This document shows positions 1 to 64,000 of a stretch of 64,000 nt of DNA, piece by piece. A model generated the notes under the pieces. It did not search any database. It saw only the letters and a list, made by a program, of their open reading frames with translations, and was not told the DNA's origin. Where the stretch lies: assembly GCA_003963305.1 (NCBI GenBank), contig RXJR01000017.1, positions 1 to 64,000 on the forward strand, written 5' to 3'. This stretch comes from Candidatus Melainabacteria bacterium. GTDB lineage: Bacteria; Cyanobacteriota; Vampirovibrionia; Obscuribacterales; Obscuribacteraceae. Every line of letters begins with the position of its first letter. Position 1 is the first letter of the stretch. The translations under genes and the position numbers were made by a program.

Positions 1-765
1 AGGCTGTGTCTGTGGTTGTTGCATCTGGGATGCATCCATAGGCTGTGTCTGTGGTTGTTGCATCTGGGATGCATCCATAGGCTGTGTCTGCGGCTGCTGC
101 ATCTGGGACGCATCCATAGGTTGGGTCTGCGGTTGCTGCATCTGGGATGCATCCATAGATTGCTGAGTCTGTGCGCCTGGTCCTTGTGGCAACACTTCGG
201 ACATGGTGGTGAGAAAATTCTGGTTGTTGAGCAAATCTGGATTCTGGGTCGAGGCTTGCATCAATCCAAGAATTCCCTCAGCGGGATTTGATTGAGCCAC
301 TGACAGCGCCTGGTTGGCGATGGCATTTGCATCGGTCGCTCCAGCCGCACTCATCGGCGTCTGCACAGCGGTGGTATCGCTCATAGTGCCGTAGGCGGGA
401 GAATCGCTCGGCGGCGAGAATTGACTTGAATCTCCTCCGTTGTTTGTCGTTGCTGCGGGTTGATTTTCTACAATCTGCAATTGTTGCAAGAACGCCTGGC
501 TCTGTACCGACTGCGGATTTTGCTGGGCTGCATCGAGCAAAGTCATGATGCCGCCGTATTGGTCACCCTGTTGGAGTTTCGCAAGCCCTTGCGATGCCAG
601 ATCTGAGCCGCCTCCAGGAATACTGGAGTCAGCCGCTCGCCCTGGAGCACCGGGATAGGAGGCTGCGAAAAGATTGTCGTTAACGTTTGGATTTTGGACT
701 CCAGCTTGACCCATTGTGGGGTCGCCGGTCTGCGAGATCTCAGTGCTGGAGTAAGGGCTTGGCAT
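1..765 (-). CDS. Gln/Met-rich tandem-repeat protein, C-terminus beyond the window
   Basis: The leftward frame is open from an ATG at 765 to the window edge, giving 255 residues without a stop, so the protein is incomplete at its C-terminus. The start is supported by GAGGAA about 8 nt upstream. The N-terminal 200 residues are rich in Gln, Asn, Ser and Pro, and two segments resemble short helical repeats (around QGDQYGGIMTLLDAAQQNP and NPAEGILGLMQASTQNP). From about residue 205 the protein becomes a 13-residue tandem repeat, MDASQMQQPQTQP, that continues out of the window. There is no signal peptide and no enzymatic motif. I do not recognise the family; its composition suggests a disordered structural or surface protein, which is inference. 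Confidence 0.75.
   Translation of the reverse strand, partial: MPSPYSSTEISQTGDPTMGQAGVQNPNVNDNLFAASYPGAPGRAADSSIPGGGSDLASQGLAKLQQGDQYGGIMTLLDAAQQNPQSVQSQAFLQQLQIVENQPAATTNNGGDSSQFSPPSDSPAYGTMSDTTAVQTPMSAAGATDANAIANQALSVAQSNPAEGILGLMQASTQNPDLLNNQNFLTTMSEVLPQGPGAQTQQSMDASQMQQPQTQPMDASQMQQPQTQPMDASQMQQPQTQPMDASQMQQPQTQP
34..150. repeat. 39-bp in-frame tandem repeat
   Basis: Three complete 39-bp units start at 34, 73 and 112, with a partial unit at 1-33 and the start of another at 151. Each unit encodes 13 residues (MDASQMQQPQTQP) on the minus strand. Units differ at only a few bases, mostly synonymous, so the expansion is recent or kept uniform by recombination. It is coding and has no spacers. 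Confidence 0.95.
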
Positions 766-1145
766 TTGATTATTCCTCAAGGCGCAAAGAATCGGACGCA
801 CAGGATCTTGCAACGCTCTGGCGACGTCGTTTGTTTGTAGACTTCACTATCCGAGCGGGAGAGCGCTTCGGAGTTCGTCGGTATGGATTGGGCGGTCGAG
901 GAAGATGTTAGTCCCGTGGTCTCACGTAAACAATACGGGAATTACGTAGTCTAACCTTAAATTGGCGACCAGCTCGCTCACTGCAGAGTCTTCTGCTCTG
1001 GACTCGTGAAACTGAGTGGGCCTGGTCATGTACTACCAGCATGGGTCTCAAACGCAAATTATCTTCAACTCAATGCCCTGATTGTCATTTCAGTTCAGGA
1101 AGGGGATAAAATCACAGCGTCAGCAACATACATAGGAAGAAGGTC
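766..1145. other. Intergenic region between divergent genes
   Basis: This 380-bp stretch lies between the divergent starts of the Gln-rich repeat gene and panC and must hold both promoters. No convincing open frame, RNA gene or strong hairpin is visible. The ribosome-binding site for panC is probably the AGGAAGAAGG just before 1146. Confidence 0.5.
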
Positions 1146-2012
1146 ATGGGCAATCCTGCCTTGAAGGTCCTGGTAGTCCGTACAGTTCATGAATACCGTT
1201 CGTGGCGAGATAAAGTCGGGGCGGCGACGGTCGGCTTTGTTCCAACGATGGGCGCTCTCCATGAAGGGCATATGGCGTTGGTGGAGGCGGCCAGGAAAAC
1301 CTGCGACCATGTTGTTGTGTCGATTTTCGTCAATCCATTGCAGTTTGGTCCCAATGAAGATTACGGCAAATACCCGCGCGTATTTGAACAGGACCTGAAG
1401 CTCTGCGAGAAGTTTGGTGTCTCAGCCGTGTTTCATCCCAGCGTGGATGTGATGTATCCAAACGGTCAGATCGGAATCACGACCGTTCAGCCACCAGCTC
1501 AATTGATTGCGGGTCTTTGTGGCGCTTTTCGCCCGGGGCATTTTGTCGGAGTGGCTACGGTGGTCAATAATTTGTTGAACATCGTTCGTCCTGACTGTGC
1601 TTTTTTTGGTGAGAAGGACTATCAGCAATTGCAAGTCATCAAACATATGGTCGCCGATTTGAATATGCAAGTGCAGATTGTCGGTGTTCCGATTGTCCGC
1701 GAAAATGATGGACTGGCCTTGAGTTCGCGAAATGTGTATCTTTCGCAAGAGCAGCGCGAACTGGCTCCTCAAATTTATAGCGCTTTGACTGCTACCAAAA
1801 ATTTGATTCGAAATGGCTCGACCGTTGAAGATGCTGTATCGCATGGCAAAGCAATTTTAACTGCCCTGAACGGCGTCGCGGTGCAGTATTTTGAGTGTTG
1901 TGATCCGCAGACGCTGCAACCGGTCACTGATCCGGCGGCACCATGCATAGTGCTTGTAGCCGCCAAATATGGTGACGTAAGATTGATCGACAACCTCGTC
2001 ATTAACCCCTGA
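1146..2012 (+). CDS. panC: Pantoate--beta-alanine ligase (pantothenate synthetase)
   Basis: The enzyme condenses pantoate and beta-alanine with ATP to give pantothenate, the precursor of coenzyme A, in the cytoplasm. The 288 residues match the usual length. The nucleotide-binding signature PTMGALHEGH is at residues 33-42 (the HxGH motif of this adenylate-forming family), followed by a VVVSIFVNPLQFGPNEDY segment, the GEKDYQQL motif and the SSRNVYLS motif. The ATG at 1146 has AGGAAGAAGG just upstream. It converges with the KARI-like gene. No panB, panD or panE is seen in the window, so the neighbouring reductase-like genes are interesting as possible sources of pantoate (inference). Confidence 0.97.
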   Translation: MGNPALKVLVVRTVHEYRSWRDKVGAATVGFVPTMGALHEGHMALVEAARKTCDHVVVSIFVNPLQFGPNEDYGKYPRVFEQDLKLCEKFGVSAVFHPSVDVMYPNGQIGITTVQPPAQLIAGLCGAFRPGHFVGVATVVNNLLNIVRPDCAFFGEKDYQQLQVIKHMVADLNMQVQIVGVPIVRENDGLALSSRNVYLSQEQRELAPQIYSALTATKNLIRNGSTVEDAVSHGKAILTALNGVAVQYFECCDPQTLQPVTDPAAPCIVLVAAKYGDVRLIDNLVINP

Positions 2013-2122
2013 CGGGCTAGATTTCGATTCGAGGGCGATTGCGCATCGTCGTCGGTGGTGTCGAGGTGGCAGTAATTATCGGCACAGCGACGACTGCTTT
2101 GACGAGCTTGCGTCAAGAAGAA

Positions 2123-2167
2123 TTGTCGACGTCGACTGCGCTCTGTGACGTGCGTCGTCGTCGACAA
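2123..2167. terminator. Possible hairpin between convergent genes
   Basis: Nine-base arms TTGTCGACG (2123-2131) and CGTCGACAA (2159-2167) could pair between the convergent ends of panC and the KARI-like gene. No uridine tract follows on either strand, so this is a weak terminator candidate. Confidence 0.3.
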
Positions 2168-2174
2168 CGAGTGT

Positions 2175-3158
2175 TCAAAAGATCAGATTCGTTTTCAATT
2201 CACGCCCGATTCGGGCTAATCTGGAGTTGCTTTCTGTCTGCATAAGGTCTCTGATTGTTGGAGCGCCGACAGCGGCTTCGTGCAAGAATGAGCTGGCGAA
2301 ATTGCCGCTTTCAATGCGTTTCAGCGCGTTTTCGAGATTTGATTCGGTACGACTATCAATTAACTCAGGTCCGGTAATTGCAGAGCCGTATTGTGCAGTG
2401 GTAGAAATTGCGCGACGCATCCCGTCAATGCCCTGGTCGAAGAGCAAATCGGCGATTAGCTTTACTTCTTTCAGGCACGATATGTAGGCTAGTTCCGGCT
2501 GATAACCAGCCTGTACAAGTGTGTTGAAGCTGGCTTTGATCAGCGCCGGTAAACCGCCGCAGAGCACTGCTTGTTCGCAAAAAAGGTCGGTTACCGTTTC
2601 TTCTGCGAAAGTTGTTTTGATGGCTCCGGCGCGAGTACATCCGATCGCTCGGGCAAATGCCAGACAGCGCGGCCAAGCCTGTCCGGACGCATCCTGGTGA
2701 ACTGCGACAAGTGCGGGCAAACCCTTACCGGCTTCGAAGAGCGACCTCAACTGTCGCCCTGGTCCAGTAGGAGCCACGAGCAGTACATCAACATTTTCCG
2801 GCAAGTCTATAGTCTTGTGGTGCACAGAAAAGCCGTGCGCGAAAACGAAGACTTTATCAGCACTCAGGTGAGGTTTGATACTTCTGTTATATACGGCTGG
2901 AACATGCTCGTCTGGTAACAACAAGACGAGAACGTCACACTCTGCTGTTGCCGACTCGATATCGATTGGGTCAAATCCGTCTGCGCTCGCCCTGGAAAAT
3001 GCATCGCCGTTTTTCCTTGCGCCTACCCGAACGTTTAACCCGCTATCTCGTAGATTGAGCGCCTGTGCGCGTCCCTGGTTTCCGTAACCAATGACGGCAA
3101 AGGACATTTTTTTCAACGTGTCAAGCTCAATATCTGTGTCGTAATAAATTTTGGCCAT
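2175..3158 (-). CDS. Ketol-acid reductoisomerase-like protein with altered catalytic residues
   Basis: The 327-residue protein aligns along its length with class I ketol-acid reductoisomerase (IlvC), the Mg/NADPH enzyme of branched-chain amino-acid synthesis. The start MAKIYYD at 3158 has GGAG 7 nt upstream; an ATG 14 codons earlier is less likely. Seen: Rossmann motif GYGNQGRAQALNLRDSG (residues 24-40), FAHG with His108, metal ligands Asp191 and Glu195 in ETVTDLFCEQ, Glu231, and the ISTTAQYG Ser. Two family-invariant positions differ: APKGPGH reads APTGPGR (Thr131 for the catalytic Lys), and AYFECLHE reads AYISCLKE (Ser227 for the second metal-site Glu). The fold call is firm, but normal isomeroreductase activity is doubtful. 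It lies beside panC and is divergent from an opine-dehydrogenase-like gene, so it may be a specialised reductase. Confidence 0.85.
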   Translation of the reverse strand: MAKIYYDTDIELDTLKKMSFAVIGYGNQGRAQALNLRDSGLNVRVGARKNGDAFSRASADGFDPIDIESATAECDVLVLLLPDEHVPAVYNRSIKPHLSADKVFVFAHGFSVHHKTIDLPENVDVLLVAPTGPGRQLRSLFEAGKGLPALVAVHQDASGQAWPRCLAFARAIGCTRAGAIKTTFAEETVTDLFCEQAVLCGGLPALIKASFNTLVQAGYQPELAYISCLKEVKLIADLLFDQGIDGMRRAISTTAQYGSAITGPELIDSRTESNLENALKRIESGNFASSFLHEAAVGAPTIRDLMQTESNSRLARIGRELKTNLIF

Positions 3159-3498
3159 TAAATGCTCCATTTGGATATGGTTTGAGAAGGCTGGCGTCAA
3201 GTTTTTTGATATAGATTTCGAATTATATGTCTAATGCAACAATTATGTTGAACCCTGTTTAGTTCTGTGGATCTGCATGACAGCTTCGTTTCACGCGATC
3301 GAAATAAAAACATTAAAGCATTTGGAATTACCTTCATTACAAATCAGGTTAAACCTGATCGATTGGTATTGTGTTCGGATCGCATCATGTCTATTCTGAT
3401 GGGGTGTTGTTCAGGTGTGGGTAACCGAAGGATATCTAGGAACTTTTGCCTGATGTGGTGCTGCCATATGCGGTGCCTTTTAATTCCGGGGGACTAAC
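3159..3498. other. Divergent intergenic region of the KARI-like and opine-dehydrogenase-like genes
   Basis: This 340-bp AT-rich region separates two divergent starts and must carry both promoters. Apart from the dyad at 3343-3359 I see no gene or RNA in it. Confidence 0.5.
3343..3359. promoter_or_regulatory. Operator-like dyad ATCAGGTT-A-AACCTGAT
   Basis: Two perfect 8-bp arms flank a single central A, giving a 17-bp palindrome typical in size of a dimeric regulator site. It lies about 140 bp upstream of the opine-dehydrogenase-like start and about 185 bp upstream of the KARI-like start. A role as shared operator is inference. Confidence 0.4.
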
Positions 3499-4689
3499 AT
3501 GGTGGTTTCGGCCCAGTCTCAATCTACGACTTATTCTGCATTTCAGTCTATCGCTCAACTAAATTTTCAAACTGGACAATTGTGCATCATCGGTGATGGC
3601 GCTATCAGTCTTGCCGCTGGATGTATATTGTCCGGTGGAACGCAGGAGCTGCGAATTTGGGCTCCTAAACAAAAATCGGGACAGAACAAGCAGTTGCCAA
3701 CTGAGTTCGAGGTCAGAGCCCGAGGCGCTCATTCAGTCGGAATACGCCAGAAGACATCGTTTTCGGTAACCAGTGATGATTGCAAGACCGCCATGGGAAG
3801 TGCGGAGGCTATCGTGATTGCCTCTCCTGCCACTGAATATGGTGTATTGGCGAAGACGCTGGCACCCTTCTTGAAGATTGGACAGACGATATACCTCGTC
3901 AATGCCCCCGTTGCAGGCGGGCTGGAATTTTCCAATCGAATCAAAGCAATAAATGAAGACTTGCAATTGAACGTCATTGAGCTCGGTGGGTTGTTCGATC
4001 AGGCAAGAATCGTAGACAACGTCCTGCTTATTACGGGTCAACGCGACAAAATCAGTATGTGTGGAAATTCCCGCAATGAGACCCGTCGTGGACTGGAAAT
4101 CGCTAACAATCTTTCTCGCGAATTGGTTCCATGTTCGAATGTTTTCGAGCGCGGGTTTAGCGAAGTTGAGCGGTTGATCAGACCGGCTTTGTTGCTGTTT
4201 GCCGTGCTAGGTGCCCGCGGCAGAGAGCTGGACTGTATTTCTAACAGCATTAATCCGGCTCTTACTTCTGTGGTGGCGTCCATGGAGACTGAGCTGCAGA
4301 CGCTGGCGAGAGCCTTTAAATGCATCGTTCACAATTTCTTCGATACGCTTAATGACTTCAGTGGCGCAGAAGACGCTGATTGCCTCGACCAGGCGCTCAT
4401 CAGTGTCGCTCGCAGTTTGCTTGTGCAGAGTTTGTCTCCGCAAACAAGCAGTGACTCAATCCCTGTGGACGTTGCCATTGACATCCTCAAGCGGGATGTA
4501 TGCGAGACGCTCGTGCTGATCTCCGAACTTGGGCGCTTGTCAAGAACTCCTGTGCCTGTGATAAATAGCGTCATTCAGCTAGCTTCGACAGTTTCAAAAA
4601 CCGATTTGGAAAAGCAGGGTCGCTCCTTGAGCGACCTCGGGTTGCTTGGTTTCGACTTCCATGAAATCGGTGAACTGATTAACGCCTGA
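3499..4689 (+). CDS. Opine/octopine dehydrogenase-like NAD(P)-dependent protein
   Basis: The 396-residue protein has an N-terminal Rossmann segment (LCIIGDGAISLAAGCILSGG, about residues 28-47), in which the usual GxGxxG reads GDGAIS. A C-terminal helical domain ends in SLSDLGLLGFDFHEIGELI, resembling the end of NAD/NADP octopine/nopaline dehydrogenases. Members of that family join an amino acid to a 2-oxoacid by reductive amination, but the substrate cannot be read here. The ATG has a GGGGGA ribosome-binding site about 6 nt upstream. It is divergent from the KARI-like gene. The first 25 residues look disordered. An alternative is another branch of the 6-phosphogluconate-dehydrogenase-like superfamily, such as a ketopantoate reductase relative. 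Confidence 0.65.
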   Translation: MVVSAQSQSTTYSAFQSIAQLNFQTGQLCIIGDGAISLAAGCILSGGTQELRIWAPKQKSGQNKQLPTEFEVRARGAHSVGIRQKTSFSVTSDDCKTAMGSAEAIVIASPATEYGVLAKTLAPFLKIGQTIYLVNAPVAGGLEFSNRIKAINEDLQLNVIELGGLFDQARIVDNVLLITGQRDKISMCGNSRNETRRGLEIANNLSRELVPCSNVFERGFSEVERLIRPALLLFAVLGARGRELDCISNSINPALTSVVASMETELQTLARAFKCIVHNFFDTLNDFSGAEDADCLDQALISVARSLLVQSLSPQTSSDSIPVDVAIDILKRDVCETLVLISELGRLSRTPVPVINSVIQLASTVSKTDLEKQGRSLSDLGLLGFDFHEIGELINA

Positions 4690-5143
4690 TCACGTTTTTG
4701 CCTGAAACTACGGCTGGTTCACAGTTTTGCGTGGGTGTCGATTGCGCTAGCTAGCGGTACTTTCTTTCTTACACGTCCTGATGGCTGATGATACCTTGTT
4801 TTTGGCATGTCAAGCGGCGCTATTTTGGGTCTGGACACCGTAAGTGGTGCCAAATCCGGTTGTCATGATAATTGCATATTTAACCACCTTGTCATTAGTC
4901 TTAAGTGTTTTCTTTAGTTCGCTTATCCAGGCTTTTTTACTTTTCTCTTTTAGTTCGCCCTGACTGCTAACAGCAATTTTCCGTAAGTCCTCACAGATTC
5001 TTGTGGTGACACGTAGCTTAGTACGTTTTTCCGACTATCGATCGTGCTGTCACGGTCGCAAACACCCAGTGACTGCATGTGGTGGGACTTCCTGAGAGGG
5101 ACGACCACATGTTGGACGCAGGCTACCCCGAAAGCAACTGCCC
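4690..5143. other. Gene-free stretch
   Basis: These 454 bp separate native DNA from the GC-rich paralogue pair. No frame with coding character, tRNA or strong terminator was found. Composition shifts from AT-rich (near 4870-4960) to GC-rich approaching 5100. Confidence 0.4.
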
Positions 5144-6193
5144 ATGTTCAAGTTTCCGCACTTGGATGTTACGGCGCAGCTTGGCATTACGCCCATCTGC
5201 CTGGTTTCCGACTCGGAAATCTGGACCCACCTCGTAACTCCAACAGTGAAAGGTCTGCTTGGCCCCATCGTTTCGCAGGCCGCGCCAGAGGTTCTTGAGA
5301 CTGTTCAAGGTAAATTCTCTGGCGACGAAGTTTCAAATCTCAACGACCACCGACTCTACGGTGGTAAAACCGGGTTCGTGCGTCACCCGTACATCTACAG
5401 CATGTACAAGACGCTCAACGGTGCTTTCATCGTCAAGCGCGACGGCGTCAAGTTCGAGGCGTTCTGCTGGTACGGCGATATCGACCGCTCCCCTGAGCTC
5501 ATACTCAAGGCGGCGTTGCGCGATCGTCGGTACGATGGAACTCCACGTGCCAATGACACTGCTCTCGTCGACTTCCCATACGACGACCCGAAGCACAATG
5601 CTCCTCTGCACTCTGAGCTGAAGTCTGTCGAGTTGTCCATCTACGGTTTCATGCCGGGGTCTCGCATCGTCGACGCCACGGGTGAGCCGGAGTTCGACCG
5701 CTTCTTCGCCAGCCCCTTCAGCTTCGCGGACAGACCAGAGCTTTTTCTGAAGTACTTCAACCGAGCTTGGAACACGAAACGGGCACCCGGCCAACACGCT
5801 GCACCCATCAGGGATGTGGCGAGTCATGCCCTGCCCGGCTTCGAGCGCATCGCCCGAGCCCATGGATACGACGTGATCGAGATGGCGGCCAGCCACTACC
5901 ACGTCGCGAAATGGGCGCAATCTGGTGGCTACGTGTTCTCGAGCTCGGAACAGGCGCGTGAGTTTGCGTCAATGACCGAGGGGCTGGCAGCCATTCGCGC
6001 TGCTGGTCATCCGCTCACGCGTTCACAGCAATCGTGGGCCTGCGTCGCCCAGAACCTGCCCGCTGAGCACATCCCCGCTGCGCTCAACATGCATGGACCA
6101 CTCTGGATGCAGGACAACCTCGGTCAGAAGTGTCTCTGGGTGCATAAGCCCCTGAGCGAAGCTGCTCATCGACTGCTGTCTGCCCGCATTTAA
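5144..6193 (+). CDS. Uncharacterised protein, tandem paralogue 1
   Basis: The 349-residue protein is a clear paralogue of the next gene, with long shared blocks: LGITP near the N-terminus, YGGxxGFVRxPY, NGAFxVKRDGVK, ALRDRRxDGT, FMPGSRIVDATG, RPELFLKxFxRAWNTKR, SHYHVA and MHGPxWxQDN. No signal peptide or membrane segment is visible. I do not recognise the family. The many conserved Arg, Asp, His and Trp residues suggest an enzyme or nucleic-acid-binding protein, but no known catalytic motif stands out. Third codon positions are strongly G/C and Lys is nearly always AAG, unlike flanking genes such as panC. No good ribosome-binding site precedes the ATG at 5144, so the start is uncertain. Confidence 0.7.
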   Translation: MFKFPHLDVTAQLGITPICLVSDSEIWTHLVTPTVKGLLGPIVSQAAPEVLETVQGKFSGDEVSNLNDHRLYGGKTGFVRHPYIYSMYKTLNGAFIVKRDGVKFEAFCWYGDIDRSPELILKAALRDRRYDGTPRANDTALVDFPYDDPKHNAPLHSELKSVELSIYGFMPGSRIVDATGEPEFDRFFASPFSFADRPELFLKYFNRAWNTKRAPGQHAAPIRDVASHALPGFERIARAHGYDVIEMAASHYHVAKWAQSGGYVFSSSEQAREFASMTEGLAAIRAAGHPLTRSQQSWACVAQNLPAEHIPAALNMHGPLWMQDNLGQKCLWVHKPLSEAAHRLLSARI

Positions 6194-6324
6194 TACGACG
6201 TTCGGTCTAAGCGCAACGAAACAATGCGCGTCGGCATTGCCGATACCGATTCGGGTTCAGCCGGTTGACACCAATAGCGGTGCTAACCGGCTGTGCCTAT
6301 CCGCCGAATTTGAGGACAACCCTT

Positions 6325-7392
6325 ATGAGGAAATTCACCTTTCAACGGCTCGACGTGCTCGAGTCTCTCGGCATCACGCCGCTTACTTTAGTCACAGATG
6401 AGCAAATCTGGACTGAACTTTTCACCCCGATGACGAGGGCTCTGCTCGGCGACATTCTGGACTTCACCCGAGGTATCAGAGAGACCGTCGAAGGAGACTT
6501 TCCGGGTGACCAGGTCTCGAACTTGAACAACCACCTGCTGTATGGCGGGCAGAGCGGATTCGTCCGCTTTCCCTACCACTCGACGGTGTATCGAACCACC
6601 AACGGTGCCTTCGTCGTCAAACGCGATGGTGTCAAGGTCAAGGCCTTCGGCTGGTTTGGCGATTACAAGAACGGCAACGCCGAGCTGATCTTCATGTGCG
6701 CCTTGCGTGATCGTCGCTTCGACGGCACGAAACGCGCCAACGACACGGCTCTGCTCGATTTCGAGTTCGACGACCCCACGTACAACAGCCGCCTTGCCAT
6801 CGATGGAAAGCCCATCGACGCCTCGGCTTGCGAACTCTCCGCTTACTGCTTCATGCCTGGTTCTCGCATCGTCGATGCGACTGGCGACGCCGAATTTGAC
6901 CAGTTCGTCGAGAAGCCGTTCACCTTCCTGGATCGACCGGAGCTGTTCTTGAAACTGTTCTGGCGCGCCTGGAACACCAAGCGCTCGCCCGGGCAGAATG
7001 CGGTGCCGATTCCGGACGTCAGCAAGCTTCTGCTGCCGGCATTTGCTCGCATCGCCAGGAAGCTCGGTTATGACTTCATTCAGAACGCGCCCAGTCACTA
7101 CCACGTGGCGTTGTGGACGCGGAAGTACGGCTATGACTATGTCGACCCTGCACAGGCGAAGGTCATGGCTGAACTGGCTGCCGGCATCAAGCGCCTCAAA
7201 GCAAATGGTGTCAAGCTGACTCGTTCGCAGGAGTCGTGGGTATGTGTCTTGCAAAGTCTTCGCGAGGACCTCATTCCCGAGGAACTCAAAATGCATGGTC
7301 CGAAGTGGCCGCAAGACAACATCACTCAGGAAAACCTGTGGATGTACCAGCCTCTGCACGATGGTGCGAAGCAGCTGTTTCCGAAGAAGTAA
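6325..7392 (+). CDS. Uncharacterised protein, tandem paralogue 2
   Basis: The 355-residue paralogue of the preceding gene shares its conserved blocks in the same order, plus about 10 extra residues in the middle (near LAIDGKPIDASACE). The start MRKFTFQRLD at 6325 fits the N-terminus of its partner and has TGAGGA about 9 nt upstream; an ATG-less extension to 6265 is less likely. No known domain, signal peptide or membrane segment is recognised. The 131-bp gap between the copies has dyads such as AGCCGGTT/AACCGGCT near 6259-6292. GC-rich codon use matches its partner, and a terminator follows at 7428, so the pair looks like one self-contained acquired unit (inference). Confidence 0.75.
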   Translation: MRKFTFQRLDVLESLGITPLTLVTDEQIWTELFTPMTRALLGDILDFTRGIRETVEGDFPGDQVSNLNNHLLYGGQSGFVRFPYHSTVYRTTNGAFVVKRDGVKVKAFGWFGDYKNGNAELIFMCALRDRRFDGTKRANDTALLDFEFDDPTYNSRLAIDGKPIDASACELSAYCFMPGSRIVDATGDAEFDQFVEKPFTFLDRPELFLKLFWRAWNTKRSPGQNAVPIPDVSKLLLPAFARIARKLGYDFIQNAPSHYHVALWTRKYGYDYVDPAQAKVMAELAAGIKRLKANGVKLTRSQESWVCVLQSLREDLIPEELKMHGPKWPQDNITQENLWMYQPLHDGAKQLFPKK

Positions 7393-7427
7393 TTCGGCTC
7401 AAGCACTTCCATGAGCTGGAGTGAAGG

Positions 7428-7470
7428 CAAGGTGACGGGCTCTGCCCCGATCCTTGTTTTCATTCATTTT
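7428..7470 (+). terminator. Rho-independent terminator after the paralogue pair
   Basis: Outer arms CAAGG (7428-7432) and CCTTG (7452-7456) and inner arms CGGG/CCCG form a stem followed by TTTTCATTCATTTTG on the plus strand. Confidence 0.6.
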
Positions 7471-7532
7471 GTTACTAGAGCATATAGCAGGCATTGCATG
7501 TGGTGGCTTGGTCGGGAGTGAATTTTGTCGCC

Positions 7533-9458
7533 TCAAGCAAAGAATTGCGACGTGTATCTTTCCTGATTAAGCGCCGTCATTGTTTGTCCGATGTATTTGC
7601 CCGGAATGTCCAGGTGCCGCACATTGGTCGATGCGAACACGATAGAGCGTTGCGCCATGGCTGCACCGTGTCTTCCCACTTGATCGCCACCGCTGTAGTC
7701 GGCTACATAGTTGTTTGTCGGCAACCCTCTGGACCTCAGCAGTGACGCGACGAAATTAGCCTGTGCGCGGCTGTTTGATGCAGTTGAGCTGTTGGAGAAG
7801 TTATAGAATTGTTTTCGTCCTGCGCTCAGATCGGCTATGTTGTTTTGCAACCATTGATCGAAGCCATGCCTGTCATATAGCGAGTCGAGAAGAGTAATGC
7901 TGCGTACTTTGTTGGACAAAGCAGGGTTTCGGTAGATTTCTTTTTCGGTTGGTGAATACCCTGCCGAGTGGGCAATTATGTCTACTCTATCGATGTTTGA
8001 AAGGGATGCGCCCTGTAGAGCAGGAGTCTTTTGCAGCGTTTCCTGGACCATAGCGGCAAATTTGTTTTGTTGCCCGAGAGTGCCGGAATTGCCGCTCCTA
8101 GACCCCGGATTGGTCTGCCATTCCGGTAACATGAGCACTGTATTTGGTTCCGCGTGTGACATCATCTCTCGGATTTGGTTTTTACTCAAGGCACTGGTGA
8201 CTGTGCTGCCAAATCCATGGTTGTAAACCGCAAGATGAATCGGTTTCGACGGATCGAAATCGCTTCTGACGTACACCAGCGCATCCGCGCCTGCATGATT
8301 GCCGACTCTGTTATCCAGTCGCAGTTCTTTGAAGGTGCCATCGGTGACGGTCTGAGAGCCGCGGTCTGGTCGTCCGATACGACTATCGAATCTTTCGGTG
8401 CCGGGTCGATCGAGTGGACCCAGGCTCTGGTCATAAGACCTCGGCTGTTGATAGCGTTGATCCTGGCTCTGGTCATAAGACCTCGGCTGTTGATAGCGTT
8501 GATCCTGGCTCTGGTCATAAGACCTCGGCTGTTGATAGCGTTGATCCTGGCTCTGGTCATAAGGTCCTGGCTGTCGATAGCGTGGATCCTGGTAACGAAT
8601 GGACTCCTGAGTGGGACCACTGTAAGCAACGTCCTGAGTTGCACCTCTGTAAGGAGCCAAATCCTTGTTCTGTCCACGGTAAGGACTTATTTCCTGGTTC
8701 GGTCCATATGAAGCTTGATCGGATGCTTGTCCCTGGTTCCAATTTCCGGAATCTCTATAAATCGGCGGTGGAACATAAGGCACCGCATCCGGTCGATAAG
8801 TGGGGTCTGGGTATTGCCTTGGCGCAGGTGACGTGAAGTTGTCGCCCGACGGGCTAATGCCATTTTGATTTAATTGCGGCGCTCTTCTAGGCGGATAAGG
8901 GTCTCCGAATTGGAGCTGATCGCCTCCTGGTGCAGTTGCGCGCTGCTGAGTACGAAGATGCGCGGCCTCTGTCGTGTGTCTCTCCTGCCCGGAGCCGACC
9001 CGATGTTGGGGTGTCGGGGGGTAATGGACCGGCGGTACTTCCAGGCTGTGGCTTTGCGAGTCGGGGTGCTTACCACGCCCGGACACCTGGTGTTCGTTCT
9101 TTCGCTCGCTGTGCTCCTTTTGTTCCTTATGCTCTTTCGAATCTTTATGTTCTCTATGGTCCTTTTCGTCCTTGTGGCCTTTTTGACCCTTTTTGTGCTC
9201 AAGATGCACCTGATTATGGTCATCGACGCGCAGATGAAGGTTCGGTAGATAACCGTCTTTATGCAGTTTTTGCTCGACTTTGTGCACATCATGACCGAAT
9301 TTGTCGTGATGAACGACGCCCTGATGCGAGTCTAGCTTCTGAAGCTTATGCAGTTCGTCGTGAATGACAGAGCGAGTTCGTTCGCCATGATGGAGGCGAG
9401 CCTCGATCTCGTGAGCGATGCGCGTGGCATTATCGTCGTGTCGTCGGTCTGCAGTCAA
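7533..9458 (-). CDS. Large low-complexity protein with C-terminal alpha/beta-hydrolase-like domain
   Basis: The 641-residue protein has three parts. The N-terminus (about 1-130) is rich in His, Lys and Glu, with runs of the form EHKDSKEHKEQKEH. The middle (about 130-380) is Pro/Gln/Tyr-rich and includes a 14-residue tandem repeat containing DQSQDQRYQQPRSY. The C-terminal 240 residues look like an alpha/beta hydrolase: strand IHLAVYNHGFGS, then VDIIAHSAGYSP as a nucleophile elbow with Ser in AHSAG, and a late His near GRHGAA. There is no Sec signal or membrane helix. The substrate is unknown. It heads a group of three leftward accessory genes. The hydrolase call rests on motif spacing and is moderate. 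Confidence 0.7.
   Translation of the reverse strand: MTADRRHDDNATRIAHEIEARLHHGERTRSVIHDELHKLQKLDSHQGVVHHDKFGHDVHKVEQKLHKDGYLPNLHLRVDDHNQVHLEHKKGQKGHKDEKDHREHKDSKEHKEQKEHSERKNEHQVSGRGKHPDSQSHSLEVPPVHYPPTPQHRVGSGQERHTTEAAHLRTQQRATAPGGDQLQFGDPYPPRRAPQLNQNGISPSGDNFTSPAPRQYPDPTYRPDAVPYVPPPIYRDSGNWNQGQASDQASYGPNQEISPYRGQNKDLAPYRGATQDVAYSGPTQESIRYQDPRYRQPGPYDQSQDQRYQQPRSYDQSQDQRYQQPRSYDQSQDQRYQQPRSYDQSLGPLDRPGTERFDSRIGRPDRGSQTVTDGTFKELRLDNRVGNHAGADALVYVRSDFDPSKPIHLAVYNHGFGSTVTSALSKNQIREMMSHAEPNTVLMLPEWQTNPGSRSGNSGTLGQQNKFAAMVQETLQKTPALQGASLSNIDRVDIIAHSAGYSPTEKEIYRNPALSNKVRSITLLDSLYDRHGFDQWLQNNIADLSAGRKQFYNFSNSSTASNSRAQANFVASLLRSRGLPTNNYVADYSGGDQVGRHGAAMAQRSIVFASTNVRHLDIPGKYIGQTMTALNQERYTSQFFA
8423..8590. 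repeat. 42-bp in-frame tandem repeat
   Basis: Four units of 42 bp start at 8423, 8465, 8507 and 8549. The first three are nearly identical and the fourth is diverged. Each encodes 14 residues (reading DQSQDQRYQQPRSY) on the minus strand within the low-complexity middle of the 7533-9458 protein. Confidence 0.95.
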
Positions 9459-9515
9459 TGTAGTAATCCTTGTGACATCATCTTATGGAGACAAAGTTAC
9501 CAGTATGTTACGGGG

Positions 9516-10154
9516 CTACGCGCTCGGGCGCAGGTTGCCCAGCGGCGTTTCGGTATCCAGTACGTCGAAGTCATGAAACTTTCTCTTTTCGTGGGGTTTG
9601 TCAGTCCTTATGGCTGTTTCTTTGCGGATGCTGCCGTCCGTGTGTTGCGTAAAGAAGCCCTTACCTGTATCGACTGTGTAGCTGCCATCAGCATTGTGTT
9701 TGGCGATGATCCGCCCTGATGGGTCTTCGACGTTACCGTTCAGCTTGCCTACATTTGGTGGCAGTATGTGCACGGCCATGTTGTTTTTGAAGGTGATTCG
9801 CATGCAGTTGCCGATATCAACTGGTTTTCCGCCGTCAGTTGTAGAGATAATGACGCCGTTTCCGTAGTCGACAGTCGTCGTTTGGGCGCCATCTTTTTCG
9901 ACTGAATGTTTTCGGACAACTCCCGCATCCTGCAGATCACGATTGCTGGCAACTTTTCCGGTGCGTTCTTGGCTCGATGAATCGGCGATTTCCACTGCCG
10001 GCAAAATGCCACGCTTCAAGAGCAGGCTATCGCACAAGTCGGGCTGCGTTTGCGGAAAACCTTTGATGTCGGCAAACAGATCAAGAAATTTGTGGTGGCT
10101 TGAATGGTGCGCATCTGCTGATTTCATTTCTTCGACGTGATGATGTTTGCTCAT
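9516..10154 (-). CDS. Uncharacterised protein with His-rich N-terminus
   Basis: The 212-residue protein begins MSKHHHVEEMKSADAHHSSHH and has no signal peptide. The second half is a series of short beta-strand-like units with alternating Gly, Asp and aromatic residues (such as GRIIAKHNADGSYTVDTGKG), like the stranded repeats of extracellular or RHS-type proteins, though no true RHS/YD motif is present. GTGGAG lies about 10 nt before the ATG. It lies between two other leftward accessory genes and resembles the 10292-10996 product in style. I do not recognise a family. Confidence 0.65.
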   Translation of the reverse strand: MSKHHHVEEMKSADAHHSSHHKFLDLFADIKGFPQTQPDLCDSLLLKRGILPAVEIADSSSQERTGKVASNRDLQDAGVVRKHSVEKDGAQTTTVDYGNGVIISTTDGGKPVDIGNCMRITFKNNMAVHILPPNVGKLNGNVEDPSGRIIAKHNADGSYTVDTGKGFFTQHTDGSIRKETAIRTDKPHEKRKFHDFDVLDTETPLGNLRPSA

Positions 10155-10291
10155 TTTTCAATAACTCCACGTTAATGCTGCCCTCTTGAGAGGGGCTCTA
10201 GTTGTGCTGTATGCCATGATTTGGTGTGGGTATTTATCTGCCCGATGCTTAGACTTTAGAGAGATGCTGTATCAAAGTTGTTTACGCGGTC

Positions 10292-10996
10292 TCAGTTGAT
10301 GCGAACATCTTGGCCCTGTGGGGTGAATGCCCAGGCGACGCCGTTTGATGCATGAAATTCGAGCACGCCCTGATTTACTTTGAAATCACCTTCCCAGACC
10401 GTCTTGCTGTCTCTATTGATCCAGGACACTTTTCCGTCTTTCATCTGTCGCTCCCAGTGTCCGAGTCTTCCATCGATCTGGTCGAGTTGCCCCGCACTGT
10501 CGTAGTGGAACTTTCTGGCATGACCGTCACCAGCAGGTGCTTCAGTTAGTCGACCATCTTTGTCGAATGAGAATTTGCCTGATGCATCTTTGTAGCTATA
10601 GGAGCCGTCATTATTGACTTTTAGATCAGTTACTTCTCTGGAGCCTTTGACTCCCTCTGTGGTGACAGTCCATTTGTCACCGAATTTCATGAAAAAATGA
10701 CCGTGGTCATCTGAGACCGTGAAGACATCACCTTTCTCATCGAGCTGGCGGCGCATGTGTCCGTGGTTGACGTATACGGCCTTGCTGACTCGTTCGTCCT
10801 TCGGTTGTTCATTTAACTGCGCCAGCAGATGGTCGGTGCTGGGAAGTCCACAAATATCCCTGGCGTTTACCGTGTTGGCGCGGAAGACGTCCAGTGATTC
10901 TCGGCATGACATGTAATTTTGTAGTAAGTCGGGAGTGCGTGTTGATTGCATTTTGCCATCGTTAATTTCTATCCGACTGCTATTCATTTCACCCAT
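10292..10996 (-). CDS. Uncharacterised beta-repeat protein (YD-like strands)
   Basis: The 234-residue protein starts at 10996 with GGAGG 8 nt upstream. From residue about 75 onward it consists of short repeated strands with patterns like GSYSYKDASGKFSFDKDGRL and KFHYDSAGQLDQIDGRLG. The latter resembles a single YD/RHS repeat (YDxxGxLxxxxD), so a beta-rich, possibly cell-surface fold is likely. There is no Sec signal or catalytic motif. Together with the two leftward genes downstream it forms a cluster of proteins with similar composition. The 255-bp region upstream (10997-11251) has no gene. Confidence 0.65.
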   Translation of the reverse strand: MGEMNSSRIEINDGKMQSTRTPDLLQNYMSCRESLDVFRANTVNARDICGLPSTDHLLAQLNEQPKDERVSKAVYVNHGHMRRQLDEKGDVFTVSDDHGHFFMKFGDKWTVTTEGVKGSREVTDLKVNNDGSYSYKDASGKFSFDKDGRLTEAPAGDGHARKFHYDSAGQLDQIDGRLGHWERQMKDGKVSWINRDSKTVWEGDFKVNQGVLEFHASNGVAWAFTPQGQDVRIN

Positions 10997-11251
10997 GGAT
11001 AAATCCTCCGAACGCCGCTTGTGTCTTGATGAAGCGAACCTTACACCTGTTCTGTATACAAGTTGTTTATGTCTCTGTCGGCTCTTGACTGGAAAATATG
11101 GAACGGGCTGAAAGCGAGACTAGGTGCCCTCTAGCGCTGCTGTCAGCCGTCCATTTCTGGCGAAACCAATTAAATTTGTGGGTTGGCAAGTCTCGTCAGT
11201 CGAGTGCATAACCGATGCAGCAAATCTAACCGGCTTTTGTATCAAAGTTGT

Positions 11252-13060
11252 TTATGCACTTTCTCGTGGAATCGTGAACCAGAAGGTGCTGCCGCCGCCG
11301 TCTGTGGGTCTGACACCGATGGCGCCACCATGCTGCTCGATGATGGCTCGGCAAATCGGCAGGCCCAGTCCCGTGCCTTTCACTTTTGTCTTTTGACCGC
11401 TGGCAGGTACCTGTTCGTATTTCTCAAAAACCTTTTTTTCGTATCCTTCAGGAATGCCTGCACCATGGTCGATGACCTGAACCTCTGTGAATTCAGGACT
11501 CTGTGCCACCTTGATTTCGACTGCGGTGCCTTTCGGTGAGAACTTGATTGCGTTTGACAGGAGATTTACTAATACCTGGATTAGTCTGTCCGAGTCTGCA
11601 AGAACCTTGACGGCTGATATCTCTGTGGCTTTCAAAGTAACTTCGTGATCTTCAGCAAAGCCACGCACCGCCTCGATTGAATTCTCTACCACATCGGTAA
11701 TTTTTACGTCCGCGTAGGTTATGCTCAGCTTGCCTGCTTCTAGCTTTTCCATATCGAGCAGATCGTTGATTAACATGATCAATCGAGAAGCGCTTGATTC
11801 TGCGCTCCGGACTCTTTTTTCGCCGCTTTCATTCAATTTGCCGTACAGTCCGTGTGAAATGAGAGTCAACGTTGCTTGCAGAGATGTTAGCGGCGTGCGC
11901 AGCTCGTGGCTTATCACGGCGAGGAACTCTTGTTTCAACTGCTCCAGTCTCTTTCTGTCTGAAATGTCGTGTGCAACACAGAAGAGAGTTTGTTCAGATT
12001 GATTCCAGCGTATTGACCAGAGCATGTGAGCTCGCTGTTCAGCGGGACCGACGACTAGATTTTCGATAATGATTGGTCCGGACGCCTCTTTGATTTGTGC
12101 AATCGTGTCGCGGAATTTTTGAACGTCTTCGCGGGCGATGATGTCTGCATAATGGCGTCCGATCAGGTCATCGGCTGCATACCCCCAGACTGTTAATGAA
12201 GCTGGATTGACGGCTCTAAATCTTCCATCTGAGCCGATCGAGCAAATTACATCAACGGCATTGTCCAGAATAGCGCGTTCTTTTCGCATCGCTTCGGCGA
12301 GATTGTCAGCCATGGCATGAAAAGCTTGATCCAATTTGCCCATTTCATCGTCGCCTTCCAGCGTGGCGAGCAGAGGTTGGTTCGAAGCAAGCAAAATTGT
12401 GTTTTGCATTAACTTTGTCATTCTGCTTGTTGTATTGCGCATAAAGAAGACCAGTAGTGCTCCTACGACGACAGCAGCAATCGCACCGGAGAGCAGAAAC
12501 CACCTGATTCGGTTGATGCTTTGGGCTTGTTCTGCTTCAGTAACGGCATTTTTTGATGTTTCGCCGGCAACAAAATCGTGATGTTTATTTGTAAAATCGA
12601 TGCCCGCCTTGTTGAACTCCTTATAGATAGCCGTTCCTTCGATAGCGCTGATATTTTCGTCGGCCTTCAATCGCCGTGCAAAATCTTTTAAAAGCGTTAT
12701 CCCTTTTTCTGCTGAGTTTTGAACCAGTTCAAGAGAGGCCAGTTCATCGCGATCGTCTTTCAGCAGTTCTTTCAAGTCACGGAAATTTTCCTCACTATGT
12801 TCTAGATGTTGCTCAAATCGGCGCCTTGAGCCTTCGCTCTTTGTGTATTTAAAGAAAAGCAGTTGCGAACCGGCGTCGTAATAGTCTTTCAGCAGGGCAT
12901 CCGCTTTTGAGATGATTGTTTTGGAGCGGTCGACTTCATGCGTTTTCTGTTCAGCTTGTATGAGCAGAATTGTCAATGAGCTCAAATAGAAAAGCATCAG
13001 CGCTATCGGCACGCCAACCAGGATCAGCCCCTGGTGCCAAAGCTTTAAATTGATCCGCAT
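11252..13060 (-). CDS. Membrane sensor histidine kinase with PAS domain
   Basis: The 602-residue sensor kinase has transmembrane helices at about residues 10-35 and 185-210 enclosing a helical extracytoplasmic sensor, then a HAMP-like linker, a PAS domain (about 265-375, RAILDNAVDVICSIGSDG onward), the H-box SHELRTP with His385, the N-box NLLSNAIKFSP, and G boxes DHGAGIPEG and GTGLGLPI. All residues needed for autophosphorylation and ATP binding are present. GGAG lies 6 nt before the ATG. It is divergent from the PhoB-type regulator at 13137 with only 76 bp between, so the two are the likely cognate pair. The signal is unknown; the periplasmic helical bundle resembles methyl-accepting-type four-helix sensors. 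Confidence 0.93.
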   Translation of the reverse strand: MRINLKLWHQGLILVGVPIALMLFYLSSLTILLIQAEQKTHEVDRSKTIISKADALLKDYYDAGSQLLFFKYTKSEGSRRRFEQHLEHSEENFRDLKELLKDDRDELASLELVQNSAEKGITLLKDFARRLKADENISAIEGTAIYKEFNKAGIDFTNKHHDFVAGETSKNAVTEAEQAQSINRIRWFLLSGAIAAVVVGALLVFFMRNTTSRMTKLMQNTILLASNQPLLATLEGDDEMGKLDQAFHAMADNLAEAMRKERAILDNAVDVICSIGSDGRFRAVNPASLTVWGYAADDLIGRHYADIIAREDVQKFRDTIAQIKEASGPIIIENLVVGPAEQRAHMLWSIRWNQSEQTLFCVAHDISDRKRLEQLKQEFLAVISHELRTPLTSLQATLTLISHGLYGKLNESGEKRVRSAESSASRLIMLINDLLDMEKLEAGKLSITYADVKITDVVENSIEAVRGFAEDHEVTLKATEISAVKVLADSDRLIQVLVNLLSNAIKFSPKGTAVEIKVAQSPEFTEVQVIDHGAGIPEGYEKKVFEKYEQVPASGQKTKVKGTGLGLPICRAIIEQHGGAIGVRPTDGGGSTFWFTIPRESA

Positions 13061-13136
13061 GACATGCTCCGCATTCCCGTCTTCATATGGTACTTGCTAA
13101 TATGGCAGTCGATGGATCTGAAGAGACGCTTGTCTA

Positions 13137-13817
13137 ATGGCAAAAATACTGATCGTTGAAGACGATAAACAACTCTCCGAGTTGATTGTTGACTGGTTGA
13201 CCGGTGAAAAGTACACCCCTGAGCCGGTTTACGATGGCGACGAAGGATTGGAGCGTCTGAAATTTTACAAATATGATGCGATAGTTCTTGACTGGGAATT
13301 GCCTGGTATTTCTGGTCCGGAAATTTGCAATCAGTTTCGCAAAGGCGGCGGGCAAACGCCAATTCTCATGCTTACCGGTAAAAAGGAGATTGAGGATAAA
13401 ACCACCGGTCTTGATGCGGGCGCTGATGATTATCTGACCAAGCCGTTTCATATGCAGGAATTGTCCGCGCGCTTGCGCGCATTGTTAAGGCGCGGCTCTG
13501 TTGATGTGAGTCGTACCGTTCTTACAGCTGGTCATGTTTCGCTTGATCCAGTGAGCAGGAAAGTTACCTCGCAAGGCAACGAAATCACTCTGCAACCACG
13601 CGAATATGCGCTGCTTGAATTTTTACTCAGACACCCAAATCAGCCGTTCAGTGCCGAGGCTATTATGGACCGAGTCTGGTCCTCCGAGTCCGATGCATCG
13701 CCGGATACTGTGCGTTTGCAAATCATGAGATTGCGGCACAAAATCGACATCGAAGGTAAGGAGTCGATGGTGCGCACAATCCACCGCGTCGGTTATATGT
13801 TGGTGCCGGGGTCTTGA
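13137..13817 (+). CDS. OmpR/PhoB-family response regulator
   Basis: The 226-residue protein has a receiver domain (acidic pair at residues 8-10, phosphoacceptor Asp52 in VLDWELPG, Thr in LMLTGKKE, Lys102 in LTKPF) and a C-terminal winged-helix DNA-binding domain (LQPREYALLEFLLRHP to VRTIHRVGYML). Its kinase is very probably the divergent gene at 11252-13060. Their starts share a 76-bp region, which permits autoregulation of both, although no clear direct repeat operator was identified. It ends 26 bp before the convergent yqeY gene. Confidence 0.95.
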   Translation: MAKILIVEDDKQLSELIVDWLTGEKYTPEPVYDGDEGLERLKFYKYDAIVLDWELPGISGPEICNQFRKGGGQTPILMLTGKKEIEDKTTGLDAGADDYLTKPFHMQELSARLRALLRRGSVDVSRTVLTAGHVSLDPVSRKVTSQGNEITLQPREYALLEFLLRHPNQPFSAEAIMDRVWSSESDASPDTVRLQIMRLRHKIDIEGKESMVRTIHRVGYMLVPGS

Positions 13818-13843
13818 TTGAGAACCAGACAGGTGCTCTTCCT

Positions 13844-14293
13844 TCAGCCCTTGTTCAGTTCTTCGGTGACCAATCGGCGCACCAGGTTTCCATCTGCTAC
13901 GCCTTTCATCTGAGGCATGATCAATTTCATAATTCCGCCTGGATTCCGCTCTTGTGGCTGCGCTTCAGCGATTACCTTGCGCACTGCTTCCAGCACATCT
14001 GCTTCGGATTTCTGGGCGGGAAGATAGGTCATCAAAATATCCCGCTCTTTGACTTCCTTTTCCATCAGCTCTGTGCGCCCGGCTTTGGTGTATTCGGCGA
14101 TGGAATCATTTCGCTGTTTGACTTGCTTTTGAATGACAGCCAGCTCTTCTTCGTCGGTCAGTTCTTCTTTGCCGACTTCGGTACGCTTGTATGTGAAAGC
14201 TGACAGAGTGGCTCTTATGGTGTCCACTCGCACCTGGTCTCGTGCTTTCATTGCTTCTTTCAACTCTGCCGAAAGCTGCTCTTTGAATTTCAT
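13844..14293 (-). CDS. yqeY: GatB/YqeY-domain protein
   Basis: The 149-residue protein matches the stand-alone YqeY family throughout: MKFKEQLSAELKEAMKARDQVRVDTIR at the start, a central ELTDEEELAVIQKQVKQRNDSI, TYLPAQ, and a C-terminal GGIMKLIMPQMKGVADGNLV helix resembling the tail domain of GatB. YqeY is thought to act on tRNA or tRNA-dependent amidation, but its role is not well defined. It is last in a leftward run with the M20 amidohydrolase (65 bp upstream) and the molybdenum-carrier-like gene. GGAACAGAG precedes the ATG. Confidence 0.92.
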   Translation of the reverse strand: MKFKEQLSAELKEAMKARDQVRVDTIRATLSAFTYKRTEVGKEELTDEEELAVIQKQVKQRNDSIAEYTKAGRTELMEKEVKERDILMTYLPAQKSEADVLEAVRKVIAEAQPQERNPGGIMKLIMPQMKGVADGNLVRRLVTEELNKG

Positions 14294-14358
14294 CTCTGTT
14301 CCTTTTTTCCTTTTCTCTTTCAGTTCTTTGTCTTTGGATCAGTCCATTGTATACCCTG

Positions 14359-15576
14359 CTAATCCGTCTCCAGATACGTCAGCGCTGCGCTTGTCAGGAG
14401 AGCAGCGCCGATGGGCAGGCAGTCTTCATCTATATCAAAATTTGGAGTATGTATCTTCCTTCTGTCGCCGGCGATTTCAGCACCCAGAAAGAAATAGCAG
14501 GAAGGTATCGCTGCTGAGAAAAAGCCGAAGTCATCGGCGCCCATTTGCAACTGTGCAGGCTTGACATTATTCTCACCGATCAACTTGGCAGCGCAGTCTT
14601 TCACCAGGTTCGTGATGGCCGGGTCGTTGATCACGGGCGGATTATCTTGAACGTAATTCAATGAATAACTGCCACCGAGTATAGTGGCAATCTCGCAGGC
14701 TTGACTCAGTTCGTATTTCAATTTCTCGTGTAAAGATGCGTCGAAATACCGGGCTGTACCGGTCAAAGTAACTTCTTCGGCGATAATGTTGTGGCGATAA
14801 GTTGTGCTTTTAATACCGCCCAGTGACATCACCGCAGGGTCGAGAGCAGACTTTTTTCGCGAAATAATGGTTTGAATTGCCTGGACAACTTGAGCTGATA
14901 AGACTATGGCGTCTATGCCATCTTGCGGGTAGGCACCGTGACTTTGACTGCCGCGAACGCGAATATCGAATGAATCGCACGCTGCTAGAAACTGACCCTC
15001 TTTTATCGATATTTCACCCATGGGAACATCTGGAAAAACGTGCAGAGCAAGCATTGCCTGGGCTCCTGCAAGTGCGTTTTCAGCGATCATCATCGCCGCA
15101 CCTGACTTGCCCTCGTCATTGACCATCTCTTCTGCGGGTTGGAAAAGAAACCTGACCCGACCATTCTTGAAGGCACCCGACTGAAACGCCGATGCCACAA
15201 GGGAGGCAGCGCCGAGAGCGCAAGCCACATGAGCATCGTGACCGCAGGCATGCATCACTCCTTGATTTTGGGAGCCATACTCCAGTCCCGGCGTCTCTTC
15301 GATTGGAAGAGCATCTAAATCGGCTCGAATGATGATTGTCTTGTCGTTGCCGCTATCGCTGCCGATGTCCGCGATCAGTCCTGTACCGGCAATTCCTCGC
15401 GTAACTTTGAAGCTCAGTTTTGCTAAAGTGTCGCCGACAAGGGTGCTGGTCTGCTTTTCGCAAAAGCTCAGCTCGGGGTTGGAATGTATGGCACGTCGCC
15501 ATCCGACTATGGTTGATTTGGCTAAACGGGCTTGCTGCAACAGATCTTGTTGGAAGGCGGCTTCAGTTGTTTTCAA
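14359..15576 (-). CDS. M20D-family amidohydrolase (N-acyl-amino-acid hydrolase type)
   Basis: The 405-residue metallopeptidase-like hydrolase belongs to the HipO/ILR1/AmaA group, which removes acyl groups from amino acids. Seen: RRAIHSNPELSFCE near the N-terminus, the metal-binding MHACGHDAHVACALGAA with Cys, His and Asp ligands, FLFQPAEEMVNDEGKSGAAMM with the catalytic Glu pair, GSQSHGAYPQDGIDA in the dimerisation domain, and a C-terminal FFLGAEI. It starts 12 bp after the upstream molybdenum-carrier-like gene and is probably cotranscribed with it and yqeY. A paralogue sits at 62667-63857. The substrate cannot be fixed by sequence; IAA-conjugate, hippurate and N-acetyl amino acids are all possible. 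Confidence 0.88.
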   Translation of the reverse strand: MKTTEAAFQQDLLQQARLAKSTIVGWRRAIHSNPELSFCEKQTSTLVGDTLAKLSFKVTRGIAGTGLIADIGSDSGNDKTIIIRADLDALPIEETPGLEYGSQNQGVMHACGHDAHVACALGAASLVASAFQSGAFKNGRVRFLFQPAEEMVNDEGKSGAAMMIAENALAGAQAMLALHVFPDVPMGEISIKEGQFLAACDSFDIRVRGSQSHGAYPQDGIDAIVLSAQVVQAIQTIISRKKSALDPAVMSLGGIKSTTYRHNIIAEEVTLTGTARYFDASLHEKLKYELSQACEIATILGGSYSLNYVQDNPPVINDPAITNLVKDCAAKLIGENNVKPAQLQMGADDFGFFSAAIPSCYFFLGAEIAGDRRKIHTPNFDIDEDCLPIGAALLTSAALTYLETD

Positions 15577-15587
15577 AGTCTAATCCG

Positions 15588-16067
15588 TCAGGCGGTGGCA
15601 AGGGAATCGATAGGGATGCGCAAAAGTTCAGAGATGAACAGTTTTGCTTTATTGTAAATCCCTTCGCAGTGACTTTCTCGTGGACCCTCAACATTAAGAA
15701 CACGAATGTTGTTATCGATAATCCAATCTACGATTTCATCGAAATTGGTATTGGGTTCGTTCAGGTCAACGAGCAAAAAGGGTTTATGGTAGTAATCACA
15801 GCAACTTTTTGTCTGATACGCACCGCCGATAATGGTTCCCCAGGCGATTACGAGGGTGCCGTCTGAATCTCTGGCGTTCCACTCGGTACGCTGGTCGTAC
15901 TCGGCTACGAAGGTCTCGGTTAACGGATAAATTGCCGGAATAACGCCATCTTCGGCTTTTCGTGTTTTGGGACACCAGCCGCCGATATTCACGCCTGCCT
16001 CGATGGCTGCGTCAAGGGCCGCTCTTTCCACGCCTGTTTGTCCGCCTGCAATTAGTCGAGTGATCAC
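15588..16067 (-). CDS. Putative molybdenum-carrier (MoCo carrier) family protein
   Basis: The 159-residue protein has the family hallmark GGQTGVERAALDAA (residues 8-21), followed by GGWCPKTRKAEDG, a nucleotide-type phosphate-binding arrangement shared with the Rossmann-like YpsA/LOG superfamily, and SDGTLVIAWG with GGAYQTK. The family is named for a proposed molybdenum-cofactor carrier role, but the function is not established and nothing nearby concerns molybdenum. It is first in a leftward run with the M20 amidohydrolase, whose start is 11 bp downstream of its stop. Confidence 0.8.
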   Translation of the reverse strand: MITRLIAGGQTGVERAALDAAIEAGVNIGGWCPKTRKAEDGVIPAIYPLTETFVAEYDQRTEWNARDSDGTLVIAWGTIIGGAYQTKSCCDYYHKPFLLVDLNEPNTNFDEIVDWIIDNNIRVLNVEGPRESHCEGIYNKAKLFISELLRIPIDSLATA

Positions 16068-16287
16068 GTCACTGCCTCACAAATTTCGGATTCTGACAGT
16101 TTACAAGTAATCCGTCTGGAGTAATGACCCTGTTGCTCGCTGTTTTGTTTCATGCAGTTGGATGTCGGTGGAACTGTAGAGCTGTAAGCCGGTTACTACT
16201 AGAGTATATAATATAAATTCTCAAAAATTTGAAAAGAGTGGAACTGGTACTGGAAGTGGTGTCTTCAGTGCCTTCTGAAAAGAGATG

Positions 16288-16315
16288 GAGATGCGGGGAG
16301 TTTTCCTCGCATCTC
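16288..16315 (-). terminator. Terminator hairpin after the 118-residue membrane protein
   Basis: GAGATGCG (16288-16295) pairs with CGCATCTC (16308-16315), with further inner pairing. A short T-rich stretch (CTCTTTTC) follows on the minus strand, and GCTTTT follows on the plus strand. Confidence 0.6.
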
Positions 16316-16333
16316 GCTTTTGGTGAGCCGAGA

Positions 16334-16690
16334 TCATCGCTTGCCTTCGAGATCCTCGTAGCGAATGATGGCGACGACGAAGGCAAAGAATACGATCGCG
16401 CTGATGATGATGCCGCCGATCAAAGATGCCAGCATCGTCCAACCGAAGTACGCCGCGGCAATGCAGCTCAGAATCGCCCAGCCGCTTGTCGTATTGACGA
16501 TGGTGCGGTTGTGGCGGTTGAAGAGACCGTAAATCAGTGCGGCAGCGGCGACCACTCCGAACATGTTCGCCAGAATGATTGGCATCAACCCATTCTTGCT
16601 GAGACAAGCGACGAGAATCGCGTCTGTCTGCAGAAAGCCAAGAAGGCAAGCGATGATGGTGACGATGCCGAAGAAGTTTTTCTGTGCCAT
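16334..16690 (-). CDS. Small membrane protein with about four helices
   Basis: The 118-residue protein starts at MAQKNFFG (16690). It has four hydrophobic segments: FGIVTIIACLLGFLQTDAILVA, GLMPIILANMFGVVAAAALIYGLF, GWAILSCIAAAYFGWTMLAS and GGIIISAIVFFAFVVAII, and ends in a short charged tail (RYEDLEGKR). I recognise no family. It follows a second membrane protein gene on the same strand, with a strong hairpin between them, and a terminator comes after. Base composition is GC-rich like other modules in the window, suggesting shared origin. Confidence 0.65.
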   Translation of the reverse strand: MAQKNFFGIVTIIACLLGFLQTDAILVACLSKNGLMPIILANMFGVVAAAALIYGLFNRHNRTIVNTTSGWAILSCIAAAYFGWTMLASLIGGIIISAIVFFAFVVAIIRYEDLEGKR

Positions 16691-16738
16691 TGAACCATCC
16701 CTGGTTAGGCGCTGAGTCTGGAGTACGGTCAACACACG

Positions 16739-16771
16739 AGCCGGGCGACTGACAAAATCTGTCGCCCGGCT
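16739..16771 (-). terminator. Strong GC hairpin between the two membrane genes
   Basis: An 11-bp perfect stem, AGCCGGGCGAC (16739-16749) with GTCGCCCGGCT (16761-16771), carries an 11-nt loop. No T-run follows, so it may terminate or stabilise an upstream transcript end. Confidence 0.5.
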
Positions 16772-16784
16772 GCGTGGGCCAGGA

Positions 16785-17081
16785 TCAGAGCCCGTCGATG
16801 TGACGGCCGCGCTGATTCTCGGGGCTGTCCGGGTCGGACGAGCTGCGGCGATCGTCGGCTTCGCGGGGCTTGTTCCGCTCCTCGATCCAGCCTTGCAGGT
16901 CGTAGAAGACGAAGCTGAGGAAGAACCACAGCACGAATCCGACCAGCACAGATTGACCAGCGACAGCGACGACGTCACCGCCCTTGAAGGCAGTCGACAA
17001 CACGCTGAAGCCGAAGTAGAAACACATGATCCAGAAGGTGAAGAGACCTCCGTAGACCACAGATTGACCAAAGCGTCCCAT
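16785..17081 (-). CDS. Small membrane protein with two helices and charged tail
   Basis: The 98-residue protein starts at MGRFGQSVVYGG (17081), where GAGGT lies 5 nt upstream; the longer frame to 17192 has no such site. Two helices are visible (GGLFTFWIMCFYFGFSVLS and AVAGQSVLVGFVLWFFLSFVFY), then an acidic/basic tail rich in Asp, Glu, Arg and Ser (EERNKPREADDRRSSSDPDSPEN region). No family is recognised. It is upstream of the four-helix membrane gene on the same strand and probably shares its promoter, so the two could work together (inference). Confidence 0.6.
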   Translation of the reverse strand: MGRFGQSVVYGGLFTFWIMCFYFGFSVLSTAFKGGDVVAVAGQSVLVGFVLWFFLSFVFYDLQGWIEERNKPREADDRRSSSDPDSPENQRGRHIDGL

Positions 17082-18008
17082 GATGTACCTCACAACATCG
17101 CTGCGCGATGTGTTTACACTGCCGGCGTTCCCATCTAGGCGAGCAGGATACTGACCGAATGCATCACTGTTCTGCCAAACCTGGCGGAACAATGGGCGGA
17201 AGTAGTGATGCGTTCAGTTTTTTGGTGTTCTTAAAGCTTTAGTGGACGAAGGAAAGATGTCTGCATCGTAAGCGTGCCGGCACCCAAGTGCAAGAGGGCA
17301 CGGGCGCAGCTCTTGTAAACGTTGTTAACTGTTGACGGGGCGTACGCCAGGCACGTGAGGCGGAAACACCTCTAGCGCACTGTTGCGGGGCAGGTGTTCA
17401 TGACGGGTCGCTTTACAATCCGCCGTGCCTGAGGCGCTACAGATCTAGCGCGGCTACGTCATTGCTGAGGTCGGGTGCGACATGAGGTTAGCGGTTCGGG
17501 GGCGCGTCGGAACTGTCAGTCAGCAGTGAAGCAGGGGATGGCTTTGTGGTCGGTTTAATTACCGGCCAGTCCTGGGCGTTGGCTCGATACCGACCGCCTG
17601 GGGATTGCTTACTGACCGGTCGCCCTGCGGGTGGGCTCATTCACCGCACAGCCCGGGGGGGCGCCACGGTTTTCCATGTTCAGAGAGTGCTCGGCATCAG
17701 ATCCATACCAGATACTACTCGTGGTGGCGATATGCAATAGATATACCTGCCTGGTGACTCCGAATTTAGTGGCATCAATTTTTTTGCTTTTCAAGATCTA
17801 GGGAAATGGCCATGCACCACCTGTGGTTAATACCTCCTGAAAGTGTCATTAGTAGCTGCTTCAGGTGCAGTGTCTTATTTTATCGGTATATGGCTGGTAC
17901 TATATGAGCCATCAACAAGATGGTATCGCCGGTGAAGATTTTTACTCATGGCGAATATATTGTGTTATCCTTCGGGATGTGTTGGAGGCGTCACTAGAAG
18001 GAGCATTT
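17082..18008. other. Long gene-free region, GC-rich in the middle
   Basis: About 930 bp without a convincing gene. It contains the leader of the leftward membrane genes, including an inverted repeat GCATCACT/AGTGATGC at about 17161-17213, a GC-rich block from about 17270 to 17670, and an AT-richer stretch before the next gene. Open frames here lack ribosome-binding sites and coding bias. A decayed gene or regulatory RNA cannot be excluded. Confidence 0.4.
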
Positions 18009-18728
18009 ATGAGAAGAGCACCTCTTAACGCTATCGTCGCGGGTGTTCTGTCAATCGGACTTTTGTTGCCCGCCGTAGCTCAGACTTATAACGGCCAAAA
18101 GTTGGAAGGTCATGTGACCTACGTTCCGATTGGTACAACGCTTGATGCGTGTTTGACCAGTCCAATTGATAGTTCTATTGCGAAGCCAGGCGATTTATTC
18201 AACGCCAGGTTGAATGCCCCTCTGTATTTAGGCAGCGATTTAGTGTTGCCGCCGAATACGGCTTTGGAAGGCTCAGTTACCTCTGCTGATAAAAGTGGTC
18301 TGGCAGGAAGTAACGGTAAATTGACGATGCGGTTGACTGCTGCTATGACACCAGACGGCATTCGTTATCCTCTCTCTGCCCTGATCACGGCAAGTCAGCC
18401 CAGTGCTGATGTTGTGCATGAAGATAAGCAAGGCAATTTGAAAGGAAGAACGACTGGTTCAACAGTTAAGTCCGGAGTTCTGCGAACAGCTGTTTGGACG
18501 GGTGCAGGCACACTTCTTGGTGTTTGCTTCGCTCCAATCGTAGGTGGCGCAGTTGGTGCCGGTGCGATTGCTGGTGTCGCTACTGGTGGCGCCGTCGGTC
18601 TCGGCAGCAACCTCTGGCGAAAAGGTAAGGATGTAAAAATCCCAAGTGGAACTCGCATTCAGTTTGCTCTAGATCAACCGATGGCAGTGTCGGCAGGTTT
18701 AGCAGCTACTCCGCAAACGTTGCACTAA
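18009..18728 (+). CDS. Exported protein with glycine-rich helix
   Basis: The 239-residue protein begins MRRAPLNAIVAGVLSIGLLLPAVAQ, a Sec-type signal peptide; AAGGAG lies 5 nt before the ATG at 18009, which decides the start over an upstream in-frame codon. The mature N-terminal half has beta-strand character with phrases such as VPIGTTLDACLTSPIDSS and LVLPPNTALEGSV, like the beta-barrel of TrbI/VirB10-type or outer-surface proteins. A Gly-rich glycine-zipper-like segment (GTLLGVCFAPIVGGAVGAGAIAGVATGG) comes near the end. No type IV secretion genes are nearby, so a VirB10 function is not suggested. Role unknown; envelope location is likely. Confidence 0.7.
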   Translation: MRRAPLNAIVAGVLSIGLLLPAVAQTYNGQKLEGHVTYVPIGTTLDACLTSPIDSSIAKPGDLFNARLNAPLYLGSDLVLPPNTALEGSVTSADKSGLAGSNGKLTMRLTAAMTPDGIRYPLSALITASQPSADVVHEDKQGNLKGRTTGSTVKSGVLRTAVWTGAGTLLGVCFAPIVGGAVGAGAIAGVATGGAVGLGSNLWRKGKDVKIPSGTRIQFALDQPMAVSAGLAATPQTLH

Positions 18729-18961
18729 CTGAGCGGGGAAGTTCGGAATCTCTCGGAGGCTCGGCACTGGTTGCCGGGCCCTTTCGTCATGACATCGAGG
18801 CGCCCGAATGGACACTCGTGGCGCCATGGGCGTAGGGGGCTGGATTAAATGTGCCTGGGTCCGTGGTATATCCACCATGGTGGTACTTCCCAGGGCGTCG
18901 GAATTTCGCTATGTTGTCATGACATGGCTTAGACCCGATTTTTAAAACCAGGCGGCATCTC

Positions 18962-21900
18962 TTGAGTTTCGACAAGTCTAATTTTCTGCTCAAGGGTGAA
19001 AGCGCATCGGGCTCCCAGTCTGCCCAGAACAGGCTGCAGGATGAGGCTACAGAACACACGATCGCTGGTTCGTTGATAGGCGCGGTTCGCGATGTCATCC
19101 CAGGCTTGCACGGAACCGCTCAGAGTAATGACCAGATCGCTCATATCGCGGCAGATACTGTTGCTTCGTTGCCGATGGTCAAGACAGTCACGGGTGGCGC
19201 TATCCGAGCCGTAATGCTCATAGACCCGACAAAGAGTGCTGAGTCCAATGCCGCTTACTTTAGCTTGAACTTTGTCGAAGGCGCCGCTCTCAACAAAGTG
19301 TCAAAGATGGCGATGCCTGACAGCGGCTTTTCACAGCTCCTGTCCTCAAAGCTGGGAACCGGCTTGACCTCGGAAGCCGCCACGCACTTGACGGTTGGTT
19401 TGGGTTTCGGTGCGATCAGGACCGGCTTTAATCCCGATTCCTGGAAGGACGGACAGGGTAATTTCAGCCTGGCAACAGGAGCTGAGAATCTGGTTAAGGG
19501 AAGCGCAACGGGCGCTCTGGTCAACTTACCGGCAGGCATGATTGGTTTCAGAGTCGCACGTGCATCCAGTTTGGCTCTCGAAAACAGTGCACTCTCACCG
19601 AGAATGGCGTCAGTCTTGAGCGGTGTCGGGTCTGGCTATGCAGCCGGCGGAGTCTTCGGCGGCGTTGATGCAGTGCTGGCTGGAAAGAGTTTCACCGATG
19701 TACTGAAAGGGGTTAATGAGGGCGGAATTATTGGTGCCGCGACCGGCGGTTTCATGGGTTCGTTCGACCCTGCACGTCTGGTCAATTCGACTGCTCCAAA
19801 GAACTTTGGCGGTACAGAAACTGTCAAAACCACTCCGTTCGAAGGACCGCTCGTGAGCCGGGAGTCGGCTGTCAATGCGAGCGCTGCAGCGGGACCCACT
19901 GAACTGGTGCGGCCCGTAACGGCCAAGCCCGAAGCGGTCAAGCCCGAAGCGGTCAAGCCTGAGGCGGTCAAGCCTGAGGCGGCCGCCGTCAATGGTGACC
20001 AACACCTGCAAGCGATCAAGTCAAAGAGTGATGCTGTTGAGCCGCGCGACGCCAATCCAAGAGACAAAATTGCTTATCCCGCCAACGACGAACATTTTGT
20101 TTTGGGCGAAGGTCAATACGAAGCGCTCACTATTAAACCGTTTGAGATTCCGCGTGTTGAGGATGTTCAACACCGATTGACTTCGTTTCAGGTCAAACCG
20201 GAGACTTATCGAACTTTTGACCCCGAGTCGAAAGGTCCCTGGAAAGATTCTACCGATTTTGCGAATTCAAGCTTGAAGACAGCACAGCAGGATTTTCGCA
20301 TCTACAAAGTCGACGGCGGTAAGACTGAAATCGCTGTTCCAGAAAGCTATGCCAGGCAGCTTGATGAAGTGCGCGCTCTCCGCATCAAGGCTGAGAAGCC
20401 GTCGGTTCTGGATGACCTGCCGCCGGGTCACCATTTGTCCGTGCAGCAGATGGTGAAGGACAACAACACTGGCTTGTTCCGTTCATACTTCAATGCTGAA
20501 GAAACCCAGCAAGTTCTGCCTGTCATCTGGGCTCGTATCAAATTAGGCGAACATCCGCTCGGAAATCGTGCTTTGCCTGAAGATTTTGTTTCGTTGATGG
20601 ACGAGTTGCCAACCACCAATAACATCAAGCGCCTCACGATTTGGGACTCCAGAAGTCCTTACGACAACTGGTTTGCGCAAGAACACAGCACGCCTAATTT
20701 CAAGGCTGCGGCTACCGCTACTGAGTCGGAAGGAAAAATGGATTTCTTCCAGACAGAGCGTGCTGACCGTGTTCACAGTCCATTCAGGGGAGTTGTGCGC
20801 GGTTCGATTTTCCACGAGCATGGTCACCTTGTGCCGCCGCGGGACAACCTGTATGACACTGCCTCACTGTTGGAAAAGGAAGGATTTTACCCGACGGCAT
20901 ATTCGAAGATGAATAACAGCGAACGCTGGGCCGAAGATCGCTCGAAAGCCTTTCTTCATCCTGATGTAGACAAGTTTCTGGAATTTGCTCAGGAAGCGCC
21001 TGTTCGTTCGGCTGTGATCGCGCATGAACTGCGGCAACAATTGGAGGCTGTGCCGCCAGAGCAGCAGAGCGTCTACGCGCAGCAAATGTGGGATCGTGTC
21101 AAATTCACTGAGCAACAGGTTCTGCCCTACGCTCGACAGGAGATGGTGGCGCAATTAGGTGCCAAAGACGTCGAAGTTCAGAGTGGTGCGATTCGGCTTC
21201 TGGAGCGCTTTGGAACCAAGAGCGATTCAGAAGCACTGATGCAGGCAGCAGCAACAGCCAAAGACCAAAATGTTCGCAGACGTGCTTTTGATGTGGCGAT
21301 TCAGTTGCACAGTCGTGACCCGGTTGAGCAGTTTGAATACGTTTGGAAGCAAGGCGTTGAAAATCCCAAGGTAAGCGATCTGGCTGAAACGAGGTTGCGC
21401 TATTACGGACTGGTCGATGAGCGAGCCTCGTCCTATGCCAGGTTGTTGCACCATGTACGCAAGAATGATCTGGCGGGTCTGGCTATTCAGGTTACGCGAA
21501 TGCAAACAAACGAAGGAGCGAATCTTGCCTATGATTTCGCCATGAACATGGGCCGGCACGTGCAGGGTTATCAGCGTGCCGTAGCTTTGAGCGCGCTTGA
21601 GGAAGTTCCTTCGCTGCGCTTGCGAGCTCTCAATACTCTTGCCAATCAACAGCCTGAATACATCGCTCCTGTAGTCAGGAAGTTCATCAATGATTCTGAT
21701 CCCGAAGTAGCACAGTCTGCACGCGATGTTCTCAAAGGCGTTGAGTTGCGTTCCAACATTCAGGAAGTCAACGATGTTCTTGATCATGGAGGTGCGGTGA
21801 AACCGAATGTCGTGGAAGCCCTTGGTAATAGCGGTGATTCGAAAGCGATTCCAAGCTTGCTTCAAATCATGACTAGAGGACCCGAAAGCACTCGGGCTCT

Positions 21901-22054
21901 GGCTGTAGATGAACTAGCGAAGTTTGATCCGAACATCATCAGGTTTTACGCTCGCCTTGCCAGAAAGGATTTGACCATTGACCAGGCTAGGCGTCTGGAT
22001 CTGATCACGAATTACAATTTCAAGCAACGCACCCAGTCGCATGCGTCGGAGTGA
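18962..22054 (+). CDS. HEAT-repeat protein with embedded HExxH metalloprotease-like motif
   Basis: This 1030-residue protein probably starts at the TTG at 18962, with AGGCGG about 6 nt upstream. The N-terminal 290 residues are Gly/Ala-rich with several hydrophobic Gly-patterned stretches but no signal peptide. A KPEAV linker repeat occupies residues 322-341. A central globular part contains FHEHGH (His618, Glu619, His622), a zinc-metallopeptidase HExxH motif, followed about 36 residues later by SERWAEDRSKAF, whose Glu658 could be the third ligand as in gluzincins. From about residue 715 the rest is helical HEAT-like repeats (for example DVEVQSGAIRLLERFG and DPEVAQSARDVLKGVE). Catalysis is inferred from the motif alone. 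Confidence 0.75.
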   Translation: MSFDKSNFLLKGESASGSQSAQNRLQDEATEHTIAGSLIGAVRDVIPGLHGTAQSNDQIAHIAADTVASLPMVKTVTGGAIRAVMLIDPTKSAESNAAYFSLNFVEGAALNKVSKMAMPDSGFSQLLSSKLGTGLTSEAATHLTVGLGFGAIRTGFNPDSWKDGQGNFSLATGAENLVKGSATGALVNLPAGMIGFRVARASSLALENSALSPRMASVLSGVGSGYAAGGVFGGVDAVLAGKSFTDVLKGVNEGGIIGAATGGFMGSFDPARLVNSTAPKNFGGTETVKTTPFEGPLVSRESAVNASAAAGPTELVRPVTAKPEAVKPEAVKPEAVKPEAAAVNGDQHLQAIKSKSDAVEPRDANPRDKIAYPANDEHFVLGEGQYEALTIKPFEIPRVEDVQHRLTSFQVKPETYRTFDPESKGPWKDSTDFANSSLKTAQQDFRIYKVDGGKTEIAVPESYARQLDEVRALRIKAEKPSVLDDLPPGHHLSVQQMVKDNNTGLFRSYFNAEETQQVLPVIWARIKLGEHPLGNRALPEDFVSLMDELPTTNNIKRLTIWDSRSPYDNWFAQEHSTPNFKAAATATESEGKMDFFQTERADRVHSPFRGVVRGSIFHEHGHLVPPRDNLYDTASLLEKEGFYPTAYSKMNNSERWAEDRSKAFLHPDVDKFLEFAQEAPVRSAVIAHELRQQLEAVPPEQQSVYAQQMWDRVKFTEQQVLPYARQEMVAQLGAKDVEVQSGAIRLLERFGTKSDSEALMQAAATAKDQNVRRRAFDVAIQLHSRDPVEQFEYVWKQGVENPKVSDLAETRLRYYGLVDERASSYARLLHHVRKNDLAGLAIQVTRMQTNEGANLAYDFAMNMGRHVQGYQRAVALSALEEVPSLRLRALNTLANQQPEYIAPVVRKFINDSDPEVAQSARDVLKGVELRSNIQEVNDVLDHGGAVKPNVVEALGNSGDSKAIPSLLQIMTRGPESTRALAVDELAKFDPNIIRFYARLARKDLTIDQARRLDLITNYNFKQRTQSHASE
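19925..19984. repeat. 15-bp in-frame repeat encoding KPEAV
   Basis: Four consecutive 15-bp units encode KPEAV, KPEAV, KPEAV and KPEAA in the linker between the N-terminal domain and the HExxH domain of the HEAT protein. Confidence 0.9.
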
Positions 22055-22148
22055 TGACTTTGAAGAAGGGGTGAATCTCAGATTCGGATGTTCAGAAAAT
22101 CGGCATGTTTCCGAGTCGAAGTGAATGATTCTCAAAACCGGCTGAAAA

Positions 22149-24155
22149 TCAGGCGGGATGGAACATCTGGAAGAGTTTTTCCATGGAGAATTTCAGTCTG
22201 ACGGGCCTGCCGTGTGGGCAGGTATCGTTGCGCGGAGTGGCGTCCCATTCGCAAAGCAACTGCACAAGATCGCGCTCGGACATAGGCATTCCATTCTTTA
22301 TGGCTGATTGGCAAGCAATTGATTTGGTTGCTTCTAATTCCAGATCTGCACCATCGGCGATGGCAAGCTGCTGAGCAAGTTCTTGCACAACGCAGGCGTA
22401 GTCTTTGTGAGCCAGTTCCAGCGGAACTTGAGTGCACGTGACATGGTCCTCTGAACATTCGAAATCGAAGCCGAGTTTTCGAAGTATTTCGATGTTATTG
22501 CGCAGCGTGTTGCTTTGTTCCATTGACAGTTGCAGGGGCGTGGAAACAAGCAGTCTTTGAGCGCATTCGGTTGTGCGCCCGGCCACGGTTTGCTGTGCCA
22601 ACAAACGCTCGTAGAGGGTTCTCTCATGTGCGATGTGCTGCTCTACTATTTCCATTCCTTCAGGAGTTTCGAGAATGATATAGGTGTTGTGAATATAAGC
22701 GGCAATGCGCCATCCATGCGGCAGAGAGTAGGTGTATTGAGTCGGCAGCTGACCCGATTCCGGACTGAGCTTCGCACCAGACGCTAAGCCATATTCAGAA
22801 GCGGATTCAGGGCTCTCATCATCCGTCCCTGGCCCGTGGTAGGCGCGCCCGTCCACAGGTGACGATGTTTCACCATCAACTGGTGTGTACAATCTGGTTG
22901 CATACTGCAATCGGTCCTTGAATCCTAATTGCCGAGTCGCTCTTGCGCCGATGCTTTCAGCGACCGTGCGTGCATCGCTTACTTCATGCATTATTGCGGA
23001 TACGCTGTTTGCATGCTCATTTTGCGCAGTCTGAAGGCTGGCAGCCTGGTCTTCTGCTTGCTGCTCGTCGCCACTAAATGCAGTGCTCTGTAAATCTCTG
23101 GCCAGGCTTACTTGATAGTGAAACTCTTCTCTTTCACGCGCCACTTCCGCTTCGCGTGCTTCGCTCTTAGCCTGGCGCAAAGCTAACATGAGAGCACGCT
23201 GGATGGCGATATAGACTTCGTTGCCGTTGCTGTATTTGATTTCTTTCTTTGTCGGGTGGATGTTCACATCTAAGTTGGTGGGATTGACATCGACCACTAC
23301 CACCGCAAATGGATGCCTGCCGCGCGGAATCAAGTCAGAGTAAGCATAATCGAGAGCTTTATAGGTAAGAGGGCAACGCACCGGTCTGTTGTTTACGATT
23401 GACAGAATGCCTTTTCTATCGCCACGGAAATGCAACGGTTTGGCTACGTAGCCGCGGATAGAAAGCCCCAGGTCGCGGTCACCAGCTTTCACTTCGCAAA
23501 GCTGCTCGCGTCCTGAAAACAGACCAGCCTCTTTTACAGCCAGTGACAGGTCGCCACTGCCGGTGGTTCTAAAGCTGGACTGTCCTTGATGGATAAGATT
23601 GATGGCAACCTGTGGATAAGCGATGGCCAGGCTTTGAACGATCTCGTGTATGTGTCCAAACTCGGTGCTGGCGCGTTTGAGAAAGCTGAGACGGGCCGGA
23701 ACGTTGTAAAAAAGATCCTGCACTTCCATAACTGTGCCTGGTGCGCAGCCGGTTTGTGAAGTGGTGACTTTGCCGTCTGCTGCCTCGATCTTGCTGCCTT
23801 CGGCAGAATCGTGAGTGCGAGTCAGGCATGTGACACGAGCAACTGAGGCGATGCTAGGCAGCGCTTCGCCGCGAAATCCAAGTGAATTCAAGTTCCACAG
23901 GTCTTCGACGGTCTTCAACTTCGATGTAGCATGACGATGGAAAGCCAGAACCGCGTCTTCAATTTCCATGCCGCAACCGTTGTCTGCGATCCTTATGTCG
24001 CGGCAATCGGCGCTGATGCTAATCTCAATCTGTGTCGCGCCCGAATCGAGGGCGTTTTCCAGGAGTTCCTTAACCACTGATGAAGGCCTTTCGACAACTT
24101 CTCCAGCAGCTATTTGACTCGCTATATGGTCAGCTAGTACTAAAACTTTGGGCAT
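22149..24155 (-). CDS. mutL: DNA mismatch repair protein MutL
   Basis: The 668-residue protein has the GHKL ATPase N-terminus: IAAGEVVERPSSVVKELLENALDSGA, DNGCGM, HATSKL and LGFRGEALPSI. A variable acidic/Gln-rich linker follows (about 345-480), then a C-terminal dimerisation/endonuclease domain. In the endonuclease motif the usual DQHAxxE(x)4E reads EQHIAHERTLYE, and ACQSAIKNG and CPHGRPV correspond to the other metal-binding elements, so a nicking MutL is probable but with a Glu for the first Asp. MutL links mismatch recognition by MutS to strand removal. It converges with the HEAT gene and is divergent from the NarL-type kinase. GAGGCGG precedes the ATG. Confidence 0.96.
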   Translation of the reverse strand: MPKVLVLADHIASQIAAGEVVERPSSVVKELLENALDSGATQIEISISADCRDIRIADNGCGMEIEDAVLAFHRHATSKLKTVEDLWNLNSLGFRGEALPSIASVARVTCLTRTHDSAEGSKIEAADGKVTTSQTGCAPGTVMEVQDLFYNVPARLSFLKRASTEFGHIHEIVQSLAIAYPQVAINLIHQGQSSFRTTGSGDLSLAVKEAGLFSGREQLCEVKAGDRDLGLSIRGYVAKPLHFRGDRKGILSIVNNRPVRCPLTYKALDYAYSDLIPRGRHPFAVVVVDVNPTNLDVNIHPTKKEIKYSNGNEVYIAIQRALMLALRQAKSEAREAEVAREREEFHYQVSLARDLQSTAFSGDEQQAEDQAASLQTAQNEHANSVSAIMHEVSDARTVAESIGARATRQLGFKDRLQYATRLYTPVDGETSSPVDGRAYHGPGTDDESPESASEYGLASGAKLSPESGQLPTQYTYSLPHGWRIAAYIHNTYIILETPEGMEIVEQHIAHERTLYERLLAQQTVAGRTTECAQRLLVSTPLQLSMEQSNTLRNNIEILRKLGFDFECSEDHVTCTQVPLELAHKDYACVVQELAQQLAIADGADLELEATKSIACQSAIKNGMPMSERDLVQLLCEWDATPRNDTCPHGRPVRLKFSMEKLFQMFHPA

Positions 24156-24256
24156 AATTCCGCCTCGCCAGTTTCAACATGCTAGCACCGGCCCAGCCAG
24201 TTTTCCCTGTGACATTAGTAATGGTCGGTGCCGGCGCGATATACTCGAAGCAATTT

Positions 24257-25399
24257 ATGAAGCCGGCATCTATAGAAAATGCATCCTTTCGGATATTGAT
24301 TGTCGTAGCGATCGTGCTTGCAATCGGCTGCATTTTGCTGGGTTTTCAAATACACGCAGTAGATAATTATCTATTTATGCGGCTCGTTTCCCTGGTTTTC
24401 GAGCCCAGGCTCGACAGTCGCGCTGCCCCAAAATTGCTTGATATCCTCTTCGCGAGCTTTGAATGCGGTGCTGCCGTGGTAATTGGCAGCAAGCTCGCCT
24501 CAGTGCCAAGAACTTTCGCATTGCTGCAACTTTTCCTCATCTCTATGATGGCGCAGTGGTTATTGTTTTCGGCTTTCTCGATTGCCGGGCATCCTCTTTC
24601 ATCGGCTGTCACGGTTATGCTTGGCGGACTACTTGGATTTGGTTTTAAGCGACTGAGTTGGAAAGATGAGCGGCTGACGAATCAATACTATGAGTTGAAC
24701 TTGCGTAATCGTGAACTGCAGGAAGCCCGTCTGCTGCTGGTCAAGCAAGACGAAATCGAGCGTAGAGTTCTGGCGGCAGATTTGCACGATCAGGTATTGA
24801 ATGATCTGAAGACATTGAAGCAGCTATTAGAGCGCCTCGAGCGGTCGGGTGGTGCGCTTGAAGGCGCGGAACTTGCGGAGACCTGCGGCGACGCGCATGA
24901 ACTGTTGGAGCGCACCATGAGCGATGTGCGCGAGGTCATGGATAGCCTCTGTCCTTCAACGCTCGAACACCTCGGGTTGCCTGCCGCCATAGAGGACTGT
25001 TGTCGTAGAGGCGCTGACAAAGCAGGTTTTAAAATTCGCTTCAAAAATGAAGTTGACGAGACTATTTTGGAAAAACTCTCCGTTGTCGAAAAGTCCCTGC
25101 TGTACAGGCTTGTGCAGGAATCAATCACCAACATCTGCAAGCATGCCGAAGCGACTAAAGTGCGAGTCACTGTTTCGATGGAAAACAGCAGGTTACGCAT
25201 CTCCATCGCCGATGATGGCAAAGGCATTAACGGTGCGGCTTTGCGTGATGATTCGCGGGGCATTAAGTATATGCGATTGAGAGCAGAATTAATCGGTGCG
25301 ACGGTTGTCTGGCAAGCCGGCGAGGAAAGTAAAGGAACACTGGTCGAGATTCGCAAGGAAGTTGTCGAGCAAGATGGTGACGCGCATCCTCATCGTTGA
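24257..25399 (+). CDS. NarL-system type membrane histidine kinase (HisKA_3)
   Basis: The 380-residue kinase has several N-terminal hydrophobic segments (RILIVVAIVLAIGCILLGFQI first, then about three more to residue 135), a short coiled linker (NLRNRELQEARLLLVKQDEIE), the HisKA_3 dimerisation motif LAADLHDQVLNDLKTL with phospho-His at about residue 177, and a HATPase domain (LVQESITNICKHAEA, ADDGKGI, RGIKYMRLRAELIGA). I chose ATG 24257 because an upstream ATG at 24179 sits only 23 bp from the divergent mutL start and has no ribosome-binding site. Its 3' end overlaps the regulator gene by 26 bp, so the two are translationally coupled. Confidence 0.88.
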   Translation: MKPASIENASFRILIVVAIVLAIGCILLGFQIHAVDNYLFMRLVSLVFEPRLDSRAAPKLLDILFASFECGAAVVIGSKLASVPRTFALLQLFLISMMAQWLLFSAFSIAGHPLSSAVTVMLGGLLGFGFKRLSWKDERLTNQYYELNLRNRELQEARLLLVKQDEIERRVLAADLHDQVLNDLKTLKQLLERLERSGGALEGAELAETCGDAHELLERTMSDVREVMDSLCPSTLEHLGLPAAIEDCCRRGADKAGFKIRFKNEVDETILEKLSVVEKSLLYRLVQESITNICKHAEATKVRVTVSMENSRLRISIADDGKGINGAALRDDSRGIKYMRLRAELIGATVVWQAGEESKGTLVEIRKEVVEQDGDAHPHR

Positions 25400-26132
25400 A
25401 GACGTGGCAGCGCTAAGACAGCATGCTGGCGCTGTCGCCAGGGCACTGGCGCCGCAGGCAATTGAAATTGTCGAAGCTGTAAATGGTGTTGAGGGCTTGA
25501 ACTTAGCACGCAGCATTGAACCTGATTTGATCATCATGGATATTTCCATGCCTGGATTGAATGGCATCAAGGCCGCAAAAGAGATCTGGGCTGAGTTTCC
25601 GAGCCGCAAAATTCTATTCTGGTCACAGTTTCATCGCGAGGCATATGTGCGCGAATTGGGCAAAATCGTCCCCGATGAGGCAATACACGGTTATGCCTTG
25701 AAAAGCGAGACCGATGAAAAGCTTAGCTACGCCATCTCTTCGGTCCTTTTGCATGATAATCCCTACATAGACCCGGTGGTACGCAACGTCCAGGCGCGCG
25801 TTATGTCGCGTCAAGATTCACTGACTGATGTTGAATACGAGACCCTCTTAGACATTGCTGTTGGCTTAACTGATAAGGCAATTGCGGCGCGGCGTCATAT
25901 CAGTGTTCGAGGCGTGCAAAACCGCCTGTCGATGTTGCTGGAAAAGCTAGTCAAAGGCGAAGATGCGCATCTGCGTGAGAGCGCGGCAATGGAAGTTTTC
26001 AATCCCCGCACGCGTATTGTCTTTGAAGCGCTCAAGCGTGGTCTGCTCGACCCTGACGAGATTGCCAGGCTGGAAGGCGAACTTGCCGAGTGGCTGGAAG
26101 AAGAATACAACTACGAACCTGCTCCACGATAA
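25374..26132 (+). CDS. Response regulator with LuxR-like output
   Basis: The 252-residue protein starts at MVTRILIVED (25374) with AAGGAA upstream, overlapping the kinase gene. The receiver has acidic residues Glu9/Asp10, phospho-Asp56 in IIMDISMPGLNG, and Lys in YALKSETDEK. The output domain (about residues 160-205, LTDVEYETLLDIAVGLTDKAIAARRHISVRGVQNRLSMLLEKL) fits a LuxR/NarL helix-turn-helix, though the canonical LTxRExEVL start is modified. A further 45 residues after it are acidic and unassigned (ending EWLEEEYNYEPAPR). The partner is the kinase upstream. Its targets may include the kinase/thioredoxin genes downstream, only by proximity. Confidence 0.87.
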   Translation: MVTRILIVEDVAALRQHAGAVARALAPQAIEIVEAVNGVEGLNLARSIEPDLIIMDISMPGLNGIKAAKEIWAEFPSRKILFWSQFHREAYVRELGKIVPDEAIHGYALKSETDEKLSYAISSVLLHDNPYIDPVVRNVQARVMSRQDSLTDVEYETLLDIAVGLTDKAIAARRHISVRGVQNRLSMLLEKLVKGEDAHLRESAAMEVFNPRTRIVFEALKRGLLDPDEIARLEGELAEWLEEEYNYEPAPR

Positions 26133-26214
26133 TAGTCTTTTCAAATCTTCGTTTCTTAATGCAGCTGCCGGTGCAGGTAGTGTAGGCTGAGCATTCCGCA
26201 GTTGGAGCTTGGTT

Positions 26215-28374
26215 TTGGACGATAGCACTACTCGCAAAAATCCGGTTCTCGATAATGGTATCACTCCTGGTACCATTCTTTCCGATCGCTACGAGATAGT
26301 CGAATTGGTTGGACAGGGTGGAATGGGCACTGTGTATAAAGCCCGCCATCTCTTGATCGGCAACTATGTTGCCATTAAGGTTATGCATCCGCATCTGCTC
26401 AGCGATGCTGCCAGCCAGGAGCGATTCAAGTCGGAAGCGAAAGCAGCGATGAGTTTGCGTCATGAGCGCCTGATGGCTGTTTCGGATTATGGTGTGACTC
26501 CGTCCGGGCAGCCTTTTATCGTCATGGAGTTCGTACAGGGAAAGGGGCTCGATGCGCTTCTTGATGAGCAGAAGTATCTCAGTCACGAGGAATTTTTCGA
26601 GATCTTTGCGCAAGTTTGTGATGGGCTTTCTCATGTGCATGAAAGAGGAATCGTTCATCGCGACATCAAGCCAAGCAACATCATGCTGACCAGAACCAAC
26701 CACAATAAGTGGCTCGTGCAGATTGTCGATTTTGGAATCGCAAAAGTTCTCCCCACCGGAGAGGGGGCCGTGCAGCATCTTACGCAGACGGGCGAGATCT
26801 TTGGCAGCCCGCTTTACATGAGCCCTGAGCAATGTAAAGGAAAAGATGTTGATGCCCGGGCAGATATTTATTCGCTTGGTTGTGTGATGTTCGAGACCCT
26901 GACCGGAAGCCCACCTCATCAAGGTGAAAGCGCCATCGAAACTCTGATGTTGCACGTAAATGAGAGGGCCCCGAAGCTCAGCGATCGACGCGCTGATATC
27001 GGTGAAAGTGCGGAGTTGGAAAAGATTGTGGCAGGAGCGCTGTCCAATGCGCCCGAATCGCGTTACCAGACAATGAGTCATTTGAAAAATGATCTGCTGC
27101 AGCGGAAGTTCACCGGTCCGCTGGTTAAAGAGCTTCCCGTCAAAGAAGGCAAATCATCGGATTTAAACGCAATTGCGCCTGTCAGTCGACCACCGGCAAC
27201 GGCAATGCAAACTTTCAAAAATACCTTTTTGAGTCCGCTGTTGATTATTGCAGCGGCTGCAGTGACTGTCTGGCTGGTCAATAATTTTGGCATAACACAA
27301 CCGCGGGTAGTCATCACAGGTAATACCAGTGCGCAAAACTTGCGTGAGGCAGAGCTTGAATTCCAGTTGGCTAAGGATAAAATGGCGCAGGGCTTTATCG
27401 CTGAGGCTGCCGACTATTCCCAGAAAGCCCTTGATCTGCGGGCCAAGGAGGCACCCGCCACTCTCTTGCTGGCAGAGAGTATGAATCAGCGCGCCGACAT
27501 CGCTCTTAGCGATGCAGAGCACGAAGCGCTGCTCCTAAAAGGGCATGAAACTGGTTCAGCCACCGACTCGCAGGCAGTAAATAGAAAGAAGCGTATAGCC
27601 GCCGATTATGCGAGCGCCGAGAGTCTCCTCAAAGATGCTGTAAAGATAGCTGACTCCAACACAAGTGGAGCAGATAAGGCGGTCGCACCGGTGCGTGTGC
27701 GCAGCACGCTGGTGACTGCCTATCTTGACCAGGGGAAGTATCAAGATGCAGAGACGACTTTGAACGAGATATCCCAGTTGTTTCTCGGGCATCAGCAGCC
27801 TGACAAAGCTGACCCTGACGCAGTTCAACGCACTTTTCATGAACTGTTCGACAGTCAGTACGAGAGACTCTTCTGGGGCACCAACCGAGAAATTGATGCT
27901 GCAAAAATTCGTCTTGCGCACCGCACCAATAAAGACTTGTATGACCCAACTGCGCCCATAGAAGATTCGGTCCATCCTTTTACGGGCGTTTGGTCATCAG
28001 GCAATTTTTCTCTTGATTTAAAGCAGGACGGACGCACTGTATCTGGCGAAAACGAAATCCGCAGTCTGGGCTTCGATAAAGATCAGGAGCATACAAGCGC
28101 TGTTTCAGGCTCGGTTGACGGTAACGTGGCGCATCTCACTTGCAGTTTAGTGAAGGGGCGGCAAATCAGTGCAGTGGCAGTGAGATTGGGCAATGTCCTG
28201 GTATTTCACCTTCTTCATTCGGACAGCGCTCCAGAAGAGGCGTACGTGCCGGAAAATGCAATTCTCAGTTCGGCTTCGTCCAAAACGGTTGAAGGCATGC
28301 CAACGACGCCGACCTCAGAGCCTGACAGTACGGAGAAAGACAATCCAACGCCATCTTCGGCTGTGGAGAGTTGA
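26215..28374 (+). CDS. Membrane Ser/Thr protein kinase with extracytoplasmic repeat domain
   Basis: The protein has an N-terminal Hanks-type kinase domain: GQGGMGTVYKA (33-43), catalytic Lys55 in VAIK, HRDIKPSN (148-155), DFG at 172, and SPEQ as the APE equivalent. A transmembrane helix lies at about 337-360 (LLIIAAAAVTVWLVNNFGI). The roughly 360-residue outer part has TPR-like helices (LREAELEFQLAKDKMAQG onward) and a C-terminal beta domain near ENEIRSLGFDKDQEHTSAVSGSV. There are no PASTA repeats. Start: TTG 26215 has GGAG 7 nt upstream; TTG 26209 is too close to it. All catalytic residues are intact. It lies 82 bp after the response regulator and 55 bp before the thioredoxin gene, probably in one transcript. 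Confidence 0.92.
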   Translation: MDDSTTRKNPVLDNGITPGTILSDRYEIVELVGQGGMGTVYKARHLLIGNYVAIKVMHPHLLSDAASQERFKSEAKAAMSLRHERLMAVSDYGVTPSGQPFIVMEFVQGKGLDALLDEQKYLSHEEFFEIFAQVCDGLSHVHERGIVHRDIKPSNIMLTRTNHNKWLVQIVDFGIAKVLPTGEGAVQHLTQTGEIFGSPLYMSPEQCKGKDVDARADIYSLGCVMFETLTGSPPHQGESAIETLMLHVNERAPKLSDRRADIGESAELEKIVAGALSNAPESRYQTMSHLKNDLLQRKFTGPLVKELPVKEGKSSDLNAIAPVSRPPATAMQTFKNTFLSPLLIIAAAAVTVWLVNNFGITQPRVVITGNTSAQNLREAELEFQLAKDKMAQGFIAEAADYSQKALDLRAKEAPATLLLAESMNQRADIALSDAEHEALLLKGHETGSATDSQAVNRKKRIAADYASAESLLKDAVKIADSNTSGADKAVAPVRVRSTLVTAYLDQGKYQDAETTLNEISQLFLGHQQPDKADPDAVQRTFHELFDSQYERLFWGTNREIDAAKIRLAHRTNKDLYDPTAPIEDSVHPFTGVWSSGNFSLDLKQDGRTVSGENEIRSLGFDKDQEHTSAVSGSVDGNVAHLTCSLVKGRQISAVAVRLGNVLVFHLLHSDSAPEEAYVPENAILSSASSKTVEGMPTTPTSEPDSTEKDNPTPSSAVES

Positions 28375-28429
28375 TCGTGGCGAACTACCAGACGCTGGTT
28401 CTACAATTGAGTTCACTATAAGGAGCCTT

Positions 28430-29737
28430 ATGAATTTTCGAACCAGGATGTTGCTTGTCGCGCTTTCGGCATCGTTGCTCAGTGCCGGATTGCCAAACAT
28501 GGGATTGCCGGGTGTGGCTGCGCCGAGTAGTTCGGGTTCTGGTGCAGGCGGTGCGCCTTCCCACCCGGCTCCTGCAGGCAAGATTGATCCTCGATGCGTC
28601 GATATTTTGCAGAAGATGACCAACACTTATAAATCCTCCAGTACGCTAGAGACGAAAATACTTATCGACATGAAGCTCCTGGGCGGAGACGGCTCGAAGC
28701 AAGATCTGCCGGCTCAATACAATGTTTCAATAGCCAAACCCAATCGTTTTGCTATTGAGCTTGACTCCACGCGTGGTGGCAAGGTCGTATCAAACGGCAA
28801 GCGTATCGAGTATTATTACAAACCGGCAAATCGCTATATGTTGACTGCGCCTGAGTCTACGATGGAAGAGAATTTCGAAAGGCGCGAGTTTCGATTTATA
28901 ACCGCAGGATTATTGTCTTTCGCTTTCACTCGTGAATTGATGGAAGTGAATCCTTACGCAGCAATTATGCAAGATGTGAAGGAGTTGCAGTACATCGGCG
29001 CAGATAAGACCGGTGGAGTGGACTGCGATCACTTGCGAATCACGCATGGCGACTTTGTGCGTGATATGTGGGTGACGAAATCAAAGGCGCCCATGCTGAT
29101 CAAAGTTGAGCCAAATATGACGGCAGGCATCTCCGAGAGCGCCCGTAAGGCTGGTAATAAGATTTTTCTGTCGTTTGCATACAAAGATCAGATCCTCGGC
29201 AAGTCCATGAATGATGGACGATTTGAGGTGGCCCATCCAGCCGATGCGAAGTATGTGCGCGAGTTTTTTCATGAAGAAGGCGCCGAGCTGATCGGGAAAA
29301 AGGCTCCCGATGTGACTTTGCCTATGGCTGACGGAACTAAGATCAAACTCTCTAGTCTCAAAGACAGACTGGTCATCCTTGATTTCTGGGCGACCTGGTG
29401 CCCCCCTTGTGTCATGTCTCTGCCGATTTTTGCCAAAGCCAGTAAACCGTTCGAATCCAAAGGTGTTCTGTTCATAGCAGTCAACAAGGGTGAAGCCGCA
29501 AAGACTGCAAAAGATTATCTGCGCGCCAATCATATAAACGCTACTCTGGCATGTGATCAGGACGGTCGCGTTGGATCGGCGTTCAACGTGGAAGGAATTC
29601 CCTGCACTATTTTCATCGGCCGTGACGGCATCGTAAAAGGTGTGCACGTTGGTATTCAGCCAACCGGGTTGGCAGAAGGATTCACCGCTGATTTGAATAA
29701 ATTTGTTGCAGGAAAAAGCTTGAAGAGGGAGCGATGA
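28430..29737 (+). CDS. Exported TlpA-like thioredoxin with N-terminal DUF2092/LolA-like domain
   Basis: The 435-residue protein starts at ATG 28430 with AAGGAG 4 nt upstream and opens with a signal peptide (MNFRTRMLLVALSASLLSAG). The Ala/Gly/Pro linker is followed by a beta-rich domain, about residues 60-270, in which AKPNRFAIELDSTRGGKVVSNGKRIEYYYKPANRY matches the DUF2092/outer-membrane lipoprotein carrier-like fold. The C-terminal TlpA/ResA thioredoxin domain has WCPPC at 323-327 and the cis-Pro in GIPCTIFIG. It is a likely envelope thiol-disulfide protein. The fusion suggests redox delivery to, or sensing of, a lipid/lipoprotein ligand (inference). The next gene overlaps its stop by 4 bp. 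Confidence 0.87.
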   Translation: MNFRTRMLLVALSASLLSAGLPNMGLPGVAAPSSSGSGAGGAPSHPAPAGKIDPRCVDILQKMTNTYKSSSTLETKILIDMKLLGGDGSKQDLPAQYNVSIAKPNRFAIELDSTRGGKVVSNGKRIEYYYKPANRYMLTAPESTMEENFERREFRFITAGLLSFAFTRELMEVNPYAAIMQDVKELQYIGADKTGGVDCDHLRITHGDFVRDMWVTKSKAPMLIKVEPNMTAGISESARKAGNKIFLSFAYKDQILGKSMNDGRFEVAHPADAKYVREFFHEEGAELIGKKAPDVTLPMADGTKIKLSSLKDRLVILDFWATWCPPCVMSLPIFAKASKPFESKGVLFIAVNKGEAAKTAKDYLRANHINATLACDQDGRVGSAFNVEGIPCTIFIGRDGIVKGVHVGIQPTGLAEGFTADLNKFVAGKSLKRER

Positions 29738-30435
29738 AACGTAGTCAAATTAATCGCGTCATTGGTAATGCCATTGATCTGTTCAATGAAAAAGACGTCA
29801 AATTGCCACCCTGGGCTTACTGGACGCAGAATAATTGGAAATCGGTCGGTCCTGAGGCTGACGAAATTCGCCGTCATGGTCTGGGCTGGGCAATAACAGA
29901 TTTTGCCAGCACTGATTTCGACAATATCGGTTTGCTTTTGTTTATCGCTCGCAATGGACATATGCACGATCAGAAGCCTGTGACGACGAAGACTTATGCT
30001 GAAAAATACATGGTGGTTCAGCCAGGTCAGGTGACGCCATGGCACTTTCACTGGCAGAAGACCGAAGATCTGTTGAATCGCAGCGGCGGGCGCTTGCAAG
30101 TCGAGCTGGCCTGGGCCGGCGACGATGAGAAGTCGCTGTCGGGTCGTGAAGTGACAGTACAAGTCGACGGCATCGAACGAAAGATTTCTGCTGAGGGGAT
30201 TATTCTTCTAAATCCCGGTGAGAGTGTCACTCTCAGCCCTCGCATGTGCCACAAATTTTCTGGTTATGTCAAAGATAAGCAGGTTCTGGCGGGCGAGATC
30301 AGCAGTTTGAACGATGATTCTGTCGACAATTGTTTTCTGGGCAAACCATACGCTCGCACTCCGATCGATGAAGATGAACCTGCGAAATACCTTTTGAATT
30401 CAGATTACGCTATGAAACCGCAGCAGTTGCCTTGA
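29734..30435 (+). CDS. D-lyxose isomerase-like cupin enzyme
   Basis: The 233-residue protein matches the D-lyxose ketol-isomerase family from its start (MKRSQINRVIGNAIDLFNEKDVKLPPWAYW region). Cupin metal ligands are visible as His104 and His106 in TPWHFHWQKTEDLL, Glu111, and His173 in RMCHKFSG. The known activity is interconversion of D-lyxose and D-xylulose, and some members act on D-mannose/D-fructose. It overlaps the thioredoxin gene by ATGA, so it is coupled to it, an unexpected pairing for a sugar isomerase. Its 3' end overlaps the convergent GGDEF-like gene by 26 bp. Confidence 0.88.
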   Translation: MKRSQINRVIGNAIDLFNEKDVKLPPWAYWTQNNWKSVGPEADEIRRHGLGWAITDFASTDFDNIGLLLFIARNGHMHDQKPVTTKTYAEKYMVVQPGQVTPWHFHWQKTEDLLNRSGGRLQVELAWAGDDEKSLSGREVTVQVDGIERKISAEGIILLNPGESVTLSPRMCHKFSGYVKDKQVLAGEISSLNDDSVDNCFLGKPYARTPIDEDEPAKYLLNSDYAMKPQQLP

Positions 30436-31399
30436 GGTCCTCGACAGCTTGCATGATCAAGCCGTTTAAGTCCTGCGCGCTGGTCGGAATCGATGCGATT
30501 CCCATTCTCACGTTGATCTGAGAGTTATCCCAGCCGAACTCCTCCTGGTGGTTTGTGATCAGCGACTTGATTCTGTTTGCCACCATCGTGCCCGCGCTGA
30601 GCTCCGTATGCGGCAACATCAGGGCATATAGCGTGCTTCCGAAGTGCCCGAAGAGGTCGATTTTTCTTTTAGCATTGGTGACGCGCTGCCCGATCTGTTT
30701 TATATGTGATACCGAAAGTGGTGACAGTCCGCGCGGTGTCCGCATCGTCAGATCAAAAACAGCCAGGGTAACAGGAAAGCTGCATGCTTTGTAGCGATAG
30801 TATTCCTGCTCTAGAAAGTACATTATCCACCACTGACTCATGATGCCGGTTTCCGGCTGTTGAAGCATTTCGTGGTACTGCCGTAAAGCATTGAAGTCGC
30901 GCGCAATGGGTGCGTTGAATGGTTCCCAATCAATGACTTCAACAGTTGCTACTGTTCCCAGTTCACCGAAGGGAAACGGGTCGTTCGCGTCGGAGGAACT
31001 TATATTGTTGAATGAAAAGTCGGGAAAGGCGGGCACTTTGTTGTCGTTGCTGCCGGATAAGTTGCGCACATGCAGCTGAATGAGAGCAACATCGTCTCCG
31101 AGGTAGCTCCAGGCGATAGTACCGTCCGGCATCGACAGAGACCAGTCTGGAGGTATGCCCTGGTCCGGCGGGCAAGCAACTGAGAGGATGAAATCGGATT
31201 TGCTGCCGCCCACATTCCAGCTCAGTTCAAATTTTTTGCCCAGCTCAGATTTTGCTGACTCCAGCGCCTGATAGAGATCATTCAACGATGGTGAACAATC
31301 TAGTTGGGCGATGCGAACCGTGTCGGTATCATTCGGGCCAAAATTTGTCTGAGGCGGCGTTTCGTCGCCTCGTTGTTCTTTGTTCGATTTTTTGGACAT
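30410..31399 (-). CDS. Protein with degenerate GGDEF-like domain
   Basis: The 329-residue protein has an acidic, unrecognised N-terminal half, then a C-terminal domain with the layout of a diguanylate cyclase: FPVTLAVFDL (strand and metal Asp), IGQRVTNAKRKIDLFGHFGSTLYALMLPHT where the GGDEF loop should be, and VRMGIASIPTSAQDLNGLIMQAVEDL at the end. The signature reads FGSTL instead of GGDEF, so cyclase activity is very unlikely and a sensory or scaffolding role is more probable. No signal peptide is present. It converges, with overlap, on the lyxose isomerase gene and is divergent from the 31428 gene across 28 bp. Confidence 0.68.
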   Translation of the reverse strand: MSKKSNKEQRGDETPPQTNFGPNDTDTVRIAQLDCSPSLNDLYQALESAKSELGKKFELSWNVGGSKSDFILSVACPPDQGIPPDWSLSMPDGTIAWSYLGDDVALIQLHVRNLSGSNDNKVPAFPDFSFNNISSSDANDPFPFGELGTVATVEVIDWEPFNAPIARDFNALRQYHEMLQQPETGIMSQWWIMYFLEQEYYRYKACSFPVTLAVFDLTMRTPRGLSPLSVSHIKQIGQRVTNAKRKIDLFGHFGSTLYALMLPHTELSAGTMVANRIKSLITNHQEEFGWDNSQINVRMGIASIPTSAQDLNGLIMQAVEDLKATAAVS

Positions 31400-31427
31400 C
31401 TGTTATTTAGAAGGGGCAGGGGAGCAA

Positions 31428-32681
31428 ATGCTTTTGCAGATATACCCGCTGGCGAACAAATCGCCATCCTCAATCTCATCTCCCATAAATTGTTGTGTGC
31501 ACGACCTTTTTCTGCTCGATAGAGGGGAATGGTTCAAGCAGTTGTCTTGTAGAGGTGATTTTGTGTGTATCTCAGCCTGGCCGACTGACTTTAGCAGCAC
31601 TATCACCGGCACCTGGGAAGTCAGCATCGATGAGCGAATTCATCATGTGCTCTGGTATCAAAACAGGGTTTCCGGACCGCTGGCTCGCGGTGGAGGCGAG
31701 GTAGCGCCCGGCGGGTTTGTCGCAGGCATGACCCACATTGCCGCACAGGTCTTCAATATTTTGGTTCGAAAGGCGCTGGCCGGGCATCCGCTTACTGATG
31801 ACGTGCGTAACGTCATGACTGTGAATGGTATTACCGAAAGTCAGCTGCAATCTGCCGTCAATGAAAGGCTGACTGCATTGGGTCGCACAGAAGAGGTCCA
31901 GCCGCTGCCTTCAGAGACTCCCAGGCCGGCTCAAGGAAATTGCCTGATTATCCCATTGCTTGGTAGATGGTCGTCGATTCGGTTGCTTAACACCATGTCG
32001 GCGCCTTCAATGCTTCTCGATGTGCAGGAAGCGTTGCGCTTTCCGCCCATGCGTGACCTGGATGCTCCCCTGGCTGCTGCTGCGGGGTGGGGCGGCTCGG
32101 GCGGCATGGTGTTTTTGAAATTCGACATCTACGATATCGTCATTGCCGAAAATGCGCTCGACATTCCGTCTGTGCTGGGGCAAATCGACCCGGCTAAGCG
32201 ACCGCGCGTCAACGACGATGTTTTTCGCTTCATGAGTGATTGGTATGGATGCCCGGTTGCTCTGTGCTGTTTCAGTGATTTTGAGCGCGGTGAGTCGAAA
32301 CCGCTTGGATTTGCCTTTGAGCCGCTATATCCACAAACTCTGGTTGTCTACACTTTCGAAGGTCACGATGGAAAGTCGCCCGATCCATCTCGTATTGTGC
32401 GTCTTGATCATACGATTTTTGTGGGTAGTTACTTGACCCCAGCGCAGTACTGCGGTCACATACAATACACCGATGATATCGCGGCTGATTTGAAACCCTA
32501 TTTGCTCGATCACGCAATGGGTTTGAGAGTTGAGCAGCCCATGGAAAACGGAGATTTTGTTTTTCAGACTAAAGCTGTACGGTCGGGACACTTCGAGGGT
32601 GTTCGAGGGCTGCCACCTAATGCTCCAGCGGGTGTTACGCGTCAGTGGCACAGCATTACCAGGCCGTTGGCATACGTCTGA
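31428..32681 (+). CDS. Uncharacterised 417-residue protein
   Basis: No family is recognised. The start at ATG 31428 has AGAAGGGG upstream; the first 20 codons before it belong to the divergent gene's leader. The protein begins like a ligand-binding domain (MLLQIYPLANKSP, GEWFKQLSCRGDFVCISAWPTDF), has a Pro/Glu linker near SETPRPAQGNC, then a second globular half with blocks GGSGGMVFLKFDIYD, DDVFRFMSDWYGCPVALCCF and LTPAQYCGHIQYTDDI. There is no signal peptide or transmembrane segment. Its divergent neighbour is a degenerate GGDEF protein, with only 28 bp between the starts, so joint regulation is likely. Confidence 0.65.
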   Translation: MLLQIYPLANKSPSSISSPINCCVHDLFLLDRGEWFKQLSCRGDFVCISAWPTDFSSTITGTWEVSIDERIHHVLWYQNRVSGPLARGGGEVAPGGFVAGMTHIAAQVFNILVRKALAGHPLTDDVRNVMTVNGITESQLQSAVNERLTALGRTEEVQPLPSETPRPAQGNCLIIPLLGRWSSIRLLNTMSAPSMLLDVQEALRFPPMRDLDAPLAAAAGWGGSGGMVFLKFDIYDIVIAENALDIPSVLGQIDPAKRPRVNDDVFRFMSDWYGCPVALCCFSDFERGESKPLGFAFEPLYPQTLVVYTFEGHDGKSPDPSRIVRLDHTIFVGSYLTPAQYCGHIQYTDDIAADLKPYLLDHAMGLRVEQPMENGDFVFQTKAVRSGHFEGVRGLPPNAPAGVTRQWHSITRPLAYV

Positions 32682-33037
32682 GCAGAAAAATTTTTCTGGT
32701 GCAGCATTTTGCCATAAGTTCGCCAGATTTGGCGGCTATATTTAGAGCATGGAACTGCAAAACAAGTTCCGACAGAGTCCAGCCAAGATATCAGCTTAGA
32801 GTGGGGGCATGCTCATGCAATCACGTAGTCTGGGCGCGTACTTGCAGTCAATTCCAGGGGCTACTTGAATTTGACCGCACCTAAATCCAGGGTAAATTGC
32901 GGTTTCTGATACGCGACGAGTTTAAGCCAAAGCAAACAGCGAGTGTGTTGAGCACTCGCTGTTTTGCGTTTATATCGAAGTATTTGCTTGCAAGGATGGC
33001 GGGGTTGCCCGAGAGGCACTCGCGCATGTCGTGGCTT
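32682..33037. other. Gene-free stretch between convergent genes
   Basis: About 355 bp with no convincing gene; it contains the terminator hairpin at 32935-32963. Confidence 0.5.
32935..32965. terminator. Bidirectional terminator hairpin
   Basis: AACAGCGAGTG (32935-32945) pairs with CACTCGCTGTT (32953-32963), an 11-bp perfect stem with a 7-nt loop, followed by TT on the plus strand. It sits between the ends of the 31428 gene and the M48 protease gene. Confidence 0.75.
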
Positions 33038-33874
33038 CTACTTGATCAATCCATCAGGAACACCGTCAGGATACTTCTCTTTGATTTCTTCTTCTATTTT
33101 GGAAATTCGATTGGTTGGATTCGGGTGCGTGCTGAAGAATTCCGGCGTTCTTGACTTGGCGACGTGATCGAGTGTGTGCATGACGCCTATCATTGCTCTG
33201 GGGTCGTAGCCCGCATCAGAAGCGAATTTCACACCGAGCTTGTCGGCTTCCAGTTCGTCATTTCTGCCGAATTTTAAGTTCACTACCTGCCCGATCAGAG
33301 CCGCTACAGCGGCAGTATTTCTTGATGATGGATCATTTGGATCGTAAGTCGCCATCACTGCCGCACCAGTCAAACCTTGAGTCAACTGCTCTTTTGCCAG
33401 TTGCTGTGCGGAATGCCTTGCCGCCACATGACCTATTTCATGCGCGAGAGTGGTGGCTAGTTCACCTTTTGTTTTCAGTTTTTTGTACAGAGCTTCTGTG
33501 ATGAAAACCTGTCCGCCCGGCAAAGCGAAAGCGTTTACAGTGTTGTTATCGGCAAGAAGATGGAAATCGAATTTGTAAGGTGTTTTTCCAGCAGCAGTTT
33601 TTGCCACTATTTCACGACCGACGTCGCTCACATTTGCGCTTGCTTCTGCATCTCTGGAAAGCCCACCATACTCGCGTTCCATTGATGGGGTGGATTGCAG
33701 ACCGAGAGCAATTTCTTGTCCTGGTGTCATGTCTAGATGTTGTTTCTTTTCAGTGATCGGGTTGTAACTTGTACTGGCCATATAGCTGAAAATCGAGAAA
33801 GCTGCGATGAGCAAAGCGATTATCAATCTGGGGCTGATGGATGGACCGCGCCTTCCGACATCTTGATTTGACAT
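33038..33874 (-). CDS. M48-family zinc metalloprotease, membrane-anchored
   Basis: The 278-residue protein has one N-terminal hydrophobic segment (PRLIIALLIAAFSIFSYMAS), acting as signal anchor, and a peptidase domain with HEIGH at residues 145-149 (His145, Glu146, His149). About 60 residues downstream, NELEADKLGVKFASDAGYDP contains the third zinc ligand Glu, and STHPNPTNRI is the typical M48 C-terminal motif. The layout matches BepA/LoiP-type or Oma1-like M48B/C proteases, involved in envelope protein quality control. No TPR extension is present, unlike BepA. All catalytic residues are intact. Confidence 0.92.
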   Translation of the reverse strand: MSNQDVGRRGPSISPRLIIALLIAAFSIFSYMASTSYNPITEKKQHLDMTPGQEIALGLQSTPSMEREYGGLSRDAEASANVSDVGREIVAKTAAGKTPYKFDFHLLADNNTVNAFALPGGQVFITEALYKKLKTKGELATTLAHEIGHVAARHSAQQLAKEQLTQGLTGAAVMATYDPNDPSSRNTAAVAALIGQVVNLKFGRNDELEADKLGVKFASDAGYDPRAMIGVMHTLDHVAKSRTPEFFSTHPNPTNRISKIEEEIKEKYPDGVPDGLIK

Positions 33875-34406
33875 ATTTCGTGTTACTACCCGTGTGTGTG
33901 ACCTCGACTATATCGCTTTGCTGACGTGCACGCATGAGAATCTGTTGCCGGTGTTCCGAATATTTCCTGGATATTCTGCGAGCCGCTGAGAGCTCGCGCA
34001 ATGGTGGCGCAGCATTTTATAAATTCTATAGAATTGGCTCTCTGAGACATTCTTCGTGAAGTAAAGTGGAGTGGATGTTAAGGATAGCGGCAGCCTCGCT
34101 AGGCAAATTAATGGGCAGGGATCAGGTTTCGCGCGATGTTATAACAAGTGAAGCCTATGTATACGTACTTATATTGAGATCACTTAGATCTCGTTGCTAG
34201 GCTCTCTGGGTCACCCCGTTTACCGACTACCTCAAGGCTCACATCTAGCACCAGCCTTTCTTTCTCTTCGCCAAATATTTTTTCTGCGCAACTAACTCAG
34301 TCGCAGATCACCGACCCGATGCTGAATTCAGAGGCTTCATGCGCTGAAATCGGCTTCAGGCGTTGGTCTTCGCTTCCACGCCCTTCGGGCATAAAGGAGA
34401 CCTACC
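33875..34406. other. Gene-free leader region upstream of the beta-CASP gene
   Basis: About 530 bp without a gene. AT-rich promoter-like DNA (around 34025-34040 and 34150-34190) precedes a GC-rich leader. A short inverted repeat CGCTGAAATCGGCTTCAGGCG lies around 34341-34361, and AAAGGAGA at 34393-34400 is the ribosome-binding site of the next gene. Confidence 0.4.
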
Positions 34407-35960
34407 TTGACCAAACAAGAACAAAAGCGCGTTGCTCGCACAGGGCAGCCGCTGCTGAAACTTCACGTCCTCGGCGCCGCAGGTGCTGTGACGGGCTCGC
34501 TCAACCTCTTCGAGTACATCGAACGCGACCGCGTCACGCGCTTCCTCGTGGACGTTGGTCTGACCGTGGAAGATGAACGTGCTGACTTCATGAATCGGTT
34601 GCCGGTCGGCATCAAGCCTTCCGACATCGACTTCATCATCATCAGCCACGCCCACATCGACCACAGTGGTTATCTTCCGAAGCTTGTCAAGGACGGATTC
34701 AAAGGGCCGGCTTACCTGACGCCTGCGTCTTCGGATCTGCTCCAGTTCATGCTTCCGGATTCCGGTTTCTTGCAGGAAGAAGCGGTGAAGCGTGCCAATG
34801 CGCGCAACCGCAAGAACCTGCCCGCCACCGAGGGTGGTGCGAGCGATGGAGTCAAGGCTCGTGGCAACGTGCCGCAGCGGCAGCCGCTGTACACCCAGGA
34901 ACACGCCAAGCAGTCGCTCCAGCACTTGCGGACCATCCCGTACAACGAGCGGCGCGAACTGGCTCCCAACGTCGCGGTCACGTTCACCGATGCCGGACAC
35001 ATCCTCGGCTCCGCCGTGGTCAATCTGGAAATCGGCAGTGGCTCAAGCAAACGCACGTTCTGCTTCAGCGGCAACATCGGTCGGTACGACATGCCTCTCC
35101 TGTCGGAGCTGGAGTCTGTGCGCTCGGCCGACTACGTCATGGTCGAATCGACCTACGGCAACAAGCTGCACAACCGTCGCGACCGCTTCCCGGTGCTCGC
35201 CGACATCATCAACCGTGCTCATGTGCGGGCCCTCGAGAAGCACCCGAAGTTCGGCTGCGGCGTGATCATGATTCCCGCTTTCGCTGTCGGCCGCGCTCAG
35301 GTGATCATGCATGACCTGCGCCAGCTCATGGCGGAAGGACGCATTCCGCAGATGCCGGTGTTCATCGACAGCCCCATGACCATCCGGTCCACTGAAGTGC
35401 ACCGCAAGTACCGCGATGCCTACAACCCGTTGATGCGCGCGCTCTTCGACGCGGAGGTGGACCCGTTCACCACGCCCGAGCAGACCCTGTGCCACGACTG
35501 GAAGGAGTCTGTCGCACTGCTTGAGCCCCAGAGCAAGCCGATCATCATCATCGGCTCCAGCGGCATGGCTTCGGGTGGACGCATCGTGCAGCACCTGCAG
35601 CACCGCCTGCCGGCTCGTCAGAGCACGGTGGTGTTCGTCGGCTACCAGGGCACCGGCACGCTCGGCCAGACCCTCGTCGGCGGGCTGCGTGAAGGCAATC
35701 CTGACGCGCGGCCGACGTCCGTGCGCATCAGCGGCAAGGATGTTCGGGTGAACGCGGCGATCGAGTTCATGCCGGACTATTCCGCGCACGCTGACTACGG
35801 CGACACGATTCGCTGGCTGCGCGGCTTCCAGCGCCGCCCCCGCAGCATCTTCCTCGTGCACGGTGACACCGATGCGCTCGAGGGGCTGGAGGGGCACATC
35901 AAGAATTCGCTCGGTTGGAACGTTGTCGTTCCGAAGGCGAAGCAGGAGTTCGTGCTCTAA
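34407..35960 (+). CDS. Beta-CASP metallo-beta-lactamase-fold RNA nuclease-like protein
   Basis: The 517-residue protein starts at TTG 34407, decided by AAAGGAGA 6 nt upstream. The MBL zinc motif SHAHIDHSGYLP carries His81, His83, Asp85 and His86, with further metal-site elements in FTDAGHILGSA and ESTYGN. The beta-CASP part includes IPAFAVGRAQVIMHDL and FIDSPM, and the C-terminus has GYQGTGTLGQ, DYSAHADY and LVHGDTDALEGL. The layout matches CPSF73/YSH1-type bacterial RNA-metabolising hydrolases, which are exo- or endonucleases. A linker near residue 135-155 is unusually Ala/Gly/Arg-rich. Composition is GC-rich, unlike neighbours on either side. Confidence 0.92.
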   Translation: MTKQEQKRVARTGQPLLKLHVLGAAGAVTGSLNLFEYIERDRVTRFLVDVGLTVEDERADFMNRLPVGIKPSDIDFIIISHAHIDHSGYLPKLVKDGFKGPAYLTPASSDLLQFMLPDSGFLQEEAVKRANARNRKNLPATEGGASDGVKARGNVPQRQPLYTQEHAKQSLQHLRTIPYNERRELAPNVAVTFTDAGHILGSAVVNLEIGSGSSKRTFCFSGNIGRYDMPLLSELESVRSADYVMVESTYGNKLHNRRDRFPVLADIINRAHVRALEKHPKFGCGVIMIPAFAVGRAQVIMHDLRQLMAEGRIPQMPVFIDSPMTIRSTEVHRKYRDAYNPLMRALFDAEVDPFTTPEQTLCHDWKESVALLEPQSKPIIIIGSSGMASGGRIVQHLQHRLPARQSTVVFVGYQGTGTLGQTLVGGLREGNPDARPTSVRISGKDVRVNAAIEFMPDYSAHADYGDTIRWLRGFQRRPRSIFLVHGDTDALEGLEGHIKNSLGWNVVVPKAKQEFVL

Positions 35961-35986
35961 GGCGCGACGCGAGCTTCTGCGTGCCG

Positions 35987-36041
35987 CTGGAGCCTGACTC
36001 CAGTTGGTAGCCGGGTCGGACTGCAGTTAACTGCAGTCCGA
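35987..36041 (+). terminator. Two hairpins after the beta-CASP gene
   Basis: CTGGAG/CTCCAG (35987-36003) is followed by a perfect 26-nt palindrome at 36016-36041 whose arms read TCGGACTGCAGTT and AACTGCAGTCCGA. T-richness after it is limited (TATCGGTTTACC). Confidence 0.55.
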
Positions 36042-36163
36042 TATCGGTTTACCTGGCACAACATTCAGCGCCACGGCTTTCCTTAAGGAGCGAGCACTGA
36101 GCTCGACTCTTCGTACGTCAAACCTGAAGCGACTGAACGTCGCTTACCAAGGAGAACATTCAT

Positions 36164-36394
36164 ATGTGCAAGCAGAACATGGCTACCACGACCGGTGGCT
36201 CGGGGCAGCAGGCTCCGAACAGCAACTGCACCTGTCAGCGCGGTGCTGCTGGCGGGTGCTCGTCTCGCGGTCGTTTCAACCTCGCCGAGGTGGCTGAGCA
36301 GCCCCTGGGCATGGTGCATCACGTCGACCCGTCGCTGATCCAGGTCGGGCTCCCCGGCGGCAAGGGCGTCTTCGACCAGACCCATCGGGCCTGA
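36164..36394 (+). CDS. Small Cys-containing protein (76 residues)
   Basis: The short protein begins MCKQNMATTTGG and has Cys at 2, 22, 24 and 32 (NCTCQRGAAGGC), a Ser/Gly/Gln-rich N-terminal half, and a more ordered C-terminal half (RFNLAEVAEQPLGMVHHVDPSLIQVG). The start is convincing: ACCAAGGAG 9 nt upstream, identical to ribosome-binding sites of two other GC-rich genes in this window, and a strong terminator follows. No family is recognised. It could be a small metal-binding protein or a peptide precursor; neither is demonstrated. Confidence 0.65.
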   Translation: MCKQNMATTTGGSGQQAPNSNCTCQRGAAGGCSSRGRFNLAEVAEQPLGMVHHVDPSLIQVGLPGGKGVFDQTHRA

Positions 36395-36443
36395 TCGGAC
36401 GTCTTCCAACCGCGTCTAGTTGACGCATAACTCGTCTTTTCAG

Positions 36444-36480
36444 CCCACGCACAAGTAACTTTGTGCGTGGGTTCTCCTTT
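36444..36480 (+). terminator. Rho-independent terminator after the small Cys protein
   Basis: CCCACGCACAA (36444-36454) pairs with TTGTGCGTGGG (36461-36471), an 11-bp perfect stem followed by TTCTCCTTT. Confidence 0.8.
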
Positions 36481-36656
36481 ATCAGCGGAAGTCCGCACGC
36501 GGGAAGGGCTTTGCCTACATTTTGTTTTTGGCTATTGATACTATATGCTTGCGTATCTCTAAATGGTGAAGCCTCCAGGCGTGTCTCCTCAAAGGCTGCC
36601 CTGTCACCCTGGCTGTGATGAGGTGTAAGATATAGCGCTTTGTTTTGAAGTGCGAG

Positions 36657-38000
36657 ATGACAGAAACACTTTTGGCAGCACAACAAACCGAACCTGAGAG
36701 TCAGGATCACGCGCTCGATGCCGTTCCCCTCTCTGAGCGACGCAGCCCCATTACTATGGGTTTGCTCTGGATCACAATGGTGACCGGGTTTCCATCGGTG
36801 CTGGTGGGATTCGAGTGGGTAAAGCAAGGGCTGGTCTTTCAGCAGGTGCTGGTTTGCCTGTTGCTGAGCAACCTGGTCTTGCTTTTGTATGCCGTGCCGG
36901 CTTGTTATCTTGGCTCTCAGACCGGATTTACCTATTCGCTTCTCAGCCGCAGCGTCTTTGGACAGTGGGGCTCGAGGCTGATCTCAGTCTGTCTGGTCAT
37001 TCTGTCGATGGGTTGGTACGGGCTGACTGCTTACTTGATGGCAGACGCACTGAAAGGTCTGTTCCAGCTCGATTTGCCGGTTGCCCTGCTCTCAGCCGGT
37101 TTCGGCATCTTGATGGCGTTCAATAATTTCTTTGGATTTTCCGGCATCGCCAACTTCGCCGGCTATCTGGCCGCACCAGTGCTGGTGGCATGGGTGGGTT
37201 TCACTTTCTGTAAAGCCTCCCCGAACTTTACAGGAGCTATGCTGACCGAACAGCCTCATCAGACGTTTGGAGCCGCTCTTTCACTGATCTCGGCATTCGT
37301 TCTCGGCTATGGAGCCTGGGGTAATGAAGCGGATTTTTGGCGTTACGGTCGGGTCAAAAAGTCATACGTGGTTGTGCCGCTTGTCGTGTCGATTTTAATC
37401 GGGCAGGTGGTGTTTCCGATCACAGGTTGGATTCTTGCTCAAATGACTCACATCACCGAATTTGCACAGGCAACGGCATTCATGAACCGCTACTCTTTTG
37501 GCGGTTTGGCTCCGGTGGCAGCGCTTGTTTTGTTCGTCACCTACTTTGCACTGGCTGACTCATGTTTGTACGGCAGCATCAACGGCGTAGAGAACTTGTA
37601 CGCGATTTCGCGCCGCAAGTTAGTGGCTACGCTGACCATTCTCGGTGCCCTTCTTGCAGCCTGGTTGAGCGGCTATCCCAGGGCATTTCAGGACGTCGCC
37701 TCGATGTCGTCGATTGTTTTACCCTGCGCTACAGTGATCATGCTTGCTGAAGCTTATGTCGTGCCGAAATTTAGCGACAGAGCAATTGATCTCTACCGTC
37801 TCTACGACTTCGCTGAGCTGCCTGTGGTGAACCGCGGTGCCGTTATTGCCTTCATGGCTGGATCAGCTGCGGGTATTGCGACTGCCGGAATGATTCCCTC
37901 GCTGGAATTCTTGCACATTGGCATAAGCGGTCTGCAAGCCTGGTTAGTCAGCTTCCTGCTTTACGTGTTCTTTCGCTATGTCGAATGCAGAATCAGGTAA
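36657..38000 (+). CDS. NCS1-family nucleobase:cation symporter (cytosine-permease-like)
   Basis: The 447-residue integral membrane protein, starting MTETLLAAQQ, has about 12 transmembrane helices and NCS1 features: early MGLLWITMVTGFPSVLVGFEW, GSQTGFTYSLLSRSVFG, AFNNFFGFSGIANFAGYLAAP, YGAWGNEADFWRYGRVKK and a C-terminal region with VNRGAVIAFMAG. The family (CodB and relatives) imports cytosine, purines, hydantoins or thiamine precursors with Na+ or H+. The substrate cannot be assigned because no deaminase or salvage gene is adjacent. The leader at 36540-36656 may fold (CCTC/GAGG and TCAC/GTGA pairing) but matches no riboswitch I know. Confidence 0.88.
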   Translation: MTETLLAAQQTEPESQDHALDAVPLSERRSPITMGLLWITMVTGFPSVLVGFEWVKQGLVFQQVLVCLLLSNLVLLLYAVPACYLGSQTGFTYSLLSRSVFGQWGSRLISVCLVILSMGWYGLTAYLMADALKGLFQLDLPVALLSAGFGILMAFNNFFGFSGIANFAGYLAAPVLVAWVGFTFCKASPNFTGAMLTEQPHQTFGAALSLISAFVLGYGAWGNEADFWRYGRVKKSYVVVPLVVSILIGQVVFPITGWILAQMTHITEFAQATAFMNRYSFGGLAPVAALVLFVTYFALADSCLYGSINGVENLYAISRRKLVATLTILGALLAAWLSGYPRAFQDVASMSSIVLPCATVIMLAEAYVVPKFSDRAIDLYRLYDFAELPVVNRGAVIAFMAGSAAGIATAGMIPSLEFLHIGISGLQAWLVSFLLYVFFRYVECRIR

Positions 38001-38009
38001 AGACGCGAA

Positions 38010-38795
38010 TCAGGGTTTGTAAGCCGTGTAAGCTTTAGCTTCTTCGCTGGGATGAGCTTCGGGACGCTCCAGAATCTCCAGATTCTGTTGTGCTGCTTCG
38101 TTGCCCTGTTCAGCGGCGCGATGAAACCATTTGGCCGCTTTGCGCTGACTGCGATTAACACCGCGACCGTAGAAATACAGTTCGCCGAGAGCGGTCTGGG
38201 CTTCGGCGTGACCCTGTTTTGCCGCCTTTTTGTACCAGGTGTAGGCGTGATGATAATTCACTTCCGCTTCTATGCCGTCAGCGAAGCACGCACCCAGGCG
38301 ATATTGCCCTTCAGCGTTGCCTTGCTCGGCCGCTTTGTGCCACCAGAAAACAGCCTGTCGGGTGTTTTTCGGCACACCATGTCCGTCAAAGAACATTCCG
38401 GCAAGCAATAGCTGTGCCTGTGCCAGCCCGGCCGACGCGGCTTTATAGAATAATTCGGCTGCTGATTCGAGGTTCTGGTCGACGCCGATGCCGTCGCGGT
38501 ACATAATTCCCAGGTTCAAATCAGCCAGAGCATAGCCCCGGCTGGAAGCTGCTTGCAGCCATTTGAAAGCCATCTCGTGGTCACTGATGCGCGATGAGCA
38601 GTCTCTATAAATGACCGCGATCAATGTCATGGCGTGCAGGTCGCCCTTGTTTGCATCAGGTAACAAGAGCTGCAGGGCTTTCTGATAGTCGTGATTCGAA
38701 ATCGCCAGCATGGCGGAATAGTGCGCAGTGTCGCACGATTGCGCTTCTTCGCCCTGCAAGAACTGTGTCAGGAATCCGAGTAATGAATGAGCCAT
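38010..38795 (-). CDS. Sel1-like repeat protein
   Basis: The 261-residue protein starts at [12 protein letters not shown] (38795), preceded by GAGGGGGG. It consists of about six tandem Sel1-type TPR units with the pattern AxxWxxKAAxxGxAxAQxxLGxxYxxGxGV, for example [31 protein letters not shown] and [32 protein letters not shown]. Such solenoids mediate protein-protein interactions, often in signalling or envelope stress. No signal peptide is evident. The gene converges closely with the NCS1 permease (9 bp between stops). Confidence 0.9.
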
Positions 38796-38934
38796 AAAAC
38801 CCCCCTCGCTTGCACTCATCCTACCTTTTGCCTGCCAAGAAGGGGAATTGTTCAGGGTTTCTCAAGATTATTGTGAACGGCAATTGTTACTTAAATTTGC
38901 ACTGAATGGCAAAAGCTGCATCAACAGCCGATTT

Positions 38935-40131
38935 CTATTGTGGACGAGACCTCATTTGTTGTGAAACAAGTTCGAAGAAGTGCTTGCCCCCAATTCCGTT
39001 CAAATGCACTGTGTCTGCGAATTCTAAGCGAGGAAATGTTTTTTGATCGTTGAAGTCGAGGAATTGTGCACCATGTTTAGTGGCGAGTCCTTTTACTCCT
39101 GTCAGGTACGCCTGGTAGGCTCCGGGTGGAAGCAATTTGAGATTGTCTTCTGTGAGCGGCATGTTGACGAGCGTTACGCTGATGCCATGCTTGTCTGCGA
39201 AGGAAAGAAATTTCTCGAAGTAAGCAAGCTGAGTTTCGAGCACTTTCGGTTTGAAAGGATGGTAGCGCATCATGTATTCGGCAGTGTTGTCCGCAAATAC
39301 CTTACTGGGTGAGTAGGGCGTTACACGCCACTGATCGACACCATTGTCTTCCGGTAAGTTTTTCATGGCGTATGACAGCAGCGGTGATGGTGTGTGAACT
39401 GTCTCAGGGTCGATGTCTGGACGCACTTGCTTGATCGCTGATTTGGCGTAAGGCAGAGTGGTTGCGATAATATCGCCGCGCTTTCCGTAGAGGTAAAAGC
39501 CGCCGTCCGCAATGTTCTGAATGCGGTCCCACAAGATGCGTCGATTAGTCGAAAGCACGTCTGTCGATTCCGACACTTTGTTCATGTAACGCACGGTCTC
39601 GGAACTGTCCGGGTTGGTAAACGATGAATCGAGAAAATCCCGGGGAGCTATTCCCCAGACGATGTTTGAGGGGACTGGATTGCGCGTGAAAAGCGTAGTT
39701 GTAAGTGCGTATACATCGCTGGCCATTTGTCCGCCGATGGCCAGACTGGCTGTAGAAACAGGCTTGTTGAGGCGCTCTTTGAGCAAGCGTTCGAGGTAAA
39801 GGGCACGGTGGTGGGTGACAGCATCGAAAGGTCTGTTCAAGTAGGTCGAGTCGCCGTCATTCAAGGCCGCAAGCATGAGTGATGAACCGAAGATGACAAT
39901 GTCGGCGCTCTTTTGTGCGCGCAAGTCTTGCACCGCCCACCATGCCCAACTGCGGTTCGGCGACTGGTACGGGTCCGGGTGATACAGGGCACGCGCAGCC
40001 AGGTCAGTCAACCCGATCACTGCAAATGCGAGCAATGCATAGCTGAGCCGGAGTTTGCTCCCGGTTCTTTTCTCTGGCTTTTCTGTTTTTCCATCTAACT
40101 CGCAGTGAGTTTTTTCAAGCAGGCTTGCCAT
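38935..40131 (-). CDS. Membrane-anchored SGNH-hydrolase-like protein
   Basis: The 398-residue protein has one N-terminal transmembrane segment (LRLSYALLAFAVIGLTDLAARAL, about 27-49), then an outer domain with DIVIFGSSLM at 77-86 as a GDS-type block (nucleophile Ser83 or Ser84), LAIGGQMASDVYAL as an oxyanion Gly block, and a late FADTVHLNGIGG in which Asp and His are spaced as in the catalytic DxxH of SGNH/DltD/AlgX-like proteins. Such proteins O-acylate or deacylate cell-wall and exopolysaccharides. No MBOAT acyltransferase is adjacent, so the pathway is unknown. Confidence 0.72.
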   Translation of the reverse strand: MASLLEKTHCELDGKTEKPEKRTGSKLRLSYALLAFAVIGLTDLAARALYHPDPYQSPNRSWAWWAVQDLRAQKSADIVIFGSSLMLAALNDGDSTYLNRPFDAVTHHRALYLERLLKERLNKPVSTASLAIGGQMASDVYALTTTLFTRNPVPSNIVWGIAPRDFLDSSFTNPDSSETVRYMNKVSESTDVLSTNRRILWDRIQNIADGGFYLYGKRGDIIATTLPYAKSAIKQVRPDIDPETVHTPSPLLSYAMKNLPEDNGVDQWRVTPYSPSKVFADNTAEYMMRYHPFKPKVLETQLAYFEKFLSFADKHGISVTLVNMPLTEDNLKLLPPGAYQAYLTGVKGLATKHGAQFLDFNDQKTFPRLEFADTVHLNGIGGKHFFELVSQQMRSRPQ

Positions 40132-40328
40132 CTCTTGTCATTTCGTAGAGAGCAACATAATACCCGGCTTGCGGCATTTCCGACTTGTCAAACGTCTCAC
40201 ATTTCTCTCACGAAGGTTGAGTTAGTTTAATGGAGTCCGAATTTCGCGTACGGCGCACCAACGGAGCTGCAACGGGCAGCCGGCGGATTTGGACAACGTG
40301 TAACAAGCAAGCTAACTGAGGAAAACAA

Positions 40329-40892
40329 ATGGGAGAAGCAAGCAGAGTCGATATGGAAGGGCGGAGGGGCGAGGTCAGCCGCCAGCACGCCGACAAACAT
40401 CAGGGTGCGCAATCAGAAATTCATGCCCAGATGGATGCCTTCCGCGCCACTCTCAAAAAGCAAGCTTCAACTGACCATGAGCTTGCCGCCCCAGATGCCA
40501 GGCATCAGGGCAAGCTTGATAGTCTGTACAAAAACATCAACAAATCGGTGGATAGCCTCACTGATCTCGAATTATTTGATGCCAAGAATATCGCTCATCA
40601 GGTCAACGAAGAAAGAAAAGCTCATCATGGGCATTCGGACACACTAGATGCTCTGAAGAAATATCAGGAAACTCATAAAACTGCGCATGACGTGGGCATG
40701 TATAACGCTGTTGTGCTGGGTGCAGCCGCTGAAATCGGCAGTCACGTCAATGAAAATATATATTTCCCCGCCAGTGGTGGCAAAGTCAAATCGAATGAAC
40801 TGCCCAAACCGCCGTTCAACAATCCAAAAGACGCCGAAAAGTATTACCAGAGACATCCTGTGCCCAAGGGCTCGCCCGAACCTATCCTGTAG
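40329..40892 (+). CDS. Uncharacterised His/Lys-rich helical protein
   Basis: The 187-residue protein begins MGEASRVDMEGRRGEVSRQH, with GAGGA upstream of the ATG. The first 120 residues are predicted helical and rich in His, Lys, Asp and Gln (RQHADKHQGAQSEIHAQMD; QETHKTAHD). A short hydrophobic patch (GMYNAVVLGAAAEIG) and a Pro-rich tail follow. There is no signal peptide and no known domain. In composition it resembles the other His-rich-leader proteins of the window (7533-9458, 9516-10154, 46956-49136). It converges with the SPFH gene, with 3 bp between stops. Confidence 0.65.
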   Translation: MGEASRVDMEGRRGEVSRQHADKHQGAQSEIHAQMDAFRATLKKQASTDHELAAPDARHQGKLDSLYKNINKSVDSLTDLELFDAKNIAHQVNEERKAHHGHSDTLDALKKYQETHKTAHDVGMYNAVVLGAAAEIGSHVNENIYFPASGGKVKSNELPKPPFNNPKDAEKYYQRHPVPKGSPEPIL

Positions 40893-40895
40893 CCG

Positions 40896-41519
40896 CTACT
40901 TGAGCTGCTTCATCAGTTCGCCAAAAGTTTGTTGAGGATTCAACTCGATCGAATGCGAGTGGTTCGCGTGTTCTTGATCGTGGTTTGTGGCTTTATTGCT
41001 GCGTGCCAGGGCTTTGCGCATGTCTTTGGATAGACGAACGTCCTTGAGTTCTATTTTTATAACTCTTATCCCGAATTCTTTTGTCTGTCTATCAAGAATA
41101 TTCTTCAGGTTGAAGTTGATACGCTTGCGATCGGTGACTAGATGGAGCAAATCGTTATTCCCGACTGCTGTTCGCAACGCCATCTCGGTCAATTCGGCGG
41201 CAGATTTTTTGACATTTTCAACGCGGGTGAGTGCTCTTTTGGCATCGACAATCTGATACATGCAAAGGGCTGAAACCTTGACTGACATTTTGTCTGAAGT
41301 AATTGCCTGGATGAGATTTGATGGCAATGTGACGATTCGAGTGTCGACAACTTCTGCTTTGTCGATTATGGGAAGCACCAACTGGATGCCGGGACCCCTC
41401 TCCAGTACTTGTTTCCCGCCTCTGAAAATAATCAGCCGGTTGTACTCTTTGACGACCTTGATGCCGGATAAAATCACCATTATTGTGAAAACAATAATTC
41501 CGCCAAGTATTTCAAACAC
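40896..41519 (-). CDS. SPFH/Band 7 (slipin-like) membrane protein
   Basis: The 207-residue protein has a transmembrane helix at residues 3-22 (EILGGIIVFTIMVILSGIKV), then the Band 7 domain: VKEYNRLIIFRGGKQVLERGPGIQLVLPIIDKAEVVDTRIVTL, followed by SDKMSVKVSALCMYQIVDAKRAL and ALRTAVGNNDLLHLVTDRKRI. It fits bacterial slipin/stomatin-like proteins, usually linked to membrane microdomains and often paired with an NfeD partner. No NfeD gene is nearby. The C-terminal oligomerisation helix is shorter than usual and ends in a His/Asn/Gln-rich tail. Confidence 0.9.
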   Translation of the reverse strand: MFEILGGIIVFTIMVILSGIKVVKEYNRLIIFRGGKQVLERGPGIQLVLPIIDKAEVVDTRIVTLPSNLIQAITSDKMSVKVSALCMYQIVDAKRALTRVENVKKSAAELTEMALRTAVGNNDLLHLVTDRKRINFNLKNILDRQTKEFGIRVIKIELKDVRLSKDMRKALARSNKATNHDQEHANHSHSIELNPQQTFGELMKQLK

Positions 41520-41684
41520 AGATTTGTCCTCGGGCGATTTCCACCTATATTCTAGGCCCCCGATCGACTTTCGGACACAGGGAAAACCTTAGTCGATTTA
41601 TGCGAATCGGATCAGTGTAATCCCTACTTATCAAATCGTCTAAGTCGGATAGGATGGTTAGGTGCACTAAGCTTGAGGCGCGAT

Positions 41685-44600
41685 ATGGTCGAACAGAACC
41701 GCGGAACTCTGACCCAGCCGAAGCAGGGCGAGCAGTCTCAGGGAAACGGGTCGCCAGGCAAACAGTCGCAGGGCAAGCAGTCCATTCATGCGCGCCGGTC
41801 AGAGAAGCGTGCGCACTTCCTGCATAAGTCGCTTTCTCGCCTCTTGCCGGCGCGTGCGGGCTCGAAGCACGGCATGATTTTTCTGTTTTTTGGGGTCGTG
41901 CTTCCCATCATCGCGGTCGGCTTTGAGCTCACTACCCATTTTTGCGCGCAACATTTTTTTGATCCGTTTCCTTCTTCCAGCCATGTCGTTCTCTTTCTCC
42001 TTATTCCGCTGAGTAATTTCCTTGCCTGGCTTGCCGGTCGCAGAGATTTGTCTGCGCATTATGGATTCATGTCTCTGATCAGCGGTATGGCCATGGGCAT
42101 CGGCTGTCTCTACGCTTTGATGTTCTTGCCGCTGACGCCGCATTCTGCTTTCTACACTTTGTTTTTCGGTTTCGGACTGCTGGGATTGGCTCCCATCCTG
42201 GCTGTGCCGTGTACCTGGTTGAGCGGCAAGACCGTTTGCAAATTGGCTGAAAGTAAACGTACGTTCTTCGATGCGCACCAGGTTGAACACATCGGACATT
42301 TGATTGTTCTGTGTATGGTTGTTGCGGTTGAATTGCCTTCCACTCTGACACGCATGAACTTGAGCATGGCCGCCGATCCTGCTACGGAGCAACAGGGTAT
42401 TCAGTGGTTGCGTCAATTTGGCAGCGAAGAAGTTATGCTGCGAGCTTGTTATGAAAGATCCGGACGGGCCACCGATATCCTCGGGTCTTTGTATGAGGCC
42501 GGACATCCCCTCAGTATCGACTCGGCGCGCTCAATCTTCTACAAGGTCACAGGCAAGCCTTTCAACTCAGTGCCCATACCCAGTGCGGCTCGAGCGACCA
42601 TTCAACATGCCGGTTTGATAGATGATCCCAATGGTTTGAACGCTGACGTTAAGGACGAGTTCGATCTGGATAGCGATATTGCCGGCGAGAACGTCAGTGG
42701 TGTTGCTCGTGGACTGGCGGTTTCACAAACCAATATCACAGGAAAAGTAGATGCCGACGCGGCAGTTGCTGACATGGATTGGTCGGTGACGTTTACCAAC
42801 TCTTCGCCTTATGACCGTGAGGCCAGAGCGAAGCTGGTGCTACCACCAAACGGCGTTGTCTCAAAGGCAACCGTAACCATAAACGGAGTTGAGCACGAAG
42901 CGACAATTCTGGTTCGCAGTCTGGCTCGTGCCATCTATAAACAGTCTGTGGCGGACCGGCGCAAAGACCCCCTGCTGGTGAGCACATGTGGAGTCAATCA
43001 GATTCTCATCCAGTGCTACCCTGTGCAACCTGGTGTTGAGACAGTTGTGCATCTCAAGATAGAGGCACCGCTTGTGATATCAGAGGATAAGAGTACCGGC
43101 ACGCTTGTTCTGCCTGCTTTCGAAGAGCGTAACTTCCAATTTGATCGCCCTGTTAAGGTGTCGTTTGACTCGACTGCCGCTCTGGAACTTTCGCCCGCAC
43201 AAATTTCCAGATTCGAGGGCACTGTTAACTTCAAGCGTAATGCTGCTGTTGAAAAGGTGGTGTCGAAAGCCGCTCAGATTGAAGCGCGTGCTTTCATTCC
43301 CAGATACAAGACTCCTGATCATCTGACCATTTTGATTGACGGATCTGCCGCTATGGCTCGCTACATGCCTGAACTCTCTACGGCTTTGAAATCTTTCCCT
43401 GCTTCCGTAAATGCTGAGGTTGTGCTGGTTGGGGATGAGGTGCAGGTGCTTGGAGCTAATTCACCCGGCGCTGGCTTTGGCACCGCTATTGGTGTGTTGG
43501 AAAAATACCACGCTGTTGGTGGACAATCTGATGATAATCAGCTTCTGAACCGATTAGGTACTACACCGGTTCTCTGGATTCACGGTGCTCAGCCGATCAA
43601 CACTAACAATACGAAGCTGTTGAATGCGCTGCTTGCCAGACCGAGCGAAACTCCCTGGTTGTACGACTTTCAGACGGTCAGTGGACCGAATGAGCTACTC
43701 AATGGACTGGAGCCCAGTCGAAATTTTGTCAGTGTGCCTCGAACAGGAAAGGTACAAGATGACTTGAATCGACTGTTCCATTCATGGACAAAAACCGCGC
43801 CGGCTGCTGATGCTATGCGTTTTGTCGAGTGGAAGCCTGATGTCAAGCAAAGTGCAGGAGAAGACTCCAGCACTGCAGACAAAATTTCTGGCGCAGATGA
43901 GGCACATGGTATCGAATTCAAAAACGGTGATGTTGCTGGGCTAAAAGAACTCTACGGATACGAGAGATTGCTGCGAAGCTACGAGTCTTCAGACAAGACA
44001 CCGGCTCTCATGTTGGCGCAGCGATATCATCTCGTCAGCCCGGTCTCGAGCGCTGTAGTACTCGAGTACGTTCCGCAATCGCATCCTTCTCCATTAGAAG
44101 AAGGAAAGACAAAAGCCGATGCTGGCAAGCTTGGTCTATCGTCGCCTGTGGATCTGCTTACAAAGACTAAAAAGGCGTTTGATGCCGGTAATGATAGAGC
44201 GGAACGGCGCATTGTTGATAATTTGGAGCCGGTTTATGAAAAATCCTCTGGTGCTTCCGGAGCGAGAGACGAGGCTCAACCGGCGGATGGTTTTGCCTCT
44301 GGTGGCGCTAAAGATCAGCAGGGTCAAGACGCATCGGTGAATGCTCCGGTGTTGCAAGGCAGTACCAATGGTACAGTTAGTTCTATTGAAGAATCGAATC
44401 GTGTCGATGGTGACCGCAACGATGATTTCAAAGCGCGTCAAAAGAATGAGGAACTGGCTCCACAAAAGGAAGCAATTTCACAGGACAAGGGACTCCACTT
44501 TGAGCCTGCCGCCACTGCTCCCACAGACCCCGCGGCTCCGTACTCTGCTTTGAAGCCATCTGCTGAGCCAGACATGGCGCCGCAATCTGCCCCACCTCCG

Positions 44601-44846
44601 CAGGTGCTGGCGCCCGCGACCCCAGCCCGCCAGGGCTTCGAAATGAAGCAGTTGTTTGCGCCGCAAGAATCTCAGCTCGAACGGGAGCAGAGCTTGAGTT
44701 CGCCGGGGTCAACTGGGCTCCAATTTTTAAATCCACAGCAACAGGACATGATCAAGTCTGCAGTAGGCATTTTTGTGCTCACCTTTTTGTGGATTTATGC
44801 CTTCTTCAAATTATTGAGAGCGATCCTTCGTTCGCGTTCGAACTGA
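41685..44846 (+). CDS. Polytopic VIT / vWA-like membrane protein
   Basis: The 1053-residue protein starts at ATG 41685 with TTGAGG upstream; the TTG at 41673 lies in that site. Basic residues come first, then about five transmembrane helices between residues 65 and 235. A VIT (vault/inter-alpha-trypsin) domain is recognisable from about residue 365: MDWSVTFTNSSPYDREARAKLVLPPN, VRSLARAIYKQSVADRRKDPLLV and CYPVQPGVETVVHLKIEAP. A vWA-like segment follows, HLTILIDGSAAM, where the DxSxS MIDAS is degenerate. A long Ala/Pro/Gln-rich region precedes a final transmembrane helix (AVGIFVLTFLWIYAFFKLL). Similar VIT proteins occur with exosortase or adhesion systems, but no sortase is here. Function unknown. 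Confidence 0.75.
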   Translation: MVEQNRGTLTQPKQGEQSQGNGSPGKQSQGKQSIHARRSEKRAHFLHKSLSRLLPARAGSKHGMIFLFFGVVLPIIAVGFELTTHFCAQHFFDPFPSSSHVVLFLLIPLSNFLAWLAGRRDLSAHYGFMSLISGMAMGIGCLYALMFLPLTPHSAFYTLFFGFGLLGLAPILAVPCTWLSGKTVCKLAESKRTFFDAHQVEHIGHLIVLCMVVAVELPSTLTRMNLSMAADPATEQQGIQWLRQFGSEEVMLRACYERSGRATDILGSLYEAGHPLSIDSARSIFYKVTGKPFNSVPIPSAARATIQHAGLIDDPNGLNADVKDEFDLDSDIAGENVSGVARGLAVSQTNITGKVDADAAVADMDWSVTFTNSSPYDREARAKLVLPPNGVVSKATVTINGVEHEATILVRSLARAIYKQSVADRRKDPLLVSTCGVNQILIQCYPVQPGVETVVHLKIEAPLVISEDKSTGTLVLPAFEERNFQFDRPVKVSFDSTAALELSPAQISRFEGTVNFKRNAAVEKVVSKAAQIEARAFIPRYKTPDHLTILIDGSAAMARYMPELSTALKSFPASVNAEVVLVGDEVQVLGANSPGAGFGTAIGVLEKYHAVGGQSDDNQLLNRLGTTPVLWIHGAQPINTNNTKLLNALLARPSETPWLYDFQTVSGPNELLNGLEPSRNFVSVPRTGKVQDDLNRLFHSWTKTAPAADAMRFVEWKPDVKQSAGEDSSTADKISGADEAHGIEFKNGDVAGLKELYGYERLLRSYESSDKTPALMLAQRYHLVSPVSSAVVLEYVPQSHPSPLEEGKTKADAGKLGLSSPVDLLTKTKKAFDAGNDRAERRIVDNLEPVYEKSSGASGARDEAQPADGFASGGAKDQQGQDASVNAPVLQGSTNGTVSSIEESNRVDGDRNDDFKARQKNEELAPQKEAISQDKGLHFEPAATAPTDPAAPYSALKPSAEPDMAPQSAPPPQVLAPATPARQGFEMKQLFAPQESQLEREQSLSSPGSTGLQFLNPQQQDMIKSAVGIFVLTFLWIYAFFKLLRAILRSRSN

Positions 44847-44978
44847 GCAATTTAACTCGAACTCCTACCCCGAACGGATCCAGGCTCTGACTTTGATTTG
44901 GAACCTGACCAGGGTCGTGGTCCCACTCTATTCCAAGCCCGAGCCCGAGCCGATTGTGAATAATTTTGCCTGAATGAC

Positions 44979-45007
44979 TTGACAGTGTACCGAACGTTCG
45001 GTACAGT
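44979..45007 (+). promoter_or_regulatory. Promoter with 18-bp palindromic operator between -35 and -10
   Basis: TTGACA (44979-44984) and TACAGT (45002-45007) are separated by 17 bp. The spacer is filled by the perfect palindrome GTACCGAACGTTCGGTAC (44987-45004), which also overlaps the -10. This is the standard geometry for repression by a TetR-type dimer, and a TetR gene lies 1.1 kb downstream. The element drives the alpha/beta hydrolase gene. Confidence 0.8.
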
Positions 45008-45040
45008 AATTGCATGAACGAAATTCACGAGGTGAACACA

Positions 45041-45949
45041 ATGGATACAGTAGGTACGATTGATGCGGCTCAGAAGACGAACAAAGTTGATGTCCGCTAT
45101 CGAACAGTGAATGTTGAAGGACAGGAAATTTTTTATCGCGAAGCCGGGCGCAAAGGCGCTCCCATCGTGCTTTTATTGCATGGCTTCCCGACGTCGTCGC
45201 ACATGTTCAGAAATCTGATACCAGTTCTGGCTCAGAATTATCATGTTGTGGCGCCCGATTATCCAGGCTTCGGTTTCAGTTCGATGCCACTGGTGACAGA
45301 GTTTGAGTACACTTTCGATAATCTGGCTCGGATTGTTTATGAATTCACCAAGAAGCTGCAACTGGAAAAATTCTCGCTCTACGTGATGGATTATGGTGCT
45401 CCCGTAGGCTACCGTATAGCCTCTCAGCATCCAGAGCAGATACAAACTTTGATTGTTCAGAACGGAAATGCCTATGAAGAAGGGCTCGACAATGATTTCT
45501 GGAAACCTATCAAGTTGTACTGGAAAGACAGGCTGAATACCGATTTAGCACCACTGAAAGGTCTGGTTGAACTGAGCGCGACAAAATGGCAATATCACAC
45601 GGGAGTGCGAAACATCGAAGCTATAAGCCCTGACGCCTGGGTTCACGATCAGGCCGGTCTGGACAGACCCGGTAATCAAGAAATACAGCTGCAACTTTTT
45701 TACAGCTACGGTTCCAATCCTCAGCATTATCCTGCATGGCAGCAGTACTTTCGGGAGCATCAACCGCCAATGCTTATAGTCTGGGGAAAGAACGATCAGA
45801 TATTCCCTGCAGCTGGTGCCGAACCTTACAAGAAAGATTTGAAGAATCTGGAATTTCATTTGCTCGATACAGGACATTTTGCGCTCGAGGAAGATGGAGC
45901 TTTGATAGGTGCTCTGATCAATCGATTTCTTGCCAAGAACGTTAAATGA
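45041..45949 (+). CDS. Alpha/beta hydrolase with Asp nucleophile (epoxide hydrolase/dehalogenase-like)
   Basis: The 302-residue cytoplasmic hydrolase has [11 protein letters not shown] (oxyanion His-Gly), nucleophile elbow VMDYGAPVG with Asp117, acid Asp252 in WGKNDQIF and His279 in DTGHFALEE. An Asp rather than Ser nucleophile is typical of epoxide hydrolases and haloalkane dehalogenases. I start it at ATG 45041 because GAGGTGA lies 7 nt upstream and because the promoter -10 at 45002-45007 would place the transcript start at about 45014, on top of the earlier ATG. Its promoter carries a TetR-type operator and a tetR gene follows, so expression is probably induced by the substrate or a toxic relative of it. 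Confidence 0.9.
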
Positions 45950-46007
45950 AGAGCTCGATGTAGTCATGTCGAATGATGTCGATGACGTCAGATCCGTTCT
46001 CTCTATG

Positions 46008-46031
46008 GATCACCCGCTGATGCGGGTGATC
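46008..46031 (+). terminator. Terminator hairpin after the hydrolase gene
   Basis: GATCACCCGC (46008-46017) and GCGGGTGATC (46022-46031) form a perfect 10-bp stem with loop TGAT, followed by TTTGG. It isolates the hydrolase from tetR. Confidence 0.65.
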
Positions 46032-46068
46032 TTTGGAATTCGGTGCCTGCACAATCATCGCAATTGCG

Positions 46069-46097
46069 TTGACTGCTGAGCTAATGTTCGCTACGCT
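46069..46097 (+). promoter_or_regulatory. Candidate tetR promoter
   Basis: TTGACT (46069-46074), a 17-bp spacer and TACGCT (46092-46097) lie 22 bp before the tetR ATG. No copy of the GTACCGAACGTTCGGTAC operator is found here, so the regulator may not repress itself. Confidence 0.5.
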
Positions 46098-46118
46098 CCC
46101 ATCGAAAGGAGTTGACCA

Positions 46119-46679
46119 ATGGAACGAACCGAACTGATTCCCGAATTGCTTGAACTTTTTCGTCAGCATGGCTACGAAGGTGTGTCGATTTCCACAGTGG
46201 CAAAAGCTACAGGGCTTGGAAAGTCGAGCCTTTATCATCATTTCCCAGACGGAAAGGAGCAGATGGCGACAGAAGTTCTCTTGCATATTGATGCAGCCGT
46301 GCGGGAGCACTTCATTGGTCCGCTCCGGGGCGAAGGGGCGCCGCGAGAGAAGCTGGCGCGTATGTCAAACAATGTCGAAGCTTTTTACGATGGTGGACGC
46401 AAGAACTGTGTTGTTGATGGGCTGACTCTAGGTGAAGCAAGCAACTTATTTCAGCGCTCGGTGGCTGCGTGCGTTGAGTCTTGGATTGATGCGATGGCGG
46501 CGGTGGCAGTGGAAGCGGGCGTCAGTAAAAAGTTAGCTAGAGAGCGCGGCGAAAGCGCTGTGATCGCGATCGAAGGCAGTCTTGTGCTTTCTCGCGCGCT
46601 CAAAAACAGTCAGATTTTCAAACGCGAGGTGAAGAATTTGCCTCGTCTTGTCCTTGAAGGTTTGACGCCGGGCGGCTGA
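46119..46679 (+). CDS. TetR-family transcriptional repressor
   Basis: The 186-residue protein has the N-terminal helix-turn-helix (LLELFRQHGYEGVSISTVAKATGLGKSSLYHHFPDGKEQMA) and a longer ligand-binding domain of the LmrA/YxaF type (AFYDGGRKNCVVDGLTLG and AVIAIEGSLVLSRALKNSQIFK). GAAAGGAG precedes the ATG. The best candidate target is the palindrome in the hydrolase promoter at 44987-45004. Such regulators typically derepress on binding a small hydrophobic ligand, often related to the substrate of the controlled enzyme. Confidence 0.93.
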   Translation: MERTELIPELLELFRQHGYEGVSISTVAKATGLGKSSLYHHFPDGKEQMATEVLLHIDAAVREHFIGPLRGEGAPREKLARMSNNVEAFYDGGRKNCVVDGLTLGEASNLFQRSVAACVESWIDAMAAVAVEAGVSKKLARERGESAVIAIEGSLVLSRALKNSQIFKREVKNLPRLVLEGLTPGG

Positions 46680-46955
46680 GCATGCTGATTTTGCAGCCTT
46701 TTGGAAAAATGGTGATTGGGTCAAAAATCTCTTCGAGATTCAAAAATAATGCAAAAAGGAGCTGTCTGAAAGCCTCTTGACAGCATTGACTGTTAGCTTG
46801 AGATGACACTCGGAGGGCTCTCAGTAGTGCATAAAATGCAGATTTGTTTGTGCCCACTACGTAGTTCTCCCATGGAGCTACTAGCATGAACCATATATCA
46901 TGTTGGTCTTCAGTGTCTGTCGTTCCCCAACGCAAGCAACTTAGTAGGTGTACTC
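46680..46955. other. Intergenic region
   Basis: About 276 bp without a gene. It presumably holds the promoter of the 46956 gene; no strong motif is visible apart from AGGTG before the ATG. Confidence 0.4.
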
Positions 46956-49136
46956 ATGACCCATGGGCATGGCCATAGGCGCGCATCTAGTCACGGAGAC
47001 TCTTCCGTAGGCGCGCATCACACAAGCGATCATAGTTCTCCAATCGTGTCGGAATCGGCCAGAGCTTTAAGCGGGCCCGGTGAACAGTCTGACCACAAGA
47101 TGGTGCGATCTTCCCATCCCACCGACCATGTCGTGATCACGCCGCTTGGTACCAAGAGCAAGGTCTCGGATCGTCCCGGGCTGGATATTCCTCCATTCAA
47201 TATTGGATTGTTTGCGAGAGATGCTGTAGACGCCAAGCCTGCGCAACAGACAGGTGACGGCGCTCAACAGTCGACTAATGGTGGCAGACCAGGTAGCGAC
47301 GTTTCTCCACGAACTTCTGATGCCGCGCAGCAAACACCAGGTCAGGCAGCTGGCCGTGAAGCCAAGATCAATGGTGCCACATCCATTGACGAGCTGGCCA
47401 GACGCACCGGCAATGATGCCATTTTTGTGGATAAACGATCTGAAGCCAACGACCGTGTGCAAGCCGCTGAGGCTCTCAAACCAGGCGAGACACCGAAGAT
47501 TTCGGTGGTGTACGAAAATCGTACGCCTGATGCTGATCCACCGCCACCGAAGCCTGATTTCATTATCAAGAAAGATGGCACGATTGAGATGCTGCACAAT
47601 CCTGAACAGAACGCCGACAAGAACATTGTTGTTCAGGTTGAGCGCGATCCAGGTCAAACCGGTGACCCCACTCCCGAACAAAAGGAAAGTCTGGCAGGAC
47701 TCGTACCTTACCTTGCCGATCGCGTCGCCAACAGCCCCGCGTACAAGGCTGTTAGTCCTGATGGCTCGGTCGCAATTGAAGACAACCAGAATCTGGTTGA
47801 CGACAAAGTTGAAGCCGGCATAGACAACAACATCAGCAAACCTCCCATTCCTGACGTAAATCAGCCGCCTGCTCCCGATGTTCCACAGGCTGCAGGTGAT
47901 GCCTCGACCCGCATGAATCGTGTCGGCGGCAGTGGTGGCGGTCGTGACTCCTTCTCATCCAATGGCGACGGAGCAATGTCTTCCCGTGATGGCCAGGCGC
48001 CGCCACGAGATATTACTCCTCCCGTACAGGCAGTCGAAGATACGATTTCTGCTCTTGCCGGCGTCAAAGATAAAGCGCATCCTTACGACAACGTTGCCAC
48101 CAGAAGTGATGGCAGCTACGGCGTCGGTCGCTATTCGATGAACATGTTCAACATCGGACCCTGGCTCGCAGACTTGCTGGGTGTCGATCTCGGTGATCCG
48201 CCTGACCCGGCAAAGTTAGCTGCTTTTCTGGCTGATTTGAAAGCGCATCCTGAAAAGTTGAAGGGCGCGATGAACAAACTCGCCCAGGAAGGCAAGGTCT
48301 CCAAAGACTTCGCCAGTAAGTTCGATGCCGGTAAGTTCGCTGACTTCCTCGGTAAGTTGGATGGTCAGCATGGTCCTATTTCTGCGCAGGACGTACACAA
48401 CAACTTGCCTAAAGATTTGCAGGAAACAATAGCTAAAGATCGAATCGAGCACTACGCTAAAGGTCTTGGTATTGATACGAGCAAAGACCTCGGTGAGAAG
48501 GATGCCGGAAAATTGGCTCTGGCTATGTTCCTCGGGCGCACTCCTACGCAAGCTGACCTCTCCAATCCTTCGTACGAGAAATATCAAGATGCCGCCAACA
48601 ATCTGTACAAACTGGCTCTGGCCGGGCAGTTCGGTTCGGATCGTATAGACATTTCGGAAGCGAACGGTCGCGTCGTGGCAGCGGCGGCGAGTAATGTCGG
48701 TGAGCAGCTATGGGCTCAGACTCCATGGGCTAACTCTGTGGAAGGTGGCAACCTTGGTTGCGCAGCTTCAGTTTCGCGAGTATTACAAGAATCGGGTGTT
48801 CTCCGTTCTGGTGAAGGCTCGGCTGGAGTGGTCGATCTGGCAGGAATTTTGCAACGCAAGGGATACCAGAAGATTCAGATCACCAGCATGTCTCAGTATC
48901 GCACCGGCGATATCGTTTATGGCGCCACAGGTGGTGGCGGCGGCGGCAACGCTCATATCGGTATCATCGGTGAAATCAGGGGTGGTCAGGTCTGGCAGTA
49001 CGACAACAGCTCGAGCAAAACTACCTGGCAACATCGCACCGTGCAAGCCGGAGGCTCATTCATTCCTGGCGGCAGATTCGGCAGCAATCTCTATGTGCTG
49101 CGTGCTCCTGGATCGGACAACGCGCAGAATAACTAA
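46956..49136 (+). CDS. Large protein with C-terminal NlpC/P60-like cysteine peptidase domain
   Basis: The 726-residue protein begins MTHGHGHRRASSHGDSSVGAHH, a His-rich leader without Sec signal. Residues about 30-350 are disordered (Pro, Asp, Gln, Gly). A middle helical region is organised around KFDAGKFADFLGKLDG and EKDAGKLALAMFLGRTPTQADLSNPSY. The last 140 residues look like an NlpC/P60- or CHAP-type papain-fold domain: GCAASVSRVLQESG with Cys602, YRTGDIVYG, and NAHIGIIGE with His667. Such domains cut peptidoglycan peptides or act as amidases. How it would reach the wall without a signal peptide is unclear. It ends before the GNAT gene. Confidence 0.72.
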   Translation: MTHGHGHRRASSHGDSSVGAHHTSDHSSPIVSESARALSGPGEQSDHKMVRSSHPTDHVVITPLGTKSKVSDRPGLDIPPFNIGLFARDAVDAKPAQQTGDGAQQSTNGGRPGSDVSPRTSDAAQQTPGQAAGREAKINGATSIDELARRTGNDAIFVDKRSEANDRVQAAEALKPGETPKISVVYENRTPDADPPPPKPDFIIKKDGTIEMLHNPEQNADKNIVVQVERDPGQTGDPTPEQKESLAGLVPYLADRVANSPAYKAVSPDGSVAIEDNQNLVDDKVEAGIDNNISKPPIPDVNQPPAPDVPQAAGDASTRMNRVGGSGGGRDSFSSNGDGAMSSRDGQAPPRDITPPVQAVEDTISALAGVKDKAHPYDNVATRSDGSYGVGRYSMNMFNIGPWLADLLGVDLGDPPDPAKLAAFLADLKAHPEKLKGAMNKLAQEGKVSKDFASKFDAGKFADFLGKLDGQHGPISAQDVHNNLPKDLQETIAKDRIEHYAKGLGIDTSKDLGEKDAGKLALAMFLGRTPTQADLSNPSYEKYQDAANNLYKLALAGQFGSDRIDISEANGRVVAAAASNVGEQLWAQTPWANSVEGGNLGCAASVSRVLQESGVLRSGEGSAGVVDLAGILQRKGYQKIQITSMSQYRTGDIVYGATGGGGGGNAHIGIIGEIRGGQVWQYDNSSSKTTWQHRTVQAGGSFIPGGRFGSNLYVLRAPGSDNAQNN

Positions 49137-49224
49137 AACGATACTGGGCACAAAAAGAACTCTGGTCGTGATAGTCTAGAGCCCCGCATCCCAGTCCGAC
49201 CAATACGGTCGCTTCCACTAACCA

Positions 49225-49677
49225 ATGCAAATAAGACTCGGAAACAAGCAAGACGAACCGATGGTGCGCGAGCTGTTGATGAAGGTCATGCACGAAGTAA
49301 AGTTGGAGCGCTATTTCGAGCAGGCTCGCCCGCCGCTCATGAACATGGAGCGCGAATATATTGGAAACGACGGTACCTATCTGGTTGCCGAAGATGATCG
49401 CAAAATCGTTGGTGTGGCAGCAGCGAAAAAGAAAAGCGATACGCTGTGTGAAGTTGCTCTCTTGTGTGTGACTTCCGAATGGAGGCGCATGGGGCTCGGC
49501 AAGCAGATGCTTGAGCAAGTAGTCAGATTTGCCAGAGGCATGGATTATGACGCCCTGCAAGTAGATGCTGCAGTGGTGGGCACTGAAGCGGCCGGCTTCT
49601 TGATGCACACGGGTTTCAGGTTGATGGATGCCGAAGAAAGCTCTGATCGCCGGGTGTGGCGGATGACTCTGTTGTAA
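49225..49677 (+). CDS. GNAT-family N-acetyltransferase
   Basis: The 150-residue protein has the GNAT fold: YLVAEDDRKIVGVAAAKKK (strands 2-3), CEVALLCVTSEWRRMGLGKQMLEQVVRFAR with the acetyl-CoA-binding RRMGLGK, then AAGFLMHTGFRLMDAEESS and RVWRMTLL. It probably acetylates a small amine or a protein N-terminus; the substrate is unknown. Its start has no strong ribosome-binding site (ACCAATGC context). No clear operon partner. Confidence 0.88.
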   Translation: MQIRLGNKQDEPMVRELLMKVMHEVKLERYFEQARPPLMNMEREYIGNDGTYLVAEDDRKIVGVAAAKKKSDTLCEVALLCVTSEWRRMGLGKQMLEQVVRFARGMDYDALQVDAAVVGTEAAGFLMHTGFRLMDAEESSDRRVWRMTLL

Positions 49678-49792
49678 AAACTCTAAAATCAAGCAATTTC
49701 TTTTTGATAAATAGCTCAGTCAGAATATTCGTGGTTACTCAATATGTGCGAAAATTTGTTTTGCAAATAGAGTTCCCATCAAGATCGTTAAC

Positions 49793-50488
49793 ATGAGTGT
49801 TGAATATAAACATTGTTTGGCTATAGCAGATTTGAGTTGGCTGCCCAGGGATGAGGCTGATTTTCAGTCTTTGGAGAAAAGGCTCGACAAGGTTCTCACG
49901 GACCATAAGCTTGTGGAAGCCTGTGTTGAGAAACGGACTGGTCAATCTCGCCAGATTAGACTTACACCCGAAGGTGAGATTGGAGACTGGAAAGAAGGAA
50001 AACAGGCAATTCGTCATCCGGTGCATGTGAGCTTGCATGAAGAGCGCCGCTATGACTGGAAACCCGAAGAGAGTCAAGAAGAAATTCAGTGGATTTGTTT
50101 GCAGCTTGGACCCAATTTCAAAGTCTATGACGATCCTTACGGTCAGATTGAACGTGTTAAGGAGAAGGGTTTTCATTGCGCAAAGTGCAGTGCCGAAGTG
50201 GAAGAGAAATCAGATCCCTGGTTTCCCCAAATGCTCGATGGATTTGCCATCTGTCAGGCGACCTGCAATTGTGGTGGCGAGGTTTTACCAGCCACAATAA
50301 CTTTAAAATCTAAGACGTCTGATCCGGCACCGAATTTAGCTATATGGAAAGCTTGTCTGGTTCTGGATTTTGGCGGTTGCGAAACCGAGGCGGTTCTTTC
50401 TCAAGGTAAGCTCAAAAGCCAGGAACTTCGGAAGGACCTGGAAGCCGCTTTTGGGCAAAGTCTCGTTGAATTTGGCGCCTGGTATTAG
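49793..50488 (+). CDS. Uncharacterised protein with Cys-rich metal-site-like motif
   Basis: The 231-residue protein has no recognised family. Features are charged alternating strands in the N-terminal half (VSLHEERRYDWKPEESQEEIQW), then FHCAKCSAEVEE with CxxC and, 20 or so residues later, ICQATCNCGGE, which together could form a zinc-ribbon-like site. The C-terminal third contains a Gly-rich hydrophobic strand (AIWKACLVLDFGGCE). It is cytoplasmic by lack of signals. It converges with hisS, with 3 bp between stops. Confidence 0.6.
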   Translation: MSVEYKHCLAIADLSWLPRDEADFQSLEKRLDKVLTDHKLVEACVEKRTGQSRQIRLTPEGEIGDWKEGKQAIRHPVHVSLHEERRYDWKPEESQEEIQWICLQLGPNFKVYDDPYGQIERVKEKGFHCAKCSAEVEEKSDPWFPQMLDGFAICQATCNCGGEVLPATITLKSKTSDPAPNLAIWKACLVLDFGGCETEAVLSQGKLKSQELRKDLEAAFGQSLVEFGAWY

Positions 50489-50491
50489 AAA

Positions 50492-51790
50492 TCAGGGGCT
50501 CTGATTCAGCTCTTTGATTTCCAGGTTCTCGCCATCGCCTTTGAACATAGCAAATGACGTGAATCCTTGATGAACCAGTGCGTCAAGCTGTTTACGCATA
50601 TCTTTTTTGCGTGGTTGCACTGAAACGATCAAGCCCCGGTTTCGCATGCGACTGGCTGTCGAAAACACTTTCGGCAGGTCGTCTTGATCGGGATTGCAAA
50701 TGAGAGCGATTTTTTCGGCCGCGTGTGGTGGCTTGAAGCCTCTGTCGGTCAAGACTGTAATGATGCGCTCGAAGCCAATTGAAAAGCCGCATGCAGGCAC
50801 GTCGCGACCTGAAAATTTGCCCACCATCTTGTCGTACCTGCCGCCGCCAGCAATCGAGTAGGTATAGCCAGGGCAGGCAATTTCAAAGATCTGTCCTGTG
50901 TAATAACCCATGCCGCGCACAAGGGTTGGGTCGAATTTGATGTCGTATGACCCTTGCCCCTGAGCCGTTATTCCTCTGATCACGTTGGCGAGGGGATCCA
51001 GCGCCTCATGCGACCGCAGTGATTCCGGCAGCGCATTTCTCGCTTCGTCGAAATCTTTTGTGCTCTGCAGGGTGTTTACTACAGTCATCAATTTTTCAAT
51101 GGCGGCCGGTGCGTGACCAGCTTTCTGCAATTCGCCACGAACGCCGTCCTCGCCTATCTTGTCGAGTTTGTCCAGAGTGATAAAGACATTGTCGACGCGT
51201 GTGGAGTCGAAGCCGCAGTATTCCGAAAGTGCTGACAGGATGCGACGATCGTTGATGCGAATGGTGAAATTTTTGAATCCCAATTCTTTCAGTGCTTCGG
51301 CTGTAGCTTGCAGAAGTTCCATTTCGGCAAGCTCGTTTTTGATGCCGAAAATGTCGATATCGCATTGAGTGAATTGTCTGAAACGACCGGCTTGTGGGCT
51401 TTCTGCGCGCCACACTGAGCCGATTTGAATTGCTTTGAGAGGGTTTGGCAGGGTCGATTGGTTGTGAGCATAAAAGCGCACAAGCGGAACGGTCAGGTCG
51501 AAGCGCAATCCCAGATCTGCAAGTGACTCGCGTTTTGGTTCTCCGCCTGCCAGTTCTCGCTCCAGTTTATCGCCGCGCTTCAAGACTTCGAAAATGAGGC
51601 TCAGGTTTTCGCCGCCTTCGCCCCGGCGCAACAGGTTTATATTCTCCAGTGCTGGAGTCTCGATGCGGGTGAAGCCGAAACTTTCGTAGGTTTTGAGGAT
51701 CACTCCGGTTGCCCAATCGCGAATGGCTGCGTCTGCCGGGAGAAAGTCGCGCATACCGCGCGGGGGCGCTGAACTCTCGATTGTGGACAT
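50492..51790 (-). CDS. hisS: Histidine--tRNA ligase
   Basis: The 432-residue class II aminoacyl-tRNA synthetase has PPRGMRDFLP at the start (motif 1 region), RFDLTVPLVRF, motif 2 SVWRAESPQAGRFRQFTQCDIDIFG, the histidine-binding SLVRG-type motif as LVRGMGYYTGQIFEI, and motif 3 CGFSIGFERI. A shorter C-terminal anticodon-binding domain ends in KGDGENLEIKELNQSP. The catalytic Arg and substrate contacts are present, so this is a real HisRS and not the HisZ paralogue, which lacks the HisA motif. Motif 2 reads FTQCDIDIFG and resembles the alphaproteobacterial/eukaryotic form more than the E. coli form. Confidence 0.95.
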   Translation of the reverse strand: MSTIESSAPPRGMRDFLPADAAIRDWATGVILKTYESFGFTRIETPALENINLLRRGEGGENLSLIFEVLKRGDKLERELAGGEPKRESLADLGLRFDLTVPLVRFYAHNQSTLPNPLKAIQIGSVWRAESPQAGRFRQFTQCDIDIFGIKNELAEMELLQATAEALKELGFKNFTIRINDRRILSALSEYCGFDSTRVDNVFITLDKLDKIGEDGVRGELQKAGHAPAAIEKLMTVVNTLQSTKDFDEARNALPESLRSHEALDPLANVIRGITAQGQGSYDIKFDPTLVRGMGYYTGQIFEIACPGYTYSIAGGGRYDKMVGKFSGRDVPACGFSIGFERIITVLTDRGFKPPHAAEKIALICNPDQDDLPKVFSTASRMRNRGLIVSVQPRKKDMRKQLDALVHQGFTSFAMFKGDGENLEIKELNQSP

Positions 51791-51983
51791 GGAAACCTCT
51801 CCTCTGAAATGACGGAGGTCAATAATCTCAAAACCTGTCCGTTTAAGCTATGGGCTGACACTTCCTTGTTGCCAATGTTCACGAGATTTATGGACGACTG
51901 GCTTTTAACGGCATGCAGCTGAACCCTGCTGTTGTGGTATCGTATATGGTGCCAATTTGGACAAATTTTTTTTAGTGAAATGA

Positions 51984-52068
51984 CAAAAAGAAGAAAGAGC
52001 GATGGTGGCCTGCGCCACCATCGCCCCTACCCGTTCAATCCCGGGACACCGAAAGTGGTGCGCCCGGG
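51984..52068 (-). terminator. Terminator pair after the DUF4139-like gene
   Basis: GCGATGGTGG (51999-52008) pairs with CCACCATCGC (52015-52024), a perfect 10-bp stem followed on the minus strand by TCTTTCTTCTTTTTG. A second hairpin with CCCGGG arms at 52040-52068, with an inner CACC/GTGG pair and GAAA loop, lies between this and the stop codon. Confidence 0.85.
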
Positions 52069-52090
52069 TCATCAATGCGGGTCAGTTGCT

Positions 52091-53671
52091 TCAGTTGATC
52101 CGGTACTTGATGCGGTACGAGACCGTCGCCTTGCCGTTGGCGGGGACGGAGACGCGCATGGTGCCGGCGGTGTTGTTGGAGTCGACGAATTCCGGGCGCT
52201 TGATGAACTCGGCCTTGTCGGGGAAGGCTTCGCTCACCAGCACTTCGACGTCGGTGCCCTTGTAGTTGAAGATGGTGACCTCGCGCTCTTCCTCGCGGAA
52301 GAGAGGCTTGACCACCTTCTTCTTCTTGCCGCCCTCGGGCTCCGCTGCCACGACGGCCGGGCGCATCGACATCGCCGCCATCCTGGGACCGGTCTCGACG
52401 TCCGCGTCCGTGTCGACCGGCAGTCCGCCCTCGGGCGTGACGACCTGCTCGGGCTCGGGGTCCGGCTGGTCCTGATGCAGGAACGTGAGCCGGCGAGTCG
52501 CCTTGACGTCGGCGCTCGGCTTGCGCAGTTCGAGCTTGAACGGCTCGCCCTTGGCGCGCGCTTCCACGACCGCGGCATCGACCTTCTGCTCGGCGCCCGA
52601 GCTGTCGTAGACGAAGAACGCCACCTCGCCCGCCGGCATGTCCTTGCCGAGGTTGCTGGCCTCATCGTTCTTCACCCGCAGGCGCACGGAGACAGGCAGC
52701 TTGGCGCTGTCTTCCTCGACCACGCCCTGGTTGTAGGCGTAGTAGTTGGCGGGCAGGAAGAGCTCGACCTGCACCGGCACGCCTTCGGCGAGGAAGAGGT
52801 TGCAGTTCTTGGTGGCCGTGGCGCCGATGCTGAGCGCATCGGGCAGCACGTACATCTTCTGCTCGCCGACCGTCTCGACGCCAGCGTCGTCTGCCATGAC
52901 CGACTCGAGAGCGGCGCCGCCACGAGCCGACATGGCCATCGGTGCTGCCGCTGCCATGCGCACGCCGCCCTTGGGGAAGTTGCGCCGGCCCGAGCCGAAG
53001 TTGTTGCCCGTGAACAGCTTGAACTCGCCGTCGTCGATCTGCAGACCGCTCTGGTTGGTGATGTCGACGACGCATTCGAAGCGAGTCAGGGTGCTCGTCG
53101 CCTGGTCGAAGAAGGCGTTGTAGCGCGCCGCCCAGTTGATGCCGTCCGCTTCGTAGAGGAAGCGCACCTGGTACTTGCCGGGCTCGTTCACCGACGGTTC
53201 GAAGACGAGAGAAGGCGTGTTGGCGAGCCCTTCGGGCACGCCATCGCTGAGCTCGAACTTGGGCGTGAGCGGCACCACGACGATGCTGCCTTCCTGCTCG
53301 AGCACGACCTGGTTGCCGAGCACATAGCGAAGGATGCCGGTGGTGCGCACCGGACCCTGCTGCGTCTGCTCGATCAGAGTCACCTTGGAGTCGACCGCCT
53401 TCTGCAGGATGGCGGCGCCGCTCATGTTGGCGGGCTCGTAGCTGGACGAGCCGATGTTGAGCACACCCGGACCGGAGGCGCCCAGCACGACGAGACTGTT
53501 CTCGACGAATGCGGTCGGCAGCCCATCGAGCTGCACCGAGTTCTTGCCCTTGATGAGCGCCAGTTCGCGGCTTTCGCGGATGACGGCCTGCCCGCCCTGA
53601 TAGACGGTGAGCTTCAGCTGCCTTGAGGCGGCCGACTTGCGCAGAGAGCGCTTGCGATTGTTCGTAGCCAT
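52091..53671 (-). CDS. DUF4139-like beta-rich protein
   Basis: The 526-residue protein begins with a basic stretch (MATNNRKRSLRKSAASRQ) and has GAGGAT about 10 nt before the ATG. The family pattern is WAARYNAFFDQATSTLTRFECVVDITNQSG (region about 180-215) followed by the inserted Ala/Met-rich segment near MAAAAPMAMSARGG and a C-terminal immunoglobulin-like beta domain (REVTIFNYKGTDVEVLVSEAFPD, SVPANGKATVSYRIKYRI). DUF4139 proteins are of unknown function, some linked to mucoidy or envelope. No signal peptide is evident. Lys is almost always AAG, and a long open antisense frame results from this codon bias. Confidence 0.75.
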   Translation of the reverse strand: MATNNRKRSLRKSAASRQLKLTVYQGGQAVIRESRELALIKGKNSVQLDGLPTAFVENSLVVLGASGPGVLNIGSSSYEPANMSGAAILQKAVDSKVTLIEQTQQGPVRTTGILRYVLGNQVVLEQEGSIVVVPLTPKFELSDGVPEGLANTPSLVFEPSVNEPGKYQVRFLYEADGINWAARYNAFFDQATSTLTRFECVVDITNQSGLQIDDGEFKLFTGNNFGSGRRNFPKGGVRMAAAAPMAMSARGGAALESVMADDAGVETVGEQKMYVLPDALSIGATATKNCNLFLAEGVPVQVELFLPANYYAYNQGVVEEDSAKLPVSVRLRVKNDEASNLGKDMPAGEVAFFVYDSSGAEQKVDAAVVEARAKGEPFKLELRKPSADVKATRRLTFLHQDQPDPEPEQVVTPEGGLPVDTDADVETGPRMAAMSMRPAVVAAEPEGGKKKKVVKPLFREEEREVTIFNYKGTDVEVLVSEAFPDKAEFIKRPEFVDSNNTAGTMRVSVPANGKATVSYRIKYRIN

Positions 53672-53782
53672 TTCGTTTGATCCTCATCGCTTTGTTGCTG
53701 CTTTGCCTGGCTGCGACTGACTGTCGACCCGGCGGTGCGGCAACGAAATCTAGTCAGCTTGCGCTGACGGGTCATTAGCCTT

Positions 53783-53845
53783 GCGGGTGGGCAACGTGTC
53801 CACCCGCTATTTGAACTGAGCCTGAGCAGGCTTCGAGAGCCTGCT
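53783..53845 (-). terminator. Two hairpins after the 53855 gene
   Basis: GCGGGTGG/CCACCCGC (53783-53807) and AGCAGGCT/AGCCTGCT (53825-53845) form perfect 8-bp stems between this gene's stop and the DUF4139-like gene start; no T-run follows. Confidence 0.55.
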
Positions 53846-53854
53846 AATAAGACA

Positions 53855-54688
53855 TTACGCTCTGCCGGTGGCGTAGCGTTTCTCCTCCGGCGGCAGCGCT
53901 TCCGCTGACATCGGAGGCTGGGTGTCGGGCCACAGAACCTCGGCGGCGGTGAGGAACTGTTCGGCCCGGTCGAGGAACTCCTCGGCGCGTTCGAGCAGCA
54001 CATCGGGCAGGAAGTCTTCCGGTCCGACTTCGAACTCGAGCACGTACATGCCGTCACGCGTCGGAATCTGCTCGACGAGTCGCTCGGCATCGCGAAGGAA
54101 GCAGACCTGCGGCTTGGCCGTGTGACCGAGCAACAAGTCGCGGCTTGGGGTGCGGACACCGGTGTCTGACGGAGCGATGCCTTCATCGTCAGGCACCCTG
54201 ATGATGGCGTCCATCTCCATCGGGGCGATGATGTAGGTCAAACGCTCCGTCGCACCCGCTTCGGCCGCCGGCTGTTGACCGCCGATTAGGTTCTTGCTGC
54301 CCGAGGTGCTCGCCGCATGGTCGTCGCCCGAGAGCCGCATCAGGGCCTTGAGCACGAGCGAATCGACATCGGGGAACGGGAAGGTGTCCTTACCGACCCC
54401 GGGAACAACGACCATCTTGCCGCGCCGGTTGACGTGAGCAAGCGGGTCGTGAAGGCGCACGCGCACAGCCGGTCCCGGGTTGGGAGCGGTGATGGCGATG
54501 TTCTCGGCAGTGTCCATGATGGCGGCTGCCACACAGCACTGCTGGCCACTCAGAACGAGGAGACCGGCGACTTCGCGCGAGACCTCGTTGGGTTGGGGGG
54601 CTTTCAACGGTCCGACGGCGTTGACGAGCCTGTCATATCGCCGCAAGAAGGCTTGCAGGCGCCGATGAAAGATGTCTGGCGTATTCAT
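53855..54688 (-). CDS. Uncharacterised 277-residue protein
   Basis: No family is recognised. The start is firm: ACCAAGGAG about 7 nt before the ATG, as in two other GC-rich genes. The N-terminus is helical (MNTPDIFHRRLQAFLRRYDRLVNAV), followed by a beta-rich domain (AGLLVLSGQQCCVAAAIMD, KMVVVPGVGKDTFPFPDVDSLVLKAL), a short disordered linker (GSKNLIGGQQPAAEAGATER), a second domain with LTYIIAPMEMDAIIRVPDDEG and a C-terminal helix (LPDVLLERAEEFLDRAEQFLTAAEVL). No signal peptide. It is upstream of the DUF4139-like gene on the same strand, so they may form one unit. Confidence 0.65.
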   Translation of the reverse strand: MNTPDIFHRRLQAFLRRYDRLVNAVGPLKAPQPNEVSREVAGLLVLSGQQCCVAAAIMDTAENIAITAPNPGPAVRVRLHDPLAHVNRRGKMVVVPGVGKDTFPFPDVDSLVLKALMRLSGDDHAASTSGSKNLIGGQQPAAEAGATERLTYIIAPMEMDAIIRVPDDEGIAPSDTGVRTPSRDLLLGHTAKPQVCFLRDAERLVEQIPTRDGMYVLEFEVGPEDFLPDVLLERAEEFLDRAEQFLTAAEVLWPDTQPPMSAEALPPEEKRYATGRA

Positions 54689-55352
54689 ACAATTTCTCCT
54701 TGGTCGGTCCTTGATTGGAACGACAATTACGAGAATTCAGCTGCGCGAGGCGGATGCTTCACACAGCTAAACAGGCATATTTCACGCATCGCAACGACCC
54801 AGCGCTCTTCAGACACACCTGCGTTCGTCCCAGCTCAACCCCCGATCTCGAAGAGACCAGAAAATATCGTGTTGGGAAAAGCACAAGCTTTGACTGTGTT
54901 TTGCTGAAAGAGCCTGAATAACGAAACGAACGTGAATACGCTCAATCTAAGAAATCACAGGACTTTGCTCACACTTGCCAACCTCGATTGTGTGGTGTGT
55001 TGAAGCATATCTGCGGCGTATGGGATGGTTGCACTAGCTGCATTCCCTGAAAAGCCGGGCTATCCGCAAAGTGTTGCAAAGACTTCCTCCGCGGAGTTTG
55101 TTTAGTCTTGTTATGCGGTGCATATGGTGGTATCCATAGTGGTCGCCTGCTTATTAATACATGCTTAAATTAGCTCCTGGAGCCATCTTGACGCTAGCGC
55201 GGGTGTCAGAAGTTCTGTTAAATACTATATGGATGAATAGATGCGGGTCCAAAAAAATCTGGTCAGCATGGTGAACGCTTCATGTGCGTTTCATATCCAT
55301 GCTGCCAGATCTCTTGTCGGTTGCGTTTCCAAATTGCGTCCCTTGCATCTAG
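54689..55352. other. Long gene-free region
   Basis: About 660 bp between two leftward GC-rich genes. No frame shows coding bias. It contains the promoter candidate at 55224-55252 and AT-rich DNA around 55150-55230, and otherwise nothing I can assign. Confidence 0.4.
55224..55252 (-). promoter_or_regulatory. Candidate leftward promoter with long leader
   Basis: On the minus strand TTGGAC (55252-55247), a 17-bp spacer and TATAGT (55229-55224) form a near-consensus sigma-70-type promoter. The nearest leftward start is at 54688, leaving a leader of about 530 nt. Confidence 0.4.
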
Positions 55353-55910
55353 TTAAGCGCACTTGTCGAGTAGTGGAATGCCCAGCACCAGTCTGTTTCC
55401 AGACGTGCGCCGTTCGAGCACCTGCTGGCGGAGTCCGTCGCAGAAGCTCTTGAGGGCAATTGAGGTAGCCAGCGAGCCGGCAGATTCGCACAGATTGAGC
55501 TTGCCTGTCCGCAATGCGAGCACGACAAATTCCTTCTGCAGACCGTCGATAGCGCCGGCTTCGAACAAGCGGTCGTTACCGGCGCCACCACCTGTGATGG
55601 CGATGCAGGGAACGTTCAGCCTGGTGAGAAACGCGACGAACTTGACGCCGTCGTTGACCGGTCCGCACAAGCCGCCATCGCACAGGGCGATGTCGAATTG
55701 GGTCGGGTCGATTTCGATGAGGCGGGAGACGTCACCGTCGAAAGCGTCGCCCATGGGGTCAGCTGACGGATTGGCGCGGATGCCGACGATGCGACCGTTT
55801 TCCAGTCGTTGAGCGCCGACGATCCAGGTGTAAACATGACCGCGCTTTGCCAGCTCCTGTTGAATGGGAATGGCGAATGCGGCAGAGTCTTCGATAAGGA
55901 GTACGTTCAT
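55353..55910 (-). CDS. Single-domain receiver-like protein with insert
   Basis: The 185-residue protein starts at MNVLLIEDSAAF (55910), with AGGAGG 7 nt upstream. It resembles a response-regulator receiver: Glu7/Asp8, phosphoacceptor-like Asp78 in FDIALCDGGLCGP, Thr106 in CIAIT and Lys126 in DGLQKEF, with spacing close to canonical between the last three. About 25 extra residues (33-65, VGAQRLENGRIVGIRANPSADP region) lie between the first helix and the phospho-Asp strand. No output domain follows. No kinase is adjacent. It could be a stand-alone phosphorelay protein or a pseudo-receiver. Confidence 0.65.
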   Translation of the reverse strand: MNVLLIEDSAAFAIPIQQELAKRGHVYTWIVGAQRLENGRIVGIRANPSADPMGDAFDGDVSRLIEIDPTQFDIALCDGGLCGPVNDGVKFVAFLTRLNVPCIAITGGGAGNDRLFEAGAIDGLQKEFVVLALRTGKLNLCESAGSLATSIALKSFCDGLRQQVLERRTSGNRLVLGIPLLDKCA

Positions 55911-56033
55911 GACGCAGCCTCCTGAACGGGATGTTTTAGACAACGCAAATGCCCGTAATGTCATTTGTGCTGCCCGAAGCGAGTGGCAGACGGGTTATTC
56001 CGTCTGTTGTCGTTTCGAGTCGAGTGGAGATGG

Positions 56034-56078
56034 AAGCAAACGACCCGAGCCTTTCGGATTTGCCCGGGTCGTTTGCTT
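56034..56078 (-). terminator. Terminator-like hairpin after the 56090 gene
   Basis: AAGCAAACGACCCG (56034-56047) pairs with CGGGTCGTTTGCTT (56065-56078), a perfect 14-bp stem with a 17-nt loop, immediately downstream of the leftward 56090 gene. Confidence 0.7.
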
Positions 56079-56089
56079 GCCGGAGAAGG

Positions 56090-56539
56090 TCAGTCGGTGA
56101 ACAGGACCGGCTGCTGGTGGATGGAGTCGAAGCCGTCGTCGCTGTTCCCGACGTAGTTGGCTTCGTGCTTGTCGCCGTTGAAGTCGGACTGCAGGAGCAG
56201 CTCGATGCGCGCCGATGCGCCGACCTTGCTGGCCACGTACTGCACGGCCGATTCGATGGTGGCGGCAGTGTCGGTGGTCGGGCAGGTCTCGCTGAAGCTC
56301 GGCGGCGTGGCGGCGAAGAGGTCGATGTCGTTGGTGTGGATGTAGAACCCGTCGACCGGCGTGCCGTTGGACGGAATGCTGGTGCGGTCGATCATGATCC
56401 AGACGAAATTGTTGCTGCCGCGGTCGCCGGTGAAGCGAACGCGCGAGCTGCGAACGTCGGGCTGATGCGCCTTGTTCACGATCGCCTCGAGAGCGCTGCG
56501 AACGGCATCTTCCACTTGCGGCGATGCAAATGCGGTCAT
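56090..56539 (-). CDS. Uncharacterised 149-residue protein
   Basis: No family is recognised. The start is well supported: ACCAAGGAGG 5 nt before the ATG. The protein opens with a helix (SPQVEDAVRSALEAIVNKAHQ), followed by strands (RVRFTGDRGSNNFVWIMIDR and VDGFYIHTNDIDLFAA), a second helix (TAATIESAVQYVASKVG) and strands (ARIELLLQSDFNGDKHEANYVG). This alternation of helix and strands suggests a small alpha/beta fold. There is no signal peptide. A strong hairpin follows. It lies upstream of the receiver-like gene on the same strand, 179 bp away. Confidence 0.62.
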   Translation of the reverse strand: MTAFASPQVEDAVRSALEAIVNKAHQPDVRSSRVRFTGDRGSNNFVWIMIDRTSIPSNGTPVDGFYIHTNDIDLFAATPPSFSETCPTTDTAATIESAVQYVASKVGASARIELLLQSDFNGDKHEANYVGNSDDGFDSIHQQPVLFTD

Positions 56540-57025
56540 ATAACCTCCTTGGTACTACTTCGGGTGCAGTCAAATACGAAAACCGGGACCCGATTGCCTG
56601 GTTCTCGTGAGTGAACATCCTGATAAGACCTTTGAGAATCTGCAGCCTTGCTTTTGGACGACCTTCTCTACACCTGTGCAGGCGAGAAAATAGTGTCAAG
56701 AAAGTAGTGAGGCTTTAGTTCTTCTGTAGGCTCTTATCAGATGTATCGGAAATGGACTTTCACCCTAACTCCGGAGTAAGAACGGTCGCAACCAGGCACT
56801 CATCTCTGAGCCGCCGGCAAGAGCAACAGTCTCTGTTGGAGGAGGTTCGCCTGCTTGCGGCACAGGTACGGATTATCGGCATATTTATGGGGGTGCCAGT
56901 AGGCACTATCAGCCACCCGCTGCTCAGCTATTGCGGGAATATAAAGCAAAGATTAAAAGCTAGCGCGTCGGCGCGAGCTTGGCTGCCGCGATTTAGCGCG
57001 ACCTGGCGCGGGTCTTCTCATTCGT
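56540..57025. other. Gene-free region between leftward genes
   Basis: About 486 bp without a convincing gene. It should hold the promoter of the 56090 gene and the terminator of the TPR/tadA operon (hairpin 56958-56979). An open frame at 56752-57123 is not supported. Confidence 0.4.
56951..56979 (-). terminator. Terminator after the TPR gene
   Basis: AGCTAGCGC (56958-56966) pairs with GCGCGAGCT (56971-56979) with one mismatch and a 4-nt loop; CTTTTAATC follows on the minus strand. Confidence 0.55.
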
Positions 57026-58795
57026 TCATGAAGCCGGAGCCGCAGGTTCTGTGGGCTGAGTCGGTTTCTGTTTGGCATCTTTACCGGTGGCGAATTTTTT
57101 CACCTGGGCAGGCATACGGTTAACTATTTTGCTTGAGAGAATCATGTTTTCTCTGGCCGCTTCCAGCATGTCACCTTTCTCGTCCAGAGCATTCAGCAAG
57201 TAGCTGTGCAAATCGACATCATCATCGTTGATTGCTTCTGCCTTTCTGTATTCAGCAATGCAATCGTCGAGTCGCCCCCCTTCTCTGAGCATGTCAGCCA
57301 GTAAGATATGGTTGTTGTACTCCTGCTCGGTGGCTGGTTTGCCTTCTTCCAGGCGTCCTGGCCTGAGATGTAATAGTGTCAAAAGTGGTGGCAATTTGGG
57401 CACGAATTTGAATCGGTTGAACAATTTTGCAGCGTTAAGCGCCTTATCGCGCTCATTGCCCACGTAATAGCGAGAGCCTAGCTTGGCTTGTGCAACCGCA
57501 TATTCGTTTTGAAAAATGACGTTGACGTCGTTTAGATCATTCACCTGAGCAATAATTTTCTCGTAGCACTGTCTGGCAGCTGTTTCATTGTTGAGTTTGC
57601 TTTCCAGATCGCCGAGACGACGCAACAATGCCAGCGATTTAGGCGAGTTTGCTAAGCCCTGTTTGTACACTTCGCGTGCTTCTTCTAACTTTTTCTGGTC
57701 AGTGTATTGTCGGCCCAGTTCCAGGTATGCGGCTTCGTTGTATTTGTCCAACTGAATGGCAAGTCGTGCTTCTCGTTCGGCTTTCGGGTAATCTTTTTGC
57801 GCAAAATAAATCGATGAAAGAGTCTGATGAGCGTCTGATGACCAGGGCTTTCTTTTGATCAGTTCGTTGGAGATTTGCAATGCTTCTTTGTAGCGGTGTT
57901 CATTTCGTAAAAATGTGATGGCGCGAGCGCAGGCCCGTCCTGAGAAACGCCCCTGTAGAGCTAAATTGTATTGTTCTACAGCAGCACGTTTGTCACCTCT
58001 TGCGGCATAGCAATCGGCGAGATCATAGTGCCATCCGGGCTCATTTGGTTTGAATTTTCCAGCTTGCTTGAGCAACTCGATTTGTTTGTCAGCATTGGCT
58101 GCGATACGCTGTAACGTCGCAAGCAAAAGCGTTTTGATGTATTGATTGGGCATCTTCGCTGCTGCTTCGCCGAACTGAATTCTCGACTGTTCAGTTTGTC
58201 CGGTCTTACTCAAAATTTTTGCGTAAATGTAGTGCAGGTACGGATCATCCTTTCCGCCCGGTTGCGCCAGGGCAATTTCCATATAGTTTTTTGCGCTGTC
58301 CATATCTGCTGTTTTTGCCGCTTCCAGAGCCAAAATTTCTAGAGTGGTACGGGTTTTGTTTTTCTGCGCTTTCAACCACTGGTAATACGGCACTGACTCG
58401 GCCCTTAGCCCGCACCGGGTCAGACTGTGGGCCAGATAGGCGGTCGCCACCTGATCGTCCGGGTTCAGGGCGTGAGCAATGGAGAATGCCTGTGCTGCGG
58501 CTCGTTCGTTTTCATCGTATTGAAACGACCGGCCAATGAGAAGGAATATTTTCGATTTGGTGCTGTTTGGTGCCGATCTGACTGCAAGAAAAGCGCGGGA
58601 AAAATTGCTGATTGCCTTGCTTGGTTGGAAATCGTCTAAATCTTTCAAGCCTTTACTGAAGTAAGAGTCTTTCTCAATGCCATCGCTTTCGGTGCTGGTG
58701 GGTGCAGGCGGTGCACTTAATGCGTGGGGCATCGAAGCCGATAACATCAGCAGCAAGGACCAGATAACAGAGCTATTGTCGAATCGGGTTTTCAT
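57026..58795 (-). CDS. Exported TPR protein
   Basis: The 589-residue protein begins with a signal peptide (MKTRFDNSSVIWSLLLMLSASMPHALSA) and then consists of tandem tetratricopeptide units, for example WHYDLADCYAARGDKRAAVEQYNLALQG, YLELGRQYTDQKKLEEAREVYKQGLANSP and SKAISNFSRAFLAVRSAPNS near the start. About ten helical pairs are recognisable. TPR solenoids scaffold envelope assemblies or bind peptides; no specific role can be read. Its start overlaps the tadA stop by 4 bp, so the two genes are translationally coupled, an uncommon pairing. Confidence 0.87.
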   Translation of the reverse strand: MKTRFDNSSVIWSLLLMLSASMPHALSAPPAPTSTESDGIEKDSYFSKGLKDLDDFQPSKAISNFSRAFLAVRSAPNSTKSKIFLLIGRSFQYDENERAAAQAFSIAHALNPDDQVATAYLAHSLTRCGLRAESVPYYQWLKAQKNKTRTTLEILALEAAKTADMDSAKNYMEIALAQPGGKDDPYLHYIYAKILSKTGQTEQSRIQFGEAAAKMPNQYIKTLLLATLQRIAANADKQIELLKQAGKFKPNEPGWHYDLADCYAARGDKRAAVEQYNLALQGRFSGRACARAITFLRNEHRYKEALQISNELIKRKPWSSDAHQTLSSIYFAQKDYPKAEREARLAIQLDKYNEAAYLELGRQYTDQKKLEEAREVYKQGLANSPKSLALLRRLGDLESKLNNETAARQCYEKIIAQVNDLNDVNVIFQNEYAVAQAKLGSRYYVGNERDKALNAAKLFNRFKFVPKLPPLLTLLHLRPGRLEEGKPATEQEYNNHILLADMLREGGRLDDCIAEYRKAEAINDDDVDLHSYLLNALDEKGDMLEAARENMILSSKIVNRMPAQVKKFATGKDAKQKPTQPTEPAAPAS

Positions 58796-59250
58796 CGGTT
58801 AGTTTTGCGGGCGAAATAATCGACAAGTAGTTTGCGGCAAGCATCCTCTTCGACTCCTGCCAGTACTTCAGGAAGCGGGTAGATGCGCCCTTTGCAGAAA
58901 AGATTGAATTTCGAGCCGAGCGCTCCCGATACGTTGTCGTATGCGCCAAAAACTACCCGAGCGATGCGCGACTGAATAATGGCTTCTGCGCACATAGGAC
59001 ATGGCTCCAGGGTGGTGTAAAGTGTGGCGCCGGAAAGCCGCCACCCGCCAATTGCCTTTGCCGCCTGTCTGATTGCGACAATTTCTGCGTGCGCGGTCGG
59101 GTCGCCCGCCGACTCTCTTTCATTATGCCCCTGTCCGATGATTTCTGAGTTGAGAACGATTACGCAGCCCACAGGCACGTCATCGCCGCTTTGCTTTGCT
59201 TCTTGCAAGGCCCGGGACATGTATTGCAAATGATTTTCTGACTGATTCAT
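58792..59250 (-). CDS. tadA: tRNA-specific adenosine deaminase
   Basis: TadA converts A34 to inosine in the tRNA-Arg(ACG) wobble position. The zinc/catalytic motifs are HAEIVAIRQAAK (the HAE proton shuttle) and PCPMCAEAI, with VPVGCVIV and GQGHNERE before and VVFGAYDNVSGALGS after. I start it at the Met of MNQSENHLQYMSRAL (59250), giving 152 residues, the normal length. The longer frame adds 16 residues outside the family. No clear Shine-Dalgarno precedes it. It is first in a leftward pair with the TPR gene. Confidence 0.93.
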   Translation of the reverse strand: MNQSENHLQYMSRALQEAKQSGDDVPVGCVIVLNSEIIGQGHNERESAGDPTAHAEIVAIRQAAKAIGGWRLSGATLYTTLEPCPMCAEAIIQSRIARVVFGAYDNVSGALGSKFNLFCKGRIYPLPEVLAGVEEDACRKLLVDYFARKTNR

Positions 59251-59641
59251 AAAATGAGTAATCGTTAATCTAATTCGTGTCCAGAAATCAGATGCCAAGT
59301 ATATAAGCGTACGTGAACAGGATGAGGTGAGGCGCAGACGAAGAATTCAAGGCAAAGGGGTGTTGCTAGTCTTCTTAAGAGTGCCAAAAACATCGAATCC
59401 ACCATGTTCCGGACCTGACAGGGGTGACAGGTCGATTCTAAATCAACAACGTGAGAGTTAAAGCTAACCAGAGGTACAGATATCGAAACAACAATTTTGA
59501 AATTTTTTGCCACTTAATGGCTAGCAATCTGCTTTCTAAAAAGAGACCGAGAAATCGGTCTCTTTTCTTGTGTGCAATATACTTGTTTTGCGTCTGCTCT
59601 TGCGGCGGTTCTTTGCGTGGAACGATTCGGAAAAGTGCATC
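59251..59641. other. Intergenic region upstream of the amidase
   Basis: About 390 bp between divergent starts. It holds the hairpin at 59541-59564 and otherwise no gene. The amidase reading frame is open from 59570, but the family N-terminus begins near 59642. Confidence 0.4.
59541..59569. terminator. Bidirectional terminator, GAAA loop
   Basis: AAGAGACCGA (59541-59550), loop GAAA and TCGGTCTCTT (59555-59564), then TTCTT on the plus strand; TTTTTAG on the minus strand. It lies in front of the amidase, so it would limit read-through from elsewhere. Confidence 0.75.
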
Positions 59642-60808
59642 TTGGAAAGTTTTGACGGAGTCATTGATCGCCTCGATATCGCACCAGGCGGTAGGGGTGC
59701 GCTGAACGGTTTGAATTTTGCCGTCAAAGATATGTTCGACTTGAAAGGTCGCACTTGCAGTTTTGGTACACCTGACTGGAAGCGCACTCACGCACCTGCT
59801 GAGGAGACTGCACCTGCTGTACAGCGATTGCTTAACGGTGGCGCTCATCTGAAATACAACGCTTGTGCCGATGAACTGGCGTGCAGTCTCGATGGAATTA
59901 ACATTCACTTTGGAACGCCGGTCAACGCTCAAGCACCCGACCGCATTCCCGGCGGTTCCTCTAGCGGTTGTGCATCGCTCGTCTCTCGTGGTGAAGTCGA
60001 CTTTGGGCTCGGCACTGACACAGCAGGCTCGGTGCGTGTGCCGGCAAGTTATTGCGGCATCTTCGGTTACCGGCCTTCGCACGACTATATTTCTGCCGAT
60101 GGTGTCTGCCCGCTTGGTGTCTCGTTTGACACGGTGGGTGTTTTCACTCGAGAGGCAGAACTTCTGGAGCGAGTCGCTGCTGTCTTATTGAAAGAAGAGA
60201 TGGATTATTCCAATTCAGAGATCATGCCGACTAATCTCATCATTCCGTCAAATTTTGCATCAGTACTCGACCCCGCTATTGCACCGTATATGATGGCATT
60301 TGTGGACGAGGTGAAGAAGCGCTTTGTCACCGTAAAAGAACAAAATTTCTATCAGCATGCTCGCGATGTGTACGACATTTTCAGTGTGGTGCGGGCGCGC
60401 GAAGCCTGGCAGGCGCATGGTGAGTGGCTGGAAGCGGTAAAACCGAACCTGGCTGTTACTATTCGTCAGCGCATTTATTCCTGTCGAGAAGTCAGTGATG
60501 CCGCGTATCAACGCAGTCTTGCTGCCCGGTCTGATTTGCTCAGTCGCAGTGATGCAGTTGTGGATAGCAACTCCTTCGTTTGTCTGCCCACGACCTGGGG
60601 CTACCCGCCCCTGACGAGTGCCGGTGAAGGTGAACTGCAGGATAATCGCAACCGCAATATCGTCATTACGACCCTGGCCTCCTGTTACGGATTTCCTCAG
60701 ATAACCATTCCCATACCGGCTGGAAAAATGAAGGCAGGCGTGTCGATTATGGGTGCTAAAGGCTCAGATAAAGCACTCTTGCGCTTTGTCAGAGATCTGA
60801 CCACTTAA
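59642..60808 (+). CDS. Amidase of the AMI1/indole-acetamide hydrolase type
   Basis: The 388-residue amidase-signature enzyme hydrolyses an amide to acid and ammonia. Seen: LNFAVKDMFDLKGRTCSFGTPDW with the catalytic Lys, PGGSSSGCASLV with the cis-Ser, and LGTDTAGSVRVPASYCGIFGYRPSHD with the nucleophilic Ser. The order and wording match plant AMI1 (indole-3-acetamide hydrolase) closely, for example FGYRPSH and SFDTVG. I place the start at TTG 59642 (MESFDGVIDRLDI), where AMI1 begins, rather than at GTG 59570, which abuts a terminator. Typical substrates are arylacetamides, but this cannot be determined here. Convergent with speB. Confidence 0.88.
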   Translation: MESFDGVIDRLDIAPGGRGALNGLNFAVKDMFDLKGRTCSFGTPDWKRTHAPAEETAPAVQRLLNGGAHLKYNACADELACSLDGINIHFGTPVNAQAPDRIPGGSSSGCASLVSRGEVDFGLGTDTAGSVRVPASYCGIFGYRPSHDYISADGVCPLGVSFDTVGVFTREAELLERVAAVLLKEEMDYSNSEIMPTNLIIPSNFASVLDPAIAPYMMAFVDEVKKRFVTVKEQNFYQHARDVYDIFSVVRAREAWQAHGEWLEAVKPNLAVTIRQRIYSCREVSDAAYQRSLAARSDLLSRSDAVVDSNSFVCLPTTWGYPPLTSAGEGELQDNRNRNIVITTLASCYGFPQITIPIPAGKMKAGVSIMGAKGSDKALLRFVRDLTT

Positions 60809-60890
60809 TTGCGTCAGATCTGATCGGCTAGTTCTGACCACTTATTTACGCCAGTGCTGACCGGCTAACTCTGAAAAGTTAATGGCGGAC
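60796..60890. repeat. 37-bp tandem repeat across the amidase stop codon
   Basis: Units at 60796-60832 and 60833-60869 begin TCTGACCACTTA and end GGCTAGT/GGCTAAC; a third diverged start (TCTGAAAAGTTAATGGCGG) follows at 60870. The first includes the amidase stop codon. Confidence 0.75.
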
Positions 60891-60900
60891 GTCTTGGTCG

Positions 60901-61815
60901 CTACAGATATTTCTTGGTCACGCCCAGCTCGAGCGCATAGCGATAACCGATTAACTTGTAGAGCAGTTTGGCAACCAGAAAGTCTGGCGCGTGAAGATTG
61001 GCAATGGGCGCCAGTTCTACGATGTCTGCGCCGACTACGTTTTTGCGTATGCACAACACTTTGATCAGTTCGATCAGGTGATACCAGGTCATGCCGCCCG
61101 GTTCCGGAGTGCCTGTGGACGGCATAACAGATGAGTCGAGCCCATCTACGTCGATAGTCAGATAGACATTATCCGAAAGGGTATGGATGATTTCGTGGAA
61201 ATTCCAGCGATCTTGCTGGCGCGCCCAGAATATGTTGATGTTTGGCTTTTCTTCTTCCAGCCATGTCACTTCGTCCTGGCTTATGTTTCTGATGCCGACT
61301 TGCGTTATTAGAGGCTGAGGCAGTGCCTTGTAGACGTGATAGGCGACCGAGGCGTGGCTGTAAGGGTTGCCTTCGTAAGACTTACGCAGGTCTCCGTGCG
61401 CATCGATCTGTAGAACCGAGAGGTCAGGATAACGCTGAGCGCAGGCCTTGATGGCGCCCAGAGAAAGAGAGTGTTCGCCTCCGATGACGATAGGAAATTT
61501 TCCTGTCTCAATGATTGGCGATATGGCATCTTGCAATGGCTGGAATGCTGTCGGGCTTTCTTCACCACCGACCGGTTCCATGATCACCGGCTCGTGAGTG
61601 TGGATGCCTATTTTGTGTGGCTCGATCCAGAGTTCATCGTCGAACAATTCCACTTGCTGGCTCGCTTCCAGAACTGCGGCCGGACCTTTGCTGGTTCCTT
61701 TGCCGTAGCTGACTGTGGCCTCGTAAGGAACGGGAACGATAACAACCTTTGAATTCTCCTTGTTGGAAAATTCGTCAGGTAAGCCAAAATAATTGGAGCT
61801 GTTGGTTTCTGCCAT
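60901..61815 (-). CDS. speB: Agmatinase / ureohydrolase
   Basis: The 304-residue enzyme belongs to the arginase/agmatinase family. Manganese-binding motifs are complete: GGEHSLSLG, LQIDAHGDLR, SHAS, LTIDVDGLDSSVMPSTGTPEPGG and the C-terminal VGADIVELAPI. Agmatinase cleaves agmatine to putrescine and urea. The arginine/agmatine distinction is not fully clear, but the SHAS and GTPEPGG forms favour agmatinase. It is last in a leftward operon with dapD and the M20 gene, 51 bp from dapD, linking lysine and polyamine synthesis by position. Confidence 0.93.
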   Translation of the reverse strand: MAETNSSNYFGLPDEFSNKENSKVVIVPVPYEATVSYGKGTSKGPAAVLEASQQVELFDDELWIEPHKIGIHTHEPVIMEPVGGEESPTAFQPLQDAISPIIETGKFPIVIGGEHSLSLGAIKACAQRYPDLSVLQIDAHGDLRKSYEGNPYSHASVAYHVYKALPQPLITQVGIRNISQDEVTWLEEEKPNINIFWARQQDRWNFHEIIHTLSDNVYLTIDVDGLDSSVMPSTGTPEPGGMTWYHLIELIKVLCIRKNVVGADIVELAPIANLHAPDFLVAKLLYKLIGYRYALELGVTKKYL

Positions 61816-61866
61816 ATTGCCAAGTGCTTTGAAGGGGCCGGTTGGCTGTTTATAGCATTTATTCAG

Positions 61867-62670
61867 CTAAGAATTAAACTGGCACAAAGAATCTTCAAGA
61901 GACTGTTTTGCGCTCACTGACGGATCACGACGGTTGATGATCAGTGGTGTTTGCAGTACATATTCTCGGTCGCCAAATTTTTTAGGTCTTCCGCCCGGCA
62001 CAACTACTGCGTTTTCAGGCACTCTGCCGAAAAATTCTTCGCCTGTCTTGATGTCCACTATCGGCGTGCGGGGTGTGATGACTGTGCCCGCGCCGATGAC
62101 AGCGTTCGCTTCTACTATACAGCCCTCGTAGATGCCGCAGCTGCCGCTTATGAAGGCATTGTCTTCGACAATTACGGGAGTGCCTTCAGGCGGCTCCAGA
62201 ACGCCACCAATTATGGTGCCTGCGCCGATCTGCACATTCTTTCCAATGCGAGCGCATGAACCGACCAGTACGAGTGAATCTACCACGGCGCCCTCATCGA
62301 CGTAAGCGCCTATGTTGACAAAGCTGGGTGCCATAATCACTACTTTCGGCGCTACGTAAGCACCTCTTCTCACGGAAGAATAAGGCACAATGCGGTGTGC
62401 CTCAGCTGAGAACGTGCGCAGTGGAATTTTGTCAAAGAAATGCCCCTCATCCATTTTTTTTACTGGTGAGATGCGGAAATAAAGCAATATAGCCTTTTTT
62501 ACCCAGGCATTGGTTTCCCATTTGCCTTTGATTTTCTCTACTACTTTGATCGTGCCCTGGTCTAACCCTTCCATGACCATGTCAATCAGCATCGTTGTTT
62601 CAGGTGGTGTAGTTCTGGCTTCGAACAACTCGTCGATGCGTTTGGCAAGATCCGTGGGATCCTTTTTCAC
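61867..62670 (-). CDS. dapD: Tetrahydrodipicolinate N-succinyltransferase
   Basis: The 267-residue left-handed beta-helix acyltransferase catalyses the acylation step of diaminopimelate/lysine synthesis. Hexapeptide repeats start at VPYSSVRRGAYVAPKVVIMAPSFVNIGAYV, with PVIVEDNAFISGSCGIYEGCIVEANAVIGAGTVITPRTPIVDIKTGEEFFGRVP matching DapD. The start is the GTG at 62670, overlapping the TGA of the M20 gene in AAGTGA, with GGAG 8 nt upstream; the longer ATG at 62736 would overlap the M20 gene by 70 bp. Length with this start matches the family. Confidence 0.94.
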   Translation of the reverse strand: MKKDPTDLAKRIDELFEARTTPPETTMLIDMVMEGLDQGTIKVVEKIKGKWETNAWVKKAILLYFRISPVKKMDEGHFFDKIPLRTFSAEAHRIVPYSSVRRGAYVAPKVVIMAPSFVNIGAYVDEGAVVDSLVLVGSCARIGKNVQIGAGTIIGGVLEPPEGTPVIVEDNAFISGSCGIYEGCIVEANAVIGAGTVITPRTPIVDIKTGEEFFGRVPENAVVVPGGRPKKFGDREYVLQTPLIINRRDPSVSAKQSLEDSLCQFNS

Positions 62671-63857
62671 TTCCGGGTCTCCAGATGTTTGATCAATCTC
62701 TTCGCTGTTTCGGCTAGCACCGCTGTTCCAATCCACAAACCTGATTCGTCCAGGTCGAATGTGTCGCTGTGATGACTGCGGCGGTCGCCTGCGATTTCTC
62801 CACCGAGGAACATGAAAGCGCCCGGCACTACTTCTGCAAACATCGAGAAGTCTTCGCTCCAGGTACGTGGTTTGATGGCCAGGACATTGTCTGCACCAAT
62901 CAAGTCGACGGCGGCCTGGCGCATTACTTCGGTTATCTCAGGGTCGTTTACGGTGGTCGGATATCCTAATTCATATTCGATTTTGTAGTCGCCACCCAGA
63001 ACACGAGCGATCGAGCAAGCACGTTCCAGCTCTTGTTGAATAAGATCGCGCACTTCTTTGCTGAATGTGCGGAATGTTCCTTCCAGAGTAACCGAGTCAG
63101 AGATGATGTTGCCTCTGACGCTCGAGCTGTGGAAAGAGCCAACGGTGACGATAGCAGGCTCGAGGGCCGATATCCTGCGGGAGACAATTTGTTGGATGCA
63201 GCCGACGACCTGCGCTGCTACAACCACTGCATCGACTGTGGTTTCGGGATAGGCTCCGTGCCCACCGCGTCCCATGATGGTGATAACGAAACTGTCGGCT
63301 GCTGCCATGACCGGTCCAGGAAGTATCCCAACTTTGCCCGCTGGAATCGTGGCATCCATGTGCAAACCGATGATCGCCTCGACGCCATTGAGCGCATCGT
63401 CTTCCAGCATCTTGTACGCGCCTGATTTGCCGTCTGAGTCGGCAAATTCTTCAGCTGGTTGCATGACCATGCGGATGCTGCCGCCCAGGTCTGCACTTTG
63501 ATTGGCCAGTATCTTGGCTGCGGCAAGCCCACAAGAAATGTGCGCATCGTGCCCACAAGCGTGCATCACACCTTTGTTTTTGGAGGCGTAGCTTTTCTGA
63601 TTTGCTTCATCAATCGGCAAACCGTCCATATCGGCGCGAATCGCTACTCTGGTGCCTTTGCCGATGTCGCCGATGACGCCTGTTTTGCCGACGCCGCGCT
63701 TGATTTTGTAACCAAGAGAGTCGAGCTTGTTAGCGGAAAGCTCCGCAGTTTTGGTCTCGTAGAAGCTTAATTCCGGCTCCGAATGCAGATGTCGGCGCAA
63801 TTCGACAATCTCGCCTTGCAATTTTTTCGCCTGGTCGAGCACTGAGGAGTTTGACAT
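62667..63857 (-). CDS. M20D amidohydrolase in the dap operon (possible N-acyl-diaminopimelate deacylase)
   Basis: The 396-residue hydrolase has RRHLHSEPELSFYE, the metal motif MHACGHDAHISCGLAA, MQPAEEFADSDGKSGAYKM with the catalytic Glu, GRGGHGAYPETTVDAV, and a C-terminal FMFLGGEIAGDRRSHHSD. ATG 63857 has GAGG 8 nt upstream. Because dapD overlaps its stop, it probably performs the deacylation that follows acylated diaminopimelate formation (YkuR-type N-acetyl-diaminopimelate deacetylases are M20D), or it deacylates other N-acyl amino acids. It is a paralogue of the 14359-15576 gene. Confidence 0.85.
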   Translation of the reverse strand: MSNSSVLDQAKKLQGEIVELRRHLHSEPELSFYETKTAELSANKLDSLGYKIKRGVGKTGVIGDIGKGTRVAIRADMDGLPIDEANQKSYASKNKGVMHACGHDAHISCGLAAAKILANQSADLGGSIRMVMQPAEEFADSDGKSGAYKMLEDDALNGVEAIIGLHMDATIPAGKVGILPGPVMAAADSFVITIMGRGGHGAYPETTVDAVVVAAQVVGCIQQIVSRRISALEPAIVTVGSFHSSSVRGNIISDSVTLEGTFRTFSKEVRDLIQQELERACSIARVLGGDYKIEYELGYPTTVNDPEITEVMRQAAVDLIGADNVLAIKPRTWSEDFSMFAEVVPGAFMFLGGEIAGDRRSHHSDTFDLDESGLWIGTAVLAETAKRLIKHLETRK

Positions 63858-64000
63858 TAGTTGAACCTCAAAGGCATTTTTGTGTGTTGATGAGAATAGC
63901 TGATACGCACGCGGACTTACCGATTTCCGAAGATAGATTGCGCAGTGTCCCGGCGTCGAATCATCGGCGCGATCAATTTTCAGATTGAATTCTGTGTGCG
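63858..64000. other. Upstream end of window
   Basis: These 143 bp should contain the promoter of the M20/dapD/speB operon. A frame in phase with the M20 gene remains open to the edge, but it lacks family similarity and the ATG at 63857 has its own ribosome-binding site. No gene can be assigned. Confidence 0.4.

Follow-up and report, generated by a model that had tools for sequence, protein, structure and literature searches.

GC-rich gene modules in a Melainabacteria genome are probably native units of a codon-optimised class that leaves out ribosomal protein genes

Modules of GC-rich genes (A to E) are scattered among ordinary genes in the 64-kb stretch of Candidatus Melainabacteria DNA analysed here, hereafter the window, and they raise the question of whether such genes were acquired or are native. 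An earlier note had proposed several independent insertions from one donor or, alternatively, common expression demands. The ten module genes (Table 1) have GC3 values of 0.69-0.90, compared with 0.52 (SD 0.05) in ordinary genes, which corresponds to z scores of 3.4-7.6 and to the 91.7th-99.2nd percentile of the sampled genome; the preference for G/C-ending codons that the note described is real. Its statement that lysine is almost always AAG holds for the large D gene and module E (100%) and for module C (82%), but module A reaches only 67-73%. The ordinary genes in module-bearing stretches have a native GC3 (0.536 against 0.524), in line with the note's description. hisS and mutL are interleaved with the modules. 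An Rfam search of the window gave no matches, and neither att-like borders nor mobile genes were seen for the modules.

Table 1. Module genes and associated features in the window. G002 is a genome of the same genus.
Feature	Position	Strand	Description
Module A gene 1	5144-6193	+	349 aa, no Pfam match, GC3 0.69; tandem paralogue of A gene 2 (56% identical)
Module A gene 2	6325-7392	+	355 aa, no Pfam match, GC3 0.73
Module B gene 1	16785-17081	-	98 aa, hydrophobic stretches, GC3 0.78
Module B gene 2	16334-16690	-	118 aa, hydrophobic stretches, GC3 0.73
Module C beta-CASP metallo-hydrolase, RNase-like	34407-35960	+	517 aa, GC3 0.81
Hairpin 3' of beta-CASP gene	36016-36041	+	perfect, 11 bp, GC-rich
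Module C small gene	36164-36394	+	76 aa, GC3 0.82; ACCAAGGAG ahead at 36146-36154
Module D gene 1	53855-54688	-	277 aa, no assigned function, GC3 0.78; ACCAAGGAG ahead
Module D gene 2, DUF4139-like	52091-53671	-	526 aa, GC3 0.90; weak N-terminal DUF4140 match; Lys is AAG in 31/31 codons
Hairpin and T-rich tail 3' of D gene 2	51999-52024	-	perfect, 11 bp, GC-rich
Module E gene 1	56090-56539	-	149 aa, no assigned function, GC3 0.88; ACCAAGGAG ahead
Stem 3' of E gene 1	56034-56078	-	perfect, 14 bp, 17-nt loop, read from sequence
Module E gene 2	55353-55910	-	185 aa, GC3 0.70; weak response-regulator match, below cut-off
Element, leader A	4740-4761		GATTGCGCTAGCTAGCGG..., 16.8 bits
Two element sites, leader B	17369-17382 and 17442-17455		
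Element variant, leader C	34125-34138		TTCGCGCGA; kept in place in G002
Element, leader D	55191-55204		kept in place in G002
Element cluster, leader E	56957-57013		site 56957-56970 kept in place in G002

The modules belong to a class found throughout the genome. Genes with high GC3 make up 146 of 1291 sampled genes, roughly a tenth, and as the sample covers about 1.6 of 7.5 Mb, with some stretches picked after earlier matches, this share of about 11% is only rough. Genes were called with a simple purpose-written codon-model caller, which leaves small genes and start sites uncertain, and the class was separated from ordinary genes by a cut through one GC3 distribution with a shoulder. In class genes GC2 is unchanged and GC1 rises from 0.57 to 0.62. 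Their leaders are near native in GC content (0.50 vs 0.47), while the intergenic gaps of class operons have a somewhat higher GC content (0.54 vs 0.47); the alien flanking noncoding DNA expected of acquired islands was not found.

The shift in codon usage is codon-specific, running toward C- and G-ending codons in nearly all codon families. AAG and CAG reach.96 and.97 in the class, and Lys CTT and Gln CTG tRNAs are present. GAG reaches only.77, GGG falls and GTG stays level, and our tRNA search found no Glu CTC, Gly CCC or Val CAC tRNA. The fit is partial for Arg and for the Leu codon TTG, as tRNAs Arg CCG, Arg CCT and Leu CAA are present, yet the matching codons do not rise. Hardly any A-ending codons are left in the strongest members, T-ending ones outlast them, and the first codons of class genes are less biased. 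The genome also holds extra tRNA arrays. An Akashi-type accuracy test was null (odds ratios 1.02-1.19, Z <= 1.66), with preferred codons not concentrated at conserved sites. Overall, the codon bias of the class matches the tRNA gene complement, and local base composition does not account for it.

Translation initiation is distinctive as well. AGGAG ribosome-binding sites are about threefold commoner in class genes, and AAGGAG is found in 20% of the class (32% of strong members) vs 4.9%. The ribosome-binding sequence that the earlier note had seen shared, ACCAAGGAG, is indeed present at all three places, and it precedes ATG at 12 places genome-wide compared with 1 for a control. Only the three sites in this window, however, lie before class genes, the others being before ordinary genes, in a contig-end repeat or without a called gene, which rules it out as a class signature. 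The class-wide initiation feature is a strong Shine-Dalgarno sequence, not ACCAAGGAG. Downstream, GC-rich perfect stems (at least 9 bp, within 130 nt, loops of at most 12 nt) occur after 29% of the strong class members, compared with 15% in the rest of the class and 8% among ordinary genes, a count that misses stems with longer loops like that at 56034-56078. Hairpins are thus enriched, but across the whole genome it would be an overstatement to place them after most genes. The long leaders were borne out: divergent gaps have a median of 514-991 nt where class genes are involved and 274 nt otherwise.

Class units also have in common a palindromic upstream element, T[T/C]GCGC[T/G]AG, found in 69% of them, in 28% of ordinary units of the same stretches and in 16% of those elsewhere. 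The difference extends to held-out genera (78% vs 39%, P 3e-4) and to G024 (70% vs 4%); in G008 the element fails to separate the classes, and in G029 the separation is not significant. The exact 10-mer is not overrepresented genome-wide. Conservation in place between species was seen in all four leaders compared (A, C, D and E), and in leader A, itself divergent, ATTGCGCTAGCTAGCG is identical in G002. A further pattern picked out by eye, CATATAGTA, did not yield a separate motif; its seed drifted to a GC-rich pattern. A common upstream element conserved between species is what would mark a regulon with a shared operator, and the element is a good candidate for one.

Codon optimisation is usually calibrated on ribosomal proteins and taken as a mark of fast growth. 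In this genome EF-Tu, EF-G, S12, S7, the L2 region, GroEL and ATP synthase (AtpA, AtpD) all fall among ordinary genes. The ribosomal proteins and translation factors that a highly expressed class would include are therefore outside it, and classical growth-linked codon bias is ruled out. That ribosomal and other growth genes lack the codon usage of the class is a twist the earlier note had not foreseen. Identifiable members are the PrkA-DUF444-SpoVR cluster, MoxR/vWA, several peptidases, beta-oxidation enzymes and pyruvate-phosphate dikinase. The PrkA-DUF444-SpoVR cluster, with two tandem PrkA genes, is among the most codon-biased found (GC3 0.86-0.93), and YeaG, the E. coli PrkA, is required in sustained nitrogen starvation (PMC4664914). 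The identifiable members suggest a starvation or maintenance programme, a theme that rests on a minority, as many members have no known function.

If the modules were acquired islands, relatives should lack them at the corresponding positions. In G002, modules A, C, D and E occupy their places in the same order, and A, C and D occur together on one contig in another genus (G011:C10). Synteny does not hold throughout the genus, as in G001 (87% complete) modules A and C are missing and D finds no more than a weak match. A search of 36 relatives gave orthologues of module A gene 2 in 15, most of them high in GC3, and GC3 of beta-CASP orthologues is raised across the family, in which this gene broadly tracks the relationships of ribosomal protein L2. 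Raised GC3 is mostly kept at deep divergence in the beta-CASP, tandem-pair, DUF4139-like and PrkA/DUF444/SpoVR genes, and it is still high at 35-60% protein identity, which argues against foreign origin, since foreign codon usage would have faded. Contaminating or chimeric contigs are ruled out by the interleaved genes and the gene order in G002. Judged from these sequence comparisons, the class recurs throughout one Melainabacteria family and does so in the same gene families.

Collectively, we favour, with a probability of about 0.6 for the reading as a whole, a gene set that is inherited vertically, regulated jointly and subject to translational selection for abundance outside growth, with the GC-rich modules as native transcription units of this genome-wide class in one Melainabacteria family. 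A regulator would act at the upstream element and turn the units on jointly, and strong initiation with optimal codons would give high protein output. The active state, which we infer from the identifiable members named above, would lie outside growth, in starvation, maintenance, and turnover of protein and reserves. Counting against this reading, class genes crowd certain parts of the genome (C17, C8, C10, C20, C2, C44 and C7) and of relatives (e.g. G029:C5 and G024:C4), which expression alone does not predict. Such crowding would suit an old plastic compartment, a chromid or variable region whose genes, with their own codon usage, were kept and exchanged within the family, as would the absence of tRNA matches, 59 in all, from C17, C8, C2, C44 and C7. 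We consider a compartment unlikely, because co-located ordinary genes have native GC3, hisS and mutL sit among the modules, and the tRNA fit and strong ribosome-binding sites would be left unexplained. Recent insertion of modules whose donor was a GC-rich large phage, plasmid or integrative element is highly improbable: composition does change sharply gene by gene, class genes do cluster in some contigs, and A and C are missing from G001, but the conserved order of A, C, D and E in G002, linkage in other genera, the descent of beta-CASP, persistent GC3, native GC2, near-native leaders and the lack of att-like borders and mobile genes all speak against it. Conserved order, descent and the leaders lead us to reject foreign insertion, and with it the single donor of the earlier note, whose other proposal, common expression demands, is supported by codons, ribosome-binding sites, terminators and the upstream element; its interpretation is, overall, partly supported.

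Could base composition or decoding, rather than selection for abundance, account for the codons? GC-biased gene conversion has been proposed for bacteria (PMC4450053), and it or another local mutational pressure would accommodate the rise in GC1, the slightly GC-richer gaps between class genes and the null accuracy test. It is nevertheless very unlikely, as adjoining ordinary genes are unaffected, GC2 and leaders stay near native, and falling GGG, lagging GAG and T-ending codons outlasting A-ending ones are unlike symmetric GC pressure. State-specific decoding, in which tRNA pools or modifications outside growth translate the class best and codon choice is itself a regulatory signal, has a precedent in mycobacterial hypoxia (PMC5114619) and would fit the near absence of A-ending codons from the strongest members and the extra tRNA arrays; we hold it quite unlikely, as ordinary transcriptional control is already available through the upstream element. 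It is likewise unlikely, on a par with the compartment, that the class forms a second codon dialect, a co-regulated tenth or so of the genes best decoded by a non-growth tRNA pool while growth machinery is left unoptimised; if true, one genome would hold two codon regimes, each serving its own physiological state.

The favoured gene set, selected for abundance outside growth, resembles several known systems in part. Translational selection as described by Supek et al. (2010; PMC2891978) also concerns a gene subset with codons fitting the tRNA genes, which here goes with stronger ribosome-binding sites. In that work, however, likeness to ribosomal protein genes defines the optimised set, whereas here ribosomal genes are ordinary. 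Krisko et al. (2014; PMC4054840) described codon adaptation in stress gene families that is linked to lifestyle, and here too codon optimality of a family would signal conditions important to the organism; the present class is distinct in comprising a large genome share, in having an upstream element in common and in excluding ribosomal genes. When mycobacteria persist under hypoxia (PMC5114619), their tRNA modifications change and single codons, e.g. ACG, are enriched, likewise marking a non-growth programme by codon usage, whereas here nearly all codon families shift. The YeaG-YeaH-SpoVR cluster of starved bacteria (for YeaG, PMC4664914) similarly joins PrkA, DUF444 (YeaH) and SpoVR; here the PrkA genes are tandem and the codon class is common to many unrelated genes.

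The family consists of large-genomed, non-photosynthetic relatives of cyanobacteria, and it appears to have kept strong optimisation outside ribosomal genes over deep divergence. GC-rich codon islands in metagenome-assembled genomes are not necessarily foreign DNA or contamination. If expression data confirm the favoured reading, then such selection would escape growth-rate predictors built on the codon bias of ribosomal genes, many unknown gene families could be placed in a single programme, and codon usage would reveal the dominant physiological state of an uncultured organism.

Using a purpose-written two-class codon model for gene calling, we found that all ten genes of the five GC-rich modules (A-E) fall in a high-GC3 class and that the adjacent genes lie outside it. 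The module genes thus stand out in codon usage as the earlier note had claimed, with GC3 of 0.69-0.90 (z 3.4-7.6) among ordinary neighbours; hisS, mutL and the kinases of the window are of the ordinary class. The window covers the first 64 kb of a contig of 138 kb; the genome comprises 7.48 Mb in 44 contigs, and we sampled 1.6 Mb of it (80 stretches, 1291 genes). Its size, GC and relatives indicate Obscuribacteraceae as the probable family. GC3 in this sample has its bulk near 0.53 and a shoulder at 0.70-0.95, and the high class holds 146 genes, a rough share because some stretches were picked following earlier matches. Class genes are concentrated on certain contigs, and 56 of the 80 stretches contain none. 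Separately, ACCAAGGAGCGCAGCATG recurs at four contig ends (C2, C8 at both ends, and C44; L001, L003, L004, L012) and probably represents a mobile element or a repeat that breaks the assembly.

Features located in the window and on other contigs of the same genome
Feature	Location	Locus	Remarks
Predicted beta-CASP nuclease-like protein (module C)	window:34407-35960		Scores against type VII CRISPR Cas14 and archaeal aCPSF1 models far under cut-offs; belongs to another subgroup
VIT-domain protein, 1053 aa	window:41685-44846		Ordinary codon class; large unknown genes next
tRNA array, 9 genes	C32:170902-172288	L158	Compact
tRNA array, 6 genes	C21:87383-87951	L162	Compact
tRNA array, 4 genes	C31:247389-247918	L156	Compact

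The class includes two PrkA proteins, DUF444, SpoVR, AAA_2 proteins, MoxR, an S41 peptidase and peptidases M3, M16 (two), M24 and M48, together with a thiolase, an acyl-CoA ligase and FadB-like, PPDK-type and glycogen-debranching-like proteins. YeaG, the E. coli PrkA, is required under sustained nitrogen starvation (PMC4664914). Usually, ribosomal genes define the optimised codon set (PMC2891978); here the picture is reversed, and ribosomal proteins are left out, as are EF-Tu, EF-G, GroEL, GroES, AtpA and AtpD.

The earlier note had offered two readings of the modules, derivation from one donor or element by several insertions and common expression demands. Modules A, C, D and E are not insertions. 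In G002, of the same genus, E and D adjoin hisS in the same order with GC3 still raised (0.64-0.76), and a single contig carries D, C and A in collinear order, although A and C are absent from the congeneric G001 (87% complete). D, C and A also share a contig in G011, of another genus, and several genera keep A and C close together, within roughly 5 to 55 kb of each other. Beta-CASP relationships broadly track those of L2 (rho 0.44, same close groups); for module A, tandem paralogues make the comparison less clear. Raised GC3 itself persists: orthologues of the DUF4139-like gene of module D have 0.76-0.88 in 13 family genomes including G002, with the AT-rich G020 as the exception (0.26), and a distant relative in G008 has 0.64. 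Ten loci in mid-GC genomes of the family show raised GC3 in the PrkA-DUF444-SpoVR cluster, and in G020 the cluster, at 0.30-0.45, still exceeds ribosomal genes (0.24); it is not raised in two other families (G043, G048). Beta-CASP and module A genes behave likewise, but in G008, G020, G017 and G019 the effect is weak or absent. Foreign codon usage is not expected to persist over such divergence. Taken together, order in G002, linkage in G011, beta-CASP descent and persistent GC3 make foreign insertion very improbable.

In G020 (L114, L203; stretch 40% GC), the DUF4139-like gene has lost high GC3, and a gene beside DUF444 retains AAG in 14 of 15 Lys codons; perhaps the class is eroding there. 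Ordinary codons are found in a second, distant group of DUF4139-like paralogues, whose neighbourhood is conserved in several family genomes (L116, L119, L120 and others).

The shift is codon-specific. In the strongest members AAG reaches.96 and CAG.97, but GAG no more than.77; GGG drops from.10 to.06 and TTG from.22 to.01, and GTG reaches a plateau. A-ending codons are almost gone from four-codon boxes, where T-ending ones are partly retained. Since, in addition, GC2 is nearly unchanged, leader GC is near native and adjoining ordinary genes are unaffected, this looks like selection on codons rather than GC pressure on DNA. Biased gene conversion (PMC4450053) is accordingly very improbable: GGG falls, GAG lags, and GC2, leaders and neighbours stay near native. 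First codons are less biased. A codon accuracy test was null, which makes efficiency more likely to be what is selected. Among the tRNA genes detected are Lys CTT and Gln CTG; Glu CTC, Gly CCC and Val CAC are missing from that set. A codon dialect tied to tRNA state (PMC5114619) seems to us quite unlikely, and an old plastic genome compartment a little less so. The anticodons of the three tRNA arrays largely duplicate single tRNA genes elsewhere, and they may represent phage- or plasmid-type arrays or else serve a special tRNA supply. Among openly licensed papers we found none on codon classes in this bacterial group; a related idea is lifestyle-linked codon adaptation of stress families (PMC4054840).

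Class genes are also enriched in flanking signals. AGGAG precedes 36% of them and 46% of the strongest, versus 11.5% of ordinary genes. Of the strongest, 29% are followed by a perfect GC-rich stem, versus 8.4% of ordinary genes; genome-wide, this falls short of the hairpins "after most genes" that the earlier note saw in the modules. A palindromic upstream element is common to class leaders: 69% of class units carry GCGCTA or its complement, against 28% for ordinary units of the same stretches and 16% elsewhere (control words of equal composition, median ratio 1.0). Genome-wide, the exact 10-mer shows no excess; therefore, the enrichment is of class leaders. Sites occur on both strands, mostly 275-460 nt 5' of the start codon. 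A weight matrix trained on this genome matched 78% of class leaders versus 39% in other genera (P 3e-4) and 70% versus 4% in G024; it did not separate the classes in G008, nor significantly in G029. When this genome is aligned with G002, each of the four leaders examined has a strong site pair in one and the same column, a match equalled by 0, 0.7, 0 and 0.6% of random shifts.

From these conserved features we infer a regulator, joint expression and a particular physiological state for the class. The regulator would act at the upstream element, and strong terminators would close the long-leader transcripts; high output in a non-growing cell may come from strong ribosome-binding sites together with optimal codons.
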